Below the pieces are notes generated by a model, which had not been told where the DNA came from, searched no databases, and saw only the letters and a list, made by a program, of their open reading frames with translations. The translations under genes and the position numbers were made by a program. Positions 1-64,000 of a DNA stretch of 64,000 nucleotides are shown piece after piece. This stretch comes from Nereocystis luetkeana (taxonomy: Eukaryota; Sar; Phaeophyceae; Laminariales; Laminariaceae): contig JARUPZ010000023.1 in assembly GCA_031213475.1 (NCBI GenBank), positions 7,768,157 through 7,832,156 of the forward strand. The letters run 5' to 3'. The number at the start of each line of letters is the position of its first letter. The stretch's first letter is position 1.

Positions 1-235
1 GGGGACAAGAGAGTCCAAACGCCGTTGTTGATGCATCTACGGACATGTCTCGACTCGACCGGCTCTTCTCAAAGCCGCATGCTTTTTGTTGTGCGCACCC
101 ACATCCCCACTGGATTTGATAGACTCGGCTCGGAAACTATTGATACTGCTGTGTTGTTAACAATAATAATTAATCCCAGGGAGCGCGGTGCTATACCTTG
201 CGTTGGTACAAGAAGCGGTACGAGTTTTTCCATCT

Positions 236-295
236 ACAAGGTCACAAGAGCACAAGGGTACCCACACAATGTATCAACATAGATATATATATATG

Positions 296-334
<39 letters not shown>

Positions 335-560
335 ACCTGGTATATATACTCAAAAGTATAGTTGACTACCAGGTACACTGCTGTATATGCGCTCTGGTTT
401 TGTATACCTGGAAATACATACACACGGACCACGACAAGATCACAAGAGCACAAGGGTACCAACACAATGTATCAACATATATATACTCAAAGTATAGTTG
501 ACTACTGCTGTATACCAGGTATGCGCTCTGGTTTTGTATACCTGATAATACATATACACC
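236..560 (+). repeat. Local tandem duplication with TA-site micro-insertions
   Basis: Two diverged copies lie in tandem, about 236-436 and 436-560. Both run from a segment reading CACAAGAGCACAAGGGTACC through GCGCTCTGGTTTTGTATACC. The first copy carries an extra (TA)n tract at about 300-330. Both copies contain a 9-bp TACCAGGTA, but at different TA dinucleotides (367-375 in the first, 513-521 in the second), so these insertions followed the duplication. No gene is visible in 1-840. Confidence 0.8.
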
Positions 561-842
561 ACGGGGTAATGTGTAAAAAAACGGACTTCTTTTTAATTTA
601 TTTATGTACAACGCCGCACTTTTTCGTTCCATGTTACACTATTCAGAATAAATACTCGTACGAGTGGAAAAGCAGGTGCAAGTATCGTATTGGTGTGTGC
701 ATCTTGGCAGTACATCGTACTGGTATGATATTACACGAGGTACGTCTACGGGTATATGATATGGCGGATTTTTTCATGGCGGAATGTTTCGTGCCAGCAT
801 TTTTTTTCTGACGTTCCCGTGAGCAGATGAATATTACAACTA

Positions 843-917
843 CTCTAGACGGAAATATAAGGACCGCTTGGCCTTCATACTTCCATGTCTAGACGCTCCT
901 CATATTTCCGTCCAGAG
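843..917. mobile_element. Stowaway-like hairpin MITE (family 3)
   Basis: The 75-bp element has inverted ends, CTCTAGACGGAAATATAAGG on the left and the complement of CTCTGGACGGAAATATGAGG on the right. The CTCTGTCC-GGAAATATAAG type of terminus recurs at 7688 and 8606 and resembles the TIR of plant Stowaway (mariner-type) MITEs. Superfamily assignment is by resemblance only, and no clear target duplication is visible. Confidence 0.6.
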
Positions 918-1247
918 CTAGTGTATATTAATAGTGTAATAAGGCTATTATTAATATTACTATTATTATTAGTAGTTATGAGTAGAATGGAAAAGCGTAT
1001 CTACTTCGAAGTATCAATCCATCACAGGGGGGGGGTCGGATTAATGTGTGCAATCAGACGCGAGCCGAGCAGGGACGAGACAGCTCGATAACTTTTCGAG
1101 AGAAAAAAACGCAAGGAACGAACCGTACCAGGCGGTGGGGAGGGGGAGACAAGACACCTGTCATGTAGCTATATATATCCCTATATATATTATATACTCC
1201 GGAGTAGATATTATATATATATATGTATGTGACACCGCATCTGACTC

Positions 1248-1336
1248 ACCATTCACGACCGCAGTCCCATTTAGGGGACAAACCACTCAAATTCTAAGTA
1301 GTTGTCTCCAAAAGGGAATGCAGTGCCCTTAAAGAG
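1248..1336. mobile_element. piggyBac-like MITE (family 2), degenerate copy
   Basis: This decayed copy of the 95-bp palindrome keeps the core GACCGCAGTCCC...GGGGACAAACCACTC and the return arm. The terminal CCCTTTTAG and TTAA have been lost on the left. Confidence 0.6.
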
Positions 1337-1385
1337 CTATTACAAGGGAGACAGAAAAGAAGGGAGAAGAGAATGAAAGGCATGG

Positions 1386-1677
1386 GGTGGGGGAGGGGGG
1401 GGGGTGTACTCGATATGAGAGATGTACTCGGTCTCATGCATGGCCGTAGTCTTATGACCATAGACCCTCGCATCCCTACAATGCCGGGACGGAGCATGTC
1501 GGGTTTTCACCGACCAGGTAGACATTGCTTGCACCAAGCGCGAAGCGCCGTGAGGTGTCCGGCCAGGTGCATGAAGGGTGAGCTGCATCCTACCAAGAAC
1601 CGCTTGTGAGGCGGCTTGCGTATTGATGGAAGCTTCAATGAATTCATTTAATTTCCGGTGTAGGCAATTCCAGAGAC
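1386..1677 (+). repeat. G-tract-linked dispersed repeat (family R6)
   Basis: A run of G residues is followed by about 270 bp that recurs at 8226, 54160, 55749 (reverse) and, as short 5' pieces, near 54.4 and 59.6-59.9 kb. The core contains GTACTCGAT, CTCATGCATGGCCGTAGT, CAAGCGCGAAGCGCCGTGAG and a terminus near CAAGAACCGCTTG. Every copy abuts a G (or C) homopolymer at the same end. No tRNA-type A and B boxes are visible and the origin is unknown. Confidence 0.75.
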
Positions 1678-2035
1678 AGCAATCAATGGGACTACTATGT
1701 AGCTGCCTTTTGGGTGCCTTACCTTGAACACTACGTGATACGACCATTTCCACTTGTGCGGAGGAGTAAAGGTTCTTTACCTTGCACCACTGATCTAACT
1801 CAGCAACCAGCCGTGGGCGACCGCCAAAAAAACAAAACAAAAGTAACGGTACCCTGGTTGTCTAGCTCACGTAGTGAGCGGCACGTTTTACAGTGTCGTT
1901 GCCAACCGACGCCAACCCGACCTGATCGGAGGATGGGGGGCATGTTGTGGGGGGTACAAAGCGTGGGTGATTTGATATTTTTCAATCAACAGTGAGTGGT
2001 AGGTAAATAGTAATATTACCGGTACCGGTATATAC

Positions 2036-2066
2036 CATTCTGTCCGCAAATATAAGGGATATTTTT
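2036..2066. repeat. Fragment of Stowaway-like MITE family 3
   Basis: A single arm, reading CTGTCCGCAAATATAAGGGA, matches the terminus of the hairpins at 843 and 7688. No partner arm is recognisable, so this is a half-element. Confidence 0.45.
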
Positions 2067-2474
2067 ATTCAATATGAATGTTGCAAACGATTTTTAGGTT
2101 TAGGGACATAGTGGGGCCGATTTTGTTCACCAGTTGACCGGTCCGGCGGGCGCAAACATGAAATATGATCCGTCCGCCTTTCGTGCTCTTTCTCCTTCGA
2201 CGCAGTGCGCAAAAGGAATACATGAATAGAATGCGTCCTCGGGTTTGTTGTTTATTCACTGACGAGACGACGGGCGCAAATTACGGAGGGAGGGCAAGGG
2301 AGTTCGCCACACCCATTCTGCCTCGGGTTAGCATTATCGATAGCCCCTTTGTCCCGTCTGTGCGCCAACGATACCTGATACCCGCCAACGTGTAAAATAA
2401 TCTCGGCAACTCTTATCTGCTGCAAACACGAAAAAAGTGTCCGCATTTCGGTTGCATACCCTCCAACGCCGTTA

Positions 2475-2586
2475 TTACGGAGGACCATAGTTAATAGGAC
2501 CTGTGGTACACATAAAAACCTCCAAGGTATATATTTAACCATTTCTACTAACAATATTTGGTCCTATTAACTATGGTCCCCCGTAA
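2475..2586. mobile_element. TA-type palindromic MITE (family 1), copy 1
   Basis: Ends read TTACGGAGGACCATAG and CTATGGTCCCCCGTAA, with TA on the left flank. Relative to other copies there is an extra TCCAAGG-like segment inside AACC-TA-TATATTT at about 2520, which resembles a variant of the TA micro-insertion described in the findings. Confidence 0.9.
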
Positions 2587-3043
2587 TGACAGAAAACGAG
2601 AAAATGCGTCCACAGCATTTCGTTGCTTTGCCTTCCGACGCATTGGATAAAAATACAAAAAGGGTACATACACATACCAGGTACACACATATCACGATAT
2701 GCGTTTCATCATTCGCCCTCCGACGCAGGGCGCAAAAACAAGGGAAAAAAGCGTCCACAGGCCACAACAACACTTCGTTGTCCATTTACCCTCCCCTCCG
2801 ATTCAGTGACCTATCTTGTATACCTTGTATTTGTTGAAGGCAAGACCAGGTTCTTCGGAGGCAGTTAGCTATTTGCCCCCTCCAAGGCAGTGTAACTCAA
2901 GAAATTGCCTCATTTTTTGCAGTTTATTTTTGCCCTCCGAGTCAGTGAGTTGCAGCAGTAAAGGCAAGAGAATGCGCCACGTGCCTTTCGGTTGGGTACC
3001 TTCCGACGTAGTGTGACAACTACGAACAGTGGTCCGTCCTTCG

Positions 3044-3140
3044 TTAACCCTTGTAGAGCCGCAGTCCCGTTTTGGGGACAAACCACTCAAATTCTAAGTG
3101 GTTTGTCACCCAAACGGGACTGCGGTATTAAAAGGGTTAA
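3044..3140. mobile_element. piggyBac-like MITE (family 2)
   Basis: A near-palindromic 89-bp element lies between intact TTAA duplications (3044-3047 and 3137-3140). Ends begin CCCTTGTAGAGCCGCAG, and the centre carries GGGGACAAACCACTC with its complement. TTAA target duplication plus CCC-starting TIRs is the piggyBac signature. It is non-coding. Confidence 0.88.
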
Positions 3141-3487
3141 TGTGCCCTTCGACGCTAGGGAGGAGAAAATAAGAAAATGCTTCGGAAGCCCATCGTCGTT
3201 GTTTACGTTCCGGCACGACATATTCTACTTCCTCGTTCTTCCTTTTTTGCTCTTTCGATTTGTTTCTTGGTTTTCTGTGTGTTCGTTCGTTCGTTCGTTT
3301 TTTGTTTGTTTATTATGTTATCTCTCCCAGAGAATGTGTATGTCGTGCCTGTCGCATACCAGGTATAGTTTAATGACATGGCATTGCATTGTCTACTCTC
3401 CTTACCGCACAACAACGTACTGCCGTAATAATAGTACATCTGTGGCGTAGTTTTGTGACCACATAACTTGTACCAGGTGGCTCTCTA

Positions 3488-3572
3488 GGATCGACGAATC
3501 GGCACGGACACTGGCTGTGCCGGATGTCGACGGGTAGAAAAAAACGGTTCAATGTGAAAAACACACTCACAG
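3488..3572 (+). repeat. Dispersed repeat R7 (GAATCGGCACGGACACTGG family)
   Basis: The conserved block runs GAATCGGCACGGACACTGG, GTCGACGGGTAGAAA, ACGGTT(T/C)AATGTGAA, then AACACAC. Related copies on either strand lie near 3780, 4335, 18028, 18147, 18345, 21415, 21645, 24322, 24600, 29060, 52702, 57070 and 63110. Some copies extend about 150 bp further into a block containing GTCTACTCT and TACGACAGGC. No coding potential or termini were defined. Confidence 0.7.
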
Positions 3573-4054
3573 AACATGGCCAGAAAATGAGGCCGCATGC
3601 TACTATGTTATTTTTATTTTTTTCACCCGCGTGAACAAATAACGAAAATACGGGCGACGAAATTCGTTGTTTGTTACTGTGCCCTCCACGACGACATGGG
3701 GCGTAAAAATACGAGAAAACACGCAAGACAAAAATAAATAAATCGGAAAATGCTTCCACGTTTCGTTGTGTGTTGTCTTCACATTGAACCGTTATTTTTA
3801 CCCAACTAGCCAGTACACCCAGTATCCGTCTTATTTATTATCCCGGAGAGGGTTAGAGATTCTTCTGTGGAAACACAGACTGCCGTGAGACAGGGAAAAA
3901 CCCAAACGAACATAATCGCGAAAGGAATGGGTGAAATCAAGTGAAGTGCCAACGTATCGGGTTCGACAACACAGCAACACAAGGTAGACCATAAAAAACA
4001 AAAAAGGAGTGAAAAAAAATAAACTAAGTACAAAAGACGTCGTGTATTTTCGTA

Positions 4055-4159
4055 TCACGGGGCACCATAGTTAATAGGACCAAATACTGTTGGTAAAAAT
4101 GGTTAAATATATAGTTTCTTATGTATCCCATAGGTCCTGTTAACTATGGTCCCCCGTAA
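4055..4159. mobile_element. TA-type palindromic MITE (family 1), copy 2
   Basis: A palindrome with ends TCACGGGGCACCATAG and CTATGGTCCCCCGTAA, preceded by TA. The internal region contains the family hallmark GTTGGTAAAAATGG and an AT-rich centre. Confidence 0.9.
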
Positions 4160-4329
4160 AATAGTCAATATTTTTACCTTTGATTCAGGAGCCTTTCGTT
4201 GAGAACGTTGCGGCGCAAGAAAAAAAAAGAAAAAAATAGTGCTTGAAAACAATTTCCGCCTTTTGGTTGTCTACCTTCCCGAGACAACCAGGTGCGCATG
4301 TAAAATACTGCTGTATGAGTGTAAGCGTT

Positions 4330-4530
4330 TGCCTTCTTCACATTAGACCGTTATTTCTACTCGTCGACATCCAGCGCAACCAGTGTCCGTGCCGTTTCTC
4401 TATGTTGGTTACGAAACTACGACACAGCAGCAGACATACTACATTGTTATGGAGAGGAGTAGACAGTGCTCAATGCAATGCCATGTTCATCGTACTGGAT
4501 ACGACAGGCACGACATGCACGTTCTAACAC
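4330..4530 (-). repeat. Dispersed repeat R7, extended copy
   Basis: A reverse-orientation R7 block (4330-4402) continues into the longer flanking homology with ACTACGACACAGCAGCAGAC and CGTACTGGATACGACAGG. Aligned with 21480-21660, this copy lacks CTCGTA at GACATA|CTAC, which shows a TA to TACTCGTA insertion in the other copy. Confidence 0.65.
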
Positions 4531-5464
4531 GAACACAGTAGTTGGTACATCCAAAACATCGTGTGAGAAAGTATTGACACGTCCACGCGCGGAGAAGCCC
4601 AACGGGATATTATATGGACATATCATAAGAGCGTAACAGCAAAAACCCTTCCTGTATTCTGGGCTATAAAACCGGGTATGGACCAGAGGGAGGTACACAC
4701 CTTATACCTGATACCAGGTACCTACGTTACCGCAAATCAGAGAAGCGGATTACCGGGAGCACGCGACTAAGTCTTCAAAATTACCGCGATTGCAAAACTT
4801 ACCAGAGATACACCGGTAATCACGTGGTTTTCACGAGAGGACGTACAAAAACACATGTATGGTGCCAAGGATGTTATTTGTCCCCGTCCCCTGGGCTATC
4901 GCGTGGGGCGGGGGTCCCGCGGAAGTGCGGTAAGACTATCTTGTCATGGCTTCATCCCGCTCAAGCGCGGCTACCGCATTCATGTGGGGCCGGTCCCGCT
5001 TTAGTGCGGCCACCGCACTAATGGGGAGCTTTCACGCCACCACATATATACGTACCCGGTACAGAACAGACCAGCAACAACGCGTTATCAGCCATCTCAG
5101 CTTTTCGTACTGTGAAGGTGCTTTCCTACTGAGCTATAGGGGTAAAAGACCGGATCAATTAATTACCCAGTCCAGGGTAATCCTTATAACGCTCTCCCCC
5201 CCTCTGAACGGTGGGATCTATGGGGCGTCAGAACCGTATACATGCGTCTGTACGCTGGCCTACCCGCTTCGTTTGATTCCCTGGGGAACCAGGGAGAGTT
5301 GTTTTTCGGGATGCACGCGCAAGAGTTTCTATAAAAGAAACGTTCGACGTGAGGTTCGAACCCGTGACCCGGACGACGTCAAACGTGAAGGGGTTACGTA
5401 GTAAGCTTTAGGGGTAAAAGATCGATCGATTACCCAGCCCAGGGTAATCCTTAGAACAGTACTC

Positions 5465-6060
5465 CCGGCACCCGTGAGGGCTCAGTCATTTCAGCTCCTG
5501 GTGCTCGCGAGTACTCAGTACTTTCAGCTGTTGGTACTGCAGGGACTTGAGCGATTCGGAATGACCTGTACTCGCGAGTCATTGGCTGAATGAACACTAG
5601 TGACCTCGTATCGGTACAGCAGTACTCTGACGACTTTTTGCAGATGTTACTGGTGATGCACTGCGTTGTCGTCGGGCCGGGCCTCGAATTGTATATGGGG
5701 TAGTACTGGATGATTGGTGGTGCAAGAGGGGGGCAGTCTCTTCAGTTTTTGGTACTCCGGGTACTCGCAGGCACTCAGACGTTTCAGCTCCTGGTACTCT
5801 ACGTACTCGTGAGTACTCAGTCATTGCAGCTTCTGGTACTCCAGGTACTCGTAAGTACTCAGTCATTTCTACCATCTGGCACTGCAGGTACCAGTGAGTA
5901 CTCAGGTCATTCCAGCTTTTGGTACTCTAGGTACCCGCGAGTACTCAAAGTCATTTCAGCTGTTGGTGCTCCAGGGACTGAGTCATTCAAAGTGACCGGT
6001 ACTCGCGCGAGTAGTTGCCTGAGTACCAACGACTGTCGATACTGGTACTCTTGACGACCT
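5465..6060 (+). repeat. Decayed minisatellite around GAGTACTCAGTCATTTCAGC
   Basis: About nine irregular units of roughly 50-65 bp combine CAGTCATTTCAGCT, TGGTACTC and GTACTCGCGAGTACTC. The strong GTACTC/GAGTAC symmetry could form local hairpins. No gene is supported. Confidence 0.6.
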
Positions 6061-6363
6061 TTTGCAGTCGTACATTGAGTTCGGGCTATATCTCGCGTGA
6101 GAGCACGGATGCATGCGAGCTATGCGGCCGAGCTGCGGAAAGTGCAGCAATTCATGCTGGTGACGATTGTGTGGGAATGGGAATGGCCGCGTGAACAAAG
6201 GAATGAAACAAAGACGAACGTCTCCAACCGTGGTGTTACTGCTGTACAGCAGGAGCGAATCGTTCAGGGGTCCTGATGGCCGGTGACAACTTCATCATGA
6301 CCGCTGCACTTGAACGGCTCTTATCTACTGCACACACTGGTGCCTGGTGAAACGTGCGTGCTA

Positions 6364-6473
6364 TTACGGGGGACCATACAGTAGTAAATAGAACCATTTA
6401 CTGTTGGTAAAAATAGGTCAATATATAGGTTTTTGTGTGTACCGTAGGTCCTATTTACTATCGTCCACCGTAA
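6364..6473. mobile_element. TA-type MITE (family 1), copy 3, with TACAGTA insertion
   Basis: Ends read TTACGGGGGACCATA and CTATCGTCCACCGTAA. Where other copies read CCATAGTAAATAG, this one reads CCATACAGTAGTAAATAG. It has therefore gained CAGTA at a TA dinucleotide, the classic TAC(A/T)GTA Tc1/mariner footprint. Confidence 0.9.
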
Positions 6474-6550
6474 ATAGCCATAACAGCGCTCGTGCTACGC
6501 TAAAGTCTACTGCTTCCTCTTATAATTATGTCCCGCTTTAGCGCGGTCGT

Positions 6551-6868
6551 GCCGGCGTCCCCGGTGGCTTGGTAGGTAGTCCGCGTGCCTATCAAGATCA
6601 ATTTCGTGGGTTCAAGTCTCACCGAGTGCATGCTCGTGACTTTTTCTTGCAAAGAAAAATAAGTTGATTAGCGGAAAGCGCGAGAGCGTGAGTTAGCTGC
6701 ATTCGATGACAATCGACGAGCAGTGGGAATGCTGAACCCTATGCGCGACAAAAAAAAGGCACGTACCGGGGGGGAGAAGGGTGGACACTCATGACCACGA
6801 CTTGTCCAGAAGCTCGTTGAGGGTAAAAACCTCCCACGAGTAAGGCTGGAAAGTAGACGTGAAGTAAA
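6551..6868 (+). mobile_element. tRNA-derived SINE (family SINE2)
   Basis: The head is tRNA-like: an A-box-like TGGCTTGGTAGG at about 6564 and a B-box-like GGGTTCAAGTCTC at about 6610. The body begins GCGGAAAGCGCGAGAGCGTG and ends in an A-rich tail near 6860. The body recurs at 11139-11392 with a poly(A) tail, and in fragments at 8515 and 28762. Pol III boxes plus a body plus an A tail define a SINE. The source tRNA was not identified. Confidence 0.7.
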
Positions 6869-7549
6869 AAAAAAAGGAAAAAAAAAGAAACAATAACACC
6901 TGGTAGCTAGCACTACGCTAAAGTAAACTCTGATGCTTCCTCACATGATCTGTCCCGATTGAGTGCCGTACCGCGCTGGAGCGGAACCCGTCCCACAACA
7001 GCAGCGGTACTGTACCTCACTCAACCGGACTATTGGCAGTGCGGGGTCCCCACCTCAGTGGGGATATATGTCGTCTGGCGACCCACCCCCACCCCACAGC
7101 ACCTCAGAAACCGCCTGCCATCGGAGATAAACCCCGTGTCCCAATCCGACCAGCCGCCTTCGAACTCATCACCACTACCGAGGAAGCCATCGGACATGAC
7201 GGATTCCGGATCCCAGACAACTTAAGGCCGCCGCTCAGAGTAGGTGCCCGGCTAGAGCTTGCGCATCAATTGTTCATTATGGAGAACAGGTGGTTTTTAC
7301 ATCACCGTAGGAGTACCACAATTTTTTCTGTTATTTTCTTGTTACTTCCCTCAACCCACATAACCTCTGAACTACGTACCGCTGCCCGTAACGTACATCC
7401 CTGGTGTGTATGGACTCGCGGACAGATGGTCCTGCGTCTCGGTGGGGTCTGAGATTGCACCTCTTCCCGTTTAATTTTCATCCCAAAAAAAGTCACCAAC
7501 AGAAACGGCATGCACTCACACGATTCGCGTGCGTAGTACGTGGGTTGTT

Positions 7550-8074
7550 TTAATCCAGAACCTCGCCAAAAACAAGCGGCACGAAGTCACAGAGTTCGAG
7601 TAAATAGATGATAGATACATCATCGCCAAAATTCCAAGAGATGCATTTCTTGAGTGCTTCCACGTAGTATGGAACGTAGCCGCACCACTCTGTCCGGAAA
7701 TGTAAGAAACGTGAACACGAGCATGGCAAAACCGAAGCGTTCCTTATATTTCCGGACACAGTAGTAAAACTACCATCGTATAAATCATATGGGTCATATG
7801 GGCGAGAGGCTTGCGAGACGCTGGGTGATTCGTTGAACATACCGGTAAATCGAGGCTCTGGTGACGCCCCCATTTTGTCAGAGTTCGACAACATGGCTGA
7901 ACGATAGGCGTCATGATCGACCGATGGACAATTCCAACGATCAGCCCCCCACCAAAACCCCAACCGCGCGAACATCACATAACAAACCCCAACCCCGAAC
8001 ACGCCTCCGACAAGAGCAACAAGTGCATTCGACGTCACTGGGGCCCACATCGGCGTCTTTTTTGTGCTCAACAT
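7550..8074 (-). CDS. Candidate type II membrane protein (first exon or short ORF)
   Basis: I do not recognise this protein. The 174-codon minus-strand ORF begins at an ATG at 8074. A short basic N-terminus is followed by one hydrophobic segment (about residues 16-37, containing ALVALVGGVFGVGVCYVMFA) and an acidic/polar region rich in D, Y and S. The layout resembles Golgi type II proteins. A donor-like GGTATGTTC occurs inside the ORF at about 7838, so only the first 80 or so codons may be exon. The rest of the frame runs through a Stowaway-like hairpin (7688-7761) and is probably fortuitous. No downstream exon was found. It may be a pseudogene or a chance ORF. Confidence 0.35.
   Translation of the reverse strand: MLSTKKTPMWAPVTSNALVALVGGVFGVGVCYVMFARLGFWWGADRWNCPSVDHDAYRSAMLSNSDKMGASPEPRFTGMFNESPSVSQASRPYDPYDLYDGSFTTVSGNIRNASVLPCSCSRFLHFRTEWCGYVPYYVEALKKCISWNFGDDVSIIYLLELCDFVPLVFGEVLD
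7688..7761. mobile_element. Stowaway-like hairpin MITE (family 3)
   Basis: Inverted ends CTCTGTCCGGAAATGTAAG and CTTATATTTCCGGACACAG enclose about 35 bp. It is inserted within the ORF at 7550-8074. Confidence 0.7.
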
Positions 8075-8225
8075 GGACCTCCCCCCTCCCCCCCCGTTTT
8101 TACTACTACTGTAGAACCTGCTGCAACTCCGACTCTACAACAGTAGTTCCAAGTACCTCCAACACGGGAGTGAAGTCCTAAAAGGGTTTTCAACCTCAGC
8201 TCCAGAGTTTTTTAAGCGAAGTGTT

Positions 8226-8514
8226 CGGGGGGGAGAGGGGGCGCACTCGATAGGAGAGATGTACTCGATCTCATGCATGGCCGAAGTCGTATGTCCATAG
8301 ACCCTCGCATCCCTACAATGCCGGGACGGAGCATATCGGGTTTTCGCCGACCAGGCAAACACTGCTTGCACCAAGCGCGAAGCGCCGTGAGGTATCCGGC
8401 GAGTCGCATGAAGGGTGAGCTGCATCCTACCAAGAACCGCTTGTGAGGTGGACTTGCGTATGTGGATGACAGCTTCGATGAGTTAATTTATTTTCACGTG
8501 TAGCCACTTCCAGA
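8226..8514 (+). repeat. G-tract-linked repeat R6
   Basis: The second long copy of the repeat seen at 1386, with the same order of blocks and again a G-rich tract at its left edge. The two copies remain alignable through CTTGCGTA and GTGTAG to CTTCCAGA. Confidence 0.75.
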
Positions 8515-8602
8515 AGGCACGTACGGGGGGGGGGGGGAGGGACGACACCTATGACCACGGCTTGTCCAGAAGATTTCTGAGGGTAATTCTTCCTACCAGG
8601 TG
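8515..8602 (+). repeat. SINE2 fragment
   Basis: This matches the 3' part of SINE2 (GGCACGTAC, a G tract, GACCACGGCTTGTCCAGAAG). It abuts the R6 repeat directly. Confidence 0.6.
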
Positions 8603-8605
8603 CCA

Positions 8606-8677
8606 CTCTGTCCCATGATATAATCACCGGTTCTACATAATTGTTGAACCAAACGGTTGTTATATTTCGGGGCAGAG
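8606..8677. mobile_element. Stowaway-like hairpin MITE (family 3), diverged
   Basis: Ends read CTCTGTCCCATGATATAA and TTATATTTCGGGGCAGAG, with GAACC/GGTTC pairing inside. Confidence 0.6.
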
Positions 8678-9148
8678 CGGTACGAGTTAAAGATGAAGAG
8701 GTAAAATGGATGACGAAAAGGAACAACTAAATGATGAAAATAATACTATTGCCGGTATTGTTCGCTGGAGAACTAACTCCCAGCAAAGGGAAGGACCACT
8801 ACTAATACTACTGCTGTGAAACACAAGAGATACACCCCCTGGTACAGTTTTTTTTTCACCATCCGGTTTTCTCCACAGCGGAGAAAGGTGCAAACGACAA
8901 GCGATGATGCTGATGCATCTTTGGAAAGTTCTCGTCGACCTAATCTCCACAGCTATTTTACATTTTACATTTTACAGCAGCAGCAGCAGCAGCAGCGGTG
9001 CCTCTATTAATAGTAGCCGGTTACCCGCCTGTATTAGTGCCTGTTGAATCGTTTGCCAGAGGAGGGATTCGCCATTGTGGCAGTGTGAGGGAATACGTAC
9101 TATTAATACTGCCGCGTAGTGCCGGTTGCCGCTACCTACCTAACCCTA

Positions 9149-9242
9149 ACCGTAGCGGGAAGGGGGGTAGAAGAGCCTGCTACGTGACCCCGGATCTGAG
9201 TTACGAGTTGGAAGGAGAGAGAGAAGAAGATGTGCGAAGATA
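9149..9242 (+). repeat. SINE1 body fragment
   Basis: This is the reverse complement of the body shared by the three SINE1 copies at 21.0, 23.2 and 27.8 kb (CGTAGCGGGAAGGGGGG through GAAGATGTGCGAAGATAA). Both the tRNA-like head and the A tail are missing. Confidence 0.75.
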
Positions 9243-10444
9243 AATGCAGGTTTACGTAGGAATGCGGAGTTTGTGGAGGCGTGAATGGCATTCGAATTAT
9301 TGGTTGACGAAGGGTAACGGGAAATCCGCGTACAAACATTCTACCGACAAACACCTCGTGTCACACTCGTCTCGCCTACGTAGCATACGAGAGCGAGGGC
9401 AGTCACGAGGAGGTCGGAGCAGAAGTACGGGGAGAACGCAAAGCTGACACCTCGGTGGGTGCTCGGCGGGGGACCGAGTTGAGCCTAACCGCAGTGCTGT
9501 GCTGTACGGGACAGCACGCCAATTTGAATTGATCGACTTTCCCACCCGCCCGCCCTGTCGCTAAAGAGAGGGGAGGGATCAGGTTGCAACAAGTCGTGAC
9601 GTTTGTTGGCTGTGATAATTACTTAGCCCCGCAAGGGAAGGAGCGGGGGCATAAGTTGTCGGGTTAGCCCTATTATTCTTGATTAAGTCTTCGTGGGGAG
9701 TTTTTTCTCTGTTCTGGGGGGTCTTGCTTCTTTGCGTGTTGTGTGATAAGGGGTTGGGGCGGCTTGCCCCAACACTCGCAATTTGTGCCCGCAGCGGTCC
9801 TGCCGGCATTGCGAAAACAACTAATAATCCAGAATTCTTGAGCCGTAGCAAATAAATGGGATGAGCAAATATATAATATATATATTATAATAATCTATAT
9901 ATTATATATATATATTGGTATAGTGCTGATATTGTCGGCTGGCGCATATCGCCGTTGCTTTGGACGGGCTCACTACGTATCAATCCTGCTGTACCAAAGC
10001 AGTGTACCAGGACTATTTCGGTTCTGCGCGCCCCCCTGGCTGTTGGGAACATCGTCCCAGAGGGGGGGCGTTATATCGGGGGTTGTAACGGTAACGTGGC
10101 GAGGATGGAATTTTCCGGAAAACCTCTATTGGCGAGCTTGAGAGTGCGGTGGTACGGTTTCATTTCCAAATCACGCTCGGGTGGAAGGCAGAAAGGCAGA
10201 GAGGACTATCAATAGAGAGGAGAATGAACGGAAAAATTGGCCGAATTAAAAAAATCACGTACCAGGTATCTGGTTGATGTCAGACAGCTGCATCAGTACA
10301 GCAGAGTAGGTCCGGGATTGATTTCGAATCGAACCCGATTCTTGATACATTCAGTAGTGGCATGCCACACCTTGCATACTCGTTCTCGTATATTAATGTT
10401 TCGTACTTACATTGATAGTTGATACTCGTATACCAGGTATAATA

Positions 10445-10548
10445 CACGGGGGGGCATAGTTAACAGGACCAAATATTGTTAGTAAAAATGGTTAAACATA
10501 TAGGTTTTTATGTGTACCATAGGTCCTGTTAACTATGGTCCCCCCTAA
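10445..10548. mobile_element. TA-type palindromic MITE (family 1), copy 4
   Basis: Ends read CACGGGGGGGCATAG and CTATGGTCCCCCCTAA, with TA on the right flank. The internal AAATATTGTTAGTAAAAATG matches the consensus. Confidence 0.88.
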
Positions 10549-11138
10549 TACGAATACGAGTATAGTAGAAATATGGCACGTAATATACCAATAATTTCGT
10601 GTGTTGTGTGTGTGTCCTACTTCGTGCAAAGGGTACACATATGCTGGTGGCTGGTGGTGTATACGTTTTGTGGTCTGCCCATCCTGTGCGATGTTGTTCT
10701 TGTTTACCAGGTATGTTGGTTGTGGGCTGTGAGAGGTCTTGCTTGGACACTCGAAACTTTTTTTTTTCTTTTCTGCCCGATGCTTTTCGAGGTACAACAC
10801 CACCGTAACGTATAACTACCCGCTCTACCCGGTCGGGCGACACAAGATAAAAAAAACTCGCACGCCTCTTGAAACCCACCCTGTCTGTAATGAACCCAAT
10901 CCAAAAATAAATTCGGTTAACGGTCCGATTTTGATCCCGTCAAGGCCTCTCGAGAGACCAAATACCAAATACAGCAGCAGTGGTCTCTCTCTAGTACCGG
11001 TTACCGGTCGAAGTGTCATTGGAACGGTCTGGCACTCGGCACAGATGGGATTCACTTTTTGTTCTTTTTCTGTTCTTTGCTCCTCGTGTCTGTTCCCTCT
11101 TGGTGTTTTTCTTACTATTCTTGTTATTTTTCTTCATT

Positions 11139-11392
11139 TTCTTGCATAAAAAAAAGAAATTGATTGGCGGAAAGCGCGAGAGCGTGAGTTAGCTACATTC
11201 GATGAAAATCGACGAGCAGTGGGAATGCTGAATGAACCCTATGCGCGACAAAAAAATAAAGGCACGTATGTACCGGGGGGGAGAAGGGACGACACTTGTG
11301 ACCACGGCTTGTCCAGAAGATCGCTGAAGGTAAAATAAAACCTCCTACGAGTTAGGCTCGAAAGTAAAAGTGATGACTAAAAAAAAAAAAAA
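11139..11392 (+). mobile_element. SINE2, 5'-truncated, poly(A)-tailed
   Basis: Homology to the copy at 6551 starts at TTCTTGCA and runs through GCGGAAAGCGCGAGAGCGTG to a run of about 18 A. The tRNA-like head is absent, consistent with 5' truncation on insertion. Confidence 0.7.
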
Positions 11393-12046
11393 AAAAATCA
11401 TCACATGTGCGTACCATGGATATGTTCCTGGAGTTAATTGGTTGCAAGTGTACCGCTCGTTAGTACTGGTAATATTATCATGTATTAATACAGCAGTAGT
11501 ACCGTTTCCCTTACGGACTGGTATGCTCCCGCCGTGCGCCCCCCCCTCTTGTGGGGACGAAGCACTCGTAATTAGAGTCAGCTTAAGGTGCATGTGCACG
11601 GCTATATAGAAAGAACACGCAACACCGCTAAAAGGGCTGATTGAACCAGGGGTGCACGACAAACAGGGCAAAAAAGAAGAAAAAAAAGAGACAGCACGCT
11701 CCTAAAAAAGCCAAAAAATGAAAAAACGCACCGGCAAAAGCAAATGCAGTATATGCACAGCAGTACACATCATGTGTATACTCGTACCGTGAAGAAGAGC
11801 GTTGAGTCCAAGTCCGCCCCCGCACCACACAAGGGGTGCGCGATCGTTTTTCGGCGATCGTAAAAATATTTTTTCCCCGAGAACGGCAAGATTGTAGATA
11901 CCGAACAAAAGTGTTTCCGGAAAGATCTGAGCGAGAGAAAGAGAGCCCTCCGGAAATAGAATGTTCGACCTTGGGGCACCCTTTTACTGCTGTTGTAGAG
12001 AGGAAAACGATGGCACACCTATGATACAGCAATGCGGGTTAAAAAA

Positions 12047-12139
12047 CCCTTCTCAAGACTGCAGTCCCGCTTCGGGAACGAACTACTCACACTTTGAGTG
12101 GGTTGTCCCCACAACGGGACTGCGGTAGTAAGAGGGTTG
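12047..12139. mobile_element. piggyBac-like MITE (family 2)
   Basis: A palindrome CCCTTCTCAAGACTGCAGTC...GACTGCGGTAGTAAGAGGG, with the hallmark GGTTGTCCCCACAACGGGAC return arm. The flanking TTAA has decayed. Confidence 0.8.
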
Positions 12140-12179
12140 ACGCTCTTCAAGGTATACCTGGTGTGGAGGGATTTCTGAA

Positions 12180-14400
12180 TGAATTACGAAAAACATGTGT
12201 ATTGTTTTAAAAATCATTTTCAGTTGATAGTTGGATACCCCCCCCCCCCCCCCCCCCGCTGTCGTCTGGGTCTCGAAAATGGGTACGAAAGTACAAGGTG
12301 GGGTTGTCGTTTTCTTTTTTTACGTGCGCCCCTGGTTACATTCCTAATCGACAACAAACAAACAATTCTGAAACAGACCAAGAAAAGTATTACAGGCACC
12401 ATCTAATACCACGTGTACAATGCCAGGTCGCCCTATATACATACGTACTCGTACCATGCTCATAATGATGATGTTCTGACAATATTAATATTAATAGCTC
12501 ACTCCCCTAAAATCCTGCCTGTGGTCACAAAAACAGGCTGTAGAAACCAAAATTGCATCTCGATGGGAGAAAACAAATGGGTACCGTACGAACTTGTGCG
12601 CACGGCAGCATCGTACCAGTCCGTAAGGCGAACGGCACTACCTGGTATTAAATACCAGGTTGTTGTTGTTTGTTGTTGTTCTCACATTAACTCTCTGACG
12701 AAGGAGTCCGTGGTCACACAAAGGTGCTGGAGCCCTAGGAAGATCCGAAAAACCAAAAAAAAATCGAAAATTCTGCTGCCTCAAAATACACGAGACGGAA
12801 AAAGGTATGCCATCCCGGTATCACATGCGACCAAATAACAGCAGGAACAGATGTAATGATATAATACGTCCATGCGTAGTATATACGGACCACGATTCCG
12901 GCTCGCCTTCCTGGCCAATGAGAAGCAGTACAAACCACAAAGATTTTCCCTGGAGCGGGCACGCCGTGAAAGCCGGATACTGCTGGGGCGTCGTTTTTGC
13001 TGGTGTTGGTGTTGCCGTCAATTTTCAACTCGTGGCTACTGTCATACACCTCGCCAACCGCACGAATAGTAGGTGCGTGGTGCGTGATTATCACACGACA
13101 CAAGACACGCTTCGGACGTATGTACGCCAATCACGAAAAAAGGCGAGAGGGCGGTGTCTGGCGCCCGAGGGCCGCGTGCTGCGTACCAATTACCAGGTAT
13201 TTATATACGGGTACAGCAGTGACAGCAGCATTATTAATAATGACACCTGGAAAAAAAAAACATACTCGTACTCGTACGATACGCGTAGATTGGAGCTTCG
13301 AAGTAACAGGCAACATATACGCGCATACCGGTATTCTACGTATGCCGACATTAAATGTTTGCTCTTGCTACTGCTGTAGATTGATAATGATAGGCATATC
13401 CTTGGACGCGACTGCTGTGAGCTCGCACGGTCAAGGCGCGCTGTCGCGGTGGCTATGGATCTGCTGGGGCCTGTGGAGTTACAATTGGTAACATTCATGA
13501 AAAAAGAAGAAGTATGTTATTCGTACTTGTTCATATGGTTGTAGATACAAGAGGGGGGCTTCGCCGCGGCGGGCTGGCGCCCGGCTGGGCTCCGCGCATG
13601 CCCATAATGACAGAGGATGTACGTCGACAAATCGAGGCGAGACCGTAAATGTGACAGCAAGTGGTACGTACTCGTACTGCAAAGGGAGTGCGTTCTACGC
13701 CCTTCGCAAGGGGAAAAGTCGTCGAGTGCTCGGATGCATGAAGTCATCGCCAGTTTTATTTTCGGGTGCAGGTTGACGATTTCCTCGCTCAACCTACCGT
13801 AGGTGTACTTCCGCGGACAGCAAAGAGCCAGAGGTTCTCTCTCCCGAGCGAGCGGCGAGCAGAACAACGTAGCATACGTTCAACACAGCGGCACCCTTCG
13901 TGGCTGTAACTAGGGCCAGCCAGAGCTTGAAGCGCGGCTGCTGTACCGTGGCTGTCTATACAGTCTCTTGAGGCCTGCTGTGGGCTGTGGTACATCAGGA
14001 ACAGCAGCACAGCAGGGGTGTGAGACACAGACAATTTGGGGTTTCCATGAATCTGCTTGGCTTTAGCTGAGCGGAACGTCTCCCCGCGATACTATACTTG
14101 CCAGATTTCGCGCCTTCGAACGCCCAGAGCACGCACCACGGAGTCCGGCCATGACCCACACTTGTCACCGCGGTGTACACGCGAGCCCCCTGCGCGCCCC
14201 GCAGCCGAGGGCGGGAGGAAAGACCCGCGGCCGGAGCAGAAAAGTAAGAGTATTCCGACAAAACAAGTCAATACGGCACATAAGAGTAGTAAAACTAACA
14301 ATGATATACTAAGGATATCGGGTTGAGGAACCTGGTCAGTCAGAAATACTTTGGGCCAAAAAGTGCTATACCTGGTATACCCCTATCGTAGCAGTGGGTT
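12180..14400. other. Intergenic DNA without a recognised gene
   Basis: The block holds a long C tract (about 12237-12257), several TACC(A/T)GGTA sites and AT-rich sequence. An antisense ORF at 12735-13130 has plausible composition but no family match. A 75-bp stretch at about 13590-13665 resembles 35110-35190 (GAGGATGTACGTCGACAAAT against AGGATGTACGCAGACTAAT), and may be a diverged repeat or a coding relic. Confidence 0.5.
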
Positions 14401-14410
14401 TTAACTAAAG

Positions 14411-14503
14411 TAACCCTTTTAGGACTGCAGTCCCGTTCTGCGGACAAAACCACTCACATTCCAAGTAGCATGTCGCCGAAACGGGACTGCAGCCCTAAAA
14501 GAG
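14411..14503. mobile_element. piggyBac-like MITE (family 2)
   Basis: Ends read CCCTTTTAGGACTGCAGTCC and the complementary arm GGGACTGCAGCCCTAAAAG. The left flank is GTAA and the right flank has decayed. Confidence 0.82.
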
Positions 14504-14782
14504 TCGCCGCTGTTCGCGAACCCTTTGGGGACTACAAACAGTAGGGGTGCAAAGACTAACAGCAGTGGTAGTGTAAGCATCGACCTAAGCATAGACAAAC
14601 GCAGGTCGAACGATCGGCGGTATACACTGTACCACTGCAGTACGAGACAGGGCAAAGGCCAAAAATAAGCATACCTGCAAATGCTTTTTGAGCCATTTAT
14701 GGGTACACACTACTGTATATTGCACTCGGGAAAAGGCTTCTTGGCCCTCCCTTCTATTGGCCAGCGCCCGATTTGTTTTTTT

Positions 14783-15052
14783 TAATCCTGCGGCGGATTG
14801 GTAAAAAAACCCATCACACTTCCACGTTACCGTGTCGTGTGTCAATTTAACCTATAGCTCCCGTTGCAACATCAGCAGAGCAGGCTGCTGTTGCTACTGG
14901 CGCTTGGGCACGTTGACCCGACCTCACCCCCGAGAGGGGCAGGTGCGGTGGAAATAGCCACCCGGGAGCTCTAGTCATCTCTCCCGGGTAGTGTGGGACC
15001 TTGCGCGAGCTCACCCACTAACAAAAACCGAGGCTAAGAGGCCTTCCCGCCG
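14783..15052 (-). mobile_element. SINE-like element (family SINE3)
   Basis: In minus orientation the element begins near GGCCTCTTAGCCTCGG, contains CACTACCCGGGAGAGATGAC and ends at TTTTACCAATCCGCCGCAGG with an A-rich tail. The same unit in plus orientation is nested inside a SINE1 at 23453-23701, and a tail fragment lies at 40644. Pol III boxes are not convincing, so SINE is inferred from size, the A tail and insertion behaviour. Confidence 0.6.
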
Positions 15053-15135
15053 GACTTGGTCCAGTTACGGTCCACCCTACCCGTTTGGGCGTTGGTACTC
15101 AGATCGTACTTTTTTTTGGCGGAAGGGTTCGAGGT

Positions 15136-15505
15136 AGACACCCCTTTACAGGTGCTCAAGTTGGGTTTCGCCTATTTTTTGCTCTACTTGTACCTATAAA
15201 TGGGCCAATCGAACGCTTTTCTGGAAAAACTGGAGTACGGGCACAGGGCCGTCGGGGCCAGGTGACCCGACCTGTCAACAATAGCCAATGAACATATTGC
15301 GAAATTTCGGGGGCTTGTGAATTGTCAACACAGAGAGCGGCACGCTTAGTGAAACTGGGCTCTGTGTGGGCTGGGAGAAATCCCCTAACTTGGGAAGAGA
15401 GGCCCTTCGTAGGTGGTGCACACCAGCTACGGGTACGATTGAAGCGAAACATAGGTGAAGCCCAACTTGTGTAGCCACCACAGATGGGTGTGCCTTTCAC
15501 CCTTT
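15136..15505. repeat. Imperfect inverted repeat, possible non-autonomous element
   Basis: Arms of roughly 70 bp at about 15136-15210 and 15425-15505 are inversely related. They share CAAGTTGGG(T/C)TTC(G/A)CCTAT with ACACCC upstream and GTACC downstream. About 215 bp lie between them. No target duplication was identified. Confidence 0.45.
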
Positions 15506-15944
15506 CAGCTAAAAATCGGTACGGTACGGTCGGGCGATGGCCAATCAGAGGGAGGGCAGGAAAGTCTTTTCCCGAGTGCAATACTTCTACGATATAAATA
15601 TTTATTGAAATAACGCGGTACCCATAAGACCCATGCCAATGGAAACGCGAAGTTCAAAAGTTTTTTTTTTCCAAATATATTGCTTTAAAAAATCAGCCGA
15701 AAAAAATCACGTACCGCCGCTGTGGGAAAAAAAAAAGAAAAAAGTTTGTTTTTTTCTTTTTTTTCCCCCAACGGCTGCAGGCGGCGCAATTTGTGTTTTT
15801 CTGGTTGCAAATTGTCAACGCGGTGATCGAAACCAGCTCGTGCGACGATCGACGCTCGATCTCGACATAGACTCAGCCCACGGCCAACCCACTCGGTATC
15901 TGGCAAGCCCAACGAGTATAGATGACGGCCTTGAAGATATCAGG

Positions 15945-16260
15945 TGGATCCATGGTCTAGGGCGCGAGAGCTTGCCGGCGGCGTCCTACGGTATCCTCCC
16001 AAACCTGAAAAATAGTCTATTTTTTGCCATTCGAGACGGATGGAGAAGTTGTGTCTTCTGTTTTGTGCAAACCAGCGGCCAAATGTTTTTTTTATCATGC
16101 GCCTGGTCAGCTCCCGCCACATGACACCTGCCATGGTGTGAAGACATTGACCCTAGGGTGGGTCGGAGCCCCTAACGAGCGCACTCCGTCCAGAATTCAT
16201 GACGCAATCGTTGGTTTTGTTGATCGAGGTCTGTCGAGGACTCGGAATCTCGTCGCTTCG
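15945..16260 (-). repeat. Dispersed repeat R5
   Basis: Related to plus-oriented copies at 25330-25560 and 26515-26700. Shared blocks (sense) are ATCGACAAAAC, GCGTCATGAATT, GCGCTCGTTAGGGGCTCCG and AACAGACGACA. The element type is unknown. The surrounding 15560-17455 holds no recognised gene. Confidence 0.6.
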
Positions 16261-17456
16261 AACCAAAGATCGGCCTGAGTTTTTCTCAAGCCGATGTTGG
16301 CCCAACATCGGCCCCAGATTTGCTTTTTTTGGGCTTTTCCAAAAGTTAGGAACCTTTTTTTTTTTACGTGGCCCATAGGAAGCGTGTTCTGAATTTTTTT
16401 GGCGGGTATCTTTGAAATTCAAACTTTTCATTGAAACTTCGCTGTCCCATTGGCATAGGTCTAAATGGCTGAATAAAGGGCATACGTCGACGCATATGAG
16501 ATATACCATCGGACGTAACAACTACTATACCATCGGACGTAACAACTACCAGGTACTGCTGTTTTGTGTTACCGGTAACCGGTACGTCGTCACCGGTAAC
16601 CGGTACGTCGTCACCAAATCACATTTTCGACATACTTGTACTCGTATATACCTACAATACTTATCGGTATGTACGTACACTTATATTTAAAGGGATACGT
16701 ATGCACTTAAAAACAGTAGTAGTGCGCGGGTCATTGCTGCGGATACGCACAGCACTTACGAACAGCAGTATTAGTAGTACTTTGCGCAGGTCATTGCTGC
16801 TGCAGTGTAGCGGGCAGGGAAAGGTCGAGGGTGAGCTCTACTCGCACTGCAGCAGCCGCTGCGCGCGTGTCGTGTGCTGCGAGCTGTGAGCTGTGAACAC
16901 TGCTCCGCATATACCGTTATGTACGAGTACCACCAAGAAACCAAGAGCCGAAGTAGCCTCCAACCCGAGGACCAAAATTGCGATGTATCCGTAAAAAAAC
17001 GCCGGAAAATCCCCTTCGAGTACGCATTTTGCCGGATCGTTTCAACCATTTTAGAGATCCAAAACGTATCCCCTACGGGTATATATACCAAAAAAACAAG
17101 AAAAAAACAAAAAAAAACAGATACGTATTATTCCCAAGTTGTTTGCTCCAAATGACTGGTGCAGTCAAAAAAACAAGTACCTGGTATACAGCTACACACT
17201 ACTGCGGTAGACTGCTGTTTCGAGCCTGCGTCGAAGAAAAATACCCCCAGAAACGTTCGCCCGCGGCACAAAAAGCTCCGCAACAATTTTTTGGTCTGCG
17301 GCGAAACGTGGTCTTCTCGCAATATATAAGAGCTAATCCGGCCTATATACGGCTGTTTGACCGCGACCGAGTTCGACAGCATACGGGGGAATAAATTCCT
17401 AGTTTTGTTTGAAATCCGTGTTTCGGGGTTGTGCTCTCGAGATAAAAAAACAAGCA

Positions 17457-17554
17457 TCAACCCTTTTAGAACCGCAGTGCCGTTCTAGGGGACAAACTAC
17501 TCCAATTCCAAGTAGTCTGTCCCCAAAACGGGACTGCGGCCCTAAAAAGGTCAA
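17457..17554. mobile_element. piggyBac-like MITE (family 2), TCAA target
   Basis: Ends read CCCTTTTAGAACCGCAG and CTGCGGCCCTAAAAAGG. Both flanks are TCAA (17457-17460 and 17551-17554), so this copy duplicated a TTAA-like variant site. Confidence 0.88.
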
Positions 17555-17786
17555 GCGCCCCCGTTAGAGAGCGCGAAGAGCGCGTGGCGGAGCTCAAACC
17601 CGCCTACAGACTGGGCTGTACAGATCCCATCGTCATGTGAGAGAAGAAATGAGCTTGATCGGCCACGAACAAACTTTGGTGCGCGGCCGTGCAAGATTCC
17701 TCGTGATTTCGCGGGAAATGTTGCGCTGGCACAACAGCGCAGGGGATATCGACAAAAAGAGCCGCTAAAAGGTGGAGTCGGAGTTG

Positions 17787-17911
17787 TTACCGGGGGCCAT
17801 AGTTGATACCAGGTAGGACCTACGGTACAAACAAAAAACTACCAGGTACCAGGTATATTTTGCCTATTTTTGCAAACAATATTTGGTCCTATTTACTATC
17901 GTCCCCCGTAA
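17787..17911. mobile_element. TA-type MITE (family 1), copy 5, with three CCAGGTA insertions
   Basis: Compared with other copies, the left arm reads GTTGATACCAGGTAGGACC instead of GTTGATAGGACC. Near the centre, AACTACCAGGTACCAGGTA replaces AACCTA. This amounts to one single and one tandem double TA to TACCAGGTA conversion in a single element. Confidence 0.92.
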
Positions 17912-18027
17912 TGTTGATAGTAACGATTCGTACGTGACGGCTGGAATTTGAAGAGTTCATATTTTAAAAGGTGCATCATTTCACATCTTCACCCTTCAAC
18001 ATCACGTACCAGTACAGAGCACCAGGG

Positions 18028-18405
18028 TGGGTGTCGACGGGTACAAAGAACGGTTTAATGTGAAGAACACACACACCAGAGGGTTGGATGTTGTCTTCCC
18101 ATCGAAGCGCTCTTTCCACCCACCTGCTGCCGTAGCTGGTAGGTTGTGCTGGATATCGACCGTTAGAAAGAACGGTTTAAATGTGAAGAACACACACACC
18201 CACATCAGTCACCCAGTCTCCGTCCTGCTTCCTTTATCCTACAGAGGTAACAATTATGTCGTCACAGATTTGCGAGACAGAGAGAAACCAAAACAAGGAC
18301 AAAGCCAACGTTACCGAGTACGAGAACACAACCCCACGAGAGTGTGCGTTTGCGTTCTTCTTTCTAGCCGCCGACACCCAGCTCAACCAGTGTCCGTGCC
18401 GGTTC
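18028..18405. repeat. Cluster of three R7 copies
   Basis: Two plus-oriented copies (18028-18078 and 18147-18200) are followed by one reverse copy (18345-18405). Each keeps the TCGAC...GAAAGAACGGTTTAATGTGAA block. Confidence 0.6.
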
Positions 18406-18909
18406 TTCAATAGTATCAGAGAGACACAAGCTCCGTGGCCACAAAACAAATCCGCATCAAACAGCAAACGTGTTCTCTGGTTTTTCAACTCTCGTCGAAC
18501 TTATTTTTACAACGACACTCGTACTGAAGTGAAGCATAGTGCCAACAACTATGAGTTGCGCTGCTGTTGCCCAGTGTACTGCTTCTTATTTTGGTGGGAC
18601 GCTCGCACACGTAGGTCACCAAATTCATTCAGCAAGAACAACTACAGTCAGTAACGATGTGTGTCATTTTCGTTTTACTTATGATACCTTGTTCCCCAGT
18701 GTACTGCCAAAAAACTTTGGTTGGACGCTCGAACACGTACGTCACCACATTCATTCAGCCAGAACGACAAACGATGTGTGTCATTTTTGTTTCAATATGA
18801 TATTTTGCCCCCCAATGTAATGCCAAAATAGTTTGATTGGACGCTCGCACACATACGTAGGTCACCAACATTCATTCAGCAAGAACGACAAAACGATCTG
18901 TGCTATTTT

Positions 18910-19001
18910 GCCCTTAGCACCGCTGTCCCAATTTTGGGGCAAACCACTCTAATTCCAAGTGGTTTGTCCCCAAATCGGAACTGTAGTACTAAGAGGGCTG
19001 A
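18910..19001. mobile_element. piggyBac-like MITE (family 2), diverged
   Basis: CCCTTAGCACCGCTGTCCC on the left pairs with ACTGTAGTACTAAGAGGG on the right, around GGGGCAAACCACTC. The flanks are no longer a clear TTAA. Confidence 0.7.
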
Positions 19002-19004
19002 GCA

Positions 19005-21028
19005 AAAAACAGGAAAAAAGGCACAATGAAAAAGGGTCACACGGATTTCTCTTTAAGACACGATCGATACCACACCTTCCCTCGACAACTGTTCGCACAG
19101 CGAGAAAAAAAGAGGACAGGTCTAGCTAACCCCTCCCCCCCCTTCCCTGATTATTACATCTCACGTGACACTCTCTACTATTAATAAACAAACCACAGAC
19201 CAGAGAAAATTAACCTGCACAACAGTCCAGGAAAGGCCGAACAACAAGACGCCGAGAGCAAAATAGAGCACAACAACGATGCACTCCGAATGTAGAGCAC
19301 ATCAAAGAAAAAACAACAACAACACACGAACAAACAAATACCGAGACGTGTGATTGACGAGCGAACTCTCAACCTTGAAAAAAAAAAGGAGGGAAAAAAA
19401 AACTACTTGCGATAGGAGAGAATTGAACCGGTGACTTGGCACTTCCGTGTATATCGCATTAGTCTGTCCTTCAGCGCGGGGGGACGACCTTGACAAACGG
19501 CGGGATTCCTCGTTCTTCCATCCACGGACTGCGGGGTTTCAACATTATCGCGGGATTCGTTTGTGCGGGAATGGGCTTTCAAGTATTTGCGCGGGACGCG
19601 TTTGTGCGGGAACGGGATTTCGCTTTTTTCACGGGACCAGGGATACAGGGTTTTCCTCTTTGCACGGGACACGGGATACGGGATTAAATATTTTGCACGG
19701 GACCGTATCCAATTCGCATTTTGCACGGGACTGCGGGATAATCCCGAATCTCGTACAACGTCGCGGAAAAACCCCCGGGAAAGTCCCTGAAAAAAACACC
19801 ACTATTACGGGGGACCATAGTTAATAGGACCTATGGTATACATAAAACCCTATATATTTAAACAATTTTACTAACGATATTTGGTCCTATTAACTATGGT
19901 CCCCCGTAATAGGGTAGATGTAAACAGAATAAGAGACGAAGAACCAAGGGAAACAACAGGTAAACCGAGGCACAAAAAAAAAACACCCTCCAGGTAGCCG
20001 CGGTAGTTTGTGGTACGCGAAGCATAGCCAACTTCTACGTACTAGTAATACTCGGTCTGGTACCTTGATACCCTGACTGTCGTCTCCGTCCTTCGTTCGC
20101 CAACCATGCCCCACCCCGGGAGAGGATGCGTTAGACAATACGAAACGAAAACAAAGCAGGCTCGTCATCCATCCACGCCGCAAGACTTCTCTCATGAGGA
20201 CAAGAAAGAAGAAATATAGAAAAACAACAGAAAGAACACCACGGAGGATCAGAGCGCAATACAAAAATAAAACAAAGGAATACCACCTTCGAACCAGCTG
20301 CAGCAGTTGGCGGCACGAGTAGCATAGACATGTTCCACTAATATTTTATAGGTCGGTCTGGTGCCTTGCTACCCTGTCTGCAGTCTCCTTTCAACTTTCG
20401 TCCACAGCTCCCCCCCGTCTACTCCTCCTGTTGCCCCCCCTCCCCGCATTCCGTTGGTCGGGTGTCCTTCCACTCCTCCTGTTGCCCCCGCCTCCCCCCA
20501 TCCCCTTTTGCACCACCCACGGCGGATGCGCGGCGCTGCCTACTTAGCTGTGCCTCATTTCCGTGCCACCTCAGCATGAGCCAGTCGGCTCTTCGAAGGA
20601 CCCCCCCGGTTCACTCCCCCGGCTTTTTTGCTGCAGTGGACCACAGCGTGGTCTCAACTCTAAACACCAAGGGGGAGCGTTCCGTTGATCCTTCGGTGCC
20701 GTTTGTGCACGTGCAAACAATAATACACGCTGCATTTTCGGGAGCATACCTTACGTACCTCGTACGATAGTTACAAGCCCCCCCAAAAGCTCCACCTCTT
20801 CGATTGAGGCCGAAACGAGGTACCAGGCACATTCTAAAATCAATAAAAACACACACGGCACACGGGATATTTTTGGCCATGATGAAATCACGAGCATGTC
20901 TTGTTTTCCGACTGGACAAAGAGCGTGGGATTCTCCAAAAATTCTGAACACTGTACAACCGTTGTACTGCTGCACCAGTACTGGACTAATTGTGAATGCT
21001 TTGATTGTTTCGGTGATCACACTCACTC

Positions 21029-21029
<1 letters not shown>
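19005..21029. other. Intergenic DNA without a recognised gene
   Basis: It contains a degenerate CGGGAxxCGGGAT array (about 19500-19770), one family-1 MITE and low-complexity C/T-rich sequence (20390-20520). A B-box-like CGGTTCAATTCTC on the minus strand near 19430 lacks a convincing partner A box. The ORFs here are short and unlike known proteins. Confidence 0.5.
19805..19909. mobile_element. TA-type palindromic MITE (family 1), copy 6
   Basis: A well-preserved 105-bp element with TTACGGGGGACCATAG ends, flanked by TA on both sides (19803-19804 and 19910-19911). This is the clearest definition of element borders and target duplication. Confidence 0.93.
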
Positions 21030-21070
<41 letters not shown>

Positions 21071-21397
21071 CCATCCCATTTATTATCTTCGCACATCTTC
21101 TTCTCTCTCTCCTTCCAACTCGTAACTCAGATCCGGGGTCACATAGCAGGCTCTTCTCCCCCCTTCCCGCTACGGTAAGTGCCTTCATTTTTTATCGCGA
21201 GAAGATTTCAGCCTTTTTCTTCCCTCGTCGACTCGCATCGAATTGTGCCTACCCACGCTGCAAGGCGCTCTCAACAATTGAATCCCTTTTTTTATTTTTG
21301 CAAATAAAGTCAAAGTCCGACCCTCCTAGGGCTCGAACCCAGGACTCAAACAAGTAGAATTCGAGGTTAACCACTTGAACCACCGGGGCGACCGGCT
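21030..21397 (-). mobile_element. tRNA-derived SINE (family SINE1), full length
   Basis: On the minus strand the head reads AGCCGGTCGCCCCGGTGG, with an A box TGGTTCAAGTGG and a B box GGGTTCGAGCCC about 40 bp apart. The body includes GGGTCGGACTTTGACTTTAT and CCGGATCTGAGTTACGAG, and a poly(A) tail of about 40 lies at 21030-21070. Two further copies have the same layout. Head plus body plus tail is diagnostic of a tRNA-derived SINE. Confidence 0.88.
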
Positions 21398-21479
21398 GGG
21401 TGTTCTTGACATCAAACTGTTTTTTCTATCCGTCGACATCCGGCACAACCACTAAGGGTTGCGCTTTTCAATCCTAGAG

Positions 21480-21690
21480 ACAAGAGCTATGTGATCACGA
21501 AACTACGTCACAGCAGTAGGGATGCTGCATCAATGTCCGTGCCGATTCTTCAATCCCAGAGAAAAAACACTCTGCGGTCACCAAACTACGCCACAGCAGT
21601 AGACATACTCGTACTACGTTGTTACGCAATAATAAGCAGAGTAGACACATGTGGGGGGCGACGGGTAGAAAGCACGCTTTAGTGTGAGAA
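21480..21690. repeat. R7 extended copy with TACTCGTA insertion
   Basis: Homologous to 4400-4460 in the opposite-strand partner set. Here GACATACTCGTACTACGTTG replaces GACATACTACATTG, a gain of CTCGTA at a TA. Confidence 0.65.
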
Positions 21691-22549
21691 CACACAGAAC
21701 GACAGGGGGTACACATACATTCTATGAAAGAGAAAAAACAAAAGAAACACTCGTGCGGCGTAGTAGGCATCAGGCCCACCGCTGGGACGAGCGAGTGTAT
21801 GTCGATGTGGCGGGTCGTATGATGCCAGGTATGTACGAACTGTTTGTACAGCAGTAGTATTACGAGTAATAGTGCGGTTATGTGTTCGTGCAGGGTCTAC
21901 AGGGGCAGTGTACGTGCATATGGGCCTCTGATTAACGCAAAATTCGGCAAAAACAGTTCAACGCTATTCAAGCTTTGAGACAATGGTTACGCCTCGGTCT
22001 CATGTGCCGGCATAATTTCTATAATTTCTGGGGTAATTCGCCTTTCCAACCCCCAAGTAGATGTATCATTGCGAGCAGAATCAGGGCTAATAATAGTACC
22101 GGTAACATCGTACTTCTTTTCACGTAGGAGCAGAATCGCTACGTAGAATATTTTGATAATTCTGCGCTAAGGTTCGTAGTCATGCACCGCCGTTTATAGG
22201 CGGTGGTATTACTTTTTTAGTTTGCTCATATTTGCGCTGTCTTCATCTCCTTCAGGAGAGTACCACACTTTTTCGTTTTTGTTTTTTTCCGACTGTTTTC
22301 CTTTGTTTCTTTCGACTTTCTCTCTTTTATTGGATGTGTTGTCGTGCCTGTCGTATCCAGTACGATGGGCATTGCATAGTTGACTTAGTGTACCAGGTAC
22401 TGAATAAGACTATCCCGGTAGGTAAACAGAGTACGAGTACACAGCAGTAGTAGAGGTTGTATCTCTTGTATTACCCAGGAACGAGTCGGGGAACGTTCTT
22501 GAAGGGTCCTCCAACCCGGCCCAAAGGTAAGGCCTCATTATGGGTCGGG

Positions 22550-22656
22550 TTAACCCTTTTAGAACTCCAGTCCCGTTTCGGGGACAAGCCACTCCAATTC
22601 CAAGTAATTTGTCTCCAATTGTCCCCGAAACGAGACTACAGTCCTAAGAGGGTTCA
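22550..22656. mobile_element. piggyBac-like MITE (family 2)
   Basis: A TTAA left flank, CCCTTTTAGAACTCCAG and a right arm CTACAGTCCTAAGAGGG. A short internal duplication (TTGTCTCCAATTGTCCCC) enlarges the loop. It was carried in the segmental duplication with the copy at 23864. Confidence 0.85.
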
Positions 22657-22791
22657 GAGAGCCCCCTCGAGATCAGTGGTCATCAAGCTTTTTTCTCCAA
22701 ATAGAGGTCCAAGAAGAAGAGGTTATTTGAGACGCCCGAAAGTAGCGTTCGCCCCTGCACCACCGCGAGGCACAGGTAGCGTCCCAGCGGG

Positions 22792-22974
22792 TTGTGGAAG
22801 AACCCTAACCCCGCTTGGAGGAACATGCAGCTGGCTCAAGTAGTGTCACCGGGTTCGTCGGGGTATGCCATGATCCCGGGGGTGACGGAGGAGCAATACA
22901 GGTTGATCAACGAGTTTCCGTTGAGTGAGCAGAGCAGGTCATGGGGGGCGTTCGGGAACGAACCGATGATGTAA
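22792..22974 (+). CDS. Possible terminal exon of an unrecognised gene
   Basis: An acceptor-like AACATGCAG at about 22830 is followed by a well-composed reading frame with no repeat content. It includes YAMIPGVTEEQYRLINEF and SRSWGAFGNEPMM before a TAA at 22972-22974. It lies in the part of the tandem duplication that is unique to the first unit. I do not recognise the protein and found no upstream exon. It could be a gene fragment or a chance ORF. Confidence 0.3.
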   Translation: MWKNPNPAWRNMQLAQVVSPGSSGYAMIPGVTEEQYRLINEFPLSEQSRSWGAFGNEPMM

Positions 22975-23147
22975 TACAAAAAAAAGAGCCACCAAGGGAG
23001 AGGAGTGTGGGAAAACAGCCCCGATCAGTTTAACGACAAACCACAAGCAACGGTGAGTCGTGATACTGATAGAGACTGTAGAGTAAAGGAAGGGTGGTAG
23101 CACCGGCCACGGGAGGTACTTCCACCATTCTCATCCCACACTATATA

Positions 23148-23745
23148 TATATATATATTTATTTATTTTTCTCATCCCATTCATTATCTTCGCACATCTT
23201 CTCTCTCTCCTTCCAACTCGTAACTCAGATCCGGGGTCACATAGCAGGCTCTTCTCCCCCCTTCCCGCTACGGTACGTGCCTTCATTTTTATCGCGAGAA
23301 GATTTCAGCCTTTCCTTCCCTCGTCGACTCGCATCGAATTGGGCCTACCCACGCTGCAAGGCGCTCTCAACAATTGAATCCTTTTCATTTTTATTTCTGC
23401 AAATAAAGTCAAAGTCCGACCCACCTCGGGCTTGAACCCAGGACTCAAACAAGGGATGGCCTCATAGCCTTGGTTTTTGTTGGTGGGTGAGCAAACGCAA
23501 GTCCCACACTACCCGGGAGAGATGACTCTCCCGGATGGCTATCTCCACCGCACCTGCTCCTCTCGGGGGTCAGGTCGGGTCAACGTGCCCAACTGGGCTA
23601 AATTGACACACGACACGAAACTGGGAACGTGGAAGTGTGGTGAGCTTAAGCTTTATTTTTACCAATCCGCCGGAGGATAAAAAAAAAAAATAAATAAATA
23701 AATAGAATTCGAGGTTAACCACTTGAATCACCGGGGCGACCGGCT
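23148..23745 (-). mobile_element. SINE1 copy interrupted by SINE3
   Basis: The SINE1 body and half of the head occupy 23148-23452 and the rest of the head resumes at 23702-23745. The target duplication CACTATATA is visible at 23139-23147 and 23746-23754. The insertion is absent from the paralogous site at about 24278. The split in the head is caused by a nested SINE3. Confidence 0.88.
23453..23701 (+). mobile_element. SINE3 nested in SINE1
   Basis: About 249 bp inserted at CAAACAAG|TAGAATTC of SINE1. It starts GGATGGCCTCATAGCC and ends CCAATCCGCCGGAGGAT plus A12 and (AAAT)n. SINE3 was therefore active after SINE1. Confidence 0.75.
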
Positions 23746-23863
23746 CACTATATAAGAAGAACTGGCCCAAGAATACATGCGTATTACCCAGGAACGAGTT
23801 GGGGAACGTTCTTGGATGGTCCCCCAACCCGGCCCAAAGGTAAGGCCTCATTGTGGGACAGTT

Positions 23864-23961
23864 GATAACCCTTTTAGAACCGCAGTACCGTTTTGGGGAC
23901 AAACCACTCAAATTCCAAGTGATTTGCCCCCAAAACGGGACTGCGGTCCTAAAAGGGTTAA
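23864..23961. mobile_element. piggyBac-like MITE (family 2)
   Basis: An almost perfect palindrome, CCCTTTTAGAACCGCAGTAC to CTGCGGTCCTAAAAGGG. The left flank is ATAA and the right TTAA. It is the paralogue of the copy at 22550. Confidence 0.9.
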
Positions 23962-24321
23962 GAGGCCCCCCTCGAGATCAGTGGTCATCAAGCTTTTTTC
24001 TCCAAATAGAAGTCGAGAAGAAGAGGCTATTTGAGACACCACCCGCCCAACCTTCAAATAAGATAAAAACATGATACTTGGGACTCCAGGTATTCCCAGA
24101 CCTGGTTTTCTAAGTTTTTCTTCTCTAAAAACCGACGGCCGGAAAAAGATCCGAGTGTCCGGGTTTCTGTATCTTCGAAATATACAAGATACCCAAACGC
24201 TCGGAGGCTATTTTCGCCGAGGGGGTGACAGCACCGACCCTTCGGTAGGTGCTTCCACCATTCTTATCCCACACTACCTGGTATATCAGGAGAAGAACTG
24301 GCCCAAGAAAACATGCGGATT

Positions 24322-24397
24322 GAAGAATCGGCACGGACACTGGTTGTGCTAGATGTCGACGGTTAGAAATAACGGTCTAATGTGAAGAACACAAACA
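24322..24397 (+). repeat. Dispersed repeat R7
   Basis: Well-preserved block: GAATCGGCACGGACACTGG, TTGTGCTAGATGTCGACGG and CTAATGTGAAGAACACA. Confidence 0.65.
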
Positions 24398-24470
24398 CGG
24401 TGGTTGGGTCTGAACCGTGTCGTGCGTCGCGTTCGTCTACAGGTTACGTGTAGTTCTGATTCAACGGGTC

Positions 24471-24561
24471 TTGACCCTTTTAGAACTGCAGTCCTGTGTC
24501 GGGGATAAAGTATTTATACTTTGACTGGTTCGTCCCTAAAACGAGACTGCAGTCCCGACAG
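24471..24561. mobile_element. piggyBac-like MITE (family 2), 3' decayed
   Basis: TTGA flank, CCCTTTTAGAACTGCAGTCC and the return arm GAGACTGCAGTCC. The right terminal CTAAAAGGG is lost. Confidence 0.75.
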
Positions 24562-25329
24562 TACATCTCCAAAAGCACATTGTGGACCTCTTACTTCATG
24601 GCTCCATTCGTACGTACGTGTCGACCGGAAGAAAAAACATTTCGATGTGAATTAACACACACATACTACTATTGATATTAATATTACCAATAGTAGTACC
24701 AGTCCGTCGTACCCCACGACGAGCGTGGGTATGGTACAACAGCCGTGCGAGCAGTACGCAACACGCACACGCACCATGGTTACTGCTGTCGTGCATACAG
24801 GTAGGTCTCGGTACTGGGTCAGTATCCAATGGCGGTACACCGGTCCTGGCGGTGCATCTCTCCCGGCTGAGGGAGGCGCCAGGAATCCACGATACTGTTA
24901 ATAACAATTTTACGTGCGTCCAAACTAAAACGCCTCGTAATACAACGGACATCCATCGGAACGGTCGAAACGTGGGCATGAGAAACGAGAAGAGAAAACA
25001 GGCTACCAGGCAGAGCATACCTGGAATAATCTTAATAGAAGACTAGTCGATTATTATAGGGTACCCGTACAGGGTTATAATTGTTTCCGGGACAACGGGC
25101 CGGAGGCCGTTAGCCCCCGCAGGGGTTCCCGGATGGCCCCCGCAAGGCCCCCGGAAGTCGAATTTTGGACGTATTTGCGTAAACACTCAAAACGTGCGTC
25201 GCGTTGTCCCTGTGCCCTCCGGAGGCATTTCTACCGGCAAACTTTACACGTCACGGGACAGCTTTGGCGGACGCCGCGTAAGGTATATGGGAACCTCTTG
25301 TTCTGACAGGCTCTGGGCTCTGGCTCTGG

Positions 25330-25560
25330 AGATTGGAGACAACTTAGATTTCAATCCTCGGCAGACACCGATCGACAAAACTAGCGACTCCGTCATGAAA
25401 TCTGAACCGAACGCGCTGGTTAGGGTCTCCGACCCACCCTAGTGTCGAAGTGTTCACACCTCGGTCGGTGATATGTGGCGTGGGCCGGCCAGGGGTCTGA
25501 TGAAAACATGTTGTGGCGCTGGTTTGTAGGAAACAGACGACATAAAATCTCGACCCAGTG
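25330..25560 (+). repeat. Dispersed repeat R5
   Basis: Same blocks as 15945 and 26515: GATCGACAAAACTAG, CGTCATGAAAT, CGCGCTGGTTAGGG and GTCGGTGATATGTGGCGTGG. It is followed (25560-25710) by a GAAAGATTGAGAT-rich inverted-repeat stretch of unknown type. Confidence 0.6.
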
Positions 25561-26514
25561 TTGGGGATTAGGATCGAATTGCCCTGAAAGATCGAAATCT
25601 TCTGGGAAATCTCGAGATTGAATTGGCGGTTTTGACGGCCGATCTTTCAATCTAGATTGAGAATCGAAGATTGGTTGATTCAATCTTTCAATCTCAATCT
25701 TTTGGATCCCGCCCCAATATAACGCCATCCTATATCACTGGAAACCCCTTGAAAACGCATCTTCCCGCCTATATCCCCTGCTCTACACCCACAAAAACCA
25801 GCTGGACCCAGGCACCCTCATGCAAATGTATGGATATATGTTCATATGCACCCTTGCCGTAACCATTTTTCTTGTTGTGTTTCTTGTGTGTGGGATGTTT
25901 GGAGTATAGGATTGTGAGAAGCCAGGATACAATACCAAGCTGCGAGAAGCCAGTATACAATACCACAGCAAATGGATAATGGATCATAATGTGAACCAGA
26001 CAAACGCCGCGCCCGTGGGTGGTGTTTTGGTACGTGTGCGCCTTGCGCTCTTGGGCTCCTGTGGGGTGCATATTTTTATACTGATTACTAATACCCTGAT
26101 ATCACAATTTGATGTCTAGTGCTTGTTCAGATGAAATTCTACTACACCCTGCTGTACACCTTTCCGTGACATATATGAGGATGCATACTGCGACTCGTGC
26201 ACTCCTACAGAAGTAGTAGTAGTGATCTATGTTGTTGCTGAATTGAGAACTGGTGCATTTTGAGCATACAGCAGCACACATGTCGTAGAATATTAAGCAA
26301 CCACGAGTGTAAAACATTAAAATACTTCGAAATTTGGCTCAATGAAGATCAAGATTGAGATCGAGATTGAGATTGCCTCTTTTAGCCAAGATTGCCGAAA
26401 AGATCAAGATCTCCTTTTTTCGGGCAATCTTTTTCAAGAATTGATCGGCACTGTTTTCGGAGGCAATACACAACACAAGCTCTCCGATGGCAGGAAATAT
26501 ACCATTTTTCAGGT

Positions 26515-26700
26515 ACGACATCGATCGACAAACCCAACGACTGCGTCATGAATTATGAACGAAGCGCGCTGGTTAGGGGCTCCGGCTCATACACGTCGGT
26601 CGGTGATATGTGGCGTGGGCGGGCCGAGCGTCTGATAGAAAACACATTTGGCAGCTGGTGTGTAGAAAACAGACGACAAAAGCTCTTGATTCCTCTCCGA
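26515..26700 (+). repeat. Dispersed repeat R5
   Basis: A third copy with GCGTCATGAATTATGAACG and CGGTCGGTGATATGTGGCG. The preceding 26340-26400 is a short GATTGAGATCGAGATTGAG array. Confidence 0.6.
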
Positions 26701-26976
26701 CGCCATAAAATATACCAGGTACCTGGTACTTTTTTATAAATGGACGAAGAGCGTAGGACGTCGCGGCCAACCTCACGCCCCCTAGACCACGGATTCCAAT
26801 TGTACCTCCGAGGCCAGCTTGTATACTCATTGGCCTTATCCGGTAAGAACCGTTGACCGTGGGGTTGATTATTTGTCGAGATCAAAGGTCAATCGTCGCG
26901 GGATTGCGGGTGTGTGAGCTGCGAGCTGTGTGCTGTGTCTGTCTTGCTGTTTGTGTGCGGCGTGATTTCGCGTTTT

Positions 26977-27066
26977 TTTAGAACCGCAGTCCCATTTTGG
27001 GGACGAACTACTCGGAATTTGACTGGTTTGTCCCCAAAAACGGGACTGCGGTTCTGAAAGGGTTAA
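26977..27066. mobile_element. piggyBac-like MITE (family 2)
   Basis: TTTAGAACCGCAGTCCCATT on the left pairs with CGGGACTGCGGTTCTGAAAG on the right. TTAA is kept only on the right flank. Confidence 0.82.
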
Positions 27067-27531
27067 TACAGCAGCGATTTCAATATTGGTCGATAGCTTG
27101 CGTGAGCTGCCTCGTGTTCCGACGAAAAACGGAGCAGGGCTCCAAACGGGTGTGGGCCAAGCATACTCGACGACCGTTCTTTCATGGAGAGTTGTGCCAG
27201 CTCAACGCTTCACTACTTGTGTTACCCTGGCACACTACGTCGGGCAGCAGCATTCCAAATACGCCTGGCATCGCTGTGCATTTTGTCCGCATTTTAGTCT
27301 TTTTTCTGAGTTGATCTACCTGGGACGTAAGTACCGGTACGTGGTACCTCGTACCTTATCCCCTGACCCAGAGCCTTTTGAGATAAAGCCCAAAAACAAC
27401 GAAACCAGGTATGCTTCTCCTGGCTAGAGCTACCAGCTACCAGTACCTATAGCTTAAATATGTTGGTGTCCTACGACCACGGACAAGATTTTAGGCGATG
27501 GGGTAATGTGAGAGTTACCAATAGAGTAGTA

Positions 27532-27636
27532 TTACGGGGGACCATAGTTAATAGGACCTATGTTATACATAAAAACCTATATATTTCACCATTTTTACTT
27601 ACAATATTTGGTCCTATTAACTATGGTCCCCCGTAA
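27532..27636. mobile_element. TA-type palindromic MITE (family 1), copy 7
   Basis: 105 bp with both TA flanks (27530-27531 and 27637-27638), near consensus throughout. Confidence 0.93.
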
Positions 27637-27835
27637 TATTACAGTATTACCCACATGGACAACTGAGAAGACACAAAGTCTGCGATTTGTACTTATATTT
27701 CTCCTCTGTATTGATATTAATCGTTGTTCAAGGGGCCTCGAGCCAGCAGACCAGTGACGGGTTTATTCACAGACTATGATACATAAAGCGGTTGGGCGTA
27801 ATGAAATTACGTACCAGGTACAGGGTACCGAGCTA

Positions 27836-28186
27836 TTTTTTTTTTTTTTTTTTTTTTTCCATCCCATTCATTATCTTCGCACATCTTCTTCTCTCTCTCC
27901 TTCCAACTCGTAACTCAGATCCGGGGTCACATAGCAGGCTCTTCTCCCCCCTTCCCGCTACGGTACGTGCCTTCATTTTTTTATCGCGAGAAGATTTCAG
28001 CCTTTTCTTCCCTCGTCGACTCGCATCGAATTGTGCCTACCCACGCTGCAAGGCGCTCTCAACAATTGAATCCTTTTTATTTTTTTATTTTTGCAAATAA
28101 AGTCAAAGTCCGACCCTCCTGGGGCTCGAACCTAGGACTCAAACAAGTAGAATTCGAGGTTAACCACTTGAACCACCGGGGCGACC
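27836..28186 (-). mobile_element. tRNA-derived SINE (family SINE1)
   Basis: A third full copy: a T tract (A tail on minus) at 27836-27858, the body, then the head with A and B boxes ending at GGTCGCCCCGGTGG (28186). The first four bases of the head differ from the other copies. Confidence 0.85.
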
Positions 28187-28761
28187 TATACAACCAGGTT
28201 GTGGTATACCAGGTACCTGGTACCTGGTATCAAGTACACATGTACATATTATACGAGTACACAATTCCCTGAAAAAATTCAGGTTCGCGGAGAGACTTCA
28301 ATCGTAGCCACACCGGTCTTGTACGCTGTTACCAGGTACTGGTACTGGTATAAGACATGATGAAATACTCGTGGTGAGACAATGTCGAACATCAAATCGC
28401 CCCCCAGCACCAAATAAAATCTACTCCCTACTGAACCCGTGGTATGGAATGGCGGAATGGAACACAGGTGGCTCGTACCACGACCAGATACATCCTGCGG
28501 CTGCTGTACGTCGTACGTACCAGGTATGGGTTCCTATGATATGGAAGAGCGATATTGCGATATAAATCAGTTATTAATACCTCGTTGCTGGACCTTTTTT
28601 ATGTACCTGGTATTGACCCCGTACCATACCCCCTGCTGTACCGCACTACAAACTAATTTGGAGTAATAATTATCCGAGGCCATTTCATCTCGGGTGCACT
28701 CGGACCGAGGGGAATACCGGATACCGGTACAGGAAGGGTCCGACCTTAATTCGGAGGGTCG

Positions 28762-28852
28762 CATGCTGAACCCTATGCACGACAAAAAACAAAGGCACCT
28801 CTACCTACCGGGGGGGAGAAAGGACGACATCTGTGACCACGGCTCCGACAGC
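28762..28852 (+). repeat. SINE2 fragment
   Basis: An internal part of SINE2 (CTGAACCCTATGC, GACAAAAAACAAAGGCAC, a G tract, GTGACCACGGCT). Confidence 0.6.
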
Positions 28853-29059
28853 ACTAACACCAGATGTAATGTGGAGGCGTGACAGTTCCACTACAGAAGT
28901 GCGGGCAACGCACTCAAGGGGGACCAGTCCCATTTTTGTACCCCGGGTACTCGAGGTGGGACGAAGTCGCGACAAGCGATTTTGACGGCAACAAGGTGAG
29001 GCAATAAAAGGTGTATCGCACTCAAGTGGGACCCTCACTGCTGTTGCCGCCGCTAGCTG

Positions 29060-29280
29060 TGTGTGTTCTCCACATTAAACCGTCATTTCTACCCTATACG
29101 TACCCCCACCCCTATGTCTAGCATAACCAGTGTCCGTACCGATCCTCCAGTCCTCCTACAGAGATACAAGCTCTGTGGTCGCAAAACTATGGCGTACCAA
29201 GTAGAGCAAGCAGTAAAGAAGAGAATTAATAGTAAACAATGCAATGCCATGTCATCACTGGATACGACAGGCCCTACATC
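29060..29280 (-). repeat. Dispersed repeat R7, extended copy
   Basis: Reverse R7 block at 29060-29140, followed by the extended homology with CAATGCAATGCCATG and GGATACGACAGGC, as at 4480-4520. Confidence 0.6.
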
Positions 29281-29689
29281 CTCCTATACCAGTACCAGGT
29301 ATATAAAAGAGAGAAGCGTGGTGCGTCGTCCGACGGAGAACGTGAACAGAGAGCGTCTTCGCGCGGTTGATCATGATGCCCTCAATTCGAATTCAGTACC
29401 TGGTACATACCAGTACCAGTCCTCAGTACCAGGTACTGCCAGAGTACTGCACTTGTTATACCAGTAGGCGAGAGTCAGGAGTGCAAGATGTTTAGATGCA
29501 TTACACAGCAGCGAGAACCTCCGATGCGATAGCCAAACCAGCGAAAACAAAAACAACATAAAAGGCGTTCTGATTGCTACGTTCCGTTGTTCTACAAGTA
29601 TGTACATAAAAAGTCTAGCTACAGAGCCAGAGCTGACACAACCCTTAGAGCGCGAGACTGGGTGTAATACGTTGCATGATCCCACTCAC

Positions 29690-30226
29690 CATCGAATCCA
29701 CCTGTCCGGGAAGCACGAGCGCATTGTCCTTTCCAGCTTGAGCGTTGTGTTGGGTGGTTCCCCTTCCGGCTCTTCGCAAAGCGTTGCTGCCGTTTGGAGG
29801 GAACCCCGGTGAAGCTGTTGCATCCACCTCTTCGCCTGTGCCCCCACCTCCTCTGTCCGCCGCTTTCCCCGGCAACGGCGGTCGTCGCCCAGTGTCTTCC
29901 CATTTTCCAGCTGCGTCGCCGCCCCCAGCCCCGATCCCTGGCTCGGCTGGTGCTTGAGGGTCCAGCTTCGAGAGAGAGTCGTCGCGCAATTGCCCCACGA
30001 CGTCGTCCGGGACCGTGGGGTTTGATCCCGCAGATGCAGATGACTGACTGTTCCACAAGATAAGTCCCAGTGTTATCCCCGAGTAAATTACCAGCAATAT
30101 CGACAGGAAAACGATGCGCGAGACCTTATCCCGTGGTATTACGCCGGCGCTAGTCAGCTGTCGATTCCCTCGACTGGGAGGAGAGACGCGGCCTCCACCG
30201 CTTGGGAGGGAGGAAGAGAATGCCAT
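29690..30226 (-). CDS. First exon of a type II membrane protein (Golgi enzyme-like)
   Basis: The likely start is the ATG at 30226, and a strong donor (ATG|GTGAGT) ends the exon at 29690 in phase 0, giving 179 residues. A basic N-terminal tail is followed by a single membrane segment (about residues 34-56, containing IVFLSILLVIYSGITLGLIL) and then a long G/P/A/D-rich stem-like region. Short cytosolic tail, one TM and a low-complexity stem is the usual N-terminal plan of Golgi glycosyl- or sulfotransferases, and the catalytic part would lie in later exons. No later exon was found downstream on the minus strand. The frame stays open upstream to 30388, but those 54 codons are Cys-rich and unlikely. 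The enzyme class is unknown. Confidence 0.55.
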
Positions 30227-30899
30227 ACCACTATTTACTACCCCGACCCCCCTCTGCTCTCCTGCTCTTCGAGTAGTTTCACAGCAGCAGCAGAAGCAAC
30301 AGCAGCTCCACGAGTAGTCGTCTTTCGACACCCTCGCTCCGGCGCACAGGCCGCGCCGATACGCTGAGCACTCTGAGAAAAATGGCAAGTAACCGCGTCC
30401 TCAAGCGTAGACCATCTCCCGGTTCTGGACGCACGAAGCCGATGGATCCCGCCGCTAGCTCCTCTCACACAGCTCGAAACAGGAGCACAAGAAAGTGATC
30501 AGAACACACACCCGAGAACTGGGAAAGAAAACGTAGACGGAAAGAACGCCCCTCACATAAATGTCCCCGCAAGCCCGATTTACAAAACACGCCTCTACGT
30601 AAATTTGAATTAAGAGGTATCGTTCCATGATTTACTGAAACCTGAAACGAGAGAGAGTGAGGTGAGCAGTGAGCAGGCATTTTACCATTTCAATTTTCTG
30701 GAAGAGCGAGGGTCGATCGACAGAGAGCGGCCGCCGGACGCCCCCGCCGCGCAGAGATCGGCCACTGACGCAACAGTGGAGACGTTTCTTCCCTGGATGA
30801 TCGACGTGGTGCTCGCAATATAGCACCTCTTCGCCTCTCAGGAAGCCCCAAACGCGAAAAGAAAATCATTTCAAAAAAACAAAAATTGAAAAATCAGCG

Positions 30900-31540
30900 G
30901 AGGCAGCGAGGCAACGTTACACGTACTGCCAGCAACCAGGCCAAATCACGGGAGGAGGACGGCCCGCCGGTATCTGCTTGCACGCGGCACTCCTGCATAC
31001 ACACACGGTAAGAGATGACAACGGGTCGATGCTGCCATCCTCCGTTCGCTCCTCGTGCTTGCCGTGTTGGTGCTCCATGTGCCTATGCATTTCACGCCCG
31101 GTCTCCGAGATTCTGACCAGAGCGGCAGTTGGCGGAGGTACCTGTTCGCCAAGGTTAAGGTTAGGAGGAGGGGTCGAGTGCAAAACTCCGCCAGCCCTCA
31201 AGCGGGCATGCGTACCGCACCGTACCCTTTACAACGTTCACTCTAGACCCCTAGGCCCACGTGCCGTTGCCCCCGCCGCGCGAGCACTGGTAGCTCTCTT
31301 TTTTGTCAGCTGCGCCAAACCGAACCCACAATCAGTGTTGTTGTTGTTTCGCTTCTCCGTCGTTTTATCATCGCCCGCTGCATTTTGAATTGTCGCCCAA
31401 ATCGATCAGCAGCTGGGCCGGCTGGTTCGCCGTGGTGATGCTCCACCTCGTGGCTGCTTCGGAACGCGGTGTCCGGCTAAATCTCGATAGTTTTGTGCCA
31501 CCGGAGGTCGACGTTACCACGCCTCATTTTTAAATGTTTG
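30900..31540. other. Possible exon sequence, strand unresolved
   Basis: Composition changes from repeat-like to gene-like. On the minus strand an open frame includes GREMHRHMEHQHGKHEERT near 31020-31100, followed by an acceptor-like GTGTGTATGCAG. On the plus strand a donor-like CACACG|GTAAGAG occurs near 31007. It may be 5' sequence of the 29.7-30.2 kb gene or a separate divergent gene. I cannot choose. Confidence 0.3.
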
Positions 31541-31936
31541 ATTTTTTTCAGGCTCATTTTTTTTCCTCGTTGCACCAAGAAAAATCAAAATCGGCTGCGG
31601 TTGCCATGAATATTACTTCGATTTTCATTTTCTTTTTACGAACGTATGACGTGTTTCTCTGTCACGCAGACCCACTTTATCTTGTTCGTAGTAGTGATTG
31701 GCAGTCTATGCACAGAACTGTTTATCTGACTTGTATTTTTTAAGTTTTTAAAATCGGATACGTATGTACCAGGTACCTGGTATCGTTCATACGATACTCG
31801 TATCATCCTGCCGCTGTTTTCCCACCGTCCGTTTCGCGTTTCCACATTCCGGCAACTTTGCTTTCTCAATCATGGCCGTATGTACCGGGTATTTATCATA
31901 CCGGACGTACGGGTATGGACGATCTTAGTCGTAGCT

Positions 31937-32830
31937 TTATATATATATATATATATATATATAATGTATACCAGGTACCTGGTATATGTGGTACCCGTGT
32001 ACCAGGTACCTGGTACACAACAAGAATGTATCATACGAGCATACATGCTCCCAGTGTACTTCCTACTCCGAGTATACTCGTAGTATCGAGTGCATCAGTA
32101 CCGAGAGTATTGCGGTACAGGGTACAGTACTTGTTAACAGTAATGGCGGCCTAAAAACTGCGAGTACTCGGGGTATGAATGGTACTGATGGCCCAAATGC
32201 TTGAGAGTACTGAGTGTGAACAGTACACAGAACCCCTACTACAAGCAGTACCCGCAGTACGAACACCCGATACACTTGCAGTACTCAAGAGTATCTAAAG
32301 TATTGAACCCGGAAATATTGCTACCATTGCTCGCAGTACGTACTCTCGGAATACTGCCGGTATTCCAGTATTCCAAGTACGCCAGCAACCCACCGAAAGT
32401 AATATGCTCCAACTCCCACTGGTGGGACCGTCTGTGGATGTATTCTGCTAAATAGTGTAGGAATGGAACTATCGAAACGGCGCGCAAATGTTCGAAGTAT
32501 ATTTTATACTCCGAGTACACAGCGAATATTGAGAGTATTTTGGTGCTGCGAGTACTCGCAGTACTCGTAGTACCAGCGGACGAAATACTGCCATTTCTTG
32601 CAGTACCCGCAGTACAGAAACCTAAAATATCTGAAGTATAGCGAGCATCCACGGGTATCAAACCTCAAAATACTGTGAGTCCGGAAATATCCGCAGGGAA
32701 CCTCGAAGTACTGCGCAGTACATAAACCCGAAATACTTCGAATACTGTACACGTATAATAGTACCTGCAGTATTCGAAAATCCTCCACTGTACTCCCAGG
32801 TACTGGGGGCATCTGTGCAAGCTTCGTTAC
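31937..32830 (+). repeat. Degenerate TACTCG/CGAGTA array after a (TA)n tract
   Basis: A (TA)n run (31937-31963) and several TACCAGGTACCTGGTA composites precede about 790 bp in which AGTACTCG, GAGTACT, CAGTACTCG and AAATACT motifs recur every 10-30 bp. The order is irregular and not coding. It is compatible with repeated short insertions at TA sites rather than unequal crossing-over. Confidence 0.55.
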
Positions 32831-33428
32831 CGACACGTTGTACGAGGTACTGGTAGTTGTGTTGATGTGTTCGGGGGTTTACGTTTTTGCTTCTGAATTC
32901 CTACCGCTGAAGCGCGTACGTCTTCTATGATACCTGGGTACCTGGTATCATACATAAAAATATGTACCCGGCATAACTGGTACCTGGCACCAGGTATGCT
33001 GCATTTCTTAAGATAGAGCCCCGCTAAAAACCGTAGAATAAGTTTTCGGGGAGCAAGAAACTCGGGAGCGCTTATTCTAAATTTTGGATGGATTATAAAA
33101 AGAACATGCCACGTCGAGTTGGACAAACTCCCCTAATCGAATAACACGAAAAGCGAGAGTCCCAAAAGACTTATTGAGTCGAAATCGTTTTTTTTCGTCT
33201 TACTCGAATCAAAAGTCACAAGTATTTCGTAAGATGGAGCCCCAGAAAAAAATAGACTAATATTTTCTGGGAAATAAGAAACTCGCGCGCGGTTATTCTA
33301 AAGTTTGGGTGGAACACACCAACACACCCACTCTAAAAAAGTGAGAAGTTTAGCTTGCGCCAGTATCTAATTTTCATATTTTCAGCACGAGAGGTTCTCT
33401 CCTTACTGGTGCGTCATACATATGTGCG

Positions 33429-33525
33429 TTAACCCTTTTAGAACCGCAGTCCTGTTCTGGGGACAAACCAGTCAAATTTTAAGTAGTTTTGTCCCCAAAC
33501 GGGACTGCGGTTCTAAAGGGGTTAA
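33429..33525. mobile_element. piggyBac-like MITE (family 2)
   Basis: TTAA on both flanks. CCCTTTTAGAACCGCAGTCC and CTGCGGTTCTAAAGGGG ends. Confidence 0.9.
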
Positions 33526-33675
33526 GGCTCGTACACGAAGTACATACTCGTACGAAGTATATACTTCTGCACCTGCAGTAACTCGTACGAAAACCCTTCA
33601 CACAAAATTGACATCTACGACATGGTAGCACCTAGAGAAGGGGGGAGTTTTGCAATATAAACGCATAAACGACCC

Positions 33676-33782
33676 TTATCCCTTTTAGAACTGCAGTCTC
33701 GTTTTGGTGACAATTGGGGACTAATTACTTGGAATTTGACTAGTTTGTCCCCAAAACGGGACTGCGGTTCTAAAGGGGTTAT
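33676..33782. mobile_element. piggyBac-like MITE (family 2), TTAT target
   Basis: Both flanks read TTAT (33676-33679 and 33779-33782), a second non-TTAA duplicated target. Inside, GGTGACAATTGGGGAC is a small local rearrangement. Confidence 0.88.
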
Positions 33783-34199
33783 TACATTTTTGATGACGTT
33801 TTTTTCTCTATTAGTAGTGTTTTTGGTGAAATACATTTGTTGCAAAATTACACTGCCGAAGAAAGTTTGTGTGTCGGATTTTTCCGGACACAGTTTCCAT
33901 GGGTTGTATCAACAGTTGGGGCTAATAGGAGGGTCGCAAGGTCGCTGCAGCAATAAGTAGGTTTAGGGTTAGGCCCGAGAAACTTTTTTTTCATGATACT
34001 CCGCAATGTTTTTATTCGTTTGGTTTGATTTGCATCTGATTAGCCGAAAAGTGAATCTCTGAGCAGGCTTATTGACTTTTGACTCGAGTAAAACGCAAAA
34101 AAACGAATCCCACATAAAGTCTTTTGGGACTTTTTTTGCTCTTCGTTTTATTCAATTTGGGGAGTTTGTTCAACTCGACGTGGCATGTTCCTGAAACCG

Positions 34200-35674
34200 A
34201 AGCAAGCCACGCAAACTTGAGCCGTGTCGTCGACTGCTCCACAGGTGAGATCCACCATTCCCGAGAGGTAGGGCCACCGGAGTACCCGCAGCCCGAGGGC
34301 CGACGGCCCCTAGCACAAAGTAGACCATCGCGGCGCCTCAAAAAATTACCAGGCCGTCGCAAACCCAGTTTTTCATCCCTCTTTGCCTCGCAAACCACAC
34401 CAGCACCGACCAGGTCACGACTTCGCACAGAAGTTCGATTGCTGTATCCCCGTCGCTGCTGCCTGCGTGGGGCTTCGGGGCTGACGTTCCAAGAACGATA
34501 GCCTCTTCGGCGGTGCCGGCAGAAACAATCGGTCGCTGACCGCGGCGCCCCAATACCCCCTTTTTGGGGCCCAAGCACGATACCTTACAGCGCCTCGAAA
34601 TCATCAGAGGCAAGAGCGATCAAAGTGTGACCGCGCAACAGCCGATCATTATGGGTGGATGCATAGCATACATGATGCATGCTGCGCGCGTGCCGCACAG
34701 CACCTTTTCCTCGGAGATGGGGCACCAAAATGTATTCGTCCCCCGACCCCTTTCCCAGAATACAGGGAGGGCTACCTGGTTGTGTACCTCGTGTGGCTGA
34801 TGCCGCAATCGTTATTTTCTTGTATTACGCGTCGTTTTTTTCATGTTTCCCTGTGAATTTTCCCGTCTCACTGACTCTTTGAGTCCACGCGTAGAGGCAA
34901 GCCGCCCCCTAACCCCTACCCCAGAGGCCAGGGCTACCTGCCTACCTACATTCAACCACTCGTAGTGTGGCTGAGGTCGTCATTTTATTTTCGTCGCTTT
35001 CTCCTTCTGATTTCTCGTCGAATTGGCTCTTGGAGTCTTATTCGTAGAGGCGCGGGCCCCGGGCACTTGTCAACGTCTCGGCGGGAGTACAGAGTACACA
35101 CCATGCCCGTGGCGCAACGTGGCTCTGCGCATGCCTCTAATGGTCAAGGATGTACGCAGACTAATCGAGGCCGTAAATTCGAGTGCCAAGTGCCAAGAGG
35201 AGTGTAGCGGTACAATGACCAACGAGCGAATCCTGCGGGCATCGTAGATACCTTACTGGTACTGGTAGATACCAAGTGTGGTGTGTTTGGTATGTTCACG
35301 TGTAACATTCGCTTATATTGATAGCAGCACAGCAACGGTATCTATCGTGTTGTTGCGGATCGTTTTCGTCGGCGTACATACCGGGCCCTCGCCACGTACG
35401 TCCCGGTCGGTCTCCTTCCTTCCTCCCTTCCTTTTACGTACACGGCATCACATTACCAGTTTTTTTATACCAACATAATGTATGTCAGGTACACAACAAA
35501 TATATTGATGACAGGCATTTTATGCGAACTGGTGTCCATCGCGTATCATATTTATACGCATTTCTGCTGGCACCTTCCCCTCGTTCTCCGCTCCCCAGCC
35601 CAGAGGGCGCAAGCAGGGTGGTACAAGCCAAGTGGCACTGCCCACCAACGACGAACCCTGCAGTATCAAGCGTA
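34200..35674. other. Upstream region of the CRC gene
   Basis: No convincing gene. A minus-strand open frame at 34338-34613 (containing IVSAGTAEEAIVLGTSAPKP) is moderately protein-like but lacks a start and clear splice context. The 500 bp before the CRC start are open in the CRC frame back to 35318, so a longer N-terminus cannot be excluded. No TATA-type promoter could be assigned. Confidence 0.4.
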
Positions 35675-36805
35675 ATGGACAAGACCAACGAGGGCGAGAG
35701 CTTGAGCCGAGCGAGCGAGAGCTCTCATGCGGATAGCTCCGACCCATCGACGTCGACAACGACGCCAACCACGACGGTGACGCCAATACCCACCCCAACA
35801 CCGACACCGCCTACGGTAACGGGGGCCCGGACGACCACACCCCCCCCTGCCGAGCAGCAAGGCCAAGAATGCTTGCCAATTGGTGTGAGTGACGCCATTC
35901 CATCCGCCTCGGCAACGGCGGCTGCTGCTGCGGCGGTGGCGGCGGAGGTGGCCGAGGCGGTGGCGGAGGCGACTGCGTCGCCGCAAGTGTCGTCGCCAGC
36001 GCGGACAGCGGCGGCGGTGGGTCTGGGTCGACAGACGCCGCCGTCGGCGGAAGCCGAAGGGGTAGAGGATAGTGGTGGTGGTGGTGGTGGTGGTGGGGGC
36101 CGTGACGGGCATGGGAGAGGAGACGCAGAAGATGGCACCTGTCGAACCTCGTCGGCTTACATCCTCCTCCAGCTCAGAGACCTCGGTCGGAAACCGTCTA
36201 GTCCCAACGCCGCCATGAGCAAGGAAACATTTGCCGCCCCCGCCGCCACGGCCACGGCCAGCGTTGCCGCGGCCACCTCTCCCGGGATGACAGCCCAACA
36301 GCGATTCGCTTCCGCCAATGGAGGACCCCATCATCACCAAGTCCAACAGCGACAACATGAACAGCAGCAGCTAATACAACGTCAACAGCAGCAGCACCAA
36401 CAACGTCTGCAGCACCACCACCATAACCAGCAGATCCGAGACGAAAGAGCGGGGGGGCTCCCACCAGGAGGCGTTAACGGTGGTAGCGGTGGCGGTGACG
36501 GAGGCGTTCCGTACGGCATGAGCCCCACGAACGCCCCTGCTACCCCGGGGTACGGGATGACCGCCGCCCTAGAGCGGGGCATGTATGTGGCGGGGTTGCT
36601 GCCGGGATTCCAGGGAGGCACATCTCCGCCCGCAGCGGTAGCTCCATCGCAGGGCTCGCTGCTTCAGCAGCATCCGTCGCAAATGCCGAGAGGGGCAGTG
36701 TTGCCCCCAGGGATGGGGAGCTCGGCGGCCCTAAGACCCATCTGCCCGAAGCGGTCCCCGGAGACTGTGATGGTCATCTCGCCGACTACGGGTCAGCTCG
36801 TACCG
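35675..36805 (+). CDS. CRC gene exon 1 (low-complexity N-terminus)
   Basis: 377 codons from ATG 35675 to donor CCG|GTGAGTGC, phase 0. Thr/Pro, Ala/Glu, Gly9 and His/Gln tracts dominate. The last 25 residues, with [20 protein letters not shown], are the only ordered-looking part and sit just before the CRC domain. Confidence 0.8.
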
Positions 36806-39800
36806 GTGAGTGCATGTGTGTGAAGTGCGCAGCGTGGTATTGTATGGTGTCGTATTGTATGGTATTATATGGTATGGTACGGTACGGGCTCCGTTTGGTA
36901 CGGTGCTGAACGGTGGGATGCGGTGCTGCATAGTAAGGTGCGACATGCCACGGCTTGATGCGGTACGGTGCGGCGGCACGGTCATAGTACGGTGTGGTGC
37001 AGTGCCGTGCGGTGCGCGCAGGCAACAACACTACCCTGGGGGTTGTGGCCAAGCGATGTCGGTGGGCTATCCGTGCGTGCTCGTGTGAGTAGAGGAAGCG
37101 ATGGCCGAGCGGAAGTGTTGGCAGCGAGGTCGCCGGGTGCGTATCGAAAGAACGGAATCGAAAGGGTGGGGTGATCGCACGCTTCGTGCACGACGGCCCT
37201 CGGCGAAGCACCGTCGCTGTACCCCTTGAACGGTTATTTTCACTGATGAACGTTTACATGTACGACACGCATACATGACGCTACTACCGTAGCCTAAAAT
37301 CCAACAGTACTTCCATGTAGTTTTCTCCCCGAATATAGGTGCAGTTTTAACTAATGGGGGTGAGAAGTGGAGGCGCTTCATAATTCTACTGTCAGGTGGT
37401 CGTTCGTCTTTTGTGAAGGGCAGCGACTGATCCCGCGCGAGGAAGATATTTACTCGAAATGTTTTTTTCTATGTCATGGCCAGGGTTGTGAACCGGAAAC
37501 GAAGAAAGGCCCGGTCGGTTTCGGTCGGGTTTTTTAAGCAAACCGAAATCGAAAAAAAAAACGGAACGTCGATCGCTTTTTCTTAAATAGTCCGAAGAAA
37601 AAAAAATCGGTTGCAGGTCGGGGAAAAAAACGGGGAAAAAACTACCGAAAAAATATCGACTTTCGGTTTTCGGTTCACGACCCTGGTCATGGCCTTCCCC
37701 CTGTCCCACGACGAGGGGAGCGTGGATGAAACGATGCTGATGGCATCGCTCGCCCTGTGGCAACTCCCTACGAAACAAAGGATTCTTTCCTTTTGGTTTA
37801 TTCTTGACGTAGGTTTAGAAGCAAATTCTCATCTACCGACCGTTACGCAGATAGGCAGATAGAAATACAATTGATAGACGGACAGGTAGATAGGCAGGCG
37901 GGCAGTAGAGACGGACAGGCAGACAAGCAGACGGGCGGACGGACGGAAAATTAAAGCGATCGCCGCTCCCCGTCGGTGACGACGCAACAACACCGTCGCT
38001 CTCCCAATTCGTTCTCGTTCTCTCGGCCGGTCGATCGATCGGTCGGTCGCTCGTGTGTTCCATGATTCCAAAAAAAAACCAATTTGCTCCGTGATTCCGT
38101 CCCGTCGTTTCATGATGATTTTATTGTTGGTTTTCTGGGTTCCGCGAAGTTGTTCGGCCGTTCCATAATTTTGTTTGGTCGGTCGGTCGTCCGTCATGAT
38201 TTCATTCGGTCGGTCGTTCGTTCGTTCAATCCTCCGTTTTATTCACCCACATGCCCTTTTTTTAGTTTAGCTTGTCCTTTCGTTCGTCCTTTCATTCGTT
38301 TATCAATCCGTTTTTCGTTGCTATGGTCTCATTTTTTTTCTTTTCGTTCGGTTTCCGGACGAGCAGCAAGGAAGCCTCCTGGAGCCGATTTTGGCGGACG
38401 GGTGCAACTGCAAGAGATCCAAGTGCCTCAAGCTGTGAGTATAACGTTTGTGCCCTGTACGGCCATGCCATGCCATGCCACGCCTGCCGTTGTTCTGTAC
38501 GAAGAGCGTTCTGCTGTCCATATTCTAGCAAGTGTGCAACACCGGTCGTGGTGTGCTGCTGTACGTGGTGGTTGACTCCCCCAAACTCGCGCGGGGGTGG
38601 GATGACTGAGTAACACTTGGCGCTCGAATATTCTGGCAAGGTTATCGATCGCCATTCTTCTGATTTTGGCGCTGTTTAGAGGCATGTGTATACCGGAGAC
38701 ACGTTATGTATATACCAGATAGACACAAGAGCACACGCCTATTTGTTCCGAGGACTTGACGCTATTCTTCTATCTTTCGTCTCATGTCAACACTTTTTCT
38801 CGGTTTTCGTACATGATGTTGTACATGTAGCCCAACTTCATGGCTGACGCTGCTCGCGTCCCGCAATCGCATTGCTTGCATGCATGCCCCTCCGTCCCTC
38901 CACACGCCTGCCAGGTATTCAATAACTTAACGTGTTCCTGTTTTTTTTCTTTTTTTCTTTTTTTTCATGAACAAAATTAACACCTCTATGCTAATTCCTT
39001 CGATATGTACATACGTATATACTCATCTTTGTCCCCCCCACCCCCGTATTTGTTTTTTCTTTTGTTGTTTTTTGTTTCGTTTCGCCGCCGTGTACTTTTC
39101 GCGTGCGTGCGTCGGTTTGTCTGTCTCTCTGTCGGTATGTCTGACTGTTGATCGGTCGGTTGGGTTGGTCGGCGGCAGTTACTGTCAGTGCTTCGCGATG
39201 CAGATGGTGTGCACGGTTTCGTGCAATTGCCACCACTGCTACAACAACGCCAACCAGGAGAGCATGCGGATGCAGGCCATCAACGGCGTGCTGGAGAGGA
39301 ACCCGGCCGCATTCGACGCCAAGTTTAAGGAGACAGAGGTCCGTTCATCCGTGAAGTGCTCGATGCGAACTCCTTATGTGTGTTCAAATTTGTGCTTAGT
39401 GCGAGTGTTTCGGTAACAAGTTACGTACAGTACAATTCCTTGAGATTGGGTTCATTAGTGTTTGTGCATACCCGTAGTAGTAGCGGTGGGCAGTACCCAT
39501 TTACTATGGCGCCCATGTTCGGGGGGCAAAGCCTTCGAAAGTGCGTTTTTCATATTTTGCGGTAGGAAGAGCGATTATTAGTGGAAACGCCAACACGCAC
39601 GAGCACAAACACACACGAGATGGCGCGCGCAGTGGGGCAACTCAGCTAAGCACGGCTTGGGGTACGAGCCTCTCTCGGCGTAAGAACCCTTCCCCTATTT
39701 TCCCTTCCTCGCCCCCTTGTACCCTTGCCTTCCCCTCCTCCTCCTCCTCCTCCTCCTCCTCCTCCTCCTCCTCCTCCTCCTCCTCCTCTTCCTCCTCCTC

Positions 39801-42800
39801 CTCCTCCTCCGCCTCCTCCTCCTCCTCCTCCTCATCCTCCCGCCCCTCCTCTCCCTCCTCCCTGCCGCCTCTCCCCTCCAGAAGCACGACGCCGTGGTGC
39901 ACAAGACCGGCTGCAAGTGCCGCAAGTCGGCCTGCCTCAAGAAATACTGCGAGTGCTTCAACAAGGGCGTGCCCTGCTCCGAGAAGTGCAACTGCGTCGG
40001 TTGCCGCAACACCGTGGCCAACGCCAACAACGCGGTCGACCGCGCCATAGCCATAGCCCCTAAGCCCCTGCACTCGGCACAGTCGGAACCGACAGGGGCG
40101 TCGGCGACGACGGCGGCAGCGGCGGCGGCAGCGGTGGTTGCGGTGGCGGTTGCAGAGGCGGGGATGGGGGCCGGGGCGGCGGGGGGCGGGGGAGCAGCGG
40201 CCGGGAAAAGAGCTGGGAAAGGGGTGATGAAGGGAGCTGGGAAGGTGCCAGCTGGGACTGGGGCTGGTTCGAGGGGGGTGGGAGGGACGGCGGCGGGGGG
40301 GGGGGGCAAGGGGGCGAGAATAGGGCAGGGGCGAGGGGCGCCCGCTGCGGCAGTAGGGGCAACTGCTGGACGCGCGATGGGGGGCAGACCATGGATGGTC
40401 TCTGAAGATGATCATCCGCTCTCCTTCACAGAGTGAGAAGGCGGGGGGGGGGGGTAGTCGGTAGAGCGGGCTGTAGGGGCGTGGGTGTGTCTGGGCCGGT
40501 TGTTGGTTTCGATATCGCGCCTGTTTTGTGTACTATTTCCGCTCAGATGACAAGAGAGTTGTGGCCCGCGATTTGTACCGTGTAAGTGGGCTGTGCAACA
40601 ACCACCCTGGCCGGCAGCACGCTTACCTATATATACCTCTCCCAATCCGCCGGAGGATGAAGAAAAAAAAAATGTCAGGCGTTGAACTGCACACTCTCGT
40701 TTTAACCCACTCGCTGCACATTGCATCACATCATATCGCATGCATCACATCGTATCACACCACATCGCATCACATCACGTATCAGTACGTCGCACCAACA
40801 CCACACCAAACCACATCAGATTACATACACTACACAAACACCACAGCGTACCACGCGCCACACCACACGGCATACCACGCCACGCCATAAAACCGTGTTG
40901 TCAAGATCACCGCCAATCCAACTCCACACAACAATATGCACCTGCAAAAAGGCACAGCGCGTCTCCGTCATCGCCCCGAACCCCCTCCTACCGTTACCGA
41001 TGGCGCCACCACCGTCGCCACCGCCGGACTCAAACCTGATTTCTCTTCATCTAAATCTGTCCGCGTTGCTCTCCTCGCTCGCCATGTGTCGTGTTTTGTC
41101 CGAAGCAGAACGAGATATCATCGCCCGGGAGAAAGACGCTTCTTGGATCACAAACAGCAACATCAGCAACACCACCAGCGACGAGCGGGGAAGCGAGGAA
41201 GGTTCGATGGCGGCAAGGACAAGGACGGGGGCATCCTCAGGGCCGCTGAGGACCTGGTGAGACTTTTGTGTGTGTGTTTGTGTCATCCTTTTTCTCTTCT
41301 TTTTAAAATCTTTTTTTTTTAAATACCTTTTTTTATGACTTTTTTTTCGACGATACCTTTTTTTTTTCTTCGCTGACGCTTCGTTTTGTGTACTGTACCG
41401 CCTTTATATTGCAAGGTATTTGTACGCGTCTTTTTGTTTTAGTTGCGGGTGCGGCGGGAGCGGTAGCGGCTAAATAATTTTCACCGCCAAGCGCTTTGCC
41501 TCAGGCACGACGCGCCACATCACTTCGCAGCGAGCGCTGTCGGTTCCCCTCGACACGCCGATTGCCTGATTTACCGCTTCAATCGGTTCAGTCCGGGCGC
41601 TTGGACGTCTGTTTGTTGAAGCAAAATGCACCAATGCTGCACCTTACAGCTGGAGGTGAGTAGAATATAGTCCCCATGACGACACCACCCTCCCCAAACG
41701 AGATGTCGAACGCCCCGAGCCCCTCACCTCCACCCCAACCCCCACCCGCATCCCCACCCACTCCACCCCACCCCCACGCCCACTCCCATCACCCCCAACA
41801 CCAACCCCGCCTCCACGCATCCCAACCCACACCTCACGCAGGCCGCCCTGAAGGCGGCATCCCCTCTAAAATCAGCGCCGCCCGCAGAGCTTTATTCTCG
41901 CAAGCGGCGCTCGAAGAACCTCAGGAGTGCTTTTGGCGAACGGTCCCACTCGACCCCAGTCCAGCAGCAGGGCTACAGCGGCTTTTCTGGTGGACCGCGA
42001 TTTGGCGGCGGCGGCGGCGGTGTTGGTGTTGGTGGTGGTGCCCGCGGGGGTTTCGCCAGCGCTATGCACGACGGCTATGCTAGCGAGGGAGGTGGCGATG
42101 GTGGCGGGGGTGGGCGTGGTGGCGGCGGCTTTAAAAGCGGCGACCGCGTCAGCGGGGGTGAAGCGGAAGGGGCAGCGGCAGGGGGGAGGGAAGCAAGGGA
42201 GGAAGGAGAAGAGCGAGGAGCAAGAAAAGCGGGAGAGGAAGGAAGAGAGGGGTTCGGGGACGGGAAAGAAGCGGGGGCAGGAGAGGGAGATGGTGAAGGC
42301 GAAGGGGAAGAGGGAGGGGAGGGAATAGGGGGCGAGGACGAGGCAGGTAAGCGCGGCAACTTCTTGTCGGTCCTTACCATGGCGTTCGGGAAGGAGTGGG
42401 CTTCGTCGGACGCTACGCCAACAACGCCTCCGCCGACGTTGTCGTCTACGCCTGCGTCAGGGGGGGGGCTGGGTTCGGAAGGAGGCGGGGGGGGGGGGGG
42501 GTGGCGGCGGCGGCGGCGGGGGGTCTGGTGGGTCGGCGGCATCGCCCGAGAGCGGCAGCAATCGGCAATTGCAGACGGAGTTGATGGAGGTTGCGCCGGA
42601 TGCTTTGGAAGTGGCGAAGAAAAGTGGGGAGGGTGGTGGCGGCGTGGTTGGTGACGTTGCGATGAGCGAGGCTGCGGATGAGGTGAGGGAGGGTTAGGGG
42701 GCAGGAGCGGGGGGCGTGCCCATTCGTTGCTTACCTCAGTCGTTTCACCATTGGCCGCCTATCCTTTTCGAGACGGAGCGGGGGAGGGAGTTCAAGAGAT

Positions 42801-43209
42801 ATGGAGGCATTGAGACAGAGGGAAACAGAGAGCCAGATAGACAGACAGAAACGCGCACGCTCGCATACACACAATTGAGGACAAGAGAAAAGAGAGACGT
42901 AAAACAATGAGGGACGGATAGAGAGAGGGAGGGAAGGGAAGCACGGACCGTGTTCTGTTTTTGGGGGGCGGGTAGGTTGGGCGAAAATACTATTAACAGT
43001 GCCGCAGCAGCTGGGTTTTTTTCACGTCGACACCGCAGTAAAGCCTATCTTGGTGGTGGAACCCTCTACTTTCGGAAGAGGTCTGTAACTTTCCCTCGTC
43101 GCGGTTTCTGACCTTGAATTCTCTTAGCTCCCTCTGTGTCCACCCCATCTGATGCTTGACCTTTGCATCCGGCCCGTTGTACTAATTATATGCATTTTGC
43201 CTGTCTATA

Positions 43210-43240
<31 letters not shown>

Positions 43241-44279
43241 TCGCGACGATGTCGACGTGGATGTTACTGCCGACGGCAGGTCTCTTGCTCCGCGACGGAG
43301 CCGCCGAGCTCTCAGTCGAGCCTCTGGAGCTCTCAGTCCTCGTCGCTCGAGAGGGCTTTAAGCGCGGAGGTGAGCAGAGTAGCAAACCAGCGCATTGATT
43401 GATTGTGATTGGACGAAAGCCCTCCAGCAGTCGTGACACCGCATCGCATCGCACGCGAGTTGCTGTGTCATGTCTTGGGGCGTGTTTCGGGCCTTCACGC
43501 GCCTCTTGACATAACTTCGCGCCTCTTGGTGATATGTCACGCCTCTTCTGGTAATCGCGAGTCCCTCGCCTATTCGTGAAAGATCGCGACTCTTCGTGAT
43601 ACATTGCGCGACTCCGTGATATACCGCTACTCTTTCGAAAAAAAATATCGCGAATCTTCGTGTAATATCGGGGCCCGTTCGTGTAATTTCGCCGCTCACT
43701 TTTGGGGCCTCTTCGCTCGTTTTCGTGTCTCGTCTGTTCATTGTTGGGACTCTCTTGCGTGCGACCGGCAGCCCCCCCCCCCCCCCCCGGCTCGTCGACC
43801 CCCCTTGGTTGCACTTGATGGCAGTTTCTTGTGTACTTCTTGCGGATGCGTCGTTCGCTTCCGGTGCTCTGCTTCTTTCTGACGGCTCGTCACCGTTGCC
43901 CTCTAGAAACTTCTGCACGTTTTTTATCGATTTCGCTCCGCAAGGGCCGCTGCTGCCGCTGGTGCTGCTACTGCGTCACCGTGACAACCCCCGTCGGCAG
44001 CGTACCAGGATTGTGATTTATTCTTGCGCGGGCGAGCGGTTGAAGAAAAGCAGTTTCTAAACCTTTTCCGCGGCCGTAGACTATATAAACTACCTGGTAT
44101 ACGAGTATAGACTATGCTATTCTTGATCCGTGGGCAGTATTCTTATATTGCTGTGTAAACGCGTTATCGATAGTATTTAGATGACGAACCTTTTGTCTTC
44201 TCCGCTGCTCCGACTTCCTCAAACGGCAACAGGCACCGCAGTCGCCGCCGCCGGAGCAGATGCAGCAACAACAGCAAAG

Positions 44280-44313
<34 letters not shown>

Positions 44314-44881
44314 ATACAACAGCAGCAACAGCAAATACAACAGCACCGGCAGGAACAAGAAGCGCAGTTGATGCAGGTGGAGGTGGAGGTGGAAGTGGGG
44401 GTGCAACACCCAACGCAAGAACGGCAGCAAACGGAACCCCCCTCTCCTCCGTTGCAAGTCCAAATGGCGACGACGCCGCCGCCAGCAGCTGGATCGGGAG
44501 AGGCGTGGATAGCGACTTCGACATCGCTTACGCTAGCCGAACAAGTCGCAACAGCAGCAGCAGCGAGAACAGTCGCAGCCGTAGTAGCCCCATCACCAGC
44601 AGCCACAACAGCCGTCGTAGCGCCAGCCAAAGCAGCACAAGCAGCACCAGCGATGCCAGCAGGAGCTCCAGCAACCGCAACAGCACAAGCACGAGCAACA
44701 CCAACAGCAGTACAAACGGCAGCAATACAAGCAGCAGTAGCTCAAGCAGCAGCAGCACAAGCAGCGGCGGCACAAGCAGCAGCGGCACACACAGCAGCAG
44801 CGCAAGCAGCCGCAGCCGTGGCCGCACTAGCAGCACCACCAGCCACAACACAAGCAGCAGCAGCACCACCACCACCAGAAC

Positions 44882-44929
<48 letters not shown>

Positions 44930-45672
44930 CAACAGCGGCATCTCTAGCAGCGAGAGCCATCAACACCACGGGCGACGCTCCCCCAAACAGCGCGCATAGC
45001 TACCACGGCCAGCACCTTAACAGCCAAGGGGAGCACTCGACACCGCCATCGCTGTCGCTGCTGCCAGCCCGGTCCTCCCCCCCCTCCCTCTTCCTCCCCG
45101 CCCAGGCCCTGGGGAGCGAAGGGACAGGCCACACCATGGCGACAGCTGCTGCTACGGCTCCAGCCGCGGCAACGGCACCCGTGCCCACAAGAGCTACGAT
45201 ACCAGCAGCCACGCCAACAGCCCTGTCCACGGCCTTGCCAGCAGCCTCGCCAACAACCGCCATGCTTTCAACAACAACCATGCTGCCAACAGCAGCCGTG
45301 CCGATTGCGATGGAAATCGCCGCTGGCGGCGGTGGTAGCGGAGGCGGGGGCAGGGGGGGAAGGCGGAGCGCTCCCCCTTCTCCGCCCCAGACGCCGCCGA
45401 AACGCCCCCGACTTGAACCCCCAATAAAACCAAGCAGTGACTCCGAGACTGCCCACGCGGCAGTGGCGGCGGGAGCGGTCGGGGGAGGGGGGGGTACAGA
45501 GGAGGCGGAAATCGCCGGGGGACAGGCGGCCGGCGACGGCGGCGGTGGCCCTGCGGGGGAGGGAGGGGGCGGGGTTGGCGGAGGGTCGACGCCTCCTTCG
45601 GGAGATCAGCCCCGCCCATCGCGCGTGCACTCGGGGGACATCGTACTTCACCCACACGCCATCAAGGCGTGA
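35675..45672 (+). CDS. CRC-domain (tesmin/TSO1/LIN54-type) DNA-binding protein, nine exons
   Basis: Predicted nuclear regulator of the CPP/LIN54 family, whose CRC domain binds CHR-type TTYGAA DNA and, in animals and plants, belongs to MuvB/DREAM-like cell-cycle complexes. Exons: 35675-36805, 38367-38434, 39179-39338, 39882-40432, 41109-41256, 41650-41655, 41842-42682, 43280-43369 and 44233-45672. All junctions are GT-AG and phase-compatible, and the product is 1477 aa once one base in a poly-G run of exon 7 is discounted. CXC1 (residues 390-420) and CXC2 (464-494) both fit C-x-C-x4-C-x3-Y-C-x-C-x6-C-x3-C-x-C-x2-C and are joined by a linker with the family's RNPAAF motif. Long S/T/P-, A-, G- and Q-rich tracts surround the domain, and a KRPRLEP nuclear-localisation-like motif lies near the C-terminus. 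The protein is long for the family because of these tracts. The start was chosen at the first ATG followed by family-like polar sequence. Confidence 0.88.
37473..37693. mobile_element. hAT-type MITE with 8-bp target duplication
   Basis: A 205-bp element (37481-37685) in intron 1 is flanked by perfect 8-bp duplications GTCATGGC (37473-37480 and 37686-37693). Its ends are CAGGGTTGTGAACCGGAAA and the inverse of CAGGGTCGTGAACCGAAAA. An 8-bp duplication with CAGGG termini is the hAT signature. It is non-coding and A/C-rich inside, and appears young given the perfect duplication. Confidence 0.9.
38367..38434 (+). CDS. CRC gene exon 2 (start of CXC1)
   Basis: 68 bp from acceptor GAGCAG| to donor CT|GTGAGT, phase 0 in and phase 2 out. 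It encodes [11 protein letters not shown]. The split Leu codon joins exon 3 to restore KCLKLYCQCF. Confidence 0.88.
39179..39338 (+). CDS. CRC gene exon 3 (CXC1 remainder and linker)
   Basis: 160 bp from GGCGGCAG| to GAG|GTCCGT. It encodes [20 protein letters not shown] and the linker with [11 protein letters not shown]. All cysteines expected for CXC1 are present. Confidence 0.9.
39737..39840 (+). repeat. (TCC)n tract at an intron 3' end
   Basis: About 35 TCC/CTC units end roughly 40 bp before the exon 4 acceptor (CCCCTCCAG). The tract acts as, or has expanded from, the polypyrimidine tract. It creates long open frames on both strands that are not genes. Confidence 0.85.
39882..40432 (+). 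CDS. CRC gene exon 4 (CXC2)
   Basis: 551 bp. It starts [20 protein letters not shown] and holds the complete CXC2, ending NCVGCRN, then an Ala/Gly-rich tail. The frame would stop at TGA 40434-40436, but the stop lies in a GA|GTGAGA donor. Splicing there restores Glu and continues in frame into exon 5. Confidence 0.88.
40644..40672 (+). repeat. SINE3 tail fragment in intron 4
   Basis: CCAATCCGCCGGAGGAT followed by an A-rich run matches the 3' end of SINE3. The rest of the intron (40680-40900) is a CACATC/CACACCA simple repeat. Confidence 0.55.
41109..41256 (+). CDS. CRC gene exon 5
   Basis: 148 bp between GAAGCAG| and CTG|GTGAGA, phase 2 in and phase 0 out. Basic Gln/His-rich sequence is followed by [16 protein letters not shown] and ILRAAEDL, the most gene-like part. 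Confidence 0.72.
41650..41655 (+). CDS. Putative 6-nt microexon of the CRC gene
   Basis: CTGGAG lies between a good acceptor (CACCTTACAG|) and a consensus donor (|GTGAGTAG). It would add Leu-Glu in phase 0 between ILRAAEDL and AALKAASP. Skipping it also keeps the frame, so its use is uncertain. Confidence 0.4.
41842..42682 (+). CDS. CRC gene exon 7, with poly-G frame break
   Basis: From CACGCAG| to GATGAG|GTGAGG. The first part ([20 protein letters not shown], then Gly-rich and Glu/Gly-rich) is in one frame. The last part ([20 protein letters not shown]) is in the next frame. The exon is 841 bp, one base more than a multiple of three. The shift falls in the G run at about 42487-42500, so an extra G by sequencing error or a real frameshift allele is likely. 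An internal GTAAGC...CGTCAG segment (42347-42460, 114 bp) could be an optional intron. Confidence 0.7.
43280..43369 (+). CDS. CRC gene exon 8
   Basis: 90 bp, phase 0 at both ends, ACGGCAG| to GCGGAG|GTGAGC. It encodes a Ser/Gln-rich segment with [20 protein letters not shown]. Confidence 0.7.
43370..44232 (+). other. CRC gene intron 8
   Basis: It contains a degenerate array around CGCGACTCTTCGTGATA (43480-43720), a C tract (about 43773-43790) and, at 44091-44099, the only exact TACC(A/T)GGTA in the whole gene. Confidence 0.6.
44233..45672 (+). CDS. CRC gene exon 9 (polyQ/polyA C-terminus)
   Basis: Acceptor AACGGCAACAG| then 479 codons to TGA 45670-45672. The order is a Gln-rich stretch, a long Ala-rich stretch from imperfect GCA/CAG repeats, a Gly-rich segment, [10 protein letters not shown], more Gly-rich sequence and a polar end [14 protein letters not shown]. 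Repeats keep other frames open (poly-Ser for instance), but phase from exon 8 and the long stop-free run select this one. Confidence 0.8.
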
Positions 45673-46413
45673 GGAGGAGTAGTGGACGTTTTTTTTTGTG
45701 TGTCCTCGGCAAGTGTGTGCTTCTAGTAAGGGGGTGGAGGGGGGGAGGGGGGGGGGGGGGGGGGTGCGTGGAGTGCGTGGGGGGTGAGGTGGGTCTGTGG
45801 AGGGAATGGGGGGGGGGCAGGCGGGCATTCTGACTCGAGCCGAAGGGGAAGAAAAACGAGAATCTTTTACTGCGCATTAATTGTAAGCTACCCTAGAAAG
45901 CGGTACAGCTCTTGATGAGGGGGGAAGGGTGTGGGCGTGGTTGGTGGGAGGCAAGGGGGGGGTCGATATTTTCGAGCGCGCAATTCGAGCGTGCAACGGG
46001 AATGAGCCGGTCGGGCGCCCGATGTGTGGTGGTGGTGCCGCTTGTTGGCGAGGAAACAACTAAAAAGCACGCCGCTTATCGTGCTCTGGCTTGTTCTGGC
46101 CTGGCCTGTCTTTGCCTGTCATGGCCTTGCGGGGCCGGCGCCTGGGCGTGCCGGACATAATTTCTTAGCCTGGTTCCGAAAAGGAGGGGCGAAGGCTTCA
46201 GCGCTTTTCGGCGCCTTCCAGAGGACGTCGAGCGCCCCTTCCCCCCCCGTTGCACCCACACCCCATCCGCCCGTCCGTCCCGCACTCGCCCTGCCCGTGT
46301 GGGGTGTAGATGGTAAGATAGAAGGGGGGAGAGGCCTGCTATTAATACTGTGTGTACGTACGTAGTGATTCCGAAGGATAGTGAGGAGGATCAAGCAAGC
46401 AGAAATGCTCCTA

Positions 46414-46457
<44 letters not shown>

Positions 46458-48700
46458 GAGGAGTGCCGTTGTTGTAGTGCAGCCTGGTGGCTATGTATCA
46501 AAGAGCGAGCGCCAGTTTTTTCGTGTTTGCGCTCGGACGTGCTTGTGGCCGGTGCTTGTGCCTGTTGCCGCGTGTGTAAAACGAGCATTTTGTTATTGCA
46601 CTCAAATCAGGTTTGGCCCCCCGGCGGCCTCGAATCGACGCATTTTCTTTGGGGTATACGTTGAATGGCAACGGTCCAAAGTGCGCCTCGTACACCTACG
46701 ACAGTAGTTTTCGACCCAAACTATTGGAACCACCTCTGTACCATTGCTGGCTCCATGTGATCGGCTCTCGAATTTTCTTCTGTTTTTTTTTATTTTCATC
46801 TTTCCTTCCCTTGATTTTTTTTCTTTCACACGCCTCTCTTTTTTTTTTTTTTGTCCGGCGCAATGCAGAGATAGATGTGCGTGAAGTGTGTGCGTGTTGT
46901 TTGTCCAAAATGGGTGTGTTTGCGTGTGTATTGAGGCCGAGCGCGGCGGCAGGGGGTTGGGGGAGAGGGAGGGGGTTGGGTAGGGATTGTGAGCGCTTGC
47001 AGTGCGTCTGTTTTGTCACGGGTGAAGTAGAGGATGCTGATGCGGTTTTGTTTTGTTTTTCTTCTTCCTCTTCCCCTGCTCCGACCCATTGATTGCTTGT
47101 TGTGCGATTGAATTGCGCGCTTTGCCTTTTGCTTTGCTGTTTGCTTTGCTCCCGCCGCCGAAAGCCCCACGTGTGTGCGTGCATGCGTGTGGTGTTTGCT
47201 GCCTTTCGTTGTTTTTGTGAGCGATGAGCGCCAAGGCGGGGAGGGGGGGGGGCGGGGGGGGCGGTGATGGTGACATGGTGGCAGTGGTTATAGTGGTGGT
47301 GATGGTGACGGATGATGTAGCGCGCTGTCCGCGTCAACAAGACGGAGGGCTGTTTGTTGCTTCTGCTACCGCCGACGCTGCTGCTGCTACTACTATAGCT
47401 GCTGCTAGCAGCGGTGTCTACGCTATACCCTGTTATCCCGCGTTGTTGCTCAATCCCCGCCGAATCGTGTACTATTGCTCGCAGGCCATCACCATGGAAA
47501 GGGGGGGGGGGGTGGGCGCCAAGGGTGTCAACTTAACTATTTATTGTTGCACGTACATGGACGTGCTTGCTTAGTCGGTCGGTCGACCCGCTTGCTTGAT
47601 CGAAGAGAACGATAACAGTACAATCGATCGATCGCCGGCGTCTGATTCGGAACAAGCGACGAGCCTAGCGTAGCCTACCCTAGCCCCGCCAAAAACACGG
47701 GAGAGATAGAAACGAGGAGCGCAGAAGCAGCAGGGGAGAGCCGTATGAGTCAGCGTAGAGGAAAACATGTTTGCGTCGGTTGTTGGTCGCTAGCCGCGGG
47801 TCGCGCGCGGTTAGCATGGCCGTTGGTTTTGGCGGAGCAGAGCTAGATTCGTTTTTGCTTAGTTTCCCTTGAAATAGTATGTACCCCCCGCGATGTCGGT
47901 GTACATGGCACAGGGTGTCGCGATGTCGGTGTACATGGCACAGGGTATCGTCTCAACTATTTTATAGGGGGGGGGGAGGGGAACGAATAACAGTACTCGT
48001 AGTACATACTCGTAGCAGTTATTTCGTGGTTGCTAATCCTTTGCTGTGAAGTTGTATTTCTGCTCTCGTAGACTATACTACCACCTGCTGCTGGCTGCCA
48101 GGCTCCCCGGCGGGTGCTTGTTGCTGTTTGTTGCTGTGGTATATCAGCTATCTATACTATCGTCGTACCAGGTATGATGAATGCAACAGCCAGTATTCTT
48201 ATCGTATGTAGGCGTTTTTGTTGCTGTTGTTGTTGTTGTACTATAATAATGATAATAATAATACTACGTGCTTCCAGTAAGTGGCGGCGTGGTTGGTTCG
48301 ACCCGTCGAATTGGCGGGAATGGATCGATTTTTTCCTCAAAAATATAACATTATCGCAATCTCGTGATGAAAATATCTGCGGGCGAATCGCTCTATAAAT
48401 TAGACTATCACTCACACTGCATAACCGCTTACCAGGGTATTTCATTAATCGACATTGCACACTGGCATCTGTATTATTCTGCAAGTCAGTACACTCTGTA
48501 ATGGAGCAAGTATCGTGAAAAGCGCCGAGTCAGCACATGGGTACGATCGTCGTTTTCAGCGCTGGTTTTTTGTCGACCACGACGGTGAAAATAAGGGTGT
48601 TTTATTAAAGTCAAACATTTTATTGTTTCTCTCCATCAGATATTTCCGAAAAAACGCCTCATTCTCAATTTATAAAACTGAGTCGCTGTTTCGGTGATTG
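45673..48700. other. CRC gene 3' region and intergenic DNA
   Basis: Long G tracts (45730-45770 and 45800-45812), a (CTG)n run at about 46408-46459 and T-rich sequence are present, with no recognised gene. A 34-bp tandem duplication (GCGATGTCGGTGTACATGGC) lies at 47889-47949. The 3' UTR end was not assigned. Confidence 0.5.
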
Positions 48701-48701
48701 C

Positions 48702-49110
48702 CATCTGTCTGTCAGTCGTCTGTCTGTCATCTGTCTGTCAGTCGTCTGTCTGTCATCTGTCTCTGTCAGTCGTCTGTCTGTCATCTGTGTCTGTCAGTCG
48801 TCTGTCTGTCATCTGTCTGTCATCTGTCCGTCAGTCATCTGTCTGTCATGTGTCTGTCAGTCGTCTGTCTGTCATCTGTCTGTCAGTCGTCTGTCTGTCA
48901 GTCGTCTGTCTGTCATCTGTCTGTCAGTCGTCTGTCTGTCAGTCGTCTGTCTGTCAGTCGTCTGTCTGTCAGTCGTCTGTCTGTCAGTCGTCTGTCTGTC
49001 ATCTGTCTGTCAGTCGTCTGTCAGTCGTCTGTCTGTCAGTCGTCTGTCAGTCGTCTGTCTGTCATCTGTCTGTCAGTCGTCTGTCTGTCAGTCGTCTGTC
49101 TGTCTGTCTG
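48702..49110 (+). repeat. TCTGTCTGTCAGTCG minisatellite
   Basis: About 26 units of 12-19 bp built from CTGTCTGTCAGTCGT and CTGTCTGTCATCTGT variants. The array is open in more than one plus frame and yields artefactual Cys/Ser/Val-rich ORFs. Confidence 0.9.
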
Positions 49111-49428
49111 TCAGCACACGCCTTACATTTTCGAACACGTTCCAGTGATCGATATGTATATGCCTGGTGTATACTAAGGTCGTTACAGATGATATTCGTA
49201 CGACGTATTCGACTCTTACGGACCTTATATACCGAAACATACCATACCAACGAGTACTCGTGGGCAGACTGTGCCTGTCCACAGCAGGGCCGTGCCCTGC
49301 TGAGACAACATGCTGCAGGTAGGTGGTGTTGTCAGGCCCATGCTCCTAGTCGTGATGAGGGGACGGAGAAGCAGGAGAAGGCCATATCTGCTGTAGATGT
49401 CGGTACAGCATTATAAGTAGCGGTAGTA

Positions 49429-49538
49429 TTACGGGGGACCATAGTAAATAGGGACCAAATATTGTTACTAAAAATAGCGAAATATAGTTTTTGTGTGTAC
49501 CGTAGGTCCTATTTAATACCAGGTATGGTCCCCCGTAA
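49429..49538. mobile_element. TA-type MITE (family 1), copy 8, with CCAGGTA insertion
   Basis: TA on both flanks. In the right arm TTTAATACCAGGTATGGTCC stands where the consensus has TTTACTATGGTCC, a TA to TACCAGGTA conversion. Confidence 0.92.
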
Positions 49539-49615
49539 TAATAATGGTGGTGGTCGAACCTGTCACATGTTTTTTTTTTTATTCTACGTCTAACGAAACC
49601 CAAAACTCTACGCTA

Positions 49616-50096
49616 AACAACATATTCGCCTGATTGAGAGCGTAGTATCTGATTGAGAGCGAGATTGCGCGATACGCTGTAGCCGGACTACCGCTGAGAG
49701 GTGGAGCTTGCTGTGTAGCTTGAATTGAAGGGCTAGCCCGTAGCTTCAAGCCGCTACCCTGGTCATCGTGTGGGAGTCTCTCGTTGTGGAGCTACAGCCG
49801 GGAGCAGAAGCTCCATACAGTAGAGCCCACCGCCCGAGGCGAAACAGTTTGAGGCAGGAATAGCCAATCTGGGGAAATCTAGCAACTTGTCTAGCTCCTA
49901 GCTGCAGCATCCGATGACGATGACACGCATATGCTCGCGACGCTGCTGACGAGACCTTCAATTTGCGCCGCTTCTTGGAATAGCCCGTCCCCTACTTACC
50001 AAGAAATGGCAAGAGGCGTCTGGACCCGAAATTTCAATTTATTTGGCTCTCGCTCTCAATCAGATACTTCGCTCTCAATCAGGCGAATATGTTGTA
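49616..50096. mobile_element. 481-bp non-autonomous element with long TIRs
   Basis: The inverted ends are about 48 bp and differ at one position. They begin ACAACATATTCGCCTGATTG and contain a direct repeat of CTGATTGAGAGCG. Possible GCTA target duplication. The interior is non-coding and has GTAGCTTGAA/TTCAAGC stem sequences. Superfamily unassigned. Confidence 0.75.
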
Positions 50097-50176
50097 GCTA
50101 TTAAATAAATAGTAATCGTAGGCAGAATGTGCCTGCCCACAAAATACGTGAGGAAAAAAAAACGTGTTGTTGCCGA

Positions 50177-51429
50177 AGTGTGTTAAGATCACGGAGAGCG
50201 GGACACTTTGTATCCCTGGACACAGGTCTGCCTATTAGGCCGGCACTCGTTGGTACTCACGTTGAGGTTCGCTTAGAGATAGAAGAGCCACTTTATTCCT
50301 TTCGTGCACGACGGAGACTGGAGCCACGCTCGTGCCTCTCTGGAAAACCCCTGGTTTTCCACCTAAGATACGCCTTCCAAGTACTACAAATACGATCCCA
50401 GTGCCAGAACCCAGGTAATTACCGGGCTTTCAACCTCATACAAAGCAGTATCATAACACTAGCCCACTCTGATGAGCCGTATATATATGCAGAATTATGG
50501 GAAATTCATGGAAACCCCGATTCCACAACTAGAACATGAGTCGAGGATGCGGCTCCTCGAAACCCACTCCCACACCTCTGAACGGCAAGGCAACGAAGCC
50601 GGCAAAGTACGTAAAAAAGAATGAAAGGAAGCGTAGCCTCAAGGGGCAGGAAGAAATCGTCAACGAAAAACCATCGCCATGTCACCCGCGACGGGGGGGG
50701 GCGAGGAAGATGCAGGGAAAGTGAAAAGGGAACATAAAAAAAAGACGAACAGTAAGTGAGGCCGGGTTGGCACACCCCGCCTCCTCTCATCATTTTGCAC
50801 TCCGACCACGACTGACAGAATTCATGAGATTTCCCCAGCGCCGCCTCGCCCTTTGGCCGTGGCCCGCGCTTGCCTAGGTCCTCCCTTGGAGTTTTCGACC
50901 TAATTTTCTGACGCGCCGGCTGATCACAGCCCCGAGGTTTTGGCTGTCGCACCTGGTGTCGACCCCTCCCTCGCGCTGCCAGAGCACGGCCCCTGCCTCG
51001 TTGAGGGCACCATTACCCTCGATGACGTCTCTTTTACAACCAAAATCGCGATTCACAGCGGAGCTGTGGCGTTCTTGCCCCTTTTGGGTGCGTGGCGCTT
51101 CTTGACACTACTGGCCGTATTCTGTCCTGCCGACGACGCCACTTGTTAAGATCACGGAGAGCGGGACACTTTGTATATCCCTGGACAGGTCTGCCTATCT
51201 ATTAGGCCGGCACTCGTTGGTACTCACGTTGATGTTCGCTTAGAGATAGAAGAGCCACTTTATTCCTTTCGTGCACGACGGAGATTGGGGCCACGCTCGT
51301 GCCTCTCTGGAAAACCCCTGGTTTTCCACCTAAGATACGCCTTCCAAGTACTACAAATACGATCCCAGTACCAGAACCCAGGTAATCACCGGGCTTTCAA
51401 CCTCATACAAAGCAGTATCATAACAAGTG
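50177..51429 (-). mobile_element. TRIM-like non-autonomous LTR retrotransposon
   Basis: Two direct repeats, 50181-50458 (278 bp) and 51144-51425 (282 bp), start TGTTA and end TAACA and are flanked by a 4-bp duplication AGTG (50177-50180 and 51426-51429). On the minus strand, two bases inside the first LTR, TGGCGTCGTCGGCAGG fits a primer-binding site (complement of a tRNA 3' CCA end), and AGAGTGGG just before the second LTR fits a short polypurine tract. The 685-bp interior has no gag or pol. The LTRs differ by a few substitutions and by small TA-associated indels. Confidence 0.82.
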
Positions 51430-51959
51430 CTTGTTGCGGTTCACGGTGCCGACTGATCTCTCTGGTCACTCTCACCGACTCCAACTGCGACGTCACAAAA
51501 AACGACAAGCAAACTAAGAACAGCGCTCGAATGCATTTCTTCGGGGGCACTAACAAAATTCGATATTTTGGCGAAAACTTCCCTGTTGTGGAAAAAAAGT
51601 CGAACGCTGAAAACGATCGCCTCCACCCCTGTGTGAACTCCACACGCTCTTTACGGTAAAAGTACAGGTAGCATCAAGCAAGGGTGACCAGAACAAACAA
51701 TATAGTATACTATATACCAGGTACTATAAATAATAAAATCAGCTTTTTGTTGTTGTAATAATAGCTGTACGAGTAGTATTAATATTATTATGTACCTGGT
51801 ATGGTAACTTTCGCCGGTCGGGGACACGACATCATCATTATTGTGTCATTTGATGTAACCGAGCGGGATCACGATGAGATAATAATGGTCTTGGTTTTGT
51901 TCCTGGTCTATAAACGACTTGCATTCTATTTCGCTATCCCTCCCCGATATCTCCGTCTG

Positions 51960-52380
51960 CGAAGAGACTAAAAAAGCACACCCTTTTTTCGAAGTAGAGA
52001 CTGAAAGCACCTACCAGGTATTCGAATCAGCGCCTGGATGTACCTTTTCGAACCAGAGGCTGGATTGTAATTTTACCTTTTCGAAACGGAGGCGGATTGT
52101 ACCTTTATTACCTTTTCGAAACAGGGGTTGATGTACCTTTGTTCAAAACAGAGGTAGACGTTCTATTACGGGGGGCCGTAGTTAACAGGACCAAATATTG
52201 TTAGTAAAAATGGTTAAACATATAGGTTTTTATGTATACCATAGGTCCTGTTAACTATGGTCCCCCGTAATAGTCAGTTAGGGTGTATCTGTTGGTTCGA
52301 ATCAGAGGTACGTTGTACCATTCTTTCCGAGTAAGAGGTAAGCGTATGCTCACTTTTCTTTTCAAATCGGAGGTACATAA
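51960..52380 (+). repeat. Degenerate TACCTTTTCGAA-type array with a MITE insertion
   Basis: Units of about 30-40 bp share TTTTCGAA(A/C)CAGAGG and TTGTACC. A family-1 MITE (52166-52270) has inserted into the array. Confidence 0.6.
52166..52270. mobile_element. TA-type palindromic MITE (family 1), copy 9
   Basis: Both TA flanks present (52164-52165 and 52271-52272). Internal sequence near consensus. Confidence 0.92.
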
Positions 52381-52559
52381 ATATATGCTGTTTACCTGCT
52401 TTTGGTTGTTTTTTTGTGTTGTCTGCCACATATTCTATTTAAGGAGGCACGACACTTTTTCGTTCTTCGTTTATTTTCGTTTTGTTCAGTTTAGTTTAGT
52501 TTTTTTCCCCCCATTTTTTTCCGATTATTTTCCTTTGTTTCTTTTTATTAGCATATCTC

Positions 52560-52775
52560 TTCAAAGAATGTGTATGCCGTGCCCTTCGTATCCAGTACGA
52601 TGACATGCCATTGTACTGTCTACTCTGCTTTATGCATCACAGTGTAGGATCTCTCAGTCGTACGTTAGTGACAACAGAGCTTGAATCTCTCTTAGGATTG
52701 AAAAATCGGAACTCACGCTGGTTGTGCTGGACGTCGACAGGTAGAAAGAACGGCGTAATGCGAAGAACACACTCA
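52560..52775 (+). repeat. Dispersed repeat R7, extended copy
   Basis: The extended block (CGTATCCAGTACGATGACATG, split by substitutions from other copies) is followed by GATTGAAAAATCGG, GACGTCGACAGGTAGAAAG and TGCGAAGAACACAC. Confidence 0.6.
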
Positions 52776-53149
52776 CCAGGTACTACCTTTCATTTCACAT
52801 CAGAAAAAATGCGCTCACCTCGTTTTTCAAAATCAGAGACGTACCAGGTACCAGGTACCAGATATTATTATGTACGCGCCAGTCGGGGACATTCCGGCCC
52901 CATTTTTACCGCTAACGCCATCACAGCCCTCACTCCCCCCCATTACCACCACCTCGCCCCCCCCCCCACCCCGGCCACCACCGCAACCGCGATATGCCAT
53001 GTCCGTATCATACGATCGCCGTCTACGGCAGTCTACTGCTGTACGAGGTACCTGGTACGCAATAATCGTACGAGCAGTGCCGCGGGGAACGGCCCACCGT
53101 GGCTCAAGCAGGCAGGCGAGAGAGGGCAAATAAATGTGCACGGGCGGCA

Positions 53150-53920
53150 AAACGGCAAGCGGTAAAACTATGTATATATAACCCATCATGGCCAGAGCAC
53201 CACCACCATCACCGCCACAATGGCAAAACAAGGTGCCATTCTTCACCGCCATGACACCACAGACATGACCATGATACGTCACCGTACAGCCATGACATCG
53301 ACATGATAACATGGTGATGCCCACACCGCAGCCAACACACCACGACACCACCATGTGCGCATTCATACGGTCATGATGCCACATCATGGCACCAACCACA
53401 ACATCGCGATGACATCAAGGACGTCATGACGTCACCGGAACACCATGGCATCACCCATGGCATATAGCATCATAGCGGCATGCGGCATCAGGACATCTTT
53501 CCCAGCGATTCCATGCCCTCACCCCCCCCTGCGACGCATAACGACAACAGCGACAACAAGTAAGAAACAACGCACAGGCACGAACGAACAAACTAAACGT
53601 AAGACGGCAAGGAGCCGGAACCGACCGCAGATATTTCTCAACCAACTGGCGTTATAGCTAGCTGCCATTGTTTCCATCGCAATCTAAGCGTCAATCTCAT
53701 ACATCATTTTCAATCTATGTCCAATCTGAATCTAGAAACAGATGCCTCTGTTCCAACCCCAACCAACTCCTCTTTAATCTCAAATATCATTTTCAATCTA
53801 CATCCTATTAATAGCTCAATCTCAACCTCAAAATATCACGCTTCAATATTTATCTCAAAATCTCAATAGGATCTATCATCCCAATCCCAACCACTATATA
53901 GCAAGCGGGAGATCTTACTA
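53150..53920. other. Intergenic simple-sequence DNA
   Basis: 53170-53460 is rich in ACCACCATCAC/CATGAC words, and 53680-53900 in AATCTCAATC words. No gene recognised. Confidence 0.5.
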
Positions 53921-53921
53921 T

Positions 53922-54032
53922 TTACGGGGGGCCATAGTTAACAGGACCATATATTGTCAGTCAAAATGGTTAAACATATACCAGGTAGGTTTTTATGTGT
54001 ACCACAGGTCCTGTTAACTATGGTCCCCCGTA
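53922..54032. mobile_element. TA-type MITE (family 1), copy 10, with CCAGGTA insertion
   Basis: The consensus AAACATATAGGTTTTTATG appears here as AAACATATACCAGGTAGG followed by TTTTTATG, so a TA was converted to TACCAGGTA. Confidence 0.92.
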
Positions 54033-54159
54033 GTACCAGGTATATCGAAGGCGGACAGAACCACAAACAAACGGAGATAGTATGTGCCACAACAGCCGGA
54101 GATATTTGGACAGCATGTGGATGATGATACCACTGTGATAAACGGAGACGTCGTTAACG

Positions 54160-54620
54160 GGGAGGGCGTGTACTCGACATCATGACCGGCCGTAATCGAA
54201 TGACCATGAACTCTCGCATCCCTACAATGCCGGGACGAAGCATGTCGGGTTTTCACCGGCCAGGCAGACATTGCTTGCACCAAGCGCGAAGCGCCGTGAG
54301 GTGTTGGGCGAGTCGCACGAAGGGTGAGCTACATCCTACTAAAAACCGCTTGCGAGGGGGGGGGGTGTACTCGATAGGAGAGATGTACTCCATCTCATGC
54401 ATGGCCGTAGCCGTATGACTGCAAGGGGGGGTATCATAGGGGGACATGTGCAGGTGAGGGCGGGTGGGGTGGGGGGTGGGGGGGGGGGAGAGGGAGGGCA
54501 GCGTGGGGGGGGGGGGGGGGCGCGTGGTGGGGCGGGGCGTACTCGAGCCATGCATGGCCGTAGTAGGGAAGGAGGGGTGGGGAGGGGGGGGGCGTATGAC
54601 AAGGAGGCGTACCGATAAGG
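54160..54620 (+). repeat. R6 repeat plus partial tandem copies linked by G tracts
   Basis: A long R6 copy (54160-54356) is followed by a new R6 5' segment (54354-54420), a long G-rich stretch with runs of 10 or more G, and a further short R6 piece (54536-54560). It lies next to the last exon found of the GST-HIT gene. Confidence 0.65.
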
Positions 54621-54677
54621 TGCATGTGCAGATGGAAGACCTCCTGTCCACCCTTGGCGCCGTCGTTGATCACCACC
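54613..54677 (-). CDS. GST-HIT gene, HIT triad exon
   Basis: 65 bp: acceptor CGAAG|, then GTGGTGATCAAC, ending ATCG|GTACGC. It encodes VVINDGAKGGQEVFHLHMHL with all three triad histidines. Confidence 0.88.
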
Positions 54678-57600
54678 CTTCGACCAGCAGAAGACACACG
54701 CGAAAAACAGGAGGGGCCAGAAAAGAACGGAAACACGCGGCGACGGAAACGGCAAGGCAAGGCAAGGCAAGGCAAGGCAAGGCACACAAAAAGACGGCGT
54801 CGGTCACTTTCAAGCATTTCAAAACTTGTTTTTGTGATTGAGGCGCACCCGCCCAAGACCAAGAACCAGCAAGTACTGCCACTGCCACGACAAAGACCGT
54901 CTAACGCCGCCGACAAAATAAAGCCACCCAATCCTACCCTGCTCTACCCAACCTACCCCCCCCCCCCCCCAGGCCAACCCAAGCCAAACCCAACCCACAG
55001 CCCAAACAACACGAAACTAAACCCAAAACCAATCCCAAAACCCAACCCTGTATTTTTTCGCCGCTTTAGTGCACCCCTTGCAGCCGTCCCAAGTCAACTC
55101 CCACCTGAACCCCTCCAGCCCCTCCTGGGTAGCTATCTTAGCCGCCACCTCGAGCATGTAACCAAGGGTACCCGCGTGGTCGGCCGTGGCGTGCCTAAGC
55201 TGCGTGAGGCCGTTCCTTTCCTTCGGGATGATGAGGATGTGCGTCGGGGCCACGGGGGAAATGTCTCTGCACACCCACAAGGAAGCACAACACGCACGAA
55301 CAAGCGCAATACGCACAGCGCAAAAAGCACAATACGCACAGCGCAAAAGCACAACGCGCACACGCGAAAACGCGCGCGAGAACCAAGCGCGCAAGCAAAA
55401 AACATAAACCGGCGGCGCATGCGGGTAAACGCGGTGGTTGTGGCGGGGGAGAGGAAGAGGGAGATAGGGGGGGGGGGGGTAGAGAGGGAGGGAGAAAGTT
55501 TCAGGGGGCGGGAAGCCGCGAGAAAGAGAGAGAGGGGGGGGGGGTGGGGGGGGAGATAGCAAACCTCTCCAGGGCTTTAATCTACAAGACAACATCAGCC
55601 CCAACAAAGCCCATCGTCTTGCAGCATGGAATTACACTAGTTCCTCAACCTCCCCCTTCCTCCCCTCTCCTCCTCTCCTCCCCTACCTTCCCCTCTCCCC
55701 CCCTCTCACTCACTGACACCCACTCCCCCCCCCCCTCCCCTTCCCCCCCGGCGCTTCGCGCTTGGGGCAAGCAATGCCTATCTGGTCGGTGCAAACCCGA
55801 CATGCTCCGTCCCGGCACTCTAGGGATGCGAGGGTCTATGGTCATACGACTACGGCCATGCGTGAAATCATGAGATCGAGTACATCTCTCCCATCGAGTA
55901 CACCCCCCCCCCCCCCCCCCCCCCCCCCCCACCCCCTTCCCCCCTTTCCCTCCCGCCGTCCTGCTCACCGGAACGCCAAGACCCTGTCGTCCTCGAAGAC
56001 AAGCGTGGAAGGTATCTCCTTGGCGATGATCTTGTCGAAAATAGACGCCGGCGCCGTGTCCTTTTTTCCGGCGTGAATAATATCCTCCCACCTTCGAAGC
56101 CAACCCATGCGTATAAATATATAGCATTGCCCGGCGGCGGCGGCGGCGGCGGCGGGGGGATGGGGAAGGGGAAAGGGAGATGAAGGGAGACAGCGGGGGA
56201 GGGGGGTTAACAAGGCACACGCGAGCGAAGGCTTCTCTCCACCAAGTGAATCGTTTCGCCTGTCGATCGATCCCATGGCGCGGCTCGTATACGAATACAA
56301 ATTCGGTTTCCAGCAACAAACTAGGTCGGGAGGGGGGGGGGGGTGGGGGGGGGGGGGGGGCGAGCGGGGCTGGTGCCTGTGTCTACATAGTAGTCGATTC
56401 AAGATAGCCCCGACGCTTGTGTATTTTTCCCCTCGTGGGTTACGACTATAGACAACCTCCAGGCTCGGCCCCAAGGAGGAGAGTAAAAATCTAAGGGGAA
56501 GTATATACCGGCAAACCGGGTATACTCTCGGGTACCCTGATACCAAGCCTTGTAGTTTCAGCCATACTCGGGTATATACTAGGGTATAATACCCTCAGAG
56601 TATGGCATACTCGGGCATCTACCCGGGTATGGTACCGAGTATGCCATACTCGGATATGTACCGGGGTAATATACCCCCAGAGCACGCGTAAAGTGCAGTA
56701 CAGTACAGTACAGTACAGTACAGTACAGTAGTGAGTGAGGCATCAGAGGTTTTGGGGCATGGTGTACAGTAGCGTGTCACTGGGATTGTAGAATACAGTA
56801 GAGTACAGAAGAGCGCCGAGATACTGTAATACGGGGACCATAGTTGATAGGACCAAATATTGTTAGTAAAATGGTTAAATATATAGGTTTTTATGTGCAC
56901 CATAGATCCTATCAACTATGGTCCCCCGTAATAGTAGAATATGGTATTACGGGGGACCATAGTTCATAGGACCAATGATACAGACAAAAACCTATATATT
57001 TACGTATTTTTACTAACAACATTTGGTCCTATTTACAATGGTCCCCCGTAATAGTGCGTGTTCCTCACCGTAATCCCTTATTTCTGCTTGTCGACAGGAT
57101 GCACGCACCCCCAGTGTACGTGCTGAATATCCATCTATGTAGAGACACAAGCTCTCGTCGTAACAACCCACGACACAGAGATAATACATCGTTAACCCTT
57201 TTAGGACCCCAGTCCCGTTTTGGGGACAAACTACTTATAATTAGAGTGTTTTGTCCCCACATATGGGAGTGCGGTTCTAGAGGGGTTAACGCGGCACTCG
57301 TCAGGAGAATAGGCAAATGCCATGCCATGCCATCGTACTGGGTACGACAAGCGCAACATACACGCGCCAGCAAAACTAAACACGCACAACAGAAAAAAAA
57401 AATGAAGACTGAAGCAAAGAGGAGAAGGAAACAGGGAAGTACTGCTGCAAGTATCAACAGCAGTACAGACTGTAGTACACTTATACTATTAATACAGCAG
57501 TATGGAACTGTCCGTAGAGTAACGTAGAGAAGGCAAATACTGGGAGTGCGTTTCTAAGGCATTGGTACTGACGAGGTGTTGCACTACACGATTTCGTGTG

Positions 57601-57713
57601 CCCGAACACGGGAAATAAGTAAATCACTCTGTTTCCAGTACTAATTGATTTGATTAAAATGCAATTCACGTCCATTTATTTCATTGTTTTGGTCAGATTG
57701 CAACTCCGAATCG

Positions 57714-57745
<32 letters not shown>

Positions 57746-60700
57746 GCAAGGCCGTCGAATTTTACATTTGTTTGAAACGAGGGTATCATGCGGGTCAATC
57801 CGCCAAAAAACACAAGAAAAAAAAAAAACACGAACAACATGCAAAAAGCCGCTAGAAAACAAAAAAATGTGTACCATGGTACACTTTATTGGGGTCAAAC
57901 CACTGTTCGCGGGCGAATACAACAGTTGAAAAGGGCTATAATACAGCTTGCAAACAGAAAAACAAAAAAAAAACTACAAGCAATAAAAAACTTTTGTTGT
58001 GCGTTGCGGATGCTGGCAGTATACTCGATACCGCTGTTTCGTGGCGTTTAGAACCGCAGTCCCGTTTTGGGGACAAACTACTTGATATTTGAGTGGTTTG
58101 TCCCCAAAACGGGACTGCGGTTCAAAAAGGGTTAAAGTCGCTCACCTGCCTTTAGCGTCCCATGCCACCAGGGCGCCATTGATCTCCTCCGCTATCCTGA
58201 GCAGAAACAAAATGAGCCACGGGTGGAAGGCACATCCGGGGGGGGAGGGGGGGGGGGGGGGGGGGGGCGTCGCAACCGGGAACACGGCCGAAGTGATCAC
58301 CAGGCAGGTAATTATCACCAGGAAGGTAATTATCACCAGGTAGGTAATTACCACCAGGCAGGTAATTATCACCAGGAAGGTAATTATCACCAGGCAGGCA
58401 ATTATCACCAGGCAGGTAATTATCACCAGGCAGGTAATTACCACCAGGCAGGTAATTATCACCAGGCAGGTAATTGCCACCAGACAGGCAATTATCACCA
58501 GGCAGGTAATTATCACCAGGCAGGTAGGTAATTTATGCGATGCCACAGAACAGCAGTACGATATATGATTCTGAGAATATAAATCATACACTTCGTGTGC
58601 GGTACAGATTATTGATAGTACGATATATCTGATATTGTAGAGTAGACTGGTATGCTTCGAAGCATCGTACCGAGACACCAAAAGAAAAGTGGGTAGACGG
58701 ATGAACTGAATCGACGCTGCTCGCCTGGTGCCTGCCTCTGCCCGTTGGACCCGCACCCCATAATATTATACCAGGTATGCCATTAATTGTGACATTATCG
58801 CAACAACAATATCGCGATGATATGTGACGACAACGTACCATCATGGCATTCACCATCACATGATTGGATACCGCAGCACCCACAAAAATCATGTGAAATG
58901 AATTCCTCATCACTCATCGTGTGATGTTCGTTCACATCGCATATCACGCTCGATATATCACGTGATACAACGCGTAGCATGTATACCGTATATTATATAT
59001 TACAGGTATTACGGGGAACCATAGTTAATAGGACCAAATATTGTTAGTAGAAATGGCTAAATATCTAGTTTTTTATGTGTACCATAGGTCCTATTAACTA
59101 TAGTCCCCCGTAATAGCAGAAATATCACCTGATAAATATCACACCAACCCCCTAGAAGAAAAGACTCACACATATATACCAGGTACACCAGCAGCAGCAG
59201 CAGTGGGGCTATAGTGTGCTTGGTTTCAAGAACTCGCCTTTTGCCGACAGGGTGGCTGTCCATATGCCCGCACCACGCCTTTAATCGGGGCCCCAAAAAG
59301 TCCTGCCTGCCGAACTTGGGCATCATGAAGAGAAAGAACAGCACAGTCGGCCACGCCGTCGCGTCCGCCAGGGACACTTCGGACCCCGCCAAGAAAGGCC
59401 CTTCGCCGCTCGCGAGCTCCTCCAGGATGGAAAGCTGAGTCTGCGATTATTTGCGCGTTTTGAATCTCTTGTCATGAGAAGTGTTATGTAACCACACGTA
59501 CACATTGCGTATATACCAAGGTGTACGTACATTGCTGGAAGCATATAAAAGACAGTGGAAGCCACAACATGAAGGGAACGGAGGAGAAGGGGAAGAGAGG
59601 AAGGGGGGGAATGGGTAGAGTTCGGGGTAGGGGGGGTGTACTCGATAGGAGAGGTGTATTCCATCTCATGCATGGCCGTAGTCGTATGACCATAGGGGGA
59701 GGGGGGGGGGGAGGGGGGGCGGAGGGGGGCGAGCGGGGAAGAAGGGAGAGTGGGGGAGAGAAGTGGGGGGGGGGGGGGGGGGGTACTCGATAGGAGATAT
59801 GTACTCGATCTCATGCATGGCCGTAGTCGTATGATGGGGGAGGGGGGGGGGGTGTACTCGATATCATGCATGGCCGCAGTTGCATGACCATCGACCCTCG
59901 CGGGGGGGGGGGGGGGGGGGGGCGTGAACATAGCTTGGTTGAGCAGGAAAGGTGTGGAGTGTGCGAGTCGGGTACATCCTTCGGAACAGCGAAGTGCAGT
60001 TGTGACTCTTACTCGTAACGCTTTTCGTTTTCGAATATTACTACTGCTTGAAGTGTCGTGTTGTGCTGTCGAGGGTGATAATATACTTCGAACTACAGTA
60101 TGTATCGGGTATAAATATCTTCCTGCAATGAAAATAATTGTAGCAGCTTCGGGCAGTCCAAAAGTGGGTCCTGTGCGGCATCAATATCCCCGATTTTTTG
60201 TTAGCGGCTGCTTGCACCACTCCCCATGATGCAAAGCGAACAGCAGCGGTTCCATGACGCGCGCTGTAGACTTGTCGACGGAATCAGCGCAGCATATGTG
60301 CCGCGTCAGGGGGCTTCGCTCGGTATGCATTTTTGCTCTCCCGTGCTTGGAGTATGGCAGCTTACCTCGAGGTCTTTGAAGGCCGCAAGTCGGTCCGAAT
60401 GAACTCCAAACGGAGGAGCGAGTTTGTACAGGCTTCCCTGTGAACAATAAAAACAACGAGCAAGCATGCAAAGAAGCAAGCAAGAAGCAAAACGAATAAA
60501 CAACCAAACAAATGAACAAAACGATCAGACAAATAATAGACAAACAGACAAACAGACGAACAGACAAACGCACGTGTTGCACAGAAAAGCGACGGCACAA
60601 GGGAAGCAAGCAGGCAGGCAGGCAGGTGGGTACGGCGGGGCAGCGGGAAGAACAAGATAATGTGTCATAGAGAGCTCAGCTGCCGCCGCCGCCGTCGGTG

Positions 60701-62726
60701 ACCTCAGAGGGACGCACGCAGCGGGTAGGATGTGACACCACGGGTCAAACTATACCACTTAAGAAGGTCTTATGTTAGGATACTATACGATACTGTAGGT
60801 AAGTGAATTAATACCAGGTACATATATACACTACCAGGAAGAAAAGAAAAACGGGTCTAGATACCTCTCCCCAAAATACTGCAAGTATTCTGAAAAGAGC
60901 GAGCCTGATTTGGTCGGACTCCCGGTCTAAACTTACGTGAAAGCACGTATCAAACACAGTTTCGGGCAAGTTTTTCGGTTTTCAAAACCCTCCCATAAGA
61001 GATGGCCTAAGAAGGGATTATTCCCCGATATAGATTATTTCCGGCTTCGGCTCACAGAGGCCACCATCCGAATCCGGAACTCTAACATTAACCCGATCCC
61101 TAACCAGAGGTGTACTCGGTTTATTAATAGTGTGCCAGCTTGCCGATGTGCTTGGAATGGCTCTAATTGCTGTTCGGGCGGCACCGCTTATTGAAGTGTT
61201 TGATTAAAAAAAAATCGTCCTCGGTCGGAACCCGGAAACCCCGAGGAGAGCGGCGATCGGAATCGCCGTGTACCAGGTATGCCATATCGTGATACGAGTA
61301 ATAGTCTCCTTTTTGCTTCCCTGGTGTCCGCAGTGGTGGAGTGCGTATGCTTGTTTTTTGTTTTTTTGCCTCTGTTTTTTACTTGAGGTATTTCTTCCAC
61401 TCCAGAGTTATTGGAGCCTGTCCTGCGACCACGGACTGCATTGAATTGTGAGTTAATGTGAGAACAACAACAACAACAAACAACGATGCAATAACCTATC
61501 GTGATACCCGTCCAGGGCTATTTTAGGCCCATCATGGGGCAAAGCAGGGCCAGGGCTGGGGCTATACGGCCAGGCCCTCCTCCCATCAACATAGCAGTAG
61601 TCTCAGGGCTAGACGGCTGCTGCTGTTAACTAGTGCTAGAGCCATAGGGACTAAGGCTATAGACCTACAGTACCTATATACCATGGTCAGTGCCACAGGC
61701 CTAGACCTACGTAGGCTATGGGCTATAAAGCTAGGCCTACTACTGCAGGACGACCAAGGCCTGTACGGCTATTACGGGGGACCTTATACCTGGTAGTAAA
61801 TAGGACCAGCATTGTTAGTAAAAATAGGTAAATATGTAGGTTTTTATGAGTACCATAGGTCCTATTTACCATGGTCCCCCGTAACAGGCATACTATTAGT
61901 AGGACTCCAAATTGTCTAGGGCTAGGCCTTCTAGGGTTATGTAGGACTATAGTGTAGGGCTATCCTACTATTAATAGGACTTCTGTTGATAGCGCTAGGA
62001 CTACAGGCCCAGTAAGGCAAGCTGTAGGCCTGGCTTTCTAGGGCTAGCTAGGTTATAGGCTTAGGTCTCCTACGGCTAGAGCTTATTAATAGCGTTTTAA
62101 TACTATCACGATGGCCTCGAATATATACGCCCAAAAACAGGGGGGGGGAAGAGCCCCCCGATGTACTTCTGAAAAAACAAATGTAGCATCGATGGAAACC
62201 CTATCACCAACATCAACCGCGTATTTTTGAGACAGACAGCATTTTCGATTCACGCAGTGGTTCTTGGAGATACAACGCACCAAAGCGGGCGACTAGGGCT
62301 TATTTTGGGGCTATTTACTACCTGGTATGGGTTTCTGTGATGGGTTTTCTAGAGCGATGTAGGTGTACTACAGGGCTGGGGGGTTGAACGCTTCGTAGAG
62401 CTGGAGCTACAGGGCTAAGACAAGAGAGAGCTTCGTACTTGAAGCTGCAGTAGAACTACCATTAGGTTGTGCGATACTGGGTGCAGGGCTAAAGATAGAG
62501 CTACGCAGGGGCTATACATAACCTACAGCAGGGCAACACCTGCAGAGCTGCTTGGAGATACTATCATGTTCGGGGTTCAACAACCTGTCGCTGACATGCG
62601 CACAGGAACCCCAGTATACATACCTGTATGGGGTGGATGTACGTGTCGAAGTGCCGGCAGATGGCATCGGCCTTCACACGGCTCTCCAGCGTCGACGGTC
62701 GGAAAGAACAGCCCTTGTCCTCGAAC
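54613..62726 (-). CDS. Glutathione S-transferase (C-domain) fused to HINT-type HIT domain
   Basis: Seven minus-strand exons join in phase: 62726-62624, 60437-60366, 59434-59238, 58196-58146, 56091-55969, 55266-55105 and 54677-54613, giving about 257 residues. The first four encode a GST C-terminal helical domain (FEDKG, RHFDTYIHPIQ, LAGSEVSLADATAWPTVLFF, LKAWCGHM, NGALVAWDAKGR). The next three encode a HINT/PKCI-type domain (SIFDKIIAKEIPSTLVFEDD, DISPVAPTHILIIPKE, VVINDGAKGGQ and the triad HLHMHLIG, whose middle His is the expected nucleophile). HINT enzymes hydrolyse nucleoside phosphoramidates, and GSTs conjugate glutathione. The WDAKGR|WEDIIHAGKK join is phase 2 to phase 2 with no start or stop between, which argues for one gene. 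The GST thioredoxin-fold N-terminus and the final HINT exon (expected to carry a WPPG-type end) were not found. Two adjacent genes remain possible. Confidence 0.72.
55105..55266 (-). CDS. GST-HIT gene, HINT central exon
   Basis: 162 bp from GTGTGCAG| to TTCAG|GTGGGA. It encodes DISPVAPTHILIIPKERNGL, then TQLRHATADHAGTLGYMLEV and QEGLEGF. Both boundaries match HINT family phase and spacing. Confidence 0.88.
55735..55932 (-). repeat. R6 repeat, reverse copy ending in a C tract
   Basis: The reverse complement of R6 (GCGCTTCGCGCTTGG, CGACATGCTCCGTCCCGGCA, GACTACGGCCATGC) runs into a C tract of about 25-30 at 55903-55932, in the intron between HINT exons. Confidence 0.7.
55969..56091 (-). CDS. 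GST-HIT gene, fusion exon (HINT N-terminal part)
   Basis: 123 bp from TTCGAAG| to TTCCG|GTGAGC. It encodes WEDIIHAGKKDTAPASIFDK, then IIAKEIPSTLVFEDDRVLAF. The first base completes Arg with the AG of the GST exon. A start codon lies 19 bp upstream (ATGGGTTGGCTTCGAAGG), so an independent HINT start cannot be ruled out. Confidence 0.8.
56697..56730 (+). repeat. (TACAG)n tract
   Basis: Seven tandem TACAG units. The array has the form expected if TA to TACAGTA conversion happened repeatedly at the newly made TA, although ordinary slippage is an alternative. Confidence 0.7.
56829..56931. mobile_element. TA-type palindromic MITE (family 1), copy 11
   Basis: ATACGGGGACCATAG and CTATGGTCCCCCGTAA ends, TA right flank. 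Lies 15 bp from copy 12. Confidence 0.9.
56947..57051. mobile_element. TA-type palindromic MITE (family 1), copy 12
   Basis: Both TA flanks present. It is oppositely oriented to copy 11 as judged by the asymmetric centre, so the two are separate insertions and not a duplication. Confidence 0.9.
57192..57289. mobile_element. piggyBac-like MITE (family 2)
   Basis: TTAA on both flanks, CCCTTTTAGGACCCCAGTCC and GTGCGGTTCTAGAGGGG ends. Confidence 0.9.
57718..57745 (+). repeat. (TA)n microsatellite
   Basis: A run of TA dinucleotides in the GST-HIT intron. Similar runs lie at about 278-345, 9870-9915, 31937-31963 and 63436-63461. Confidence 0.9.
58047..58135. mobile_element. piggyBac-like MITE (family 2)
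   Basis: TTTAGAACCGCAGTCCCGTT and AACGGGACTGCGGTTC arms, right flank TTAA. It ends 11 bp from the GST exon at 58146-58196, next to its donor. Confidence 0.87.
58146..58196 (-). CDS. GST-HIT gene, last GST exon
   Basis: 51 bp from TTCTGCTCAG| to GGCAG|GTGAGC. It encodes IAEEINGALVAWDAKG, the conserved GST C-terminal helix, and leaves phase 2. Confidence 0.82.
58240..58267 (+). repeat. G homopolymer tract
   Basis: Almost uninterrupted G run, 30 bp upstream of the 18-bp minisatellite. Confidence 0.9.
58297..58530 (+). repeat. 18-bp minisatellite (AGGTAATTATCACCAGGC)
   Basis: About 13 units with few variants (GGAAGG, GGTAGG and TTACC/TTGCC changes) inside a GST-HIT intron. Each unit carries CACCAGG-CAGGTAA, related to but not identical with the CCAGGTA insertion motif. 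It is open in plus and minus frames (NYHQAG and VIITCL repeats) but not a gene. Confidence 0.92.
59009..59113. mobile_element. TA-type palindromic MITE (family 1), copy 13
   Basis: TTACGGGGAACCATAG end, both TA flanks (59007-59008 and 59114-59115). It lies in the intron between GST exons, 125 bp from a coding exon. Confidence 0.92.
59238..59434 (-). CDS. GST-HIT gene, GST core exon with GC donor
   Basis: 197 bp from GCAGACTCAG| to AAAAG|GCGAGT. It encodes LSILEELASGEGPFLAGSEV and SLADATAWPTVLFFLFMMPK, then LKAWCGHM. The donor is GC rather than GT with otherwise good consensus. Using it joins VGKR to IAEEI in frame. Confidence 0.85.
59600..59935 (+). repeat. Short R6 copies separated by long G tracts
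   Basis: At least three R6 5' segments (59632-59695, 59781-59835 and 59852-59900) each follow a G run of 8-20 and share CTCATGCATGGCCG(T/C)AGT. They lie in a GST-HIT intron. Confidence 0.75.
60366..60437 (-). CDS. GST-HIT gene, GST exon
   Basis: 72 bp, phase 0 at both ends: TTCACAG| to CTCGAG|GTAAGC. It encodes GSLYKLAPPFGVHSDRLAAF KDLE, which continues PIQ|GS from the previous exon as in many algal GSTs. Confidence 0.82.
61500..62540 (+). repeat. Degenerate TAGGGCTA/TAGGCCTA array
   Basis: GGGCTA, AGGCCTA and CTAGGGCTA words recur every 10-30 bp for about 1 kb, without a fixed period. Palindromic AGGCCT elements are frequent. Interrupted by a family-1 MITE at 61772. Confidence 0.6.
61772..61884. 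mobile_element. TA-type MITE (family 1), copy 14, with CCTGGTA insertion
   Basis: The left arm reads GGGGGACCTTATACCTGGTAG where the consensus has GGGGGACCATAGTAAATAG. A TA has become TACCTGGTA. Flanks TA and CA. Confidence 0.9.
62624..62726 (-). CDS. GST-HIT gene, first GST exon found
   Basis: 103 bp from TTTTTGAAG| to ATACAG|GTATGT. It encodes FEDKGCSFRPSTLESRVKAD, then AICRHFDTYIHPIQ, the interdomain linker and first C-domain helix of a GST. It enters in phase 2, so an upstream exon carrying the thioredoxin fold is required. None was seen in 62727-64000. Confidence 0.8.
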
Positions 62727-63104
62727 CTTCAAAAAGCGGAAGGGAGCGTCGGCGAGGCAGGAAAATACAGCAGTGCAATAGGCATGAGACGGCGAGCACC
62801 ACGGTCCGTGTTGAGCGGATGGTACTTGTGTGATATGAGTGGAGTACTCATGAGCTATAGATATAGATATTATAGTTTGCAGTTTCGTAGCCTGTGGAAT
62901 ACGAGTACAAGAATAATCCAAAGAATGGATTAACCCGGCGGATATTCCGTTATTTGAGAGTAACGTTCTTTCAGGAATGTTCTCTAGGGCGGATAGCCCG
63001 TTAGACAAGGGTAGTGTTCAGATAGGGCCATAACGTGAGAAGTTCTTATATTAGCAGAAGAACGATCGGTATCCTCGGCCATATCTTCACACTTGTAACT
63101 CTAG

Positions 63105-63185
63105 GATTGGAGAATCGGCACGGACAATGGTTGTGCTGGATGCCGACGGGTAGAAAGAACGGTTTGATGTTGAGAACACACACAG
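63105..63185 (+). repeat. Dispersed repeat R7
   Basis: GAGAATCGGCACGGACAATG, GCCGACGGGTAGAAAGAACG and GTTTGATGTTGAGAACACAC blocks. Confidence 0.65.
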
Positions 63186-63214
63186 CAGTGCAAGCAATAC
63201 CACCAGGTAGAAGA

Positions 63215-63380
63215 CAACCATCGTATTAGACGGGGCATGGTCAATGGTCAACCATCGTATTAGACGGGGCATGGTCAATGGTCAACCATCGTATTAGACG
63301 GGGCATGGTCAATGGTCAACTATCGGATTAGACGGGGCATGGTCAATGGTCAACCATCGTATTAAACGGGGCATGGTAAT
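63215..63380 (+). repeat. 34-bp tandem repeat, five units
   Basis: The unit starts CAACCATCGTATTAGACGGG and ends GCATGGTCAATGGT. Units 1-3 are essentially identical, the fourth has CTATCGGATT and the fifth ATTAAACG, so it is a recent minisatellite. Confidence 0.93.
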
Positions 63381-63497
63381 GCGGTGGTGCCATTTATCGA
63401 GCCAAAACATACACCTGGTACGTGCCTACTTATAATATATATATATATATATATATATTATGTTTAGTAGGGGTATGATGCGTTCGACAAGTGGTAT

Positions 63498-63598
63498 TAA
63501 TTTTAGGGCAAACTGGAGCAGTCCCGTTTTTGGGGACAAACTACTCAAAATGTGCCTGGTTTGTCCCCAACGCGGGACTCCAGTCCTGAAAGGGTTAA
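63498..63598. mobile_element. piggyBac-like MITE (family 2), 5' decayed
   Basis: TTAA lies at both edges, with GGAGCAGTCCCGTTTTTGGGG on the left (terminal CCCTTTTAG lost) and CGCGGGACTCCAGTCC on the right. Confidence 0.78.
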
Positions 63599-63733
63599 GC
63601 CACCCACCATAAATATCAGGAGGCACGGTACAACCAATCAATTAATCAATCAATCACTCAATCAATCAATCAATCACTCAACCAATCAACCCATCAGTCA
63701 ATGCATCAAAGCACCCACCACACCAGGGAACAT

Positions 63734-63966
63734 CTAGGCTGAGTGCCACCATTCAGAGTCATGACTTGGCCCGCCTTCAACACAGCAGTGGTCGATGGTC
63801 CAAAGCATACCACTCCAGTAGTAACTTTTTCGTTCCATCTTGATCTCGTAGAATTTTCCCGGGCGGTCAGGGTTTTCGCAAACAAATACAACACACACAC
63901 TCATCCCCCCGCTTGAGATGGTTTTCAGAGCCATTTTTTCTCCGAAAAGAAATCCAGGGGGCGCCG
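63734..63966 (-). CDS. Candidate exon, weak WGR-like similarity
   Basis: On the minus strand an acceptor-like GTTGTGTGCAG at about 63967 precedes an open frame with MALKTISSGGMSVCVVFVCE and NPDRPGKFYEIKME. The segment NKFYEIK-like within it recalls the start of WGR domains, but the W-G-R core is not present and the frame may change near 63830. It does not resemble the missing GST N-terminus. It could be an exon of a neighbouring gene or a relic. Confidence 0.25.
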
Positions 63967-64000
63967 CTGCACACAACGGAAACGGCGTTTTTTTTTGGAG

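Follow-up and report, generated by a model that had tools for sequence, protein, structure and literature searches.

In Tc1/mariner excision, the transposase cuts one strand a few bases within the element, which leaves short 3' overhangs, and end joining of these overhangs produces scars between two TAs (PMC8151067, PMC7827188, PMC2874221; these and all following papers are cited for individual passages). The excision footprint of Sleeping Beauty is CAG (PMC8151067) and has a central A/T ambiguity (PMC2874221). For Mos1, the inverted terminal repeat is TA followed by CCAGGTGTAC in the published oligonucleotides, cuts were placed at +2 and +3 (PMC2642840), and the stagger is given as 3 bases (PMC5481204). 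DDE/D recombinases with a target consensus usually have a palindromic one (PMC5481204). In Triticeae Stowaway, Tc1/mariner-type scars lie between TAs, and a TA supplied by an earlier scar was described as having received a second insertion (PMC1925063). HIP1 of cyanobacteria is a short palindrome of extreme genome-wide density (PMC4390886).

The word TACCWGGTA was analysed in a 64-kb stretch of Nereocystis luetkeana DNA (the window) and in the 465-Mb genome. Like the footprints of Sleeping Beauty and other Tc1/mariner elements, it has a short core between two TAs that would be derived from element ends and made by end joining, and it shares the central A/T ambiguity of Sleeping Beauty. The core here is CCWGG, however, and some 180,000 copies per genome are far beyond the footprints compared in the cited passages. 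The start of the Mos1 repeat and its 3-base stagger predict CCA overhangs, as proposed below, whereas the main putative scar here has five bases and no convincing Mos1-like repeat was seen in the sequence examined. The Triticeae case, as far as the passage cited goes, concerns one intron with several different scars; here one uniform scar would be spread genome-wide. Unlike HIP1, the present word is created by insertion at TA, and CCWGG alone is unenriched. Among the matches listed, literature searches on the word itself returned titles that look unrelated, and searches on genome-wide footprints, Minos/mariner footprints, brown-algal elements and iterated palindromes returned nothing similar, which is no proof of being unpublished.

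Exact counting gave 55 sites in the window, consistent with the more than 40 reported in a preliminary description, namely 36 TACCAGGTA and 19 TACCTGGTA (Table 1). The two forms are one motif, since reverse complementation turns TACCAGGTA into TACCTGGTA. Markov estimates for the window were 0.58 and 1.1; the chance expectation stated before was about 0.5. Simulated order-1 and order-3 sequences contained means of 0.58 and 0.83 sites (maximum 3 in 60 runs each); order-5 simulations reached a mean of 15.7 and a maximum of 25, that model being trained on the motif itself. TACCWGGTA was the top-enriched 9-mer of the window among words passing a low-complexity filter (order-3 model). It was also the top-enriched 9-mer in 307 kb of pooled sequence with similar contexts thinned. 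The pool comprised the window, loci L010-L038 and L040-L042 (L039 was omitted as a duplicate of L038) and was non-random, since L010-L013 were chosen for composites and L034-L042 for transposase matches. In the genome, 182,395 copies were counted versus 1,744 of a reversed-word control, or one per 2.5 kb; rather than lying near expectation, the count was 105 times that of the control. Words with C/G in place of the central W numbered 10,882 genome-wide (control, 1,899), so that the centre strongly prefers A/T. Single sites were A-centred and T-centred in equal numbers (61 and 61), which is what a single motif read from both strands should give. Site density was 0.86 per kb in the window, about twice the genome mean of 0.39 per kb. 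The observation of TACCWGGTA is confirmed as real. In detail, eight of twelve coordinates given earlier were exact, three were off by 1 (31768, 53048, 59178) and one by 2 (17849); the end placed at 63420 is a TACCAGGTG half-site, the last exact site starting at 62319. Enrichment was borne out, but "saturates" is too strong a term, because positions 36001-44000 hold 0 sites and 36001-48000 hold 1.

Table 1. Sites of TACCWGGTA and related forms in the window.
Form	Position	Strand	Remark
TACCTGGTA	334..342	.	
TACCAGGTA	367..375	.	repeat copy A, at first of two TAs, second empty
TACCAGGTA	513..521	.	repeat copy B, at second TA, first empty
TACCAGGTA	2675..2683	.	
TACCAGGTA	3357..3365	.	TA in 0/6 homologous empty alignments; best has TC
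TACCAGGTA	4712..4720	.	
TACCAGGTA	10260..10268	.	
TACCAGGTA	10431..10439	.	
TACCAGGTA	10705..10713	.	
TACCTGGTA	12639..12647	.	
TACCAGGTA	13191..13199	.	
TACCTGGTA	14369..14377	.	
TACCAGGTA	16547..16555	.	
TACCTGGTA	17178..17186	.	
TACCAGGTA	17807..17815	.	within MITE copy; 7-bp gap; TA at junction in 15/21 empty alignments
TACCAGGTACCAGGTA composite	17840..17855	.	MITE copy of 17807, other TA; 12-bp gap (17840/17847)
TACCAGGTA	22391..22399	.	
TACCTGGTA	24275..24283	.	
TACCAGGTACCTGGTA composite	26713..26728	.	
TACCAGGTA	27812..27820	.	
Triple composite (A,T,T)	28207..28229	.	
TACCAGGTA	28330..28338	.	followed by TACTGG TACTGG TA, words one base short
TACCAGGTA	28518..28526	.	
TACCTGGTA	28604..28612	.	
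TACCAGGTA	29293..29301	.	
TACCTGGTA	29397..29405	.	
TACCAGGTA	29427..29435	.	
TACCAGGTACCTGGTA composite	31767..31782	.	
TACCAGGTACCTGGTA composite	31969..31984	.	
TACCAGGTACCTGGTA composite	32000..32015	.	
TACCTGGTA	32939..32947	.	
TACCTGGTA	44091..44099	.	
TACCAGGTA	48166..48174	.	
TACCAGGTA	49517..49525	.	within MITE copy; 7-bp gap; TA at junction in 31/33 empty alignments
TACCAGGTA	51715..51723	.	
TACCTGGTA	51793..51801	.	
TACCAGGTA	52012..52020	.	
TACCAGGTACCAGGTA composite	52842..52857	.	
TACCTGGTA	53049..53057	.	
TACCAGGTA	53979..53987	.	within MITE copy; 7-bp gap; TA in 17/18 empty alignments
TACCAGGTA	54034..54042	.	end of MITE copy holding 53979
TACCATGGTA	57872..57881	.	less frequent form with six-base core, which CCA ends would predict
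TACCAGGTA	58769..58777	.	
TACCAGGTA	59177..59185	.	
TACCAGGTA	60812..60820	.	
TACCAGGTA	61271..61279	.	
TACCTGGTA	61787..61795	.	within MITE copy; gap of 9 bp or 4 bp relative to other copies, no clean 7
TACCTGGTA	62319..62327	.	single empty homolog has GA, not TA

Where copies of a repeat were compared, those carrying the word differed from those lacking it by a change from TA to TA-CCWGG-TA, a gain of 7 bp. Two copies of one repeat (about 340-560) carried the word at different TAs, each empty where the other was filled, and in a ~105-bp inverted-repeat (MITE) family represented many times in the window it was found at several different TAs. An unbiased list of gaps (4-16 bases) from repeat-copy alignments had 28 rows; nine of them, spread over five places, overlapped the word, and these included 3 of the 5 seven-base gaps. 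Ungapped homologous empty sites (50-bp flanks) were obtained for 14 of 150 sites, and the best copy had TA at the junction in 12 of the 14, the exceptions being TC and GA; at a further site, L018_3428, TA was present in 1 of 21 empty alignments. These exceptions count against the scar reading. Under a rule requiring TA, an empty copy was found for 10/150 CCWGG sites versus 12/812 other TA-N5-TA sites with low-complexity cores omitted (Fisher P 0.0008), many of the empty-site matches coming from one MITE family and not all being independent. The word lies between two TAs where the unscarred homolog has one, as in a Tc1/mariner footprint. Judged from these alignments, TACCWGGTA sites are insertions.

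Some sites do lie within repeats. Nevertheless, we find it barely credible that they stem from a single family of dispersed repeats or from an artefact of assembly, given diverse flanks (63 of 153 contexts distinct under a strict filter), mutational decay and the finding that copies of one MITE family were hit at different points. The earlier statement that the sites do not form one repeat family agrees with these flanks, which lack the shared sequence that a family would give. Dispersal and palindromy would also suit a selected protein-binding or regulatory motif, which we regard as very unlikely because the word sits inside diverged MITE copies, recurs every 2.5 kb genome-wide, arises by insertion and forms tandem composites.

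Sequence around the sites was analysed after collapsing composites, which left 47 targets (94 half-sites) in the window. T at -1 was found in 3/94 half-sites (17.5 expected), A/T at -7 in 76/94 (50.5 expected) and A at -6 in 40/94 (23.6 expected). The signature was symmetric, both halves having a purine before TA, A at -6 and A/T at -7. These positions had been picked post hoc in the window and were hence retested on 24 outside loci (L014-L037), where T at -1 occurred in 8/158 half-sites (30 expected), A/T at -7 in 129/158 (84 expected) and A at -6 in 82/158 (41 expected); 0 of 20,000 resamples were as extreme. The -7/-6 pair was TA in 76 of 274 half-sites. A symmetric, transposase-like preference around TA was present both in the window and at the outside loci, and the targets look like transposase targets. 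When a weight matrix built from the sites was applied to other words, TACTCGTA (z 1.7) and TACWGTA (z 0.2) stayed near background. AT-rich TA-framed cores scored high, as the matrix must score them, and TAGGACCTA, a word of the MITE family, reached z 5.4 over 14 sites; both results count against reading the sites as scars. TACTCGTA/TACGAGTA, which looked at first like a Minos-type scar, were set aside, being without the -7/-6 target signature.

We consider it probable, at roughly two chances in three, that TACCWGGTA is the excision footprint of a TA-inserting cut-and-paste transposon of the Tc1/mariner type with ends 5'-CCA. The genome-wide excess, the 7-bp gain, the symmetric target, the A/T centre and the derivative words described below support this reading. 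"Insertion", as the process was termed before, is right in effect, and its specific, genome-wide character was upheld by the excess over control, the diverse flanks and the gain at TA; the best reading, though, is the remnant of a departed larger element and not a 7-bp mobile element. The transposon would insert at TA, duplicating it, and its terminal inverted repeats would start with 5'-CCA and probably read CCAGG. When the element leaves, the ends of the donor site would retain a few terminal bases as 3' overhangs, namely CCA or, with a stagger of 5, CCAGG. TA-CC(A/T)GG-TA would form when these are joined and one base in the centre stays unpaired, is overlapped or is trimmed. Joining of both filled-in CCA ends would give the rarer TA-CCATGG-TA, and further trimming CCAG/CTGG and perhaps CCGG. 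From CCA ends, an overlap of the two terminal bases, or the loss of one of them, would result in CCAGG/CCTGG, and the loss of both in CCGG. If CCAGG were cut with a five-base stagger, the overhangs would anneal around a single central mismatch and yield CCWGG, as inferred for Sleeping Beauty with CAG. We infer a larger element once present at each site, its ends and superfamily, and its present rarity or extinction.

Six-base cores TACCWWGGTA numbered 5,159 genome-wide (control, 1,529), and 3,002 of them were TACCATGGTA (control, 623); the remaining 2,157 were CCTAGG and CCAAGG/CCTTGG. Among the matches listed, 50 distinct places in the first part of one contig, a non-random sample counted by eye, comprised 35 CCATGG, 10 CCAAGG/CCTTGG and 5 CCTAGG. 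The CCATGG excess suggests that the third base of the element end is A, and the excess of TACCATGGTA fits CCA ends; the scheme predicts that TACCTAGGTA, unlike TACCATGGTA, should be near its own control. Two TACCATGGTA sites in the pooled sequence scored high on the target matrix (mean 5.68), too few to weigh. The one-base-short TACCAGTA was found 37 times (9.2 expected) and carried the target signature (z 5.1 for 39 sites; z 4.8 for the 32 without an adjoining scar word), as variants of imprecise joining at the same kind of target would, also away from scars. TACCGGTA was found 19 times (4.6 expected), and its weak signature (z 1.9 for 19 sites; 1.7 without an adjoining scar word) counts against the scar reading. 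Single-overhang products TACCATA/TATGGTA were barely above expectation (44 versus 37.6), a mild argument against the simplest three-base stagger version; the doubled core TACCWGGCCWGGTA was rare (27 versus 3), a mild argument against the simplest five-base version. On these data, either stagger may apply.

One-substitution forms were about three times as frequent as expected in the window (37 versus 12.6). In the 307 kb of pooled sequence, the excess of one-mismatch variants was about 82 per 153 intact sites, or about 6% per position, which indicates that the sites undergo decay and have a mixed or moderate age. One-base deviations were in excess by 45 over the four outer TA positions and by 37 over the five inner ones. 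Such deviations, somewhat commoner in the outer TA, were also reported in the cited passage on HIP1 (PMC4390886), and a HIP1-like iterated palindrome, which a CCWGG methyltransferase together with mismatch repair would create and maintain, would likewise be palindromic, dense and built on a CCWGG core. We judge this origin exceedingly improbable. CCWGG is a classic methylation site, yet outside the word it was at expectation (662 versus 631), other flank pairs around it each numbered at most 11 versus 153 for TA..TA, and sites arise by a 7-bp gain; neither a core enriched beyond the palindrome nor gain by substitution was found.

Tandem composites (TACCWGGTACCWGGTA) numbered 15,917 genome-wide versus 2 in the control. 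This is about 12 times the ~1,300 under uniform use of TA, a figure that we estimated for 182,395 sites at a TA density of 53 per kb. Among the matches listed, 59 places scored by eye comprised 40 same-orientation, 14 A-T and 5 T-A composites, which departs from the 1:2:1 of independent choice. A scar puts a TA seven bases from its own end, and since this context is among the preferred ones, scars can be expected to be re-used; an element that hopped very many times and re-used the TAs of earlier scars would build the period-7 composites. It is conceivable, though rather doubtful, that the process is self-seeding, each excision building a better landing pad, and that one lineage of TA-transposon left about 180,000 marks and few or no copies of its own.

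For the donor itself, inverted-repeat scans were combined with a search of the sequence downstream of half-sites, 36 of them from the window and 124 from 276 kb. In up to 40 sequences and up to 342 kb (<0.1% of the genome), no element flanked by TA and ending in CCWGG came to light. Three half-site clusters were rejected as element ends, similarity running on both sides and placing them inside longer repeats. Repeat D15 and a pair in L030 at 8056-8365 looked donor-like at first and were likewise dismissed. What the scans for terminal inverted repeats picked up were composites, other families and large inverted repeats, and CCWGG ends were absent from all of these. A MITE end had 0 matches in viral and prokaryote contigs. 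A 16-mer was present in nine viral contigs.

Among transposase models, DDE_3 (Tc1/IS630) gave 0 matches in the genome with 30 candidates scored (the control matched in 3/14 genomes), and the mariner models Transposase_1 and HTH_48 gave 0 matches in the genome and also 0 in the control genomes. DDE_1 gave 28 matches, 16 of which, on 15 loci (L034-L048), were scanned for inverted repeats, L039 being only compared with L038. L041 and L042 proved to be TA-flanked 2.2-kb elements with a DDE_1 domain and intact 27-bp terminal repeats (TACAGTACCGGCC...), and L034 and L036 had a common end TACAGTGGGGGG. TA-flanked transposons exist in this genome. The L041/L042 elements share TA-flanked insertion with the presumed donor, but their ends are TACAGTACCGG..., not CCWGG. 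The recognised DDE_1 ends (L041, L042 and the end shared by L034 and L036) begin with CAGT, and such elements would leave a TACWGTA-like scar, not TACCWGGTA. By domain and end, they are presumably pogo-like. The lack of a donor in the sequence searched, the lack of a DDE_3 match and the CAGT ends all count against the scar reading, as does the extreme ratio of scars to resident elements that it would imply.

That ratio would be accounted for by programmed DNA elimination, in which a domesticated TA-specific transposase removes IES-like elements from the soma every generation and leaves 182,395 scars without resident elements. The one-mismatch excess weakly argues against this by suggesting inherited scars of mixed age, and known ciliate elimination systems leave a bare TA, also a weak argument; we hold such elimination to be quite unlikely. 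The main rival is direct micro-insertion, in which an enzyme adds the 7 bp CCWGGTA at TA and no larger element ever existed; candidates would be a transposase acting abortively, a repair polymerase working from a template, or a nuclease that nicks at TA and supplies a fixed filler. It fits the insertion evidence and the target signature equally well, and the failure to see a donor in up to 342 kb speaks for it. The A/T-preferring centre and the CCATGG and CCAG derivatives are, on the other hand, predictions of excision repair, which also predicts the resemblance of the word to the mariner CCAGG end, and we know of no process of direct 7-bp micro-insertion. We therefore rate micro-insertion as improbable and retain excision of a CCA-ended transposon as the preferred reading.

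Genomes are usually read for transposon copies; excisions leave hardly a trace and seldom enter a count. If the excision reading is true, one uniform, datable scar records about 180,000 past events, and excision rate, repair outcome and target choice would be readable directly from the genome. The scale of such scarring is remarkable. The CCA ends and the target signature would be a precise handle for hunting the element. Cut-and-paste elements could then reshape the word composition of a genome to a level recalling cyanobacterial HIP1, and if self-seeding also holds, scars would breed scars and intergenic DNA would be rewritten with uniform marks.

The orientation of the composites (scar words TACCWGGTA in tandem, sharing a TA) is non-random: by-eye counting of 59 places among the genome matches listed gave centres that were the same in 40, in A-T order in 14 and in T-A order in 5. 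Within the window, one scar was found at 36001–48000, a GC-rich stretch surrounding the ORF with a CXC domain, versus about 6 expected from the TA count there. The units of the dense tandem array were made up of TCTGTCTGTCAGTCG-like words.

Features in the window and at other loci (L) of the same genome
Feature	Location	Strand	Details
ORF with Tesmin/TSO1 CXC domain	window 39717–40436	+	PF03638, E 1.1e-12
Glutathione S-transferase, probable exon	window 59060–59446	-	PF13410, E 1.9e-8
Dense tandem array	window 48702–49112		reported units of 26, 15 and 11 bases
Hairpin MITE family	window 3045–3147		about 12 further similar copies
DDE_1 transposon	L041 1036–3223		TA-flanked, terminal repeats
DDE_1 transposon	L042 1022–3253		TA-flanked, terminal repeats
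Inverted arm pair	L043 203–2090 and 3704–5591		1.9 kb per arm, DDE_1 match in each

The two TA-flanked DDE_1 transposons were about 90% identical to each other and carried the terminal repeats TACAGTACCGGCC(A/C)GCTAGTAAGAAAC. The arms of the inverted pair were reported as 100% complementary, with 1.6 kb between them. A copy of the hairpin MITE at locus L038 had the ends TTAACCCTTTTAGAACCGCAGTCCCG, which we take to resemble a piggyBac-type TTAA target. Comparison of L038 with L039 showed 100% identity between the small contig C809 and contig C2 across 4,982 bases, and some small contigs are therefore duplicates.

Further words were over-represented and dispersed in the pooled, non-random 307 kb sample: TACTCGTA/TACGAGTA (63 versus 10.3 expected), TACTGCTGTA (24 versus 0.8), CTACWGTAG (23 versus 1.75) and words belonging to the palindrome ACTATTAATAGT. 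Several kinds of TA-transposon scar may be present side by side in this genome.
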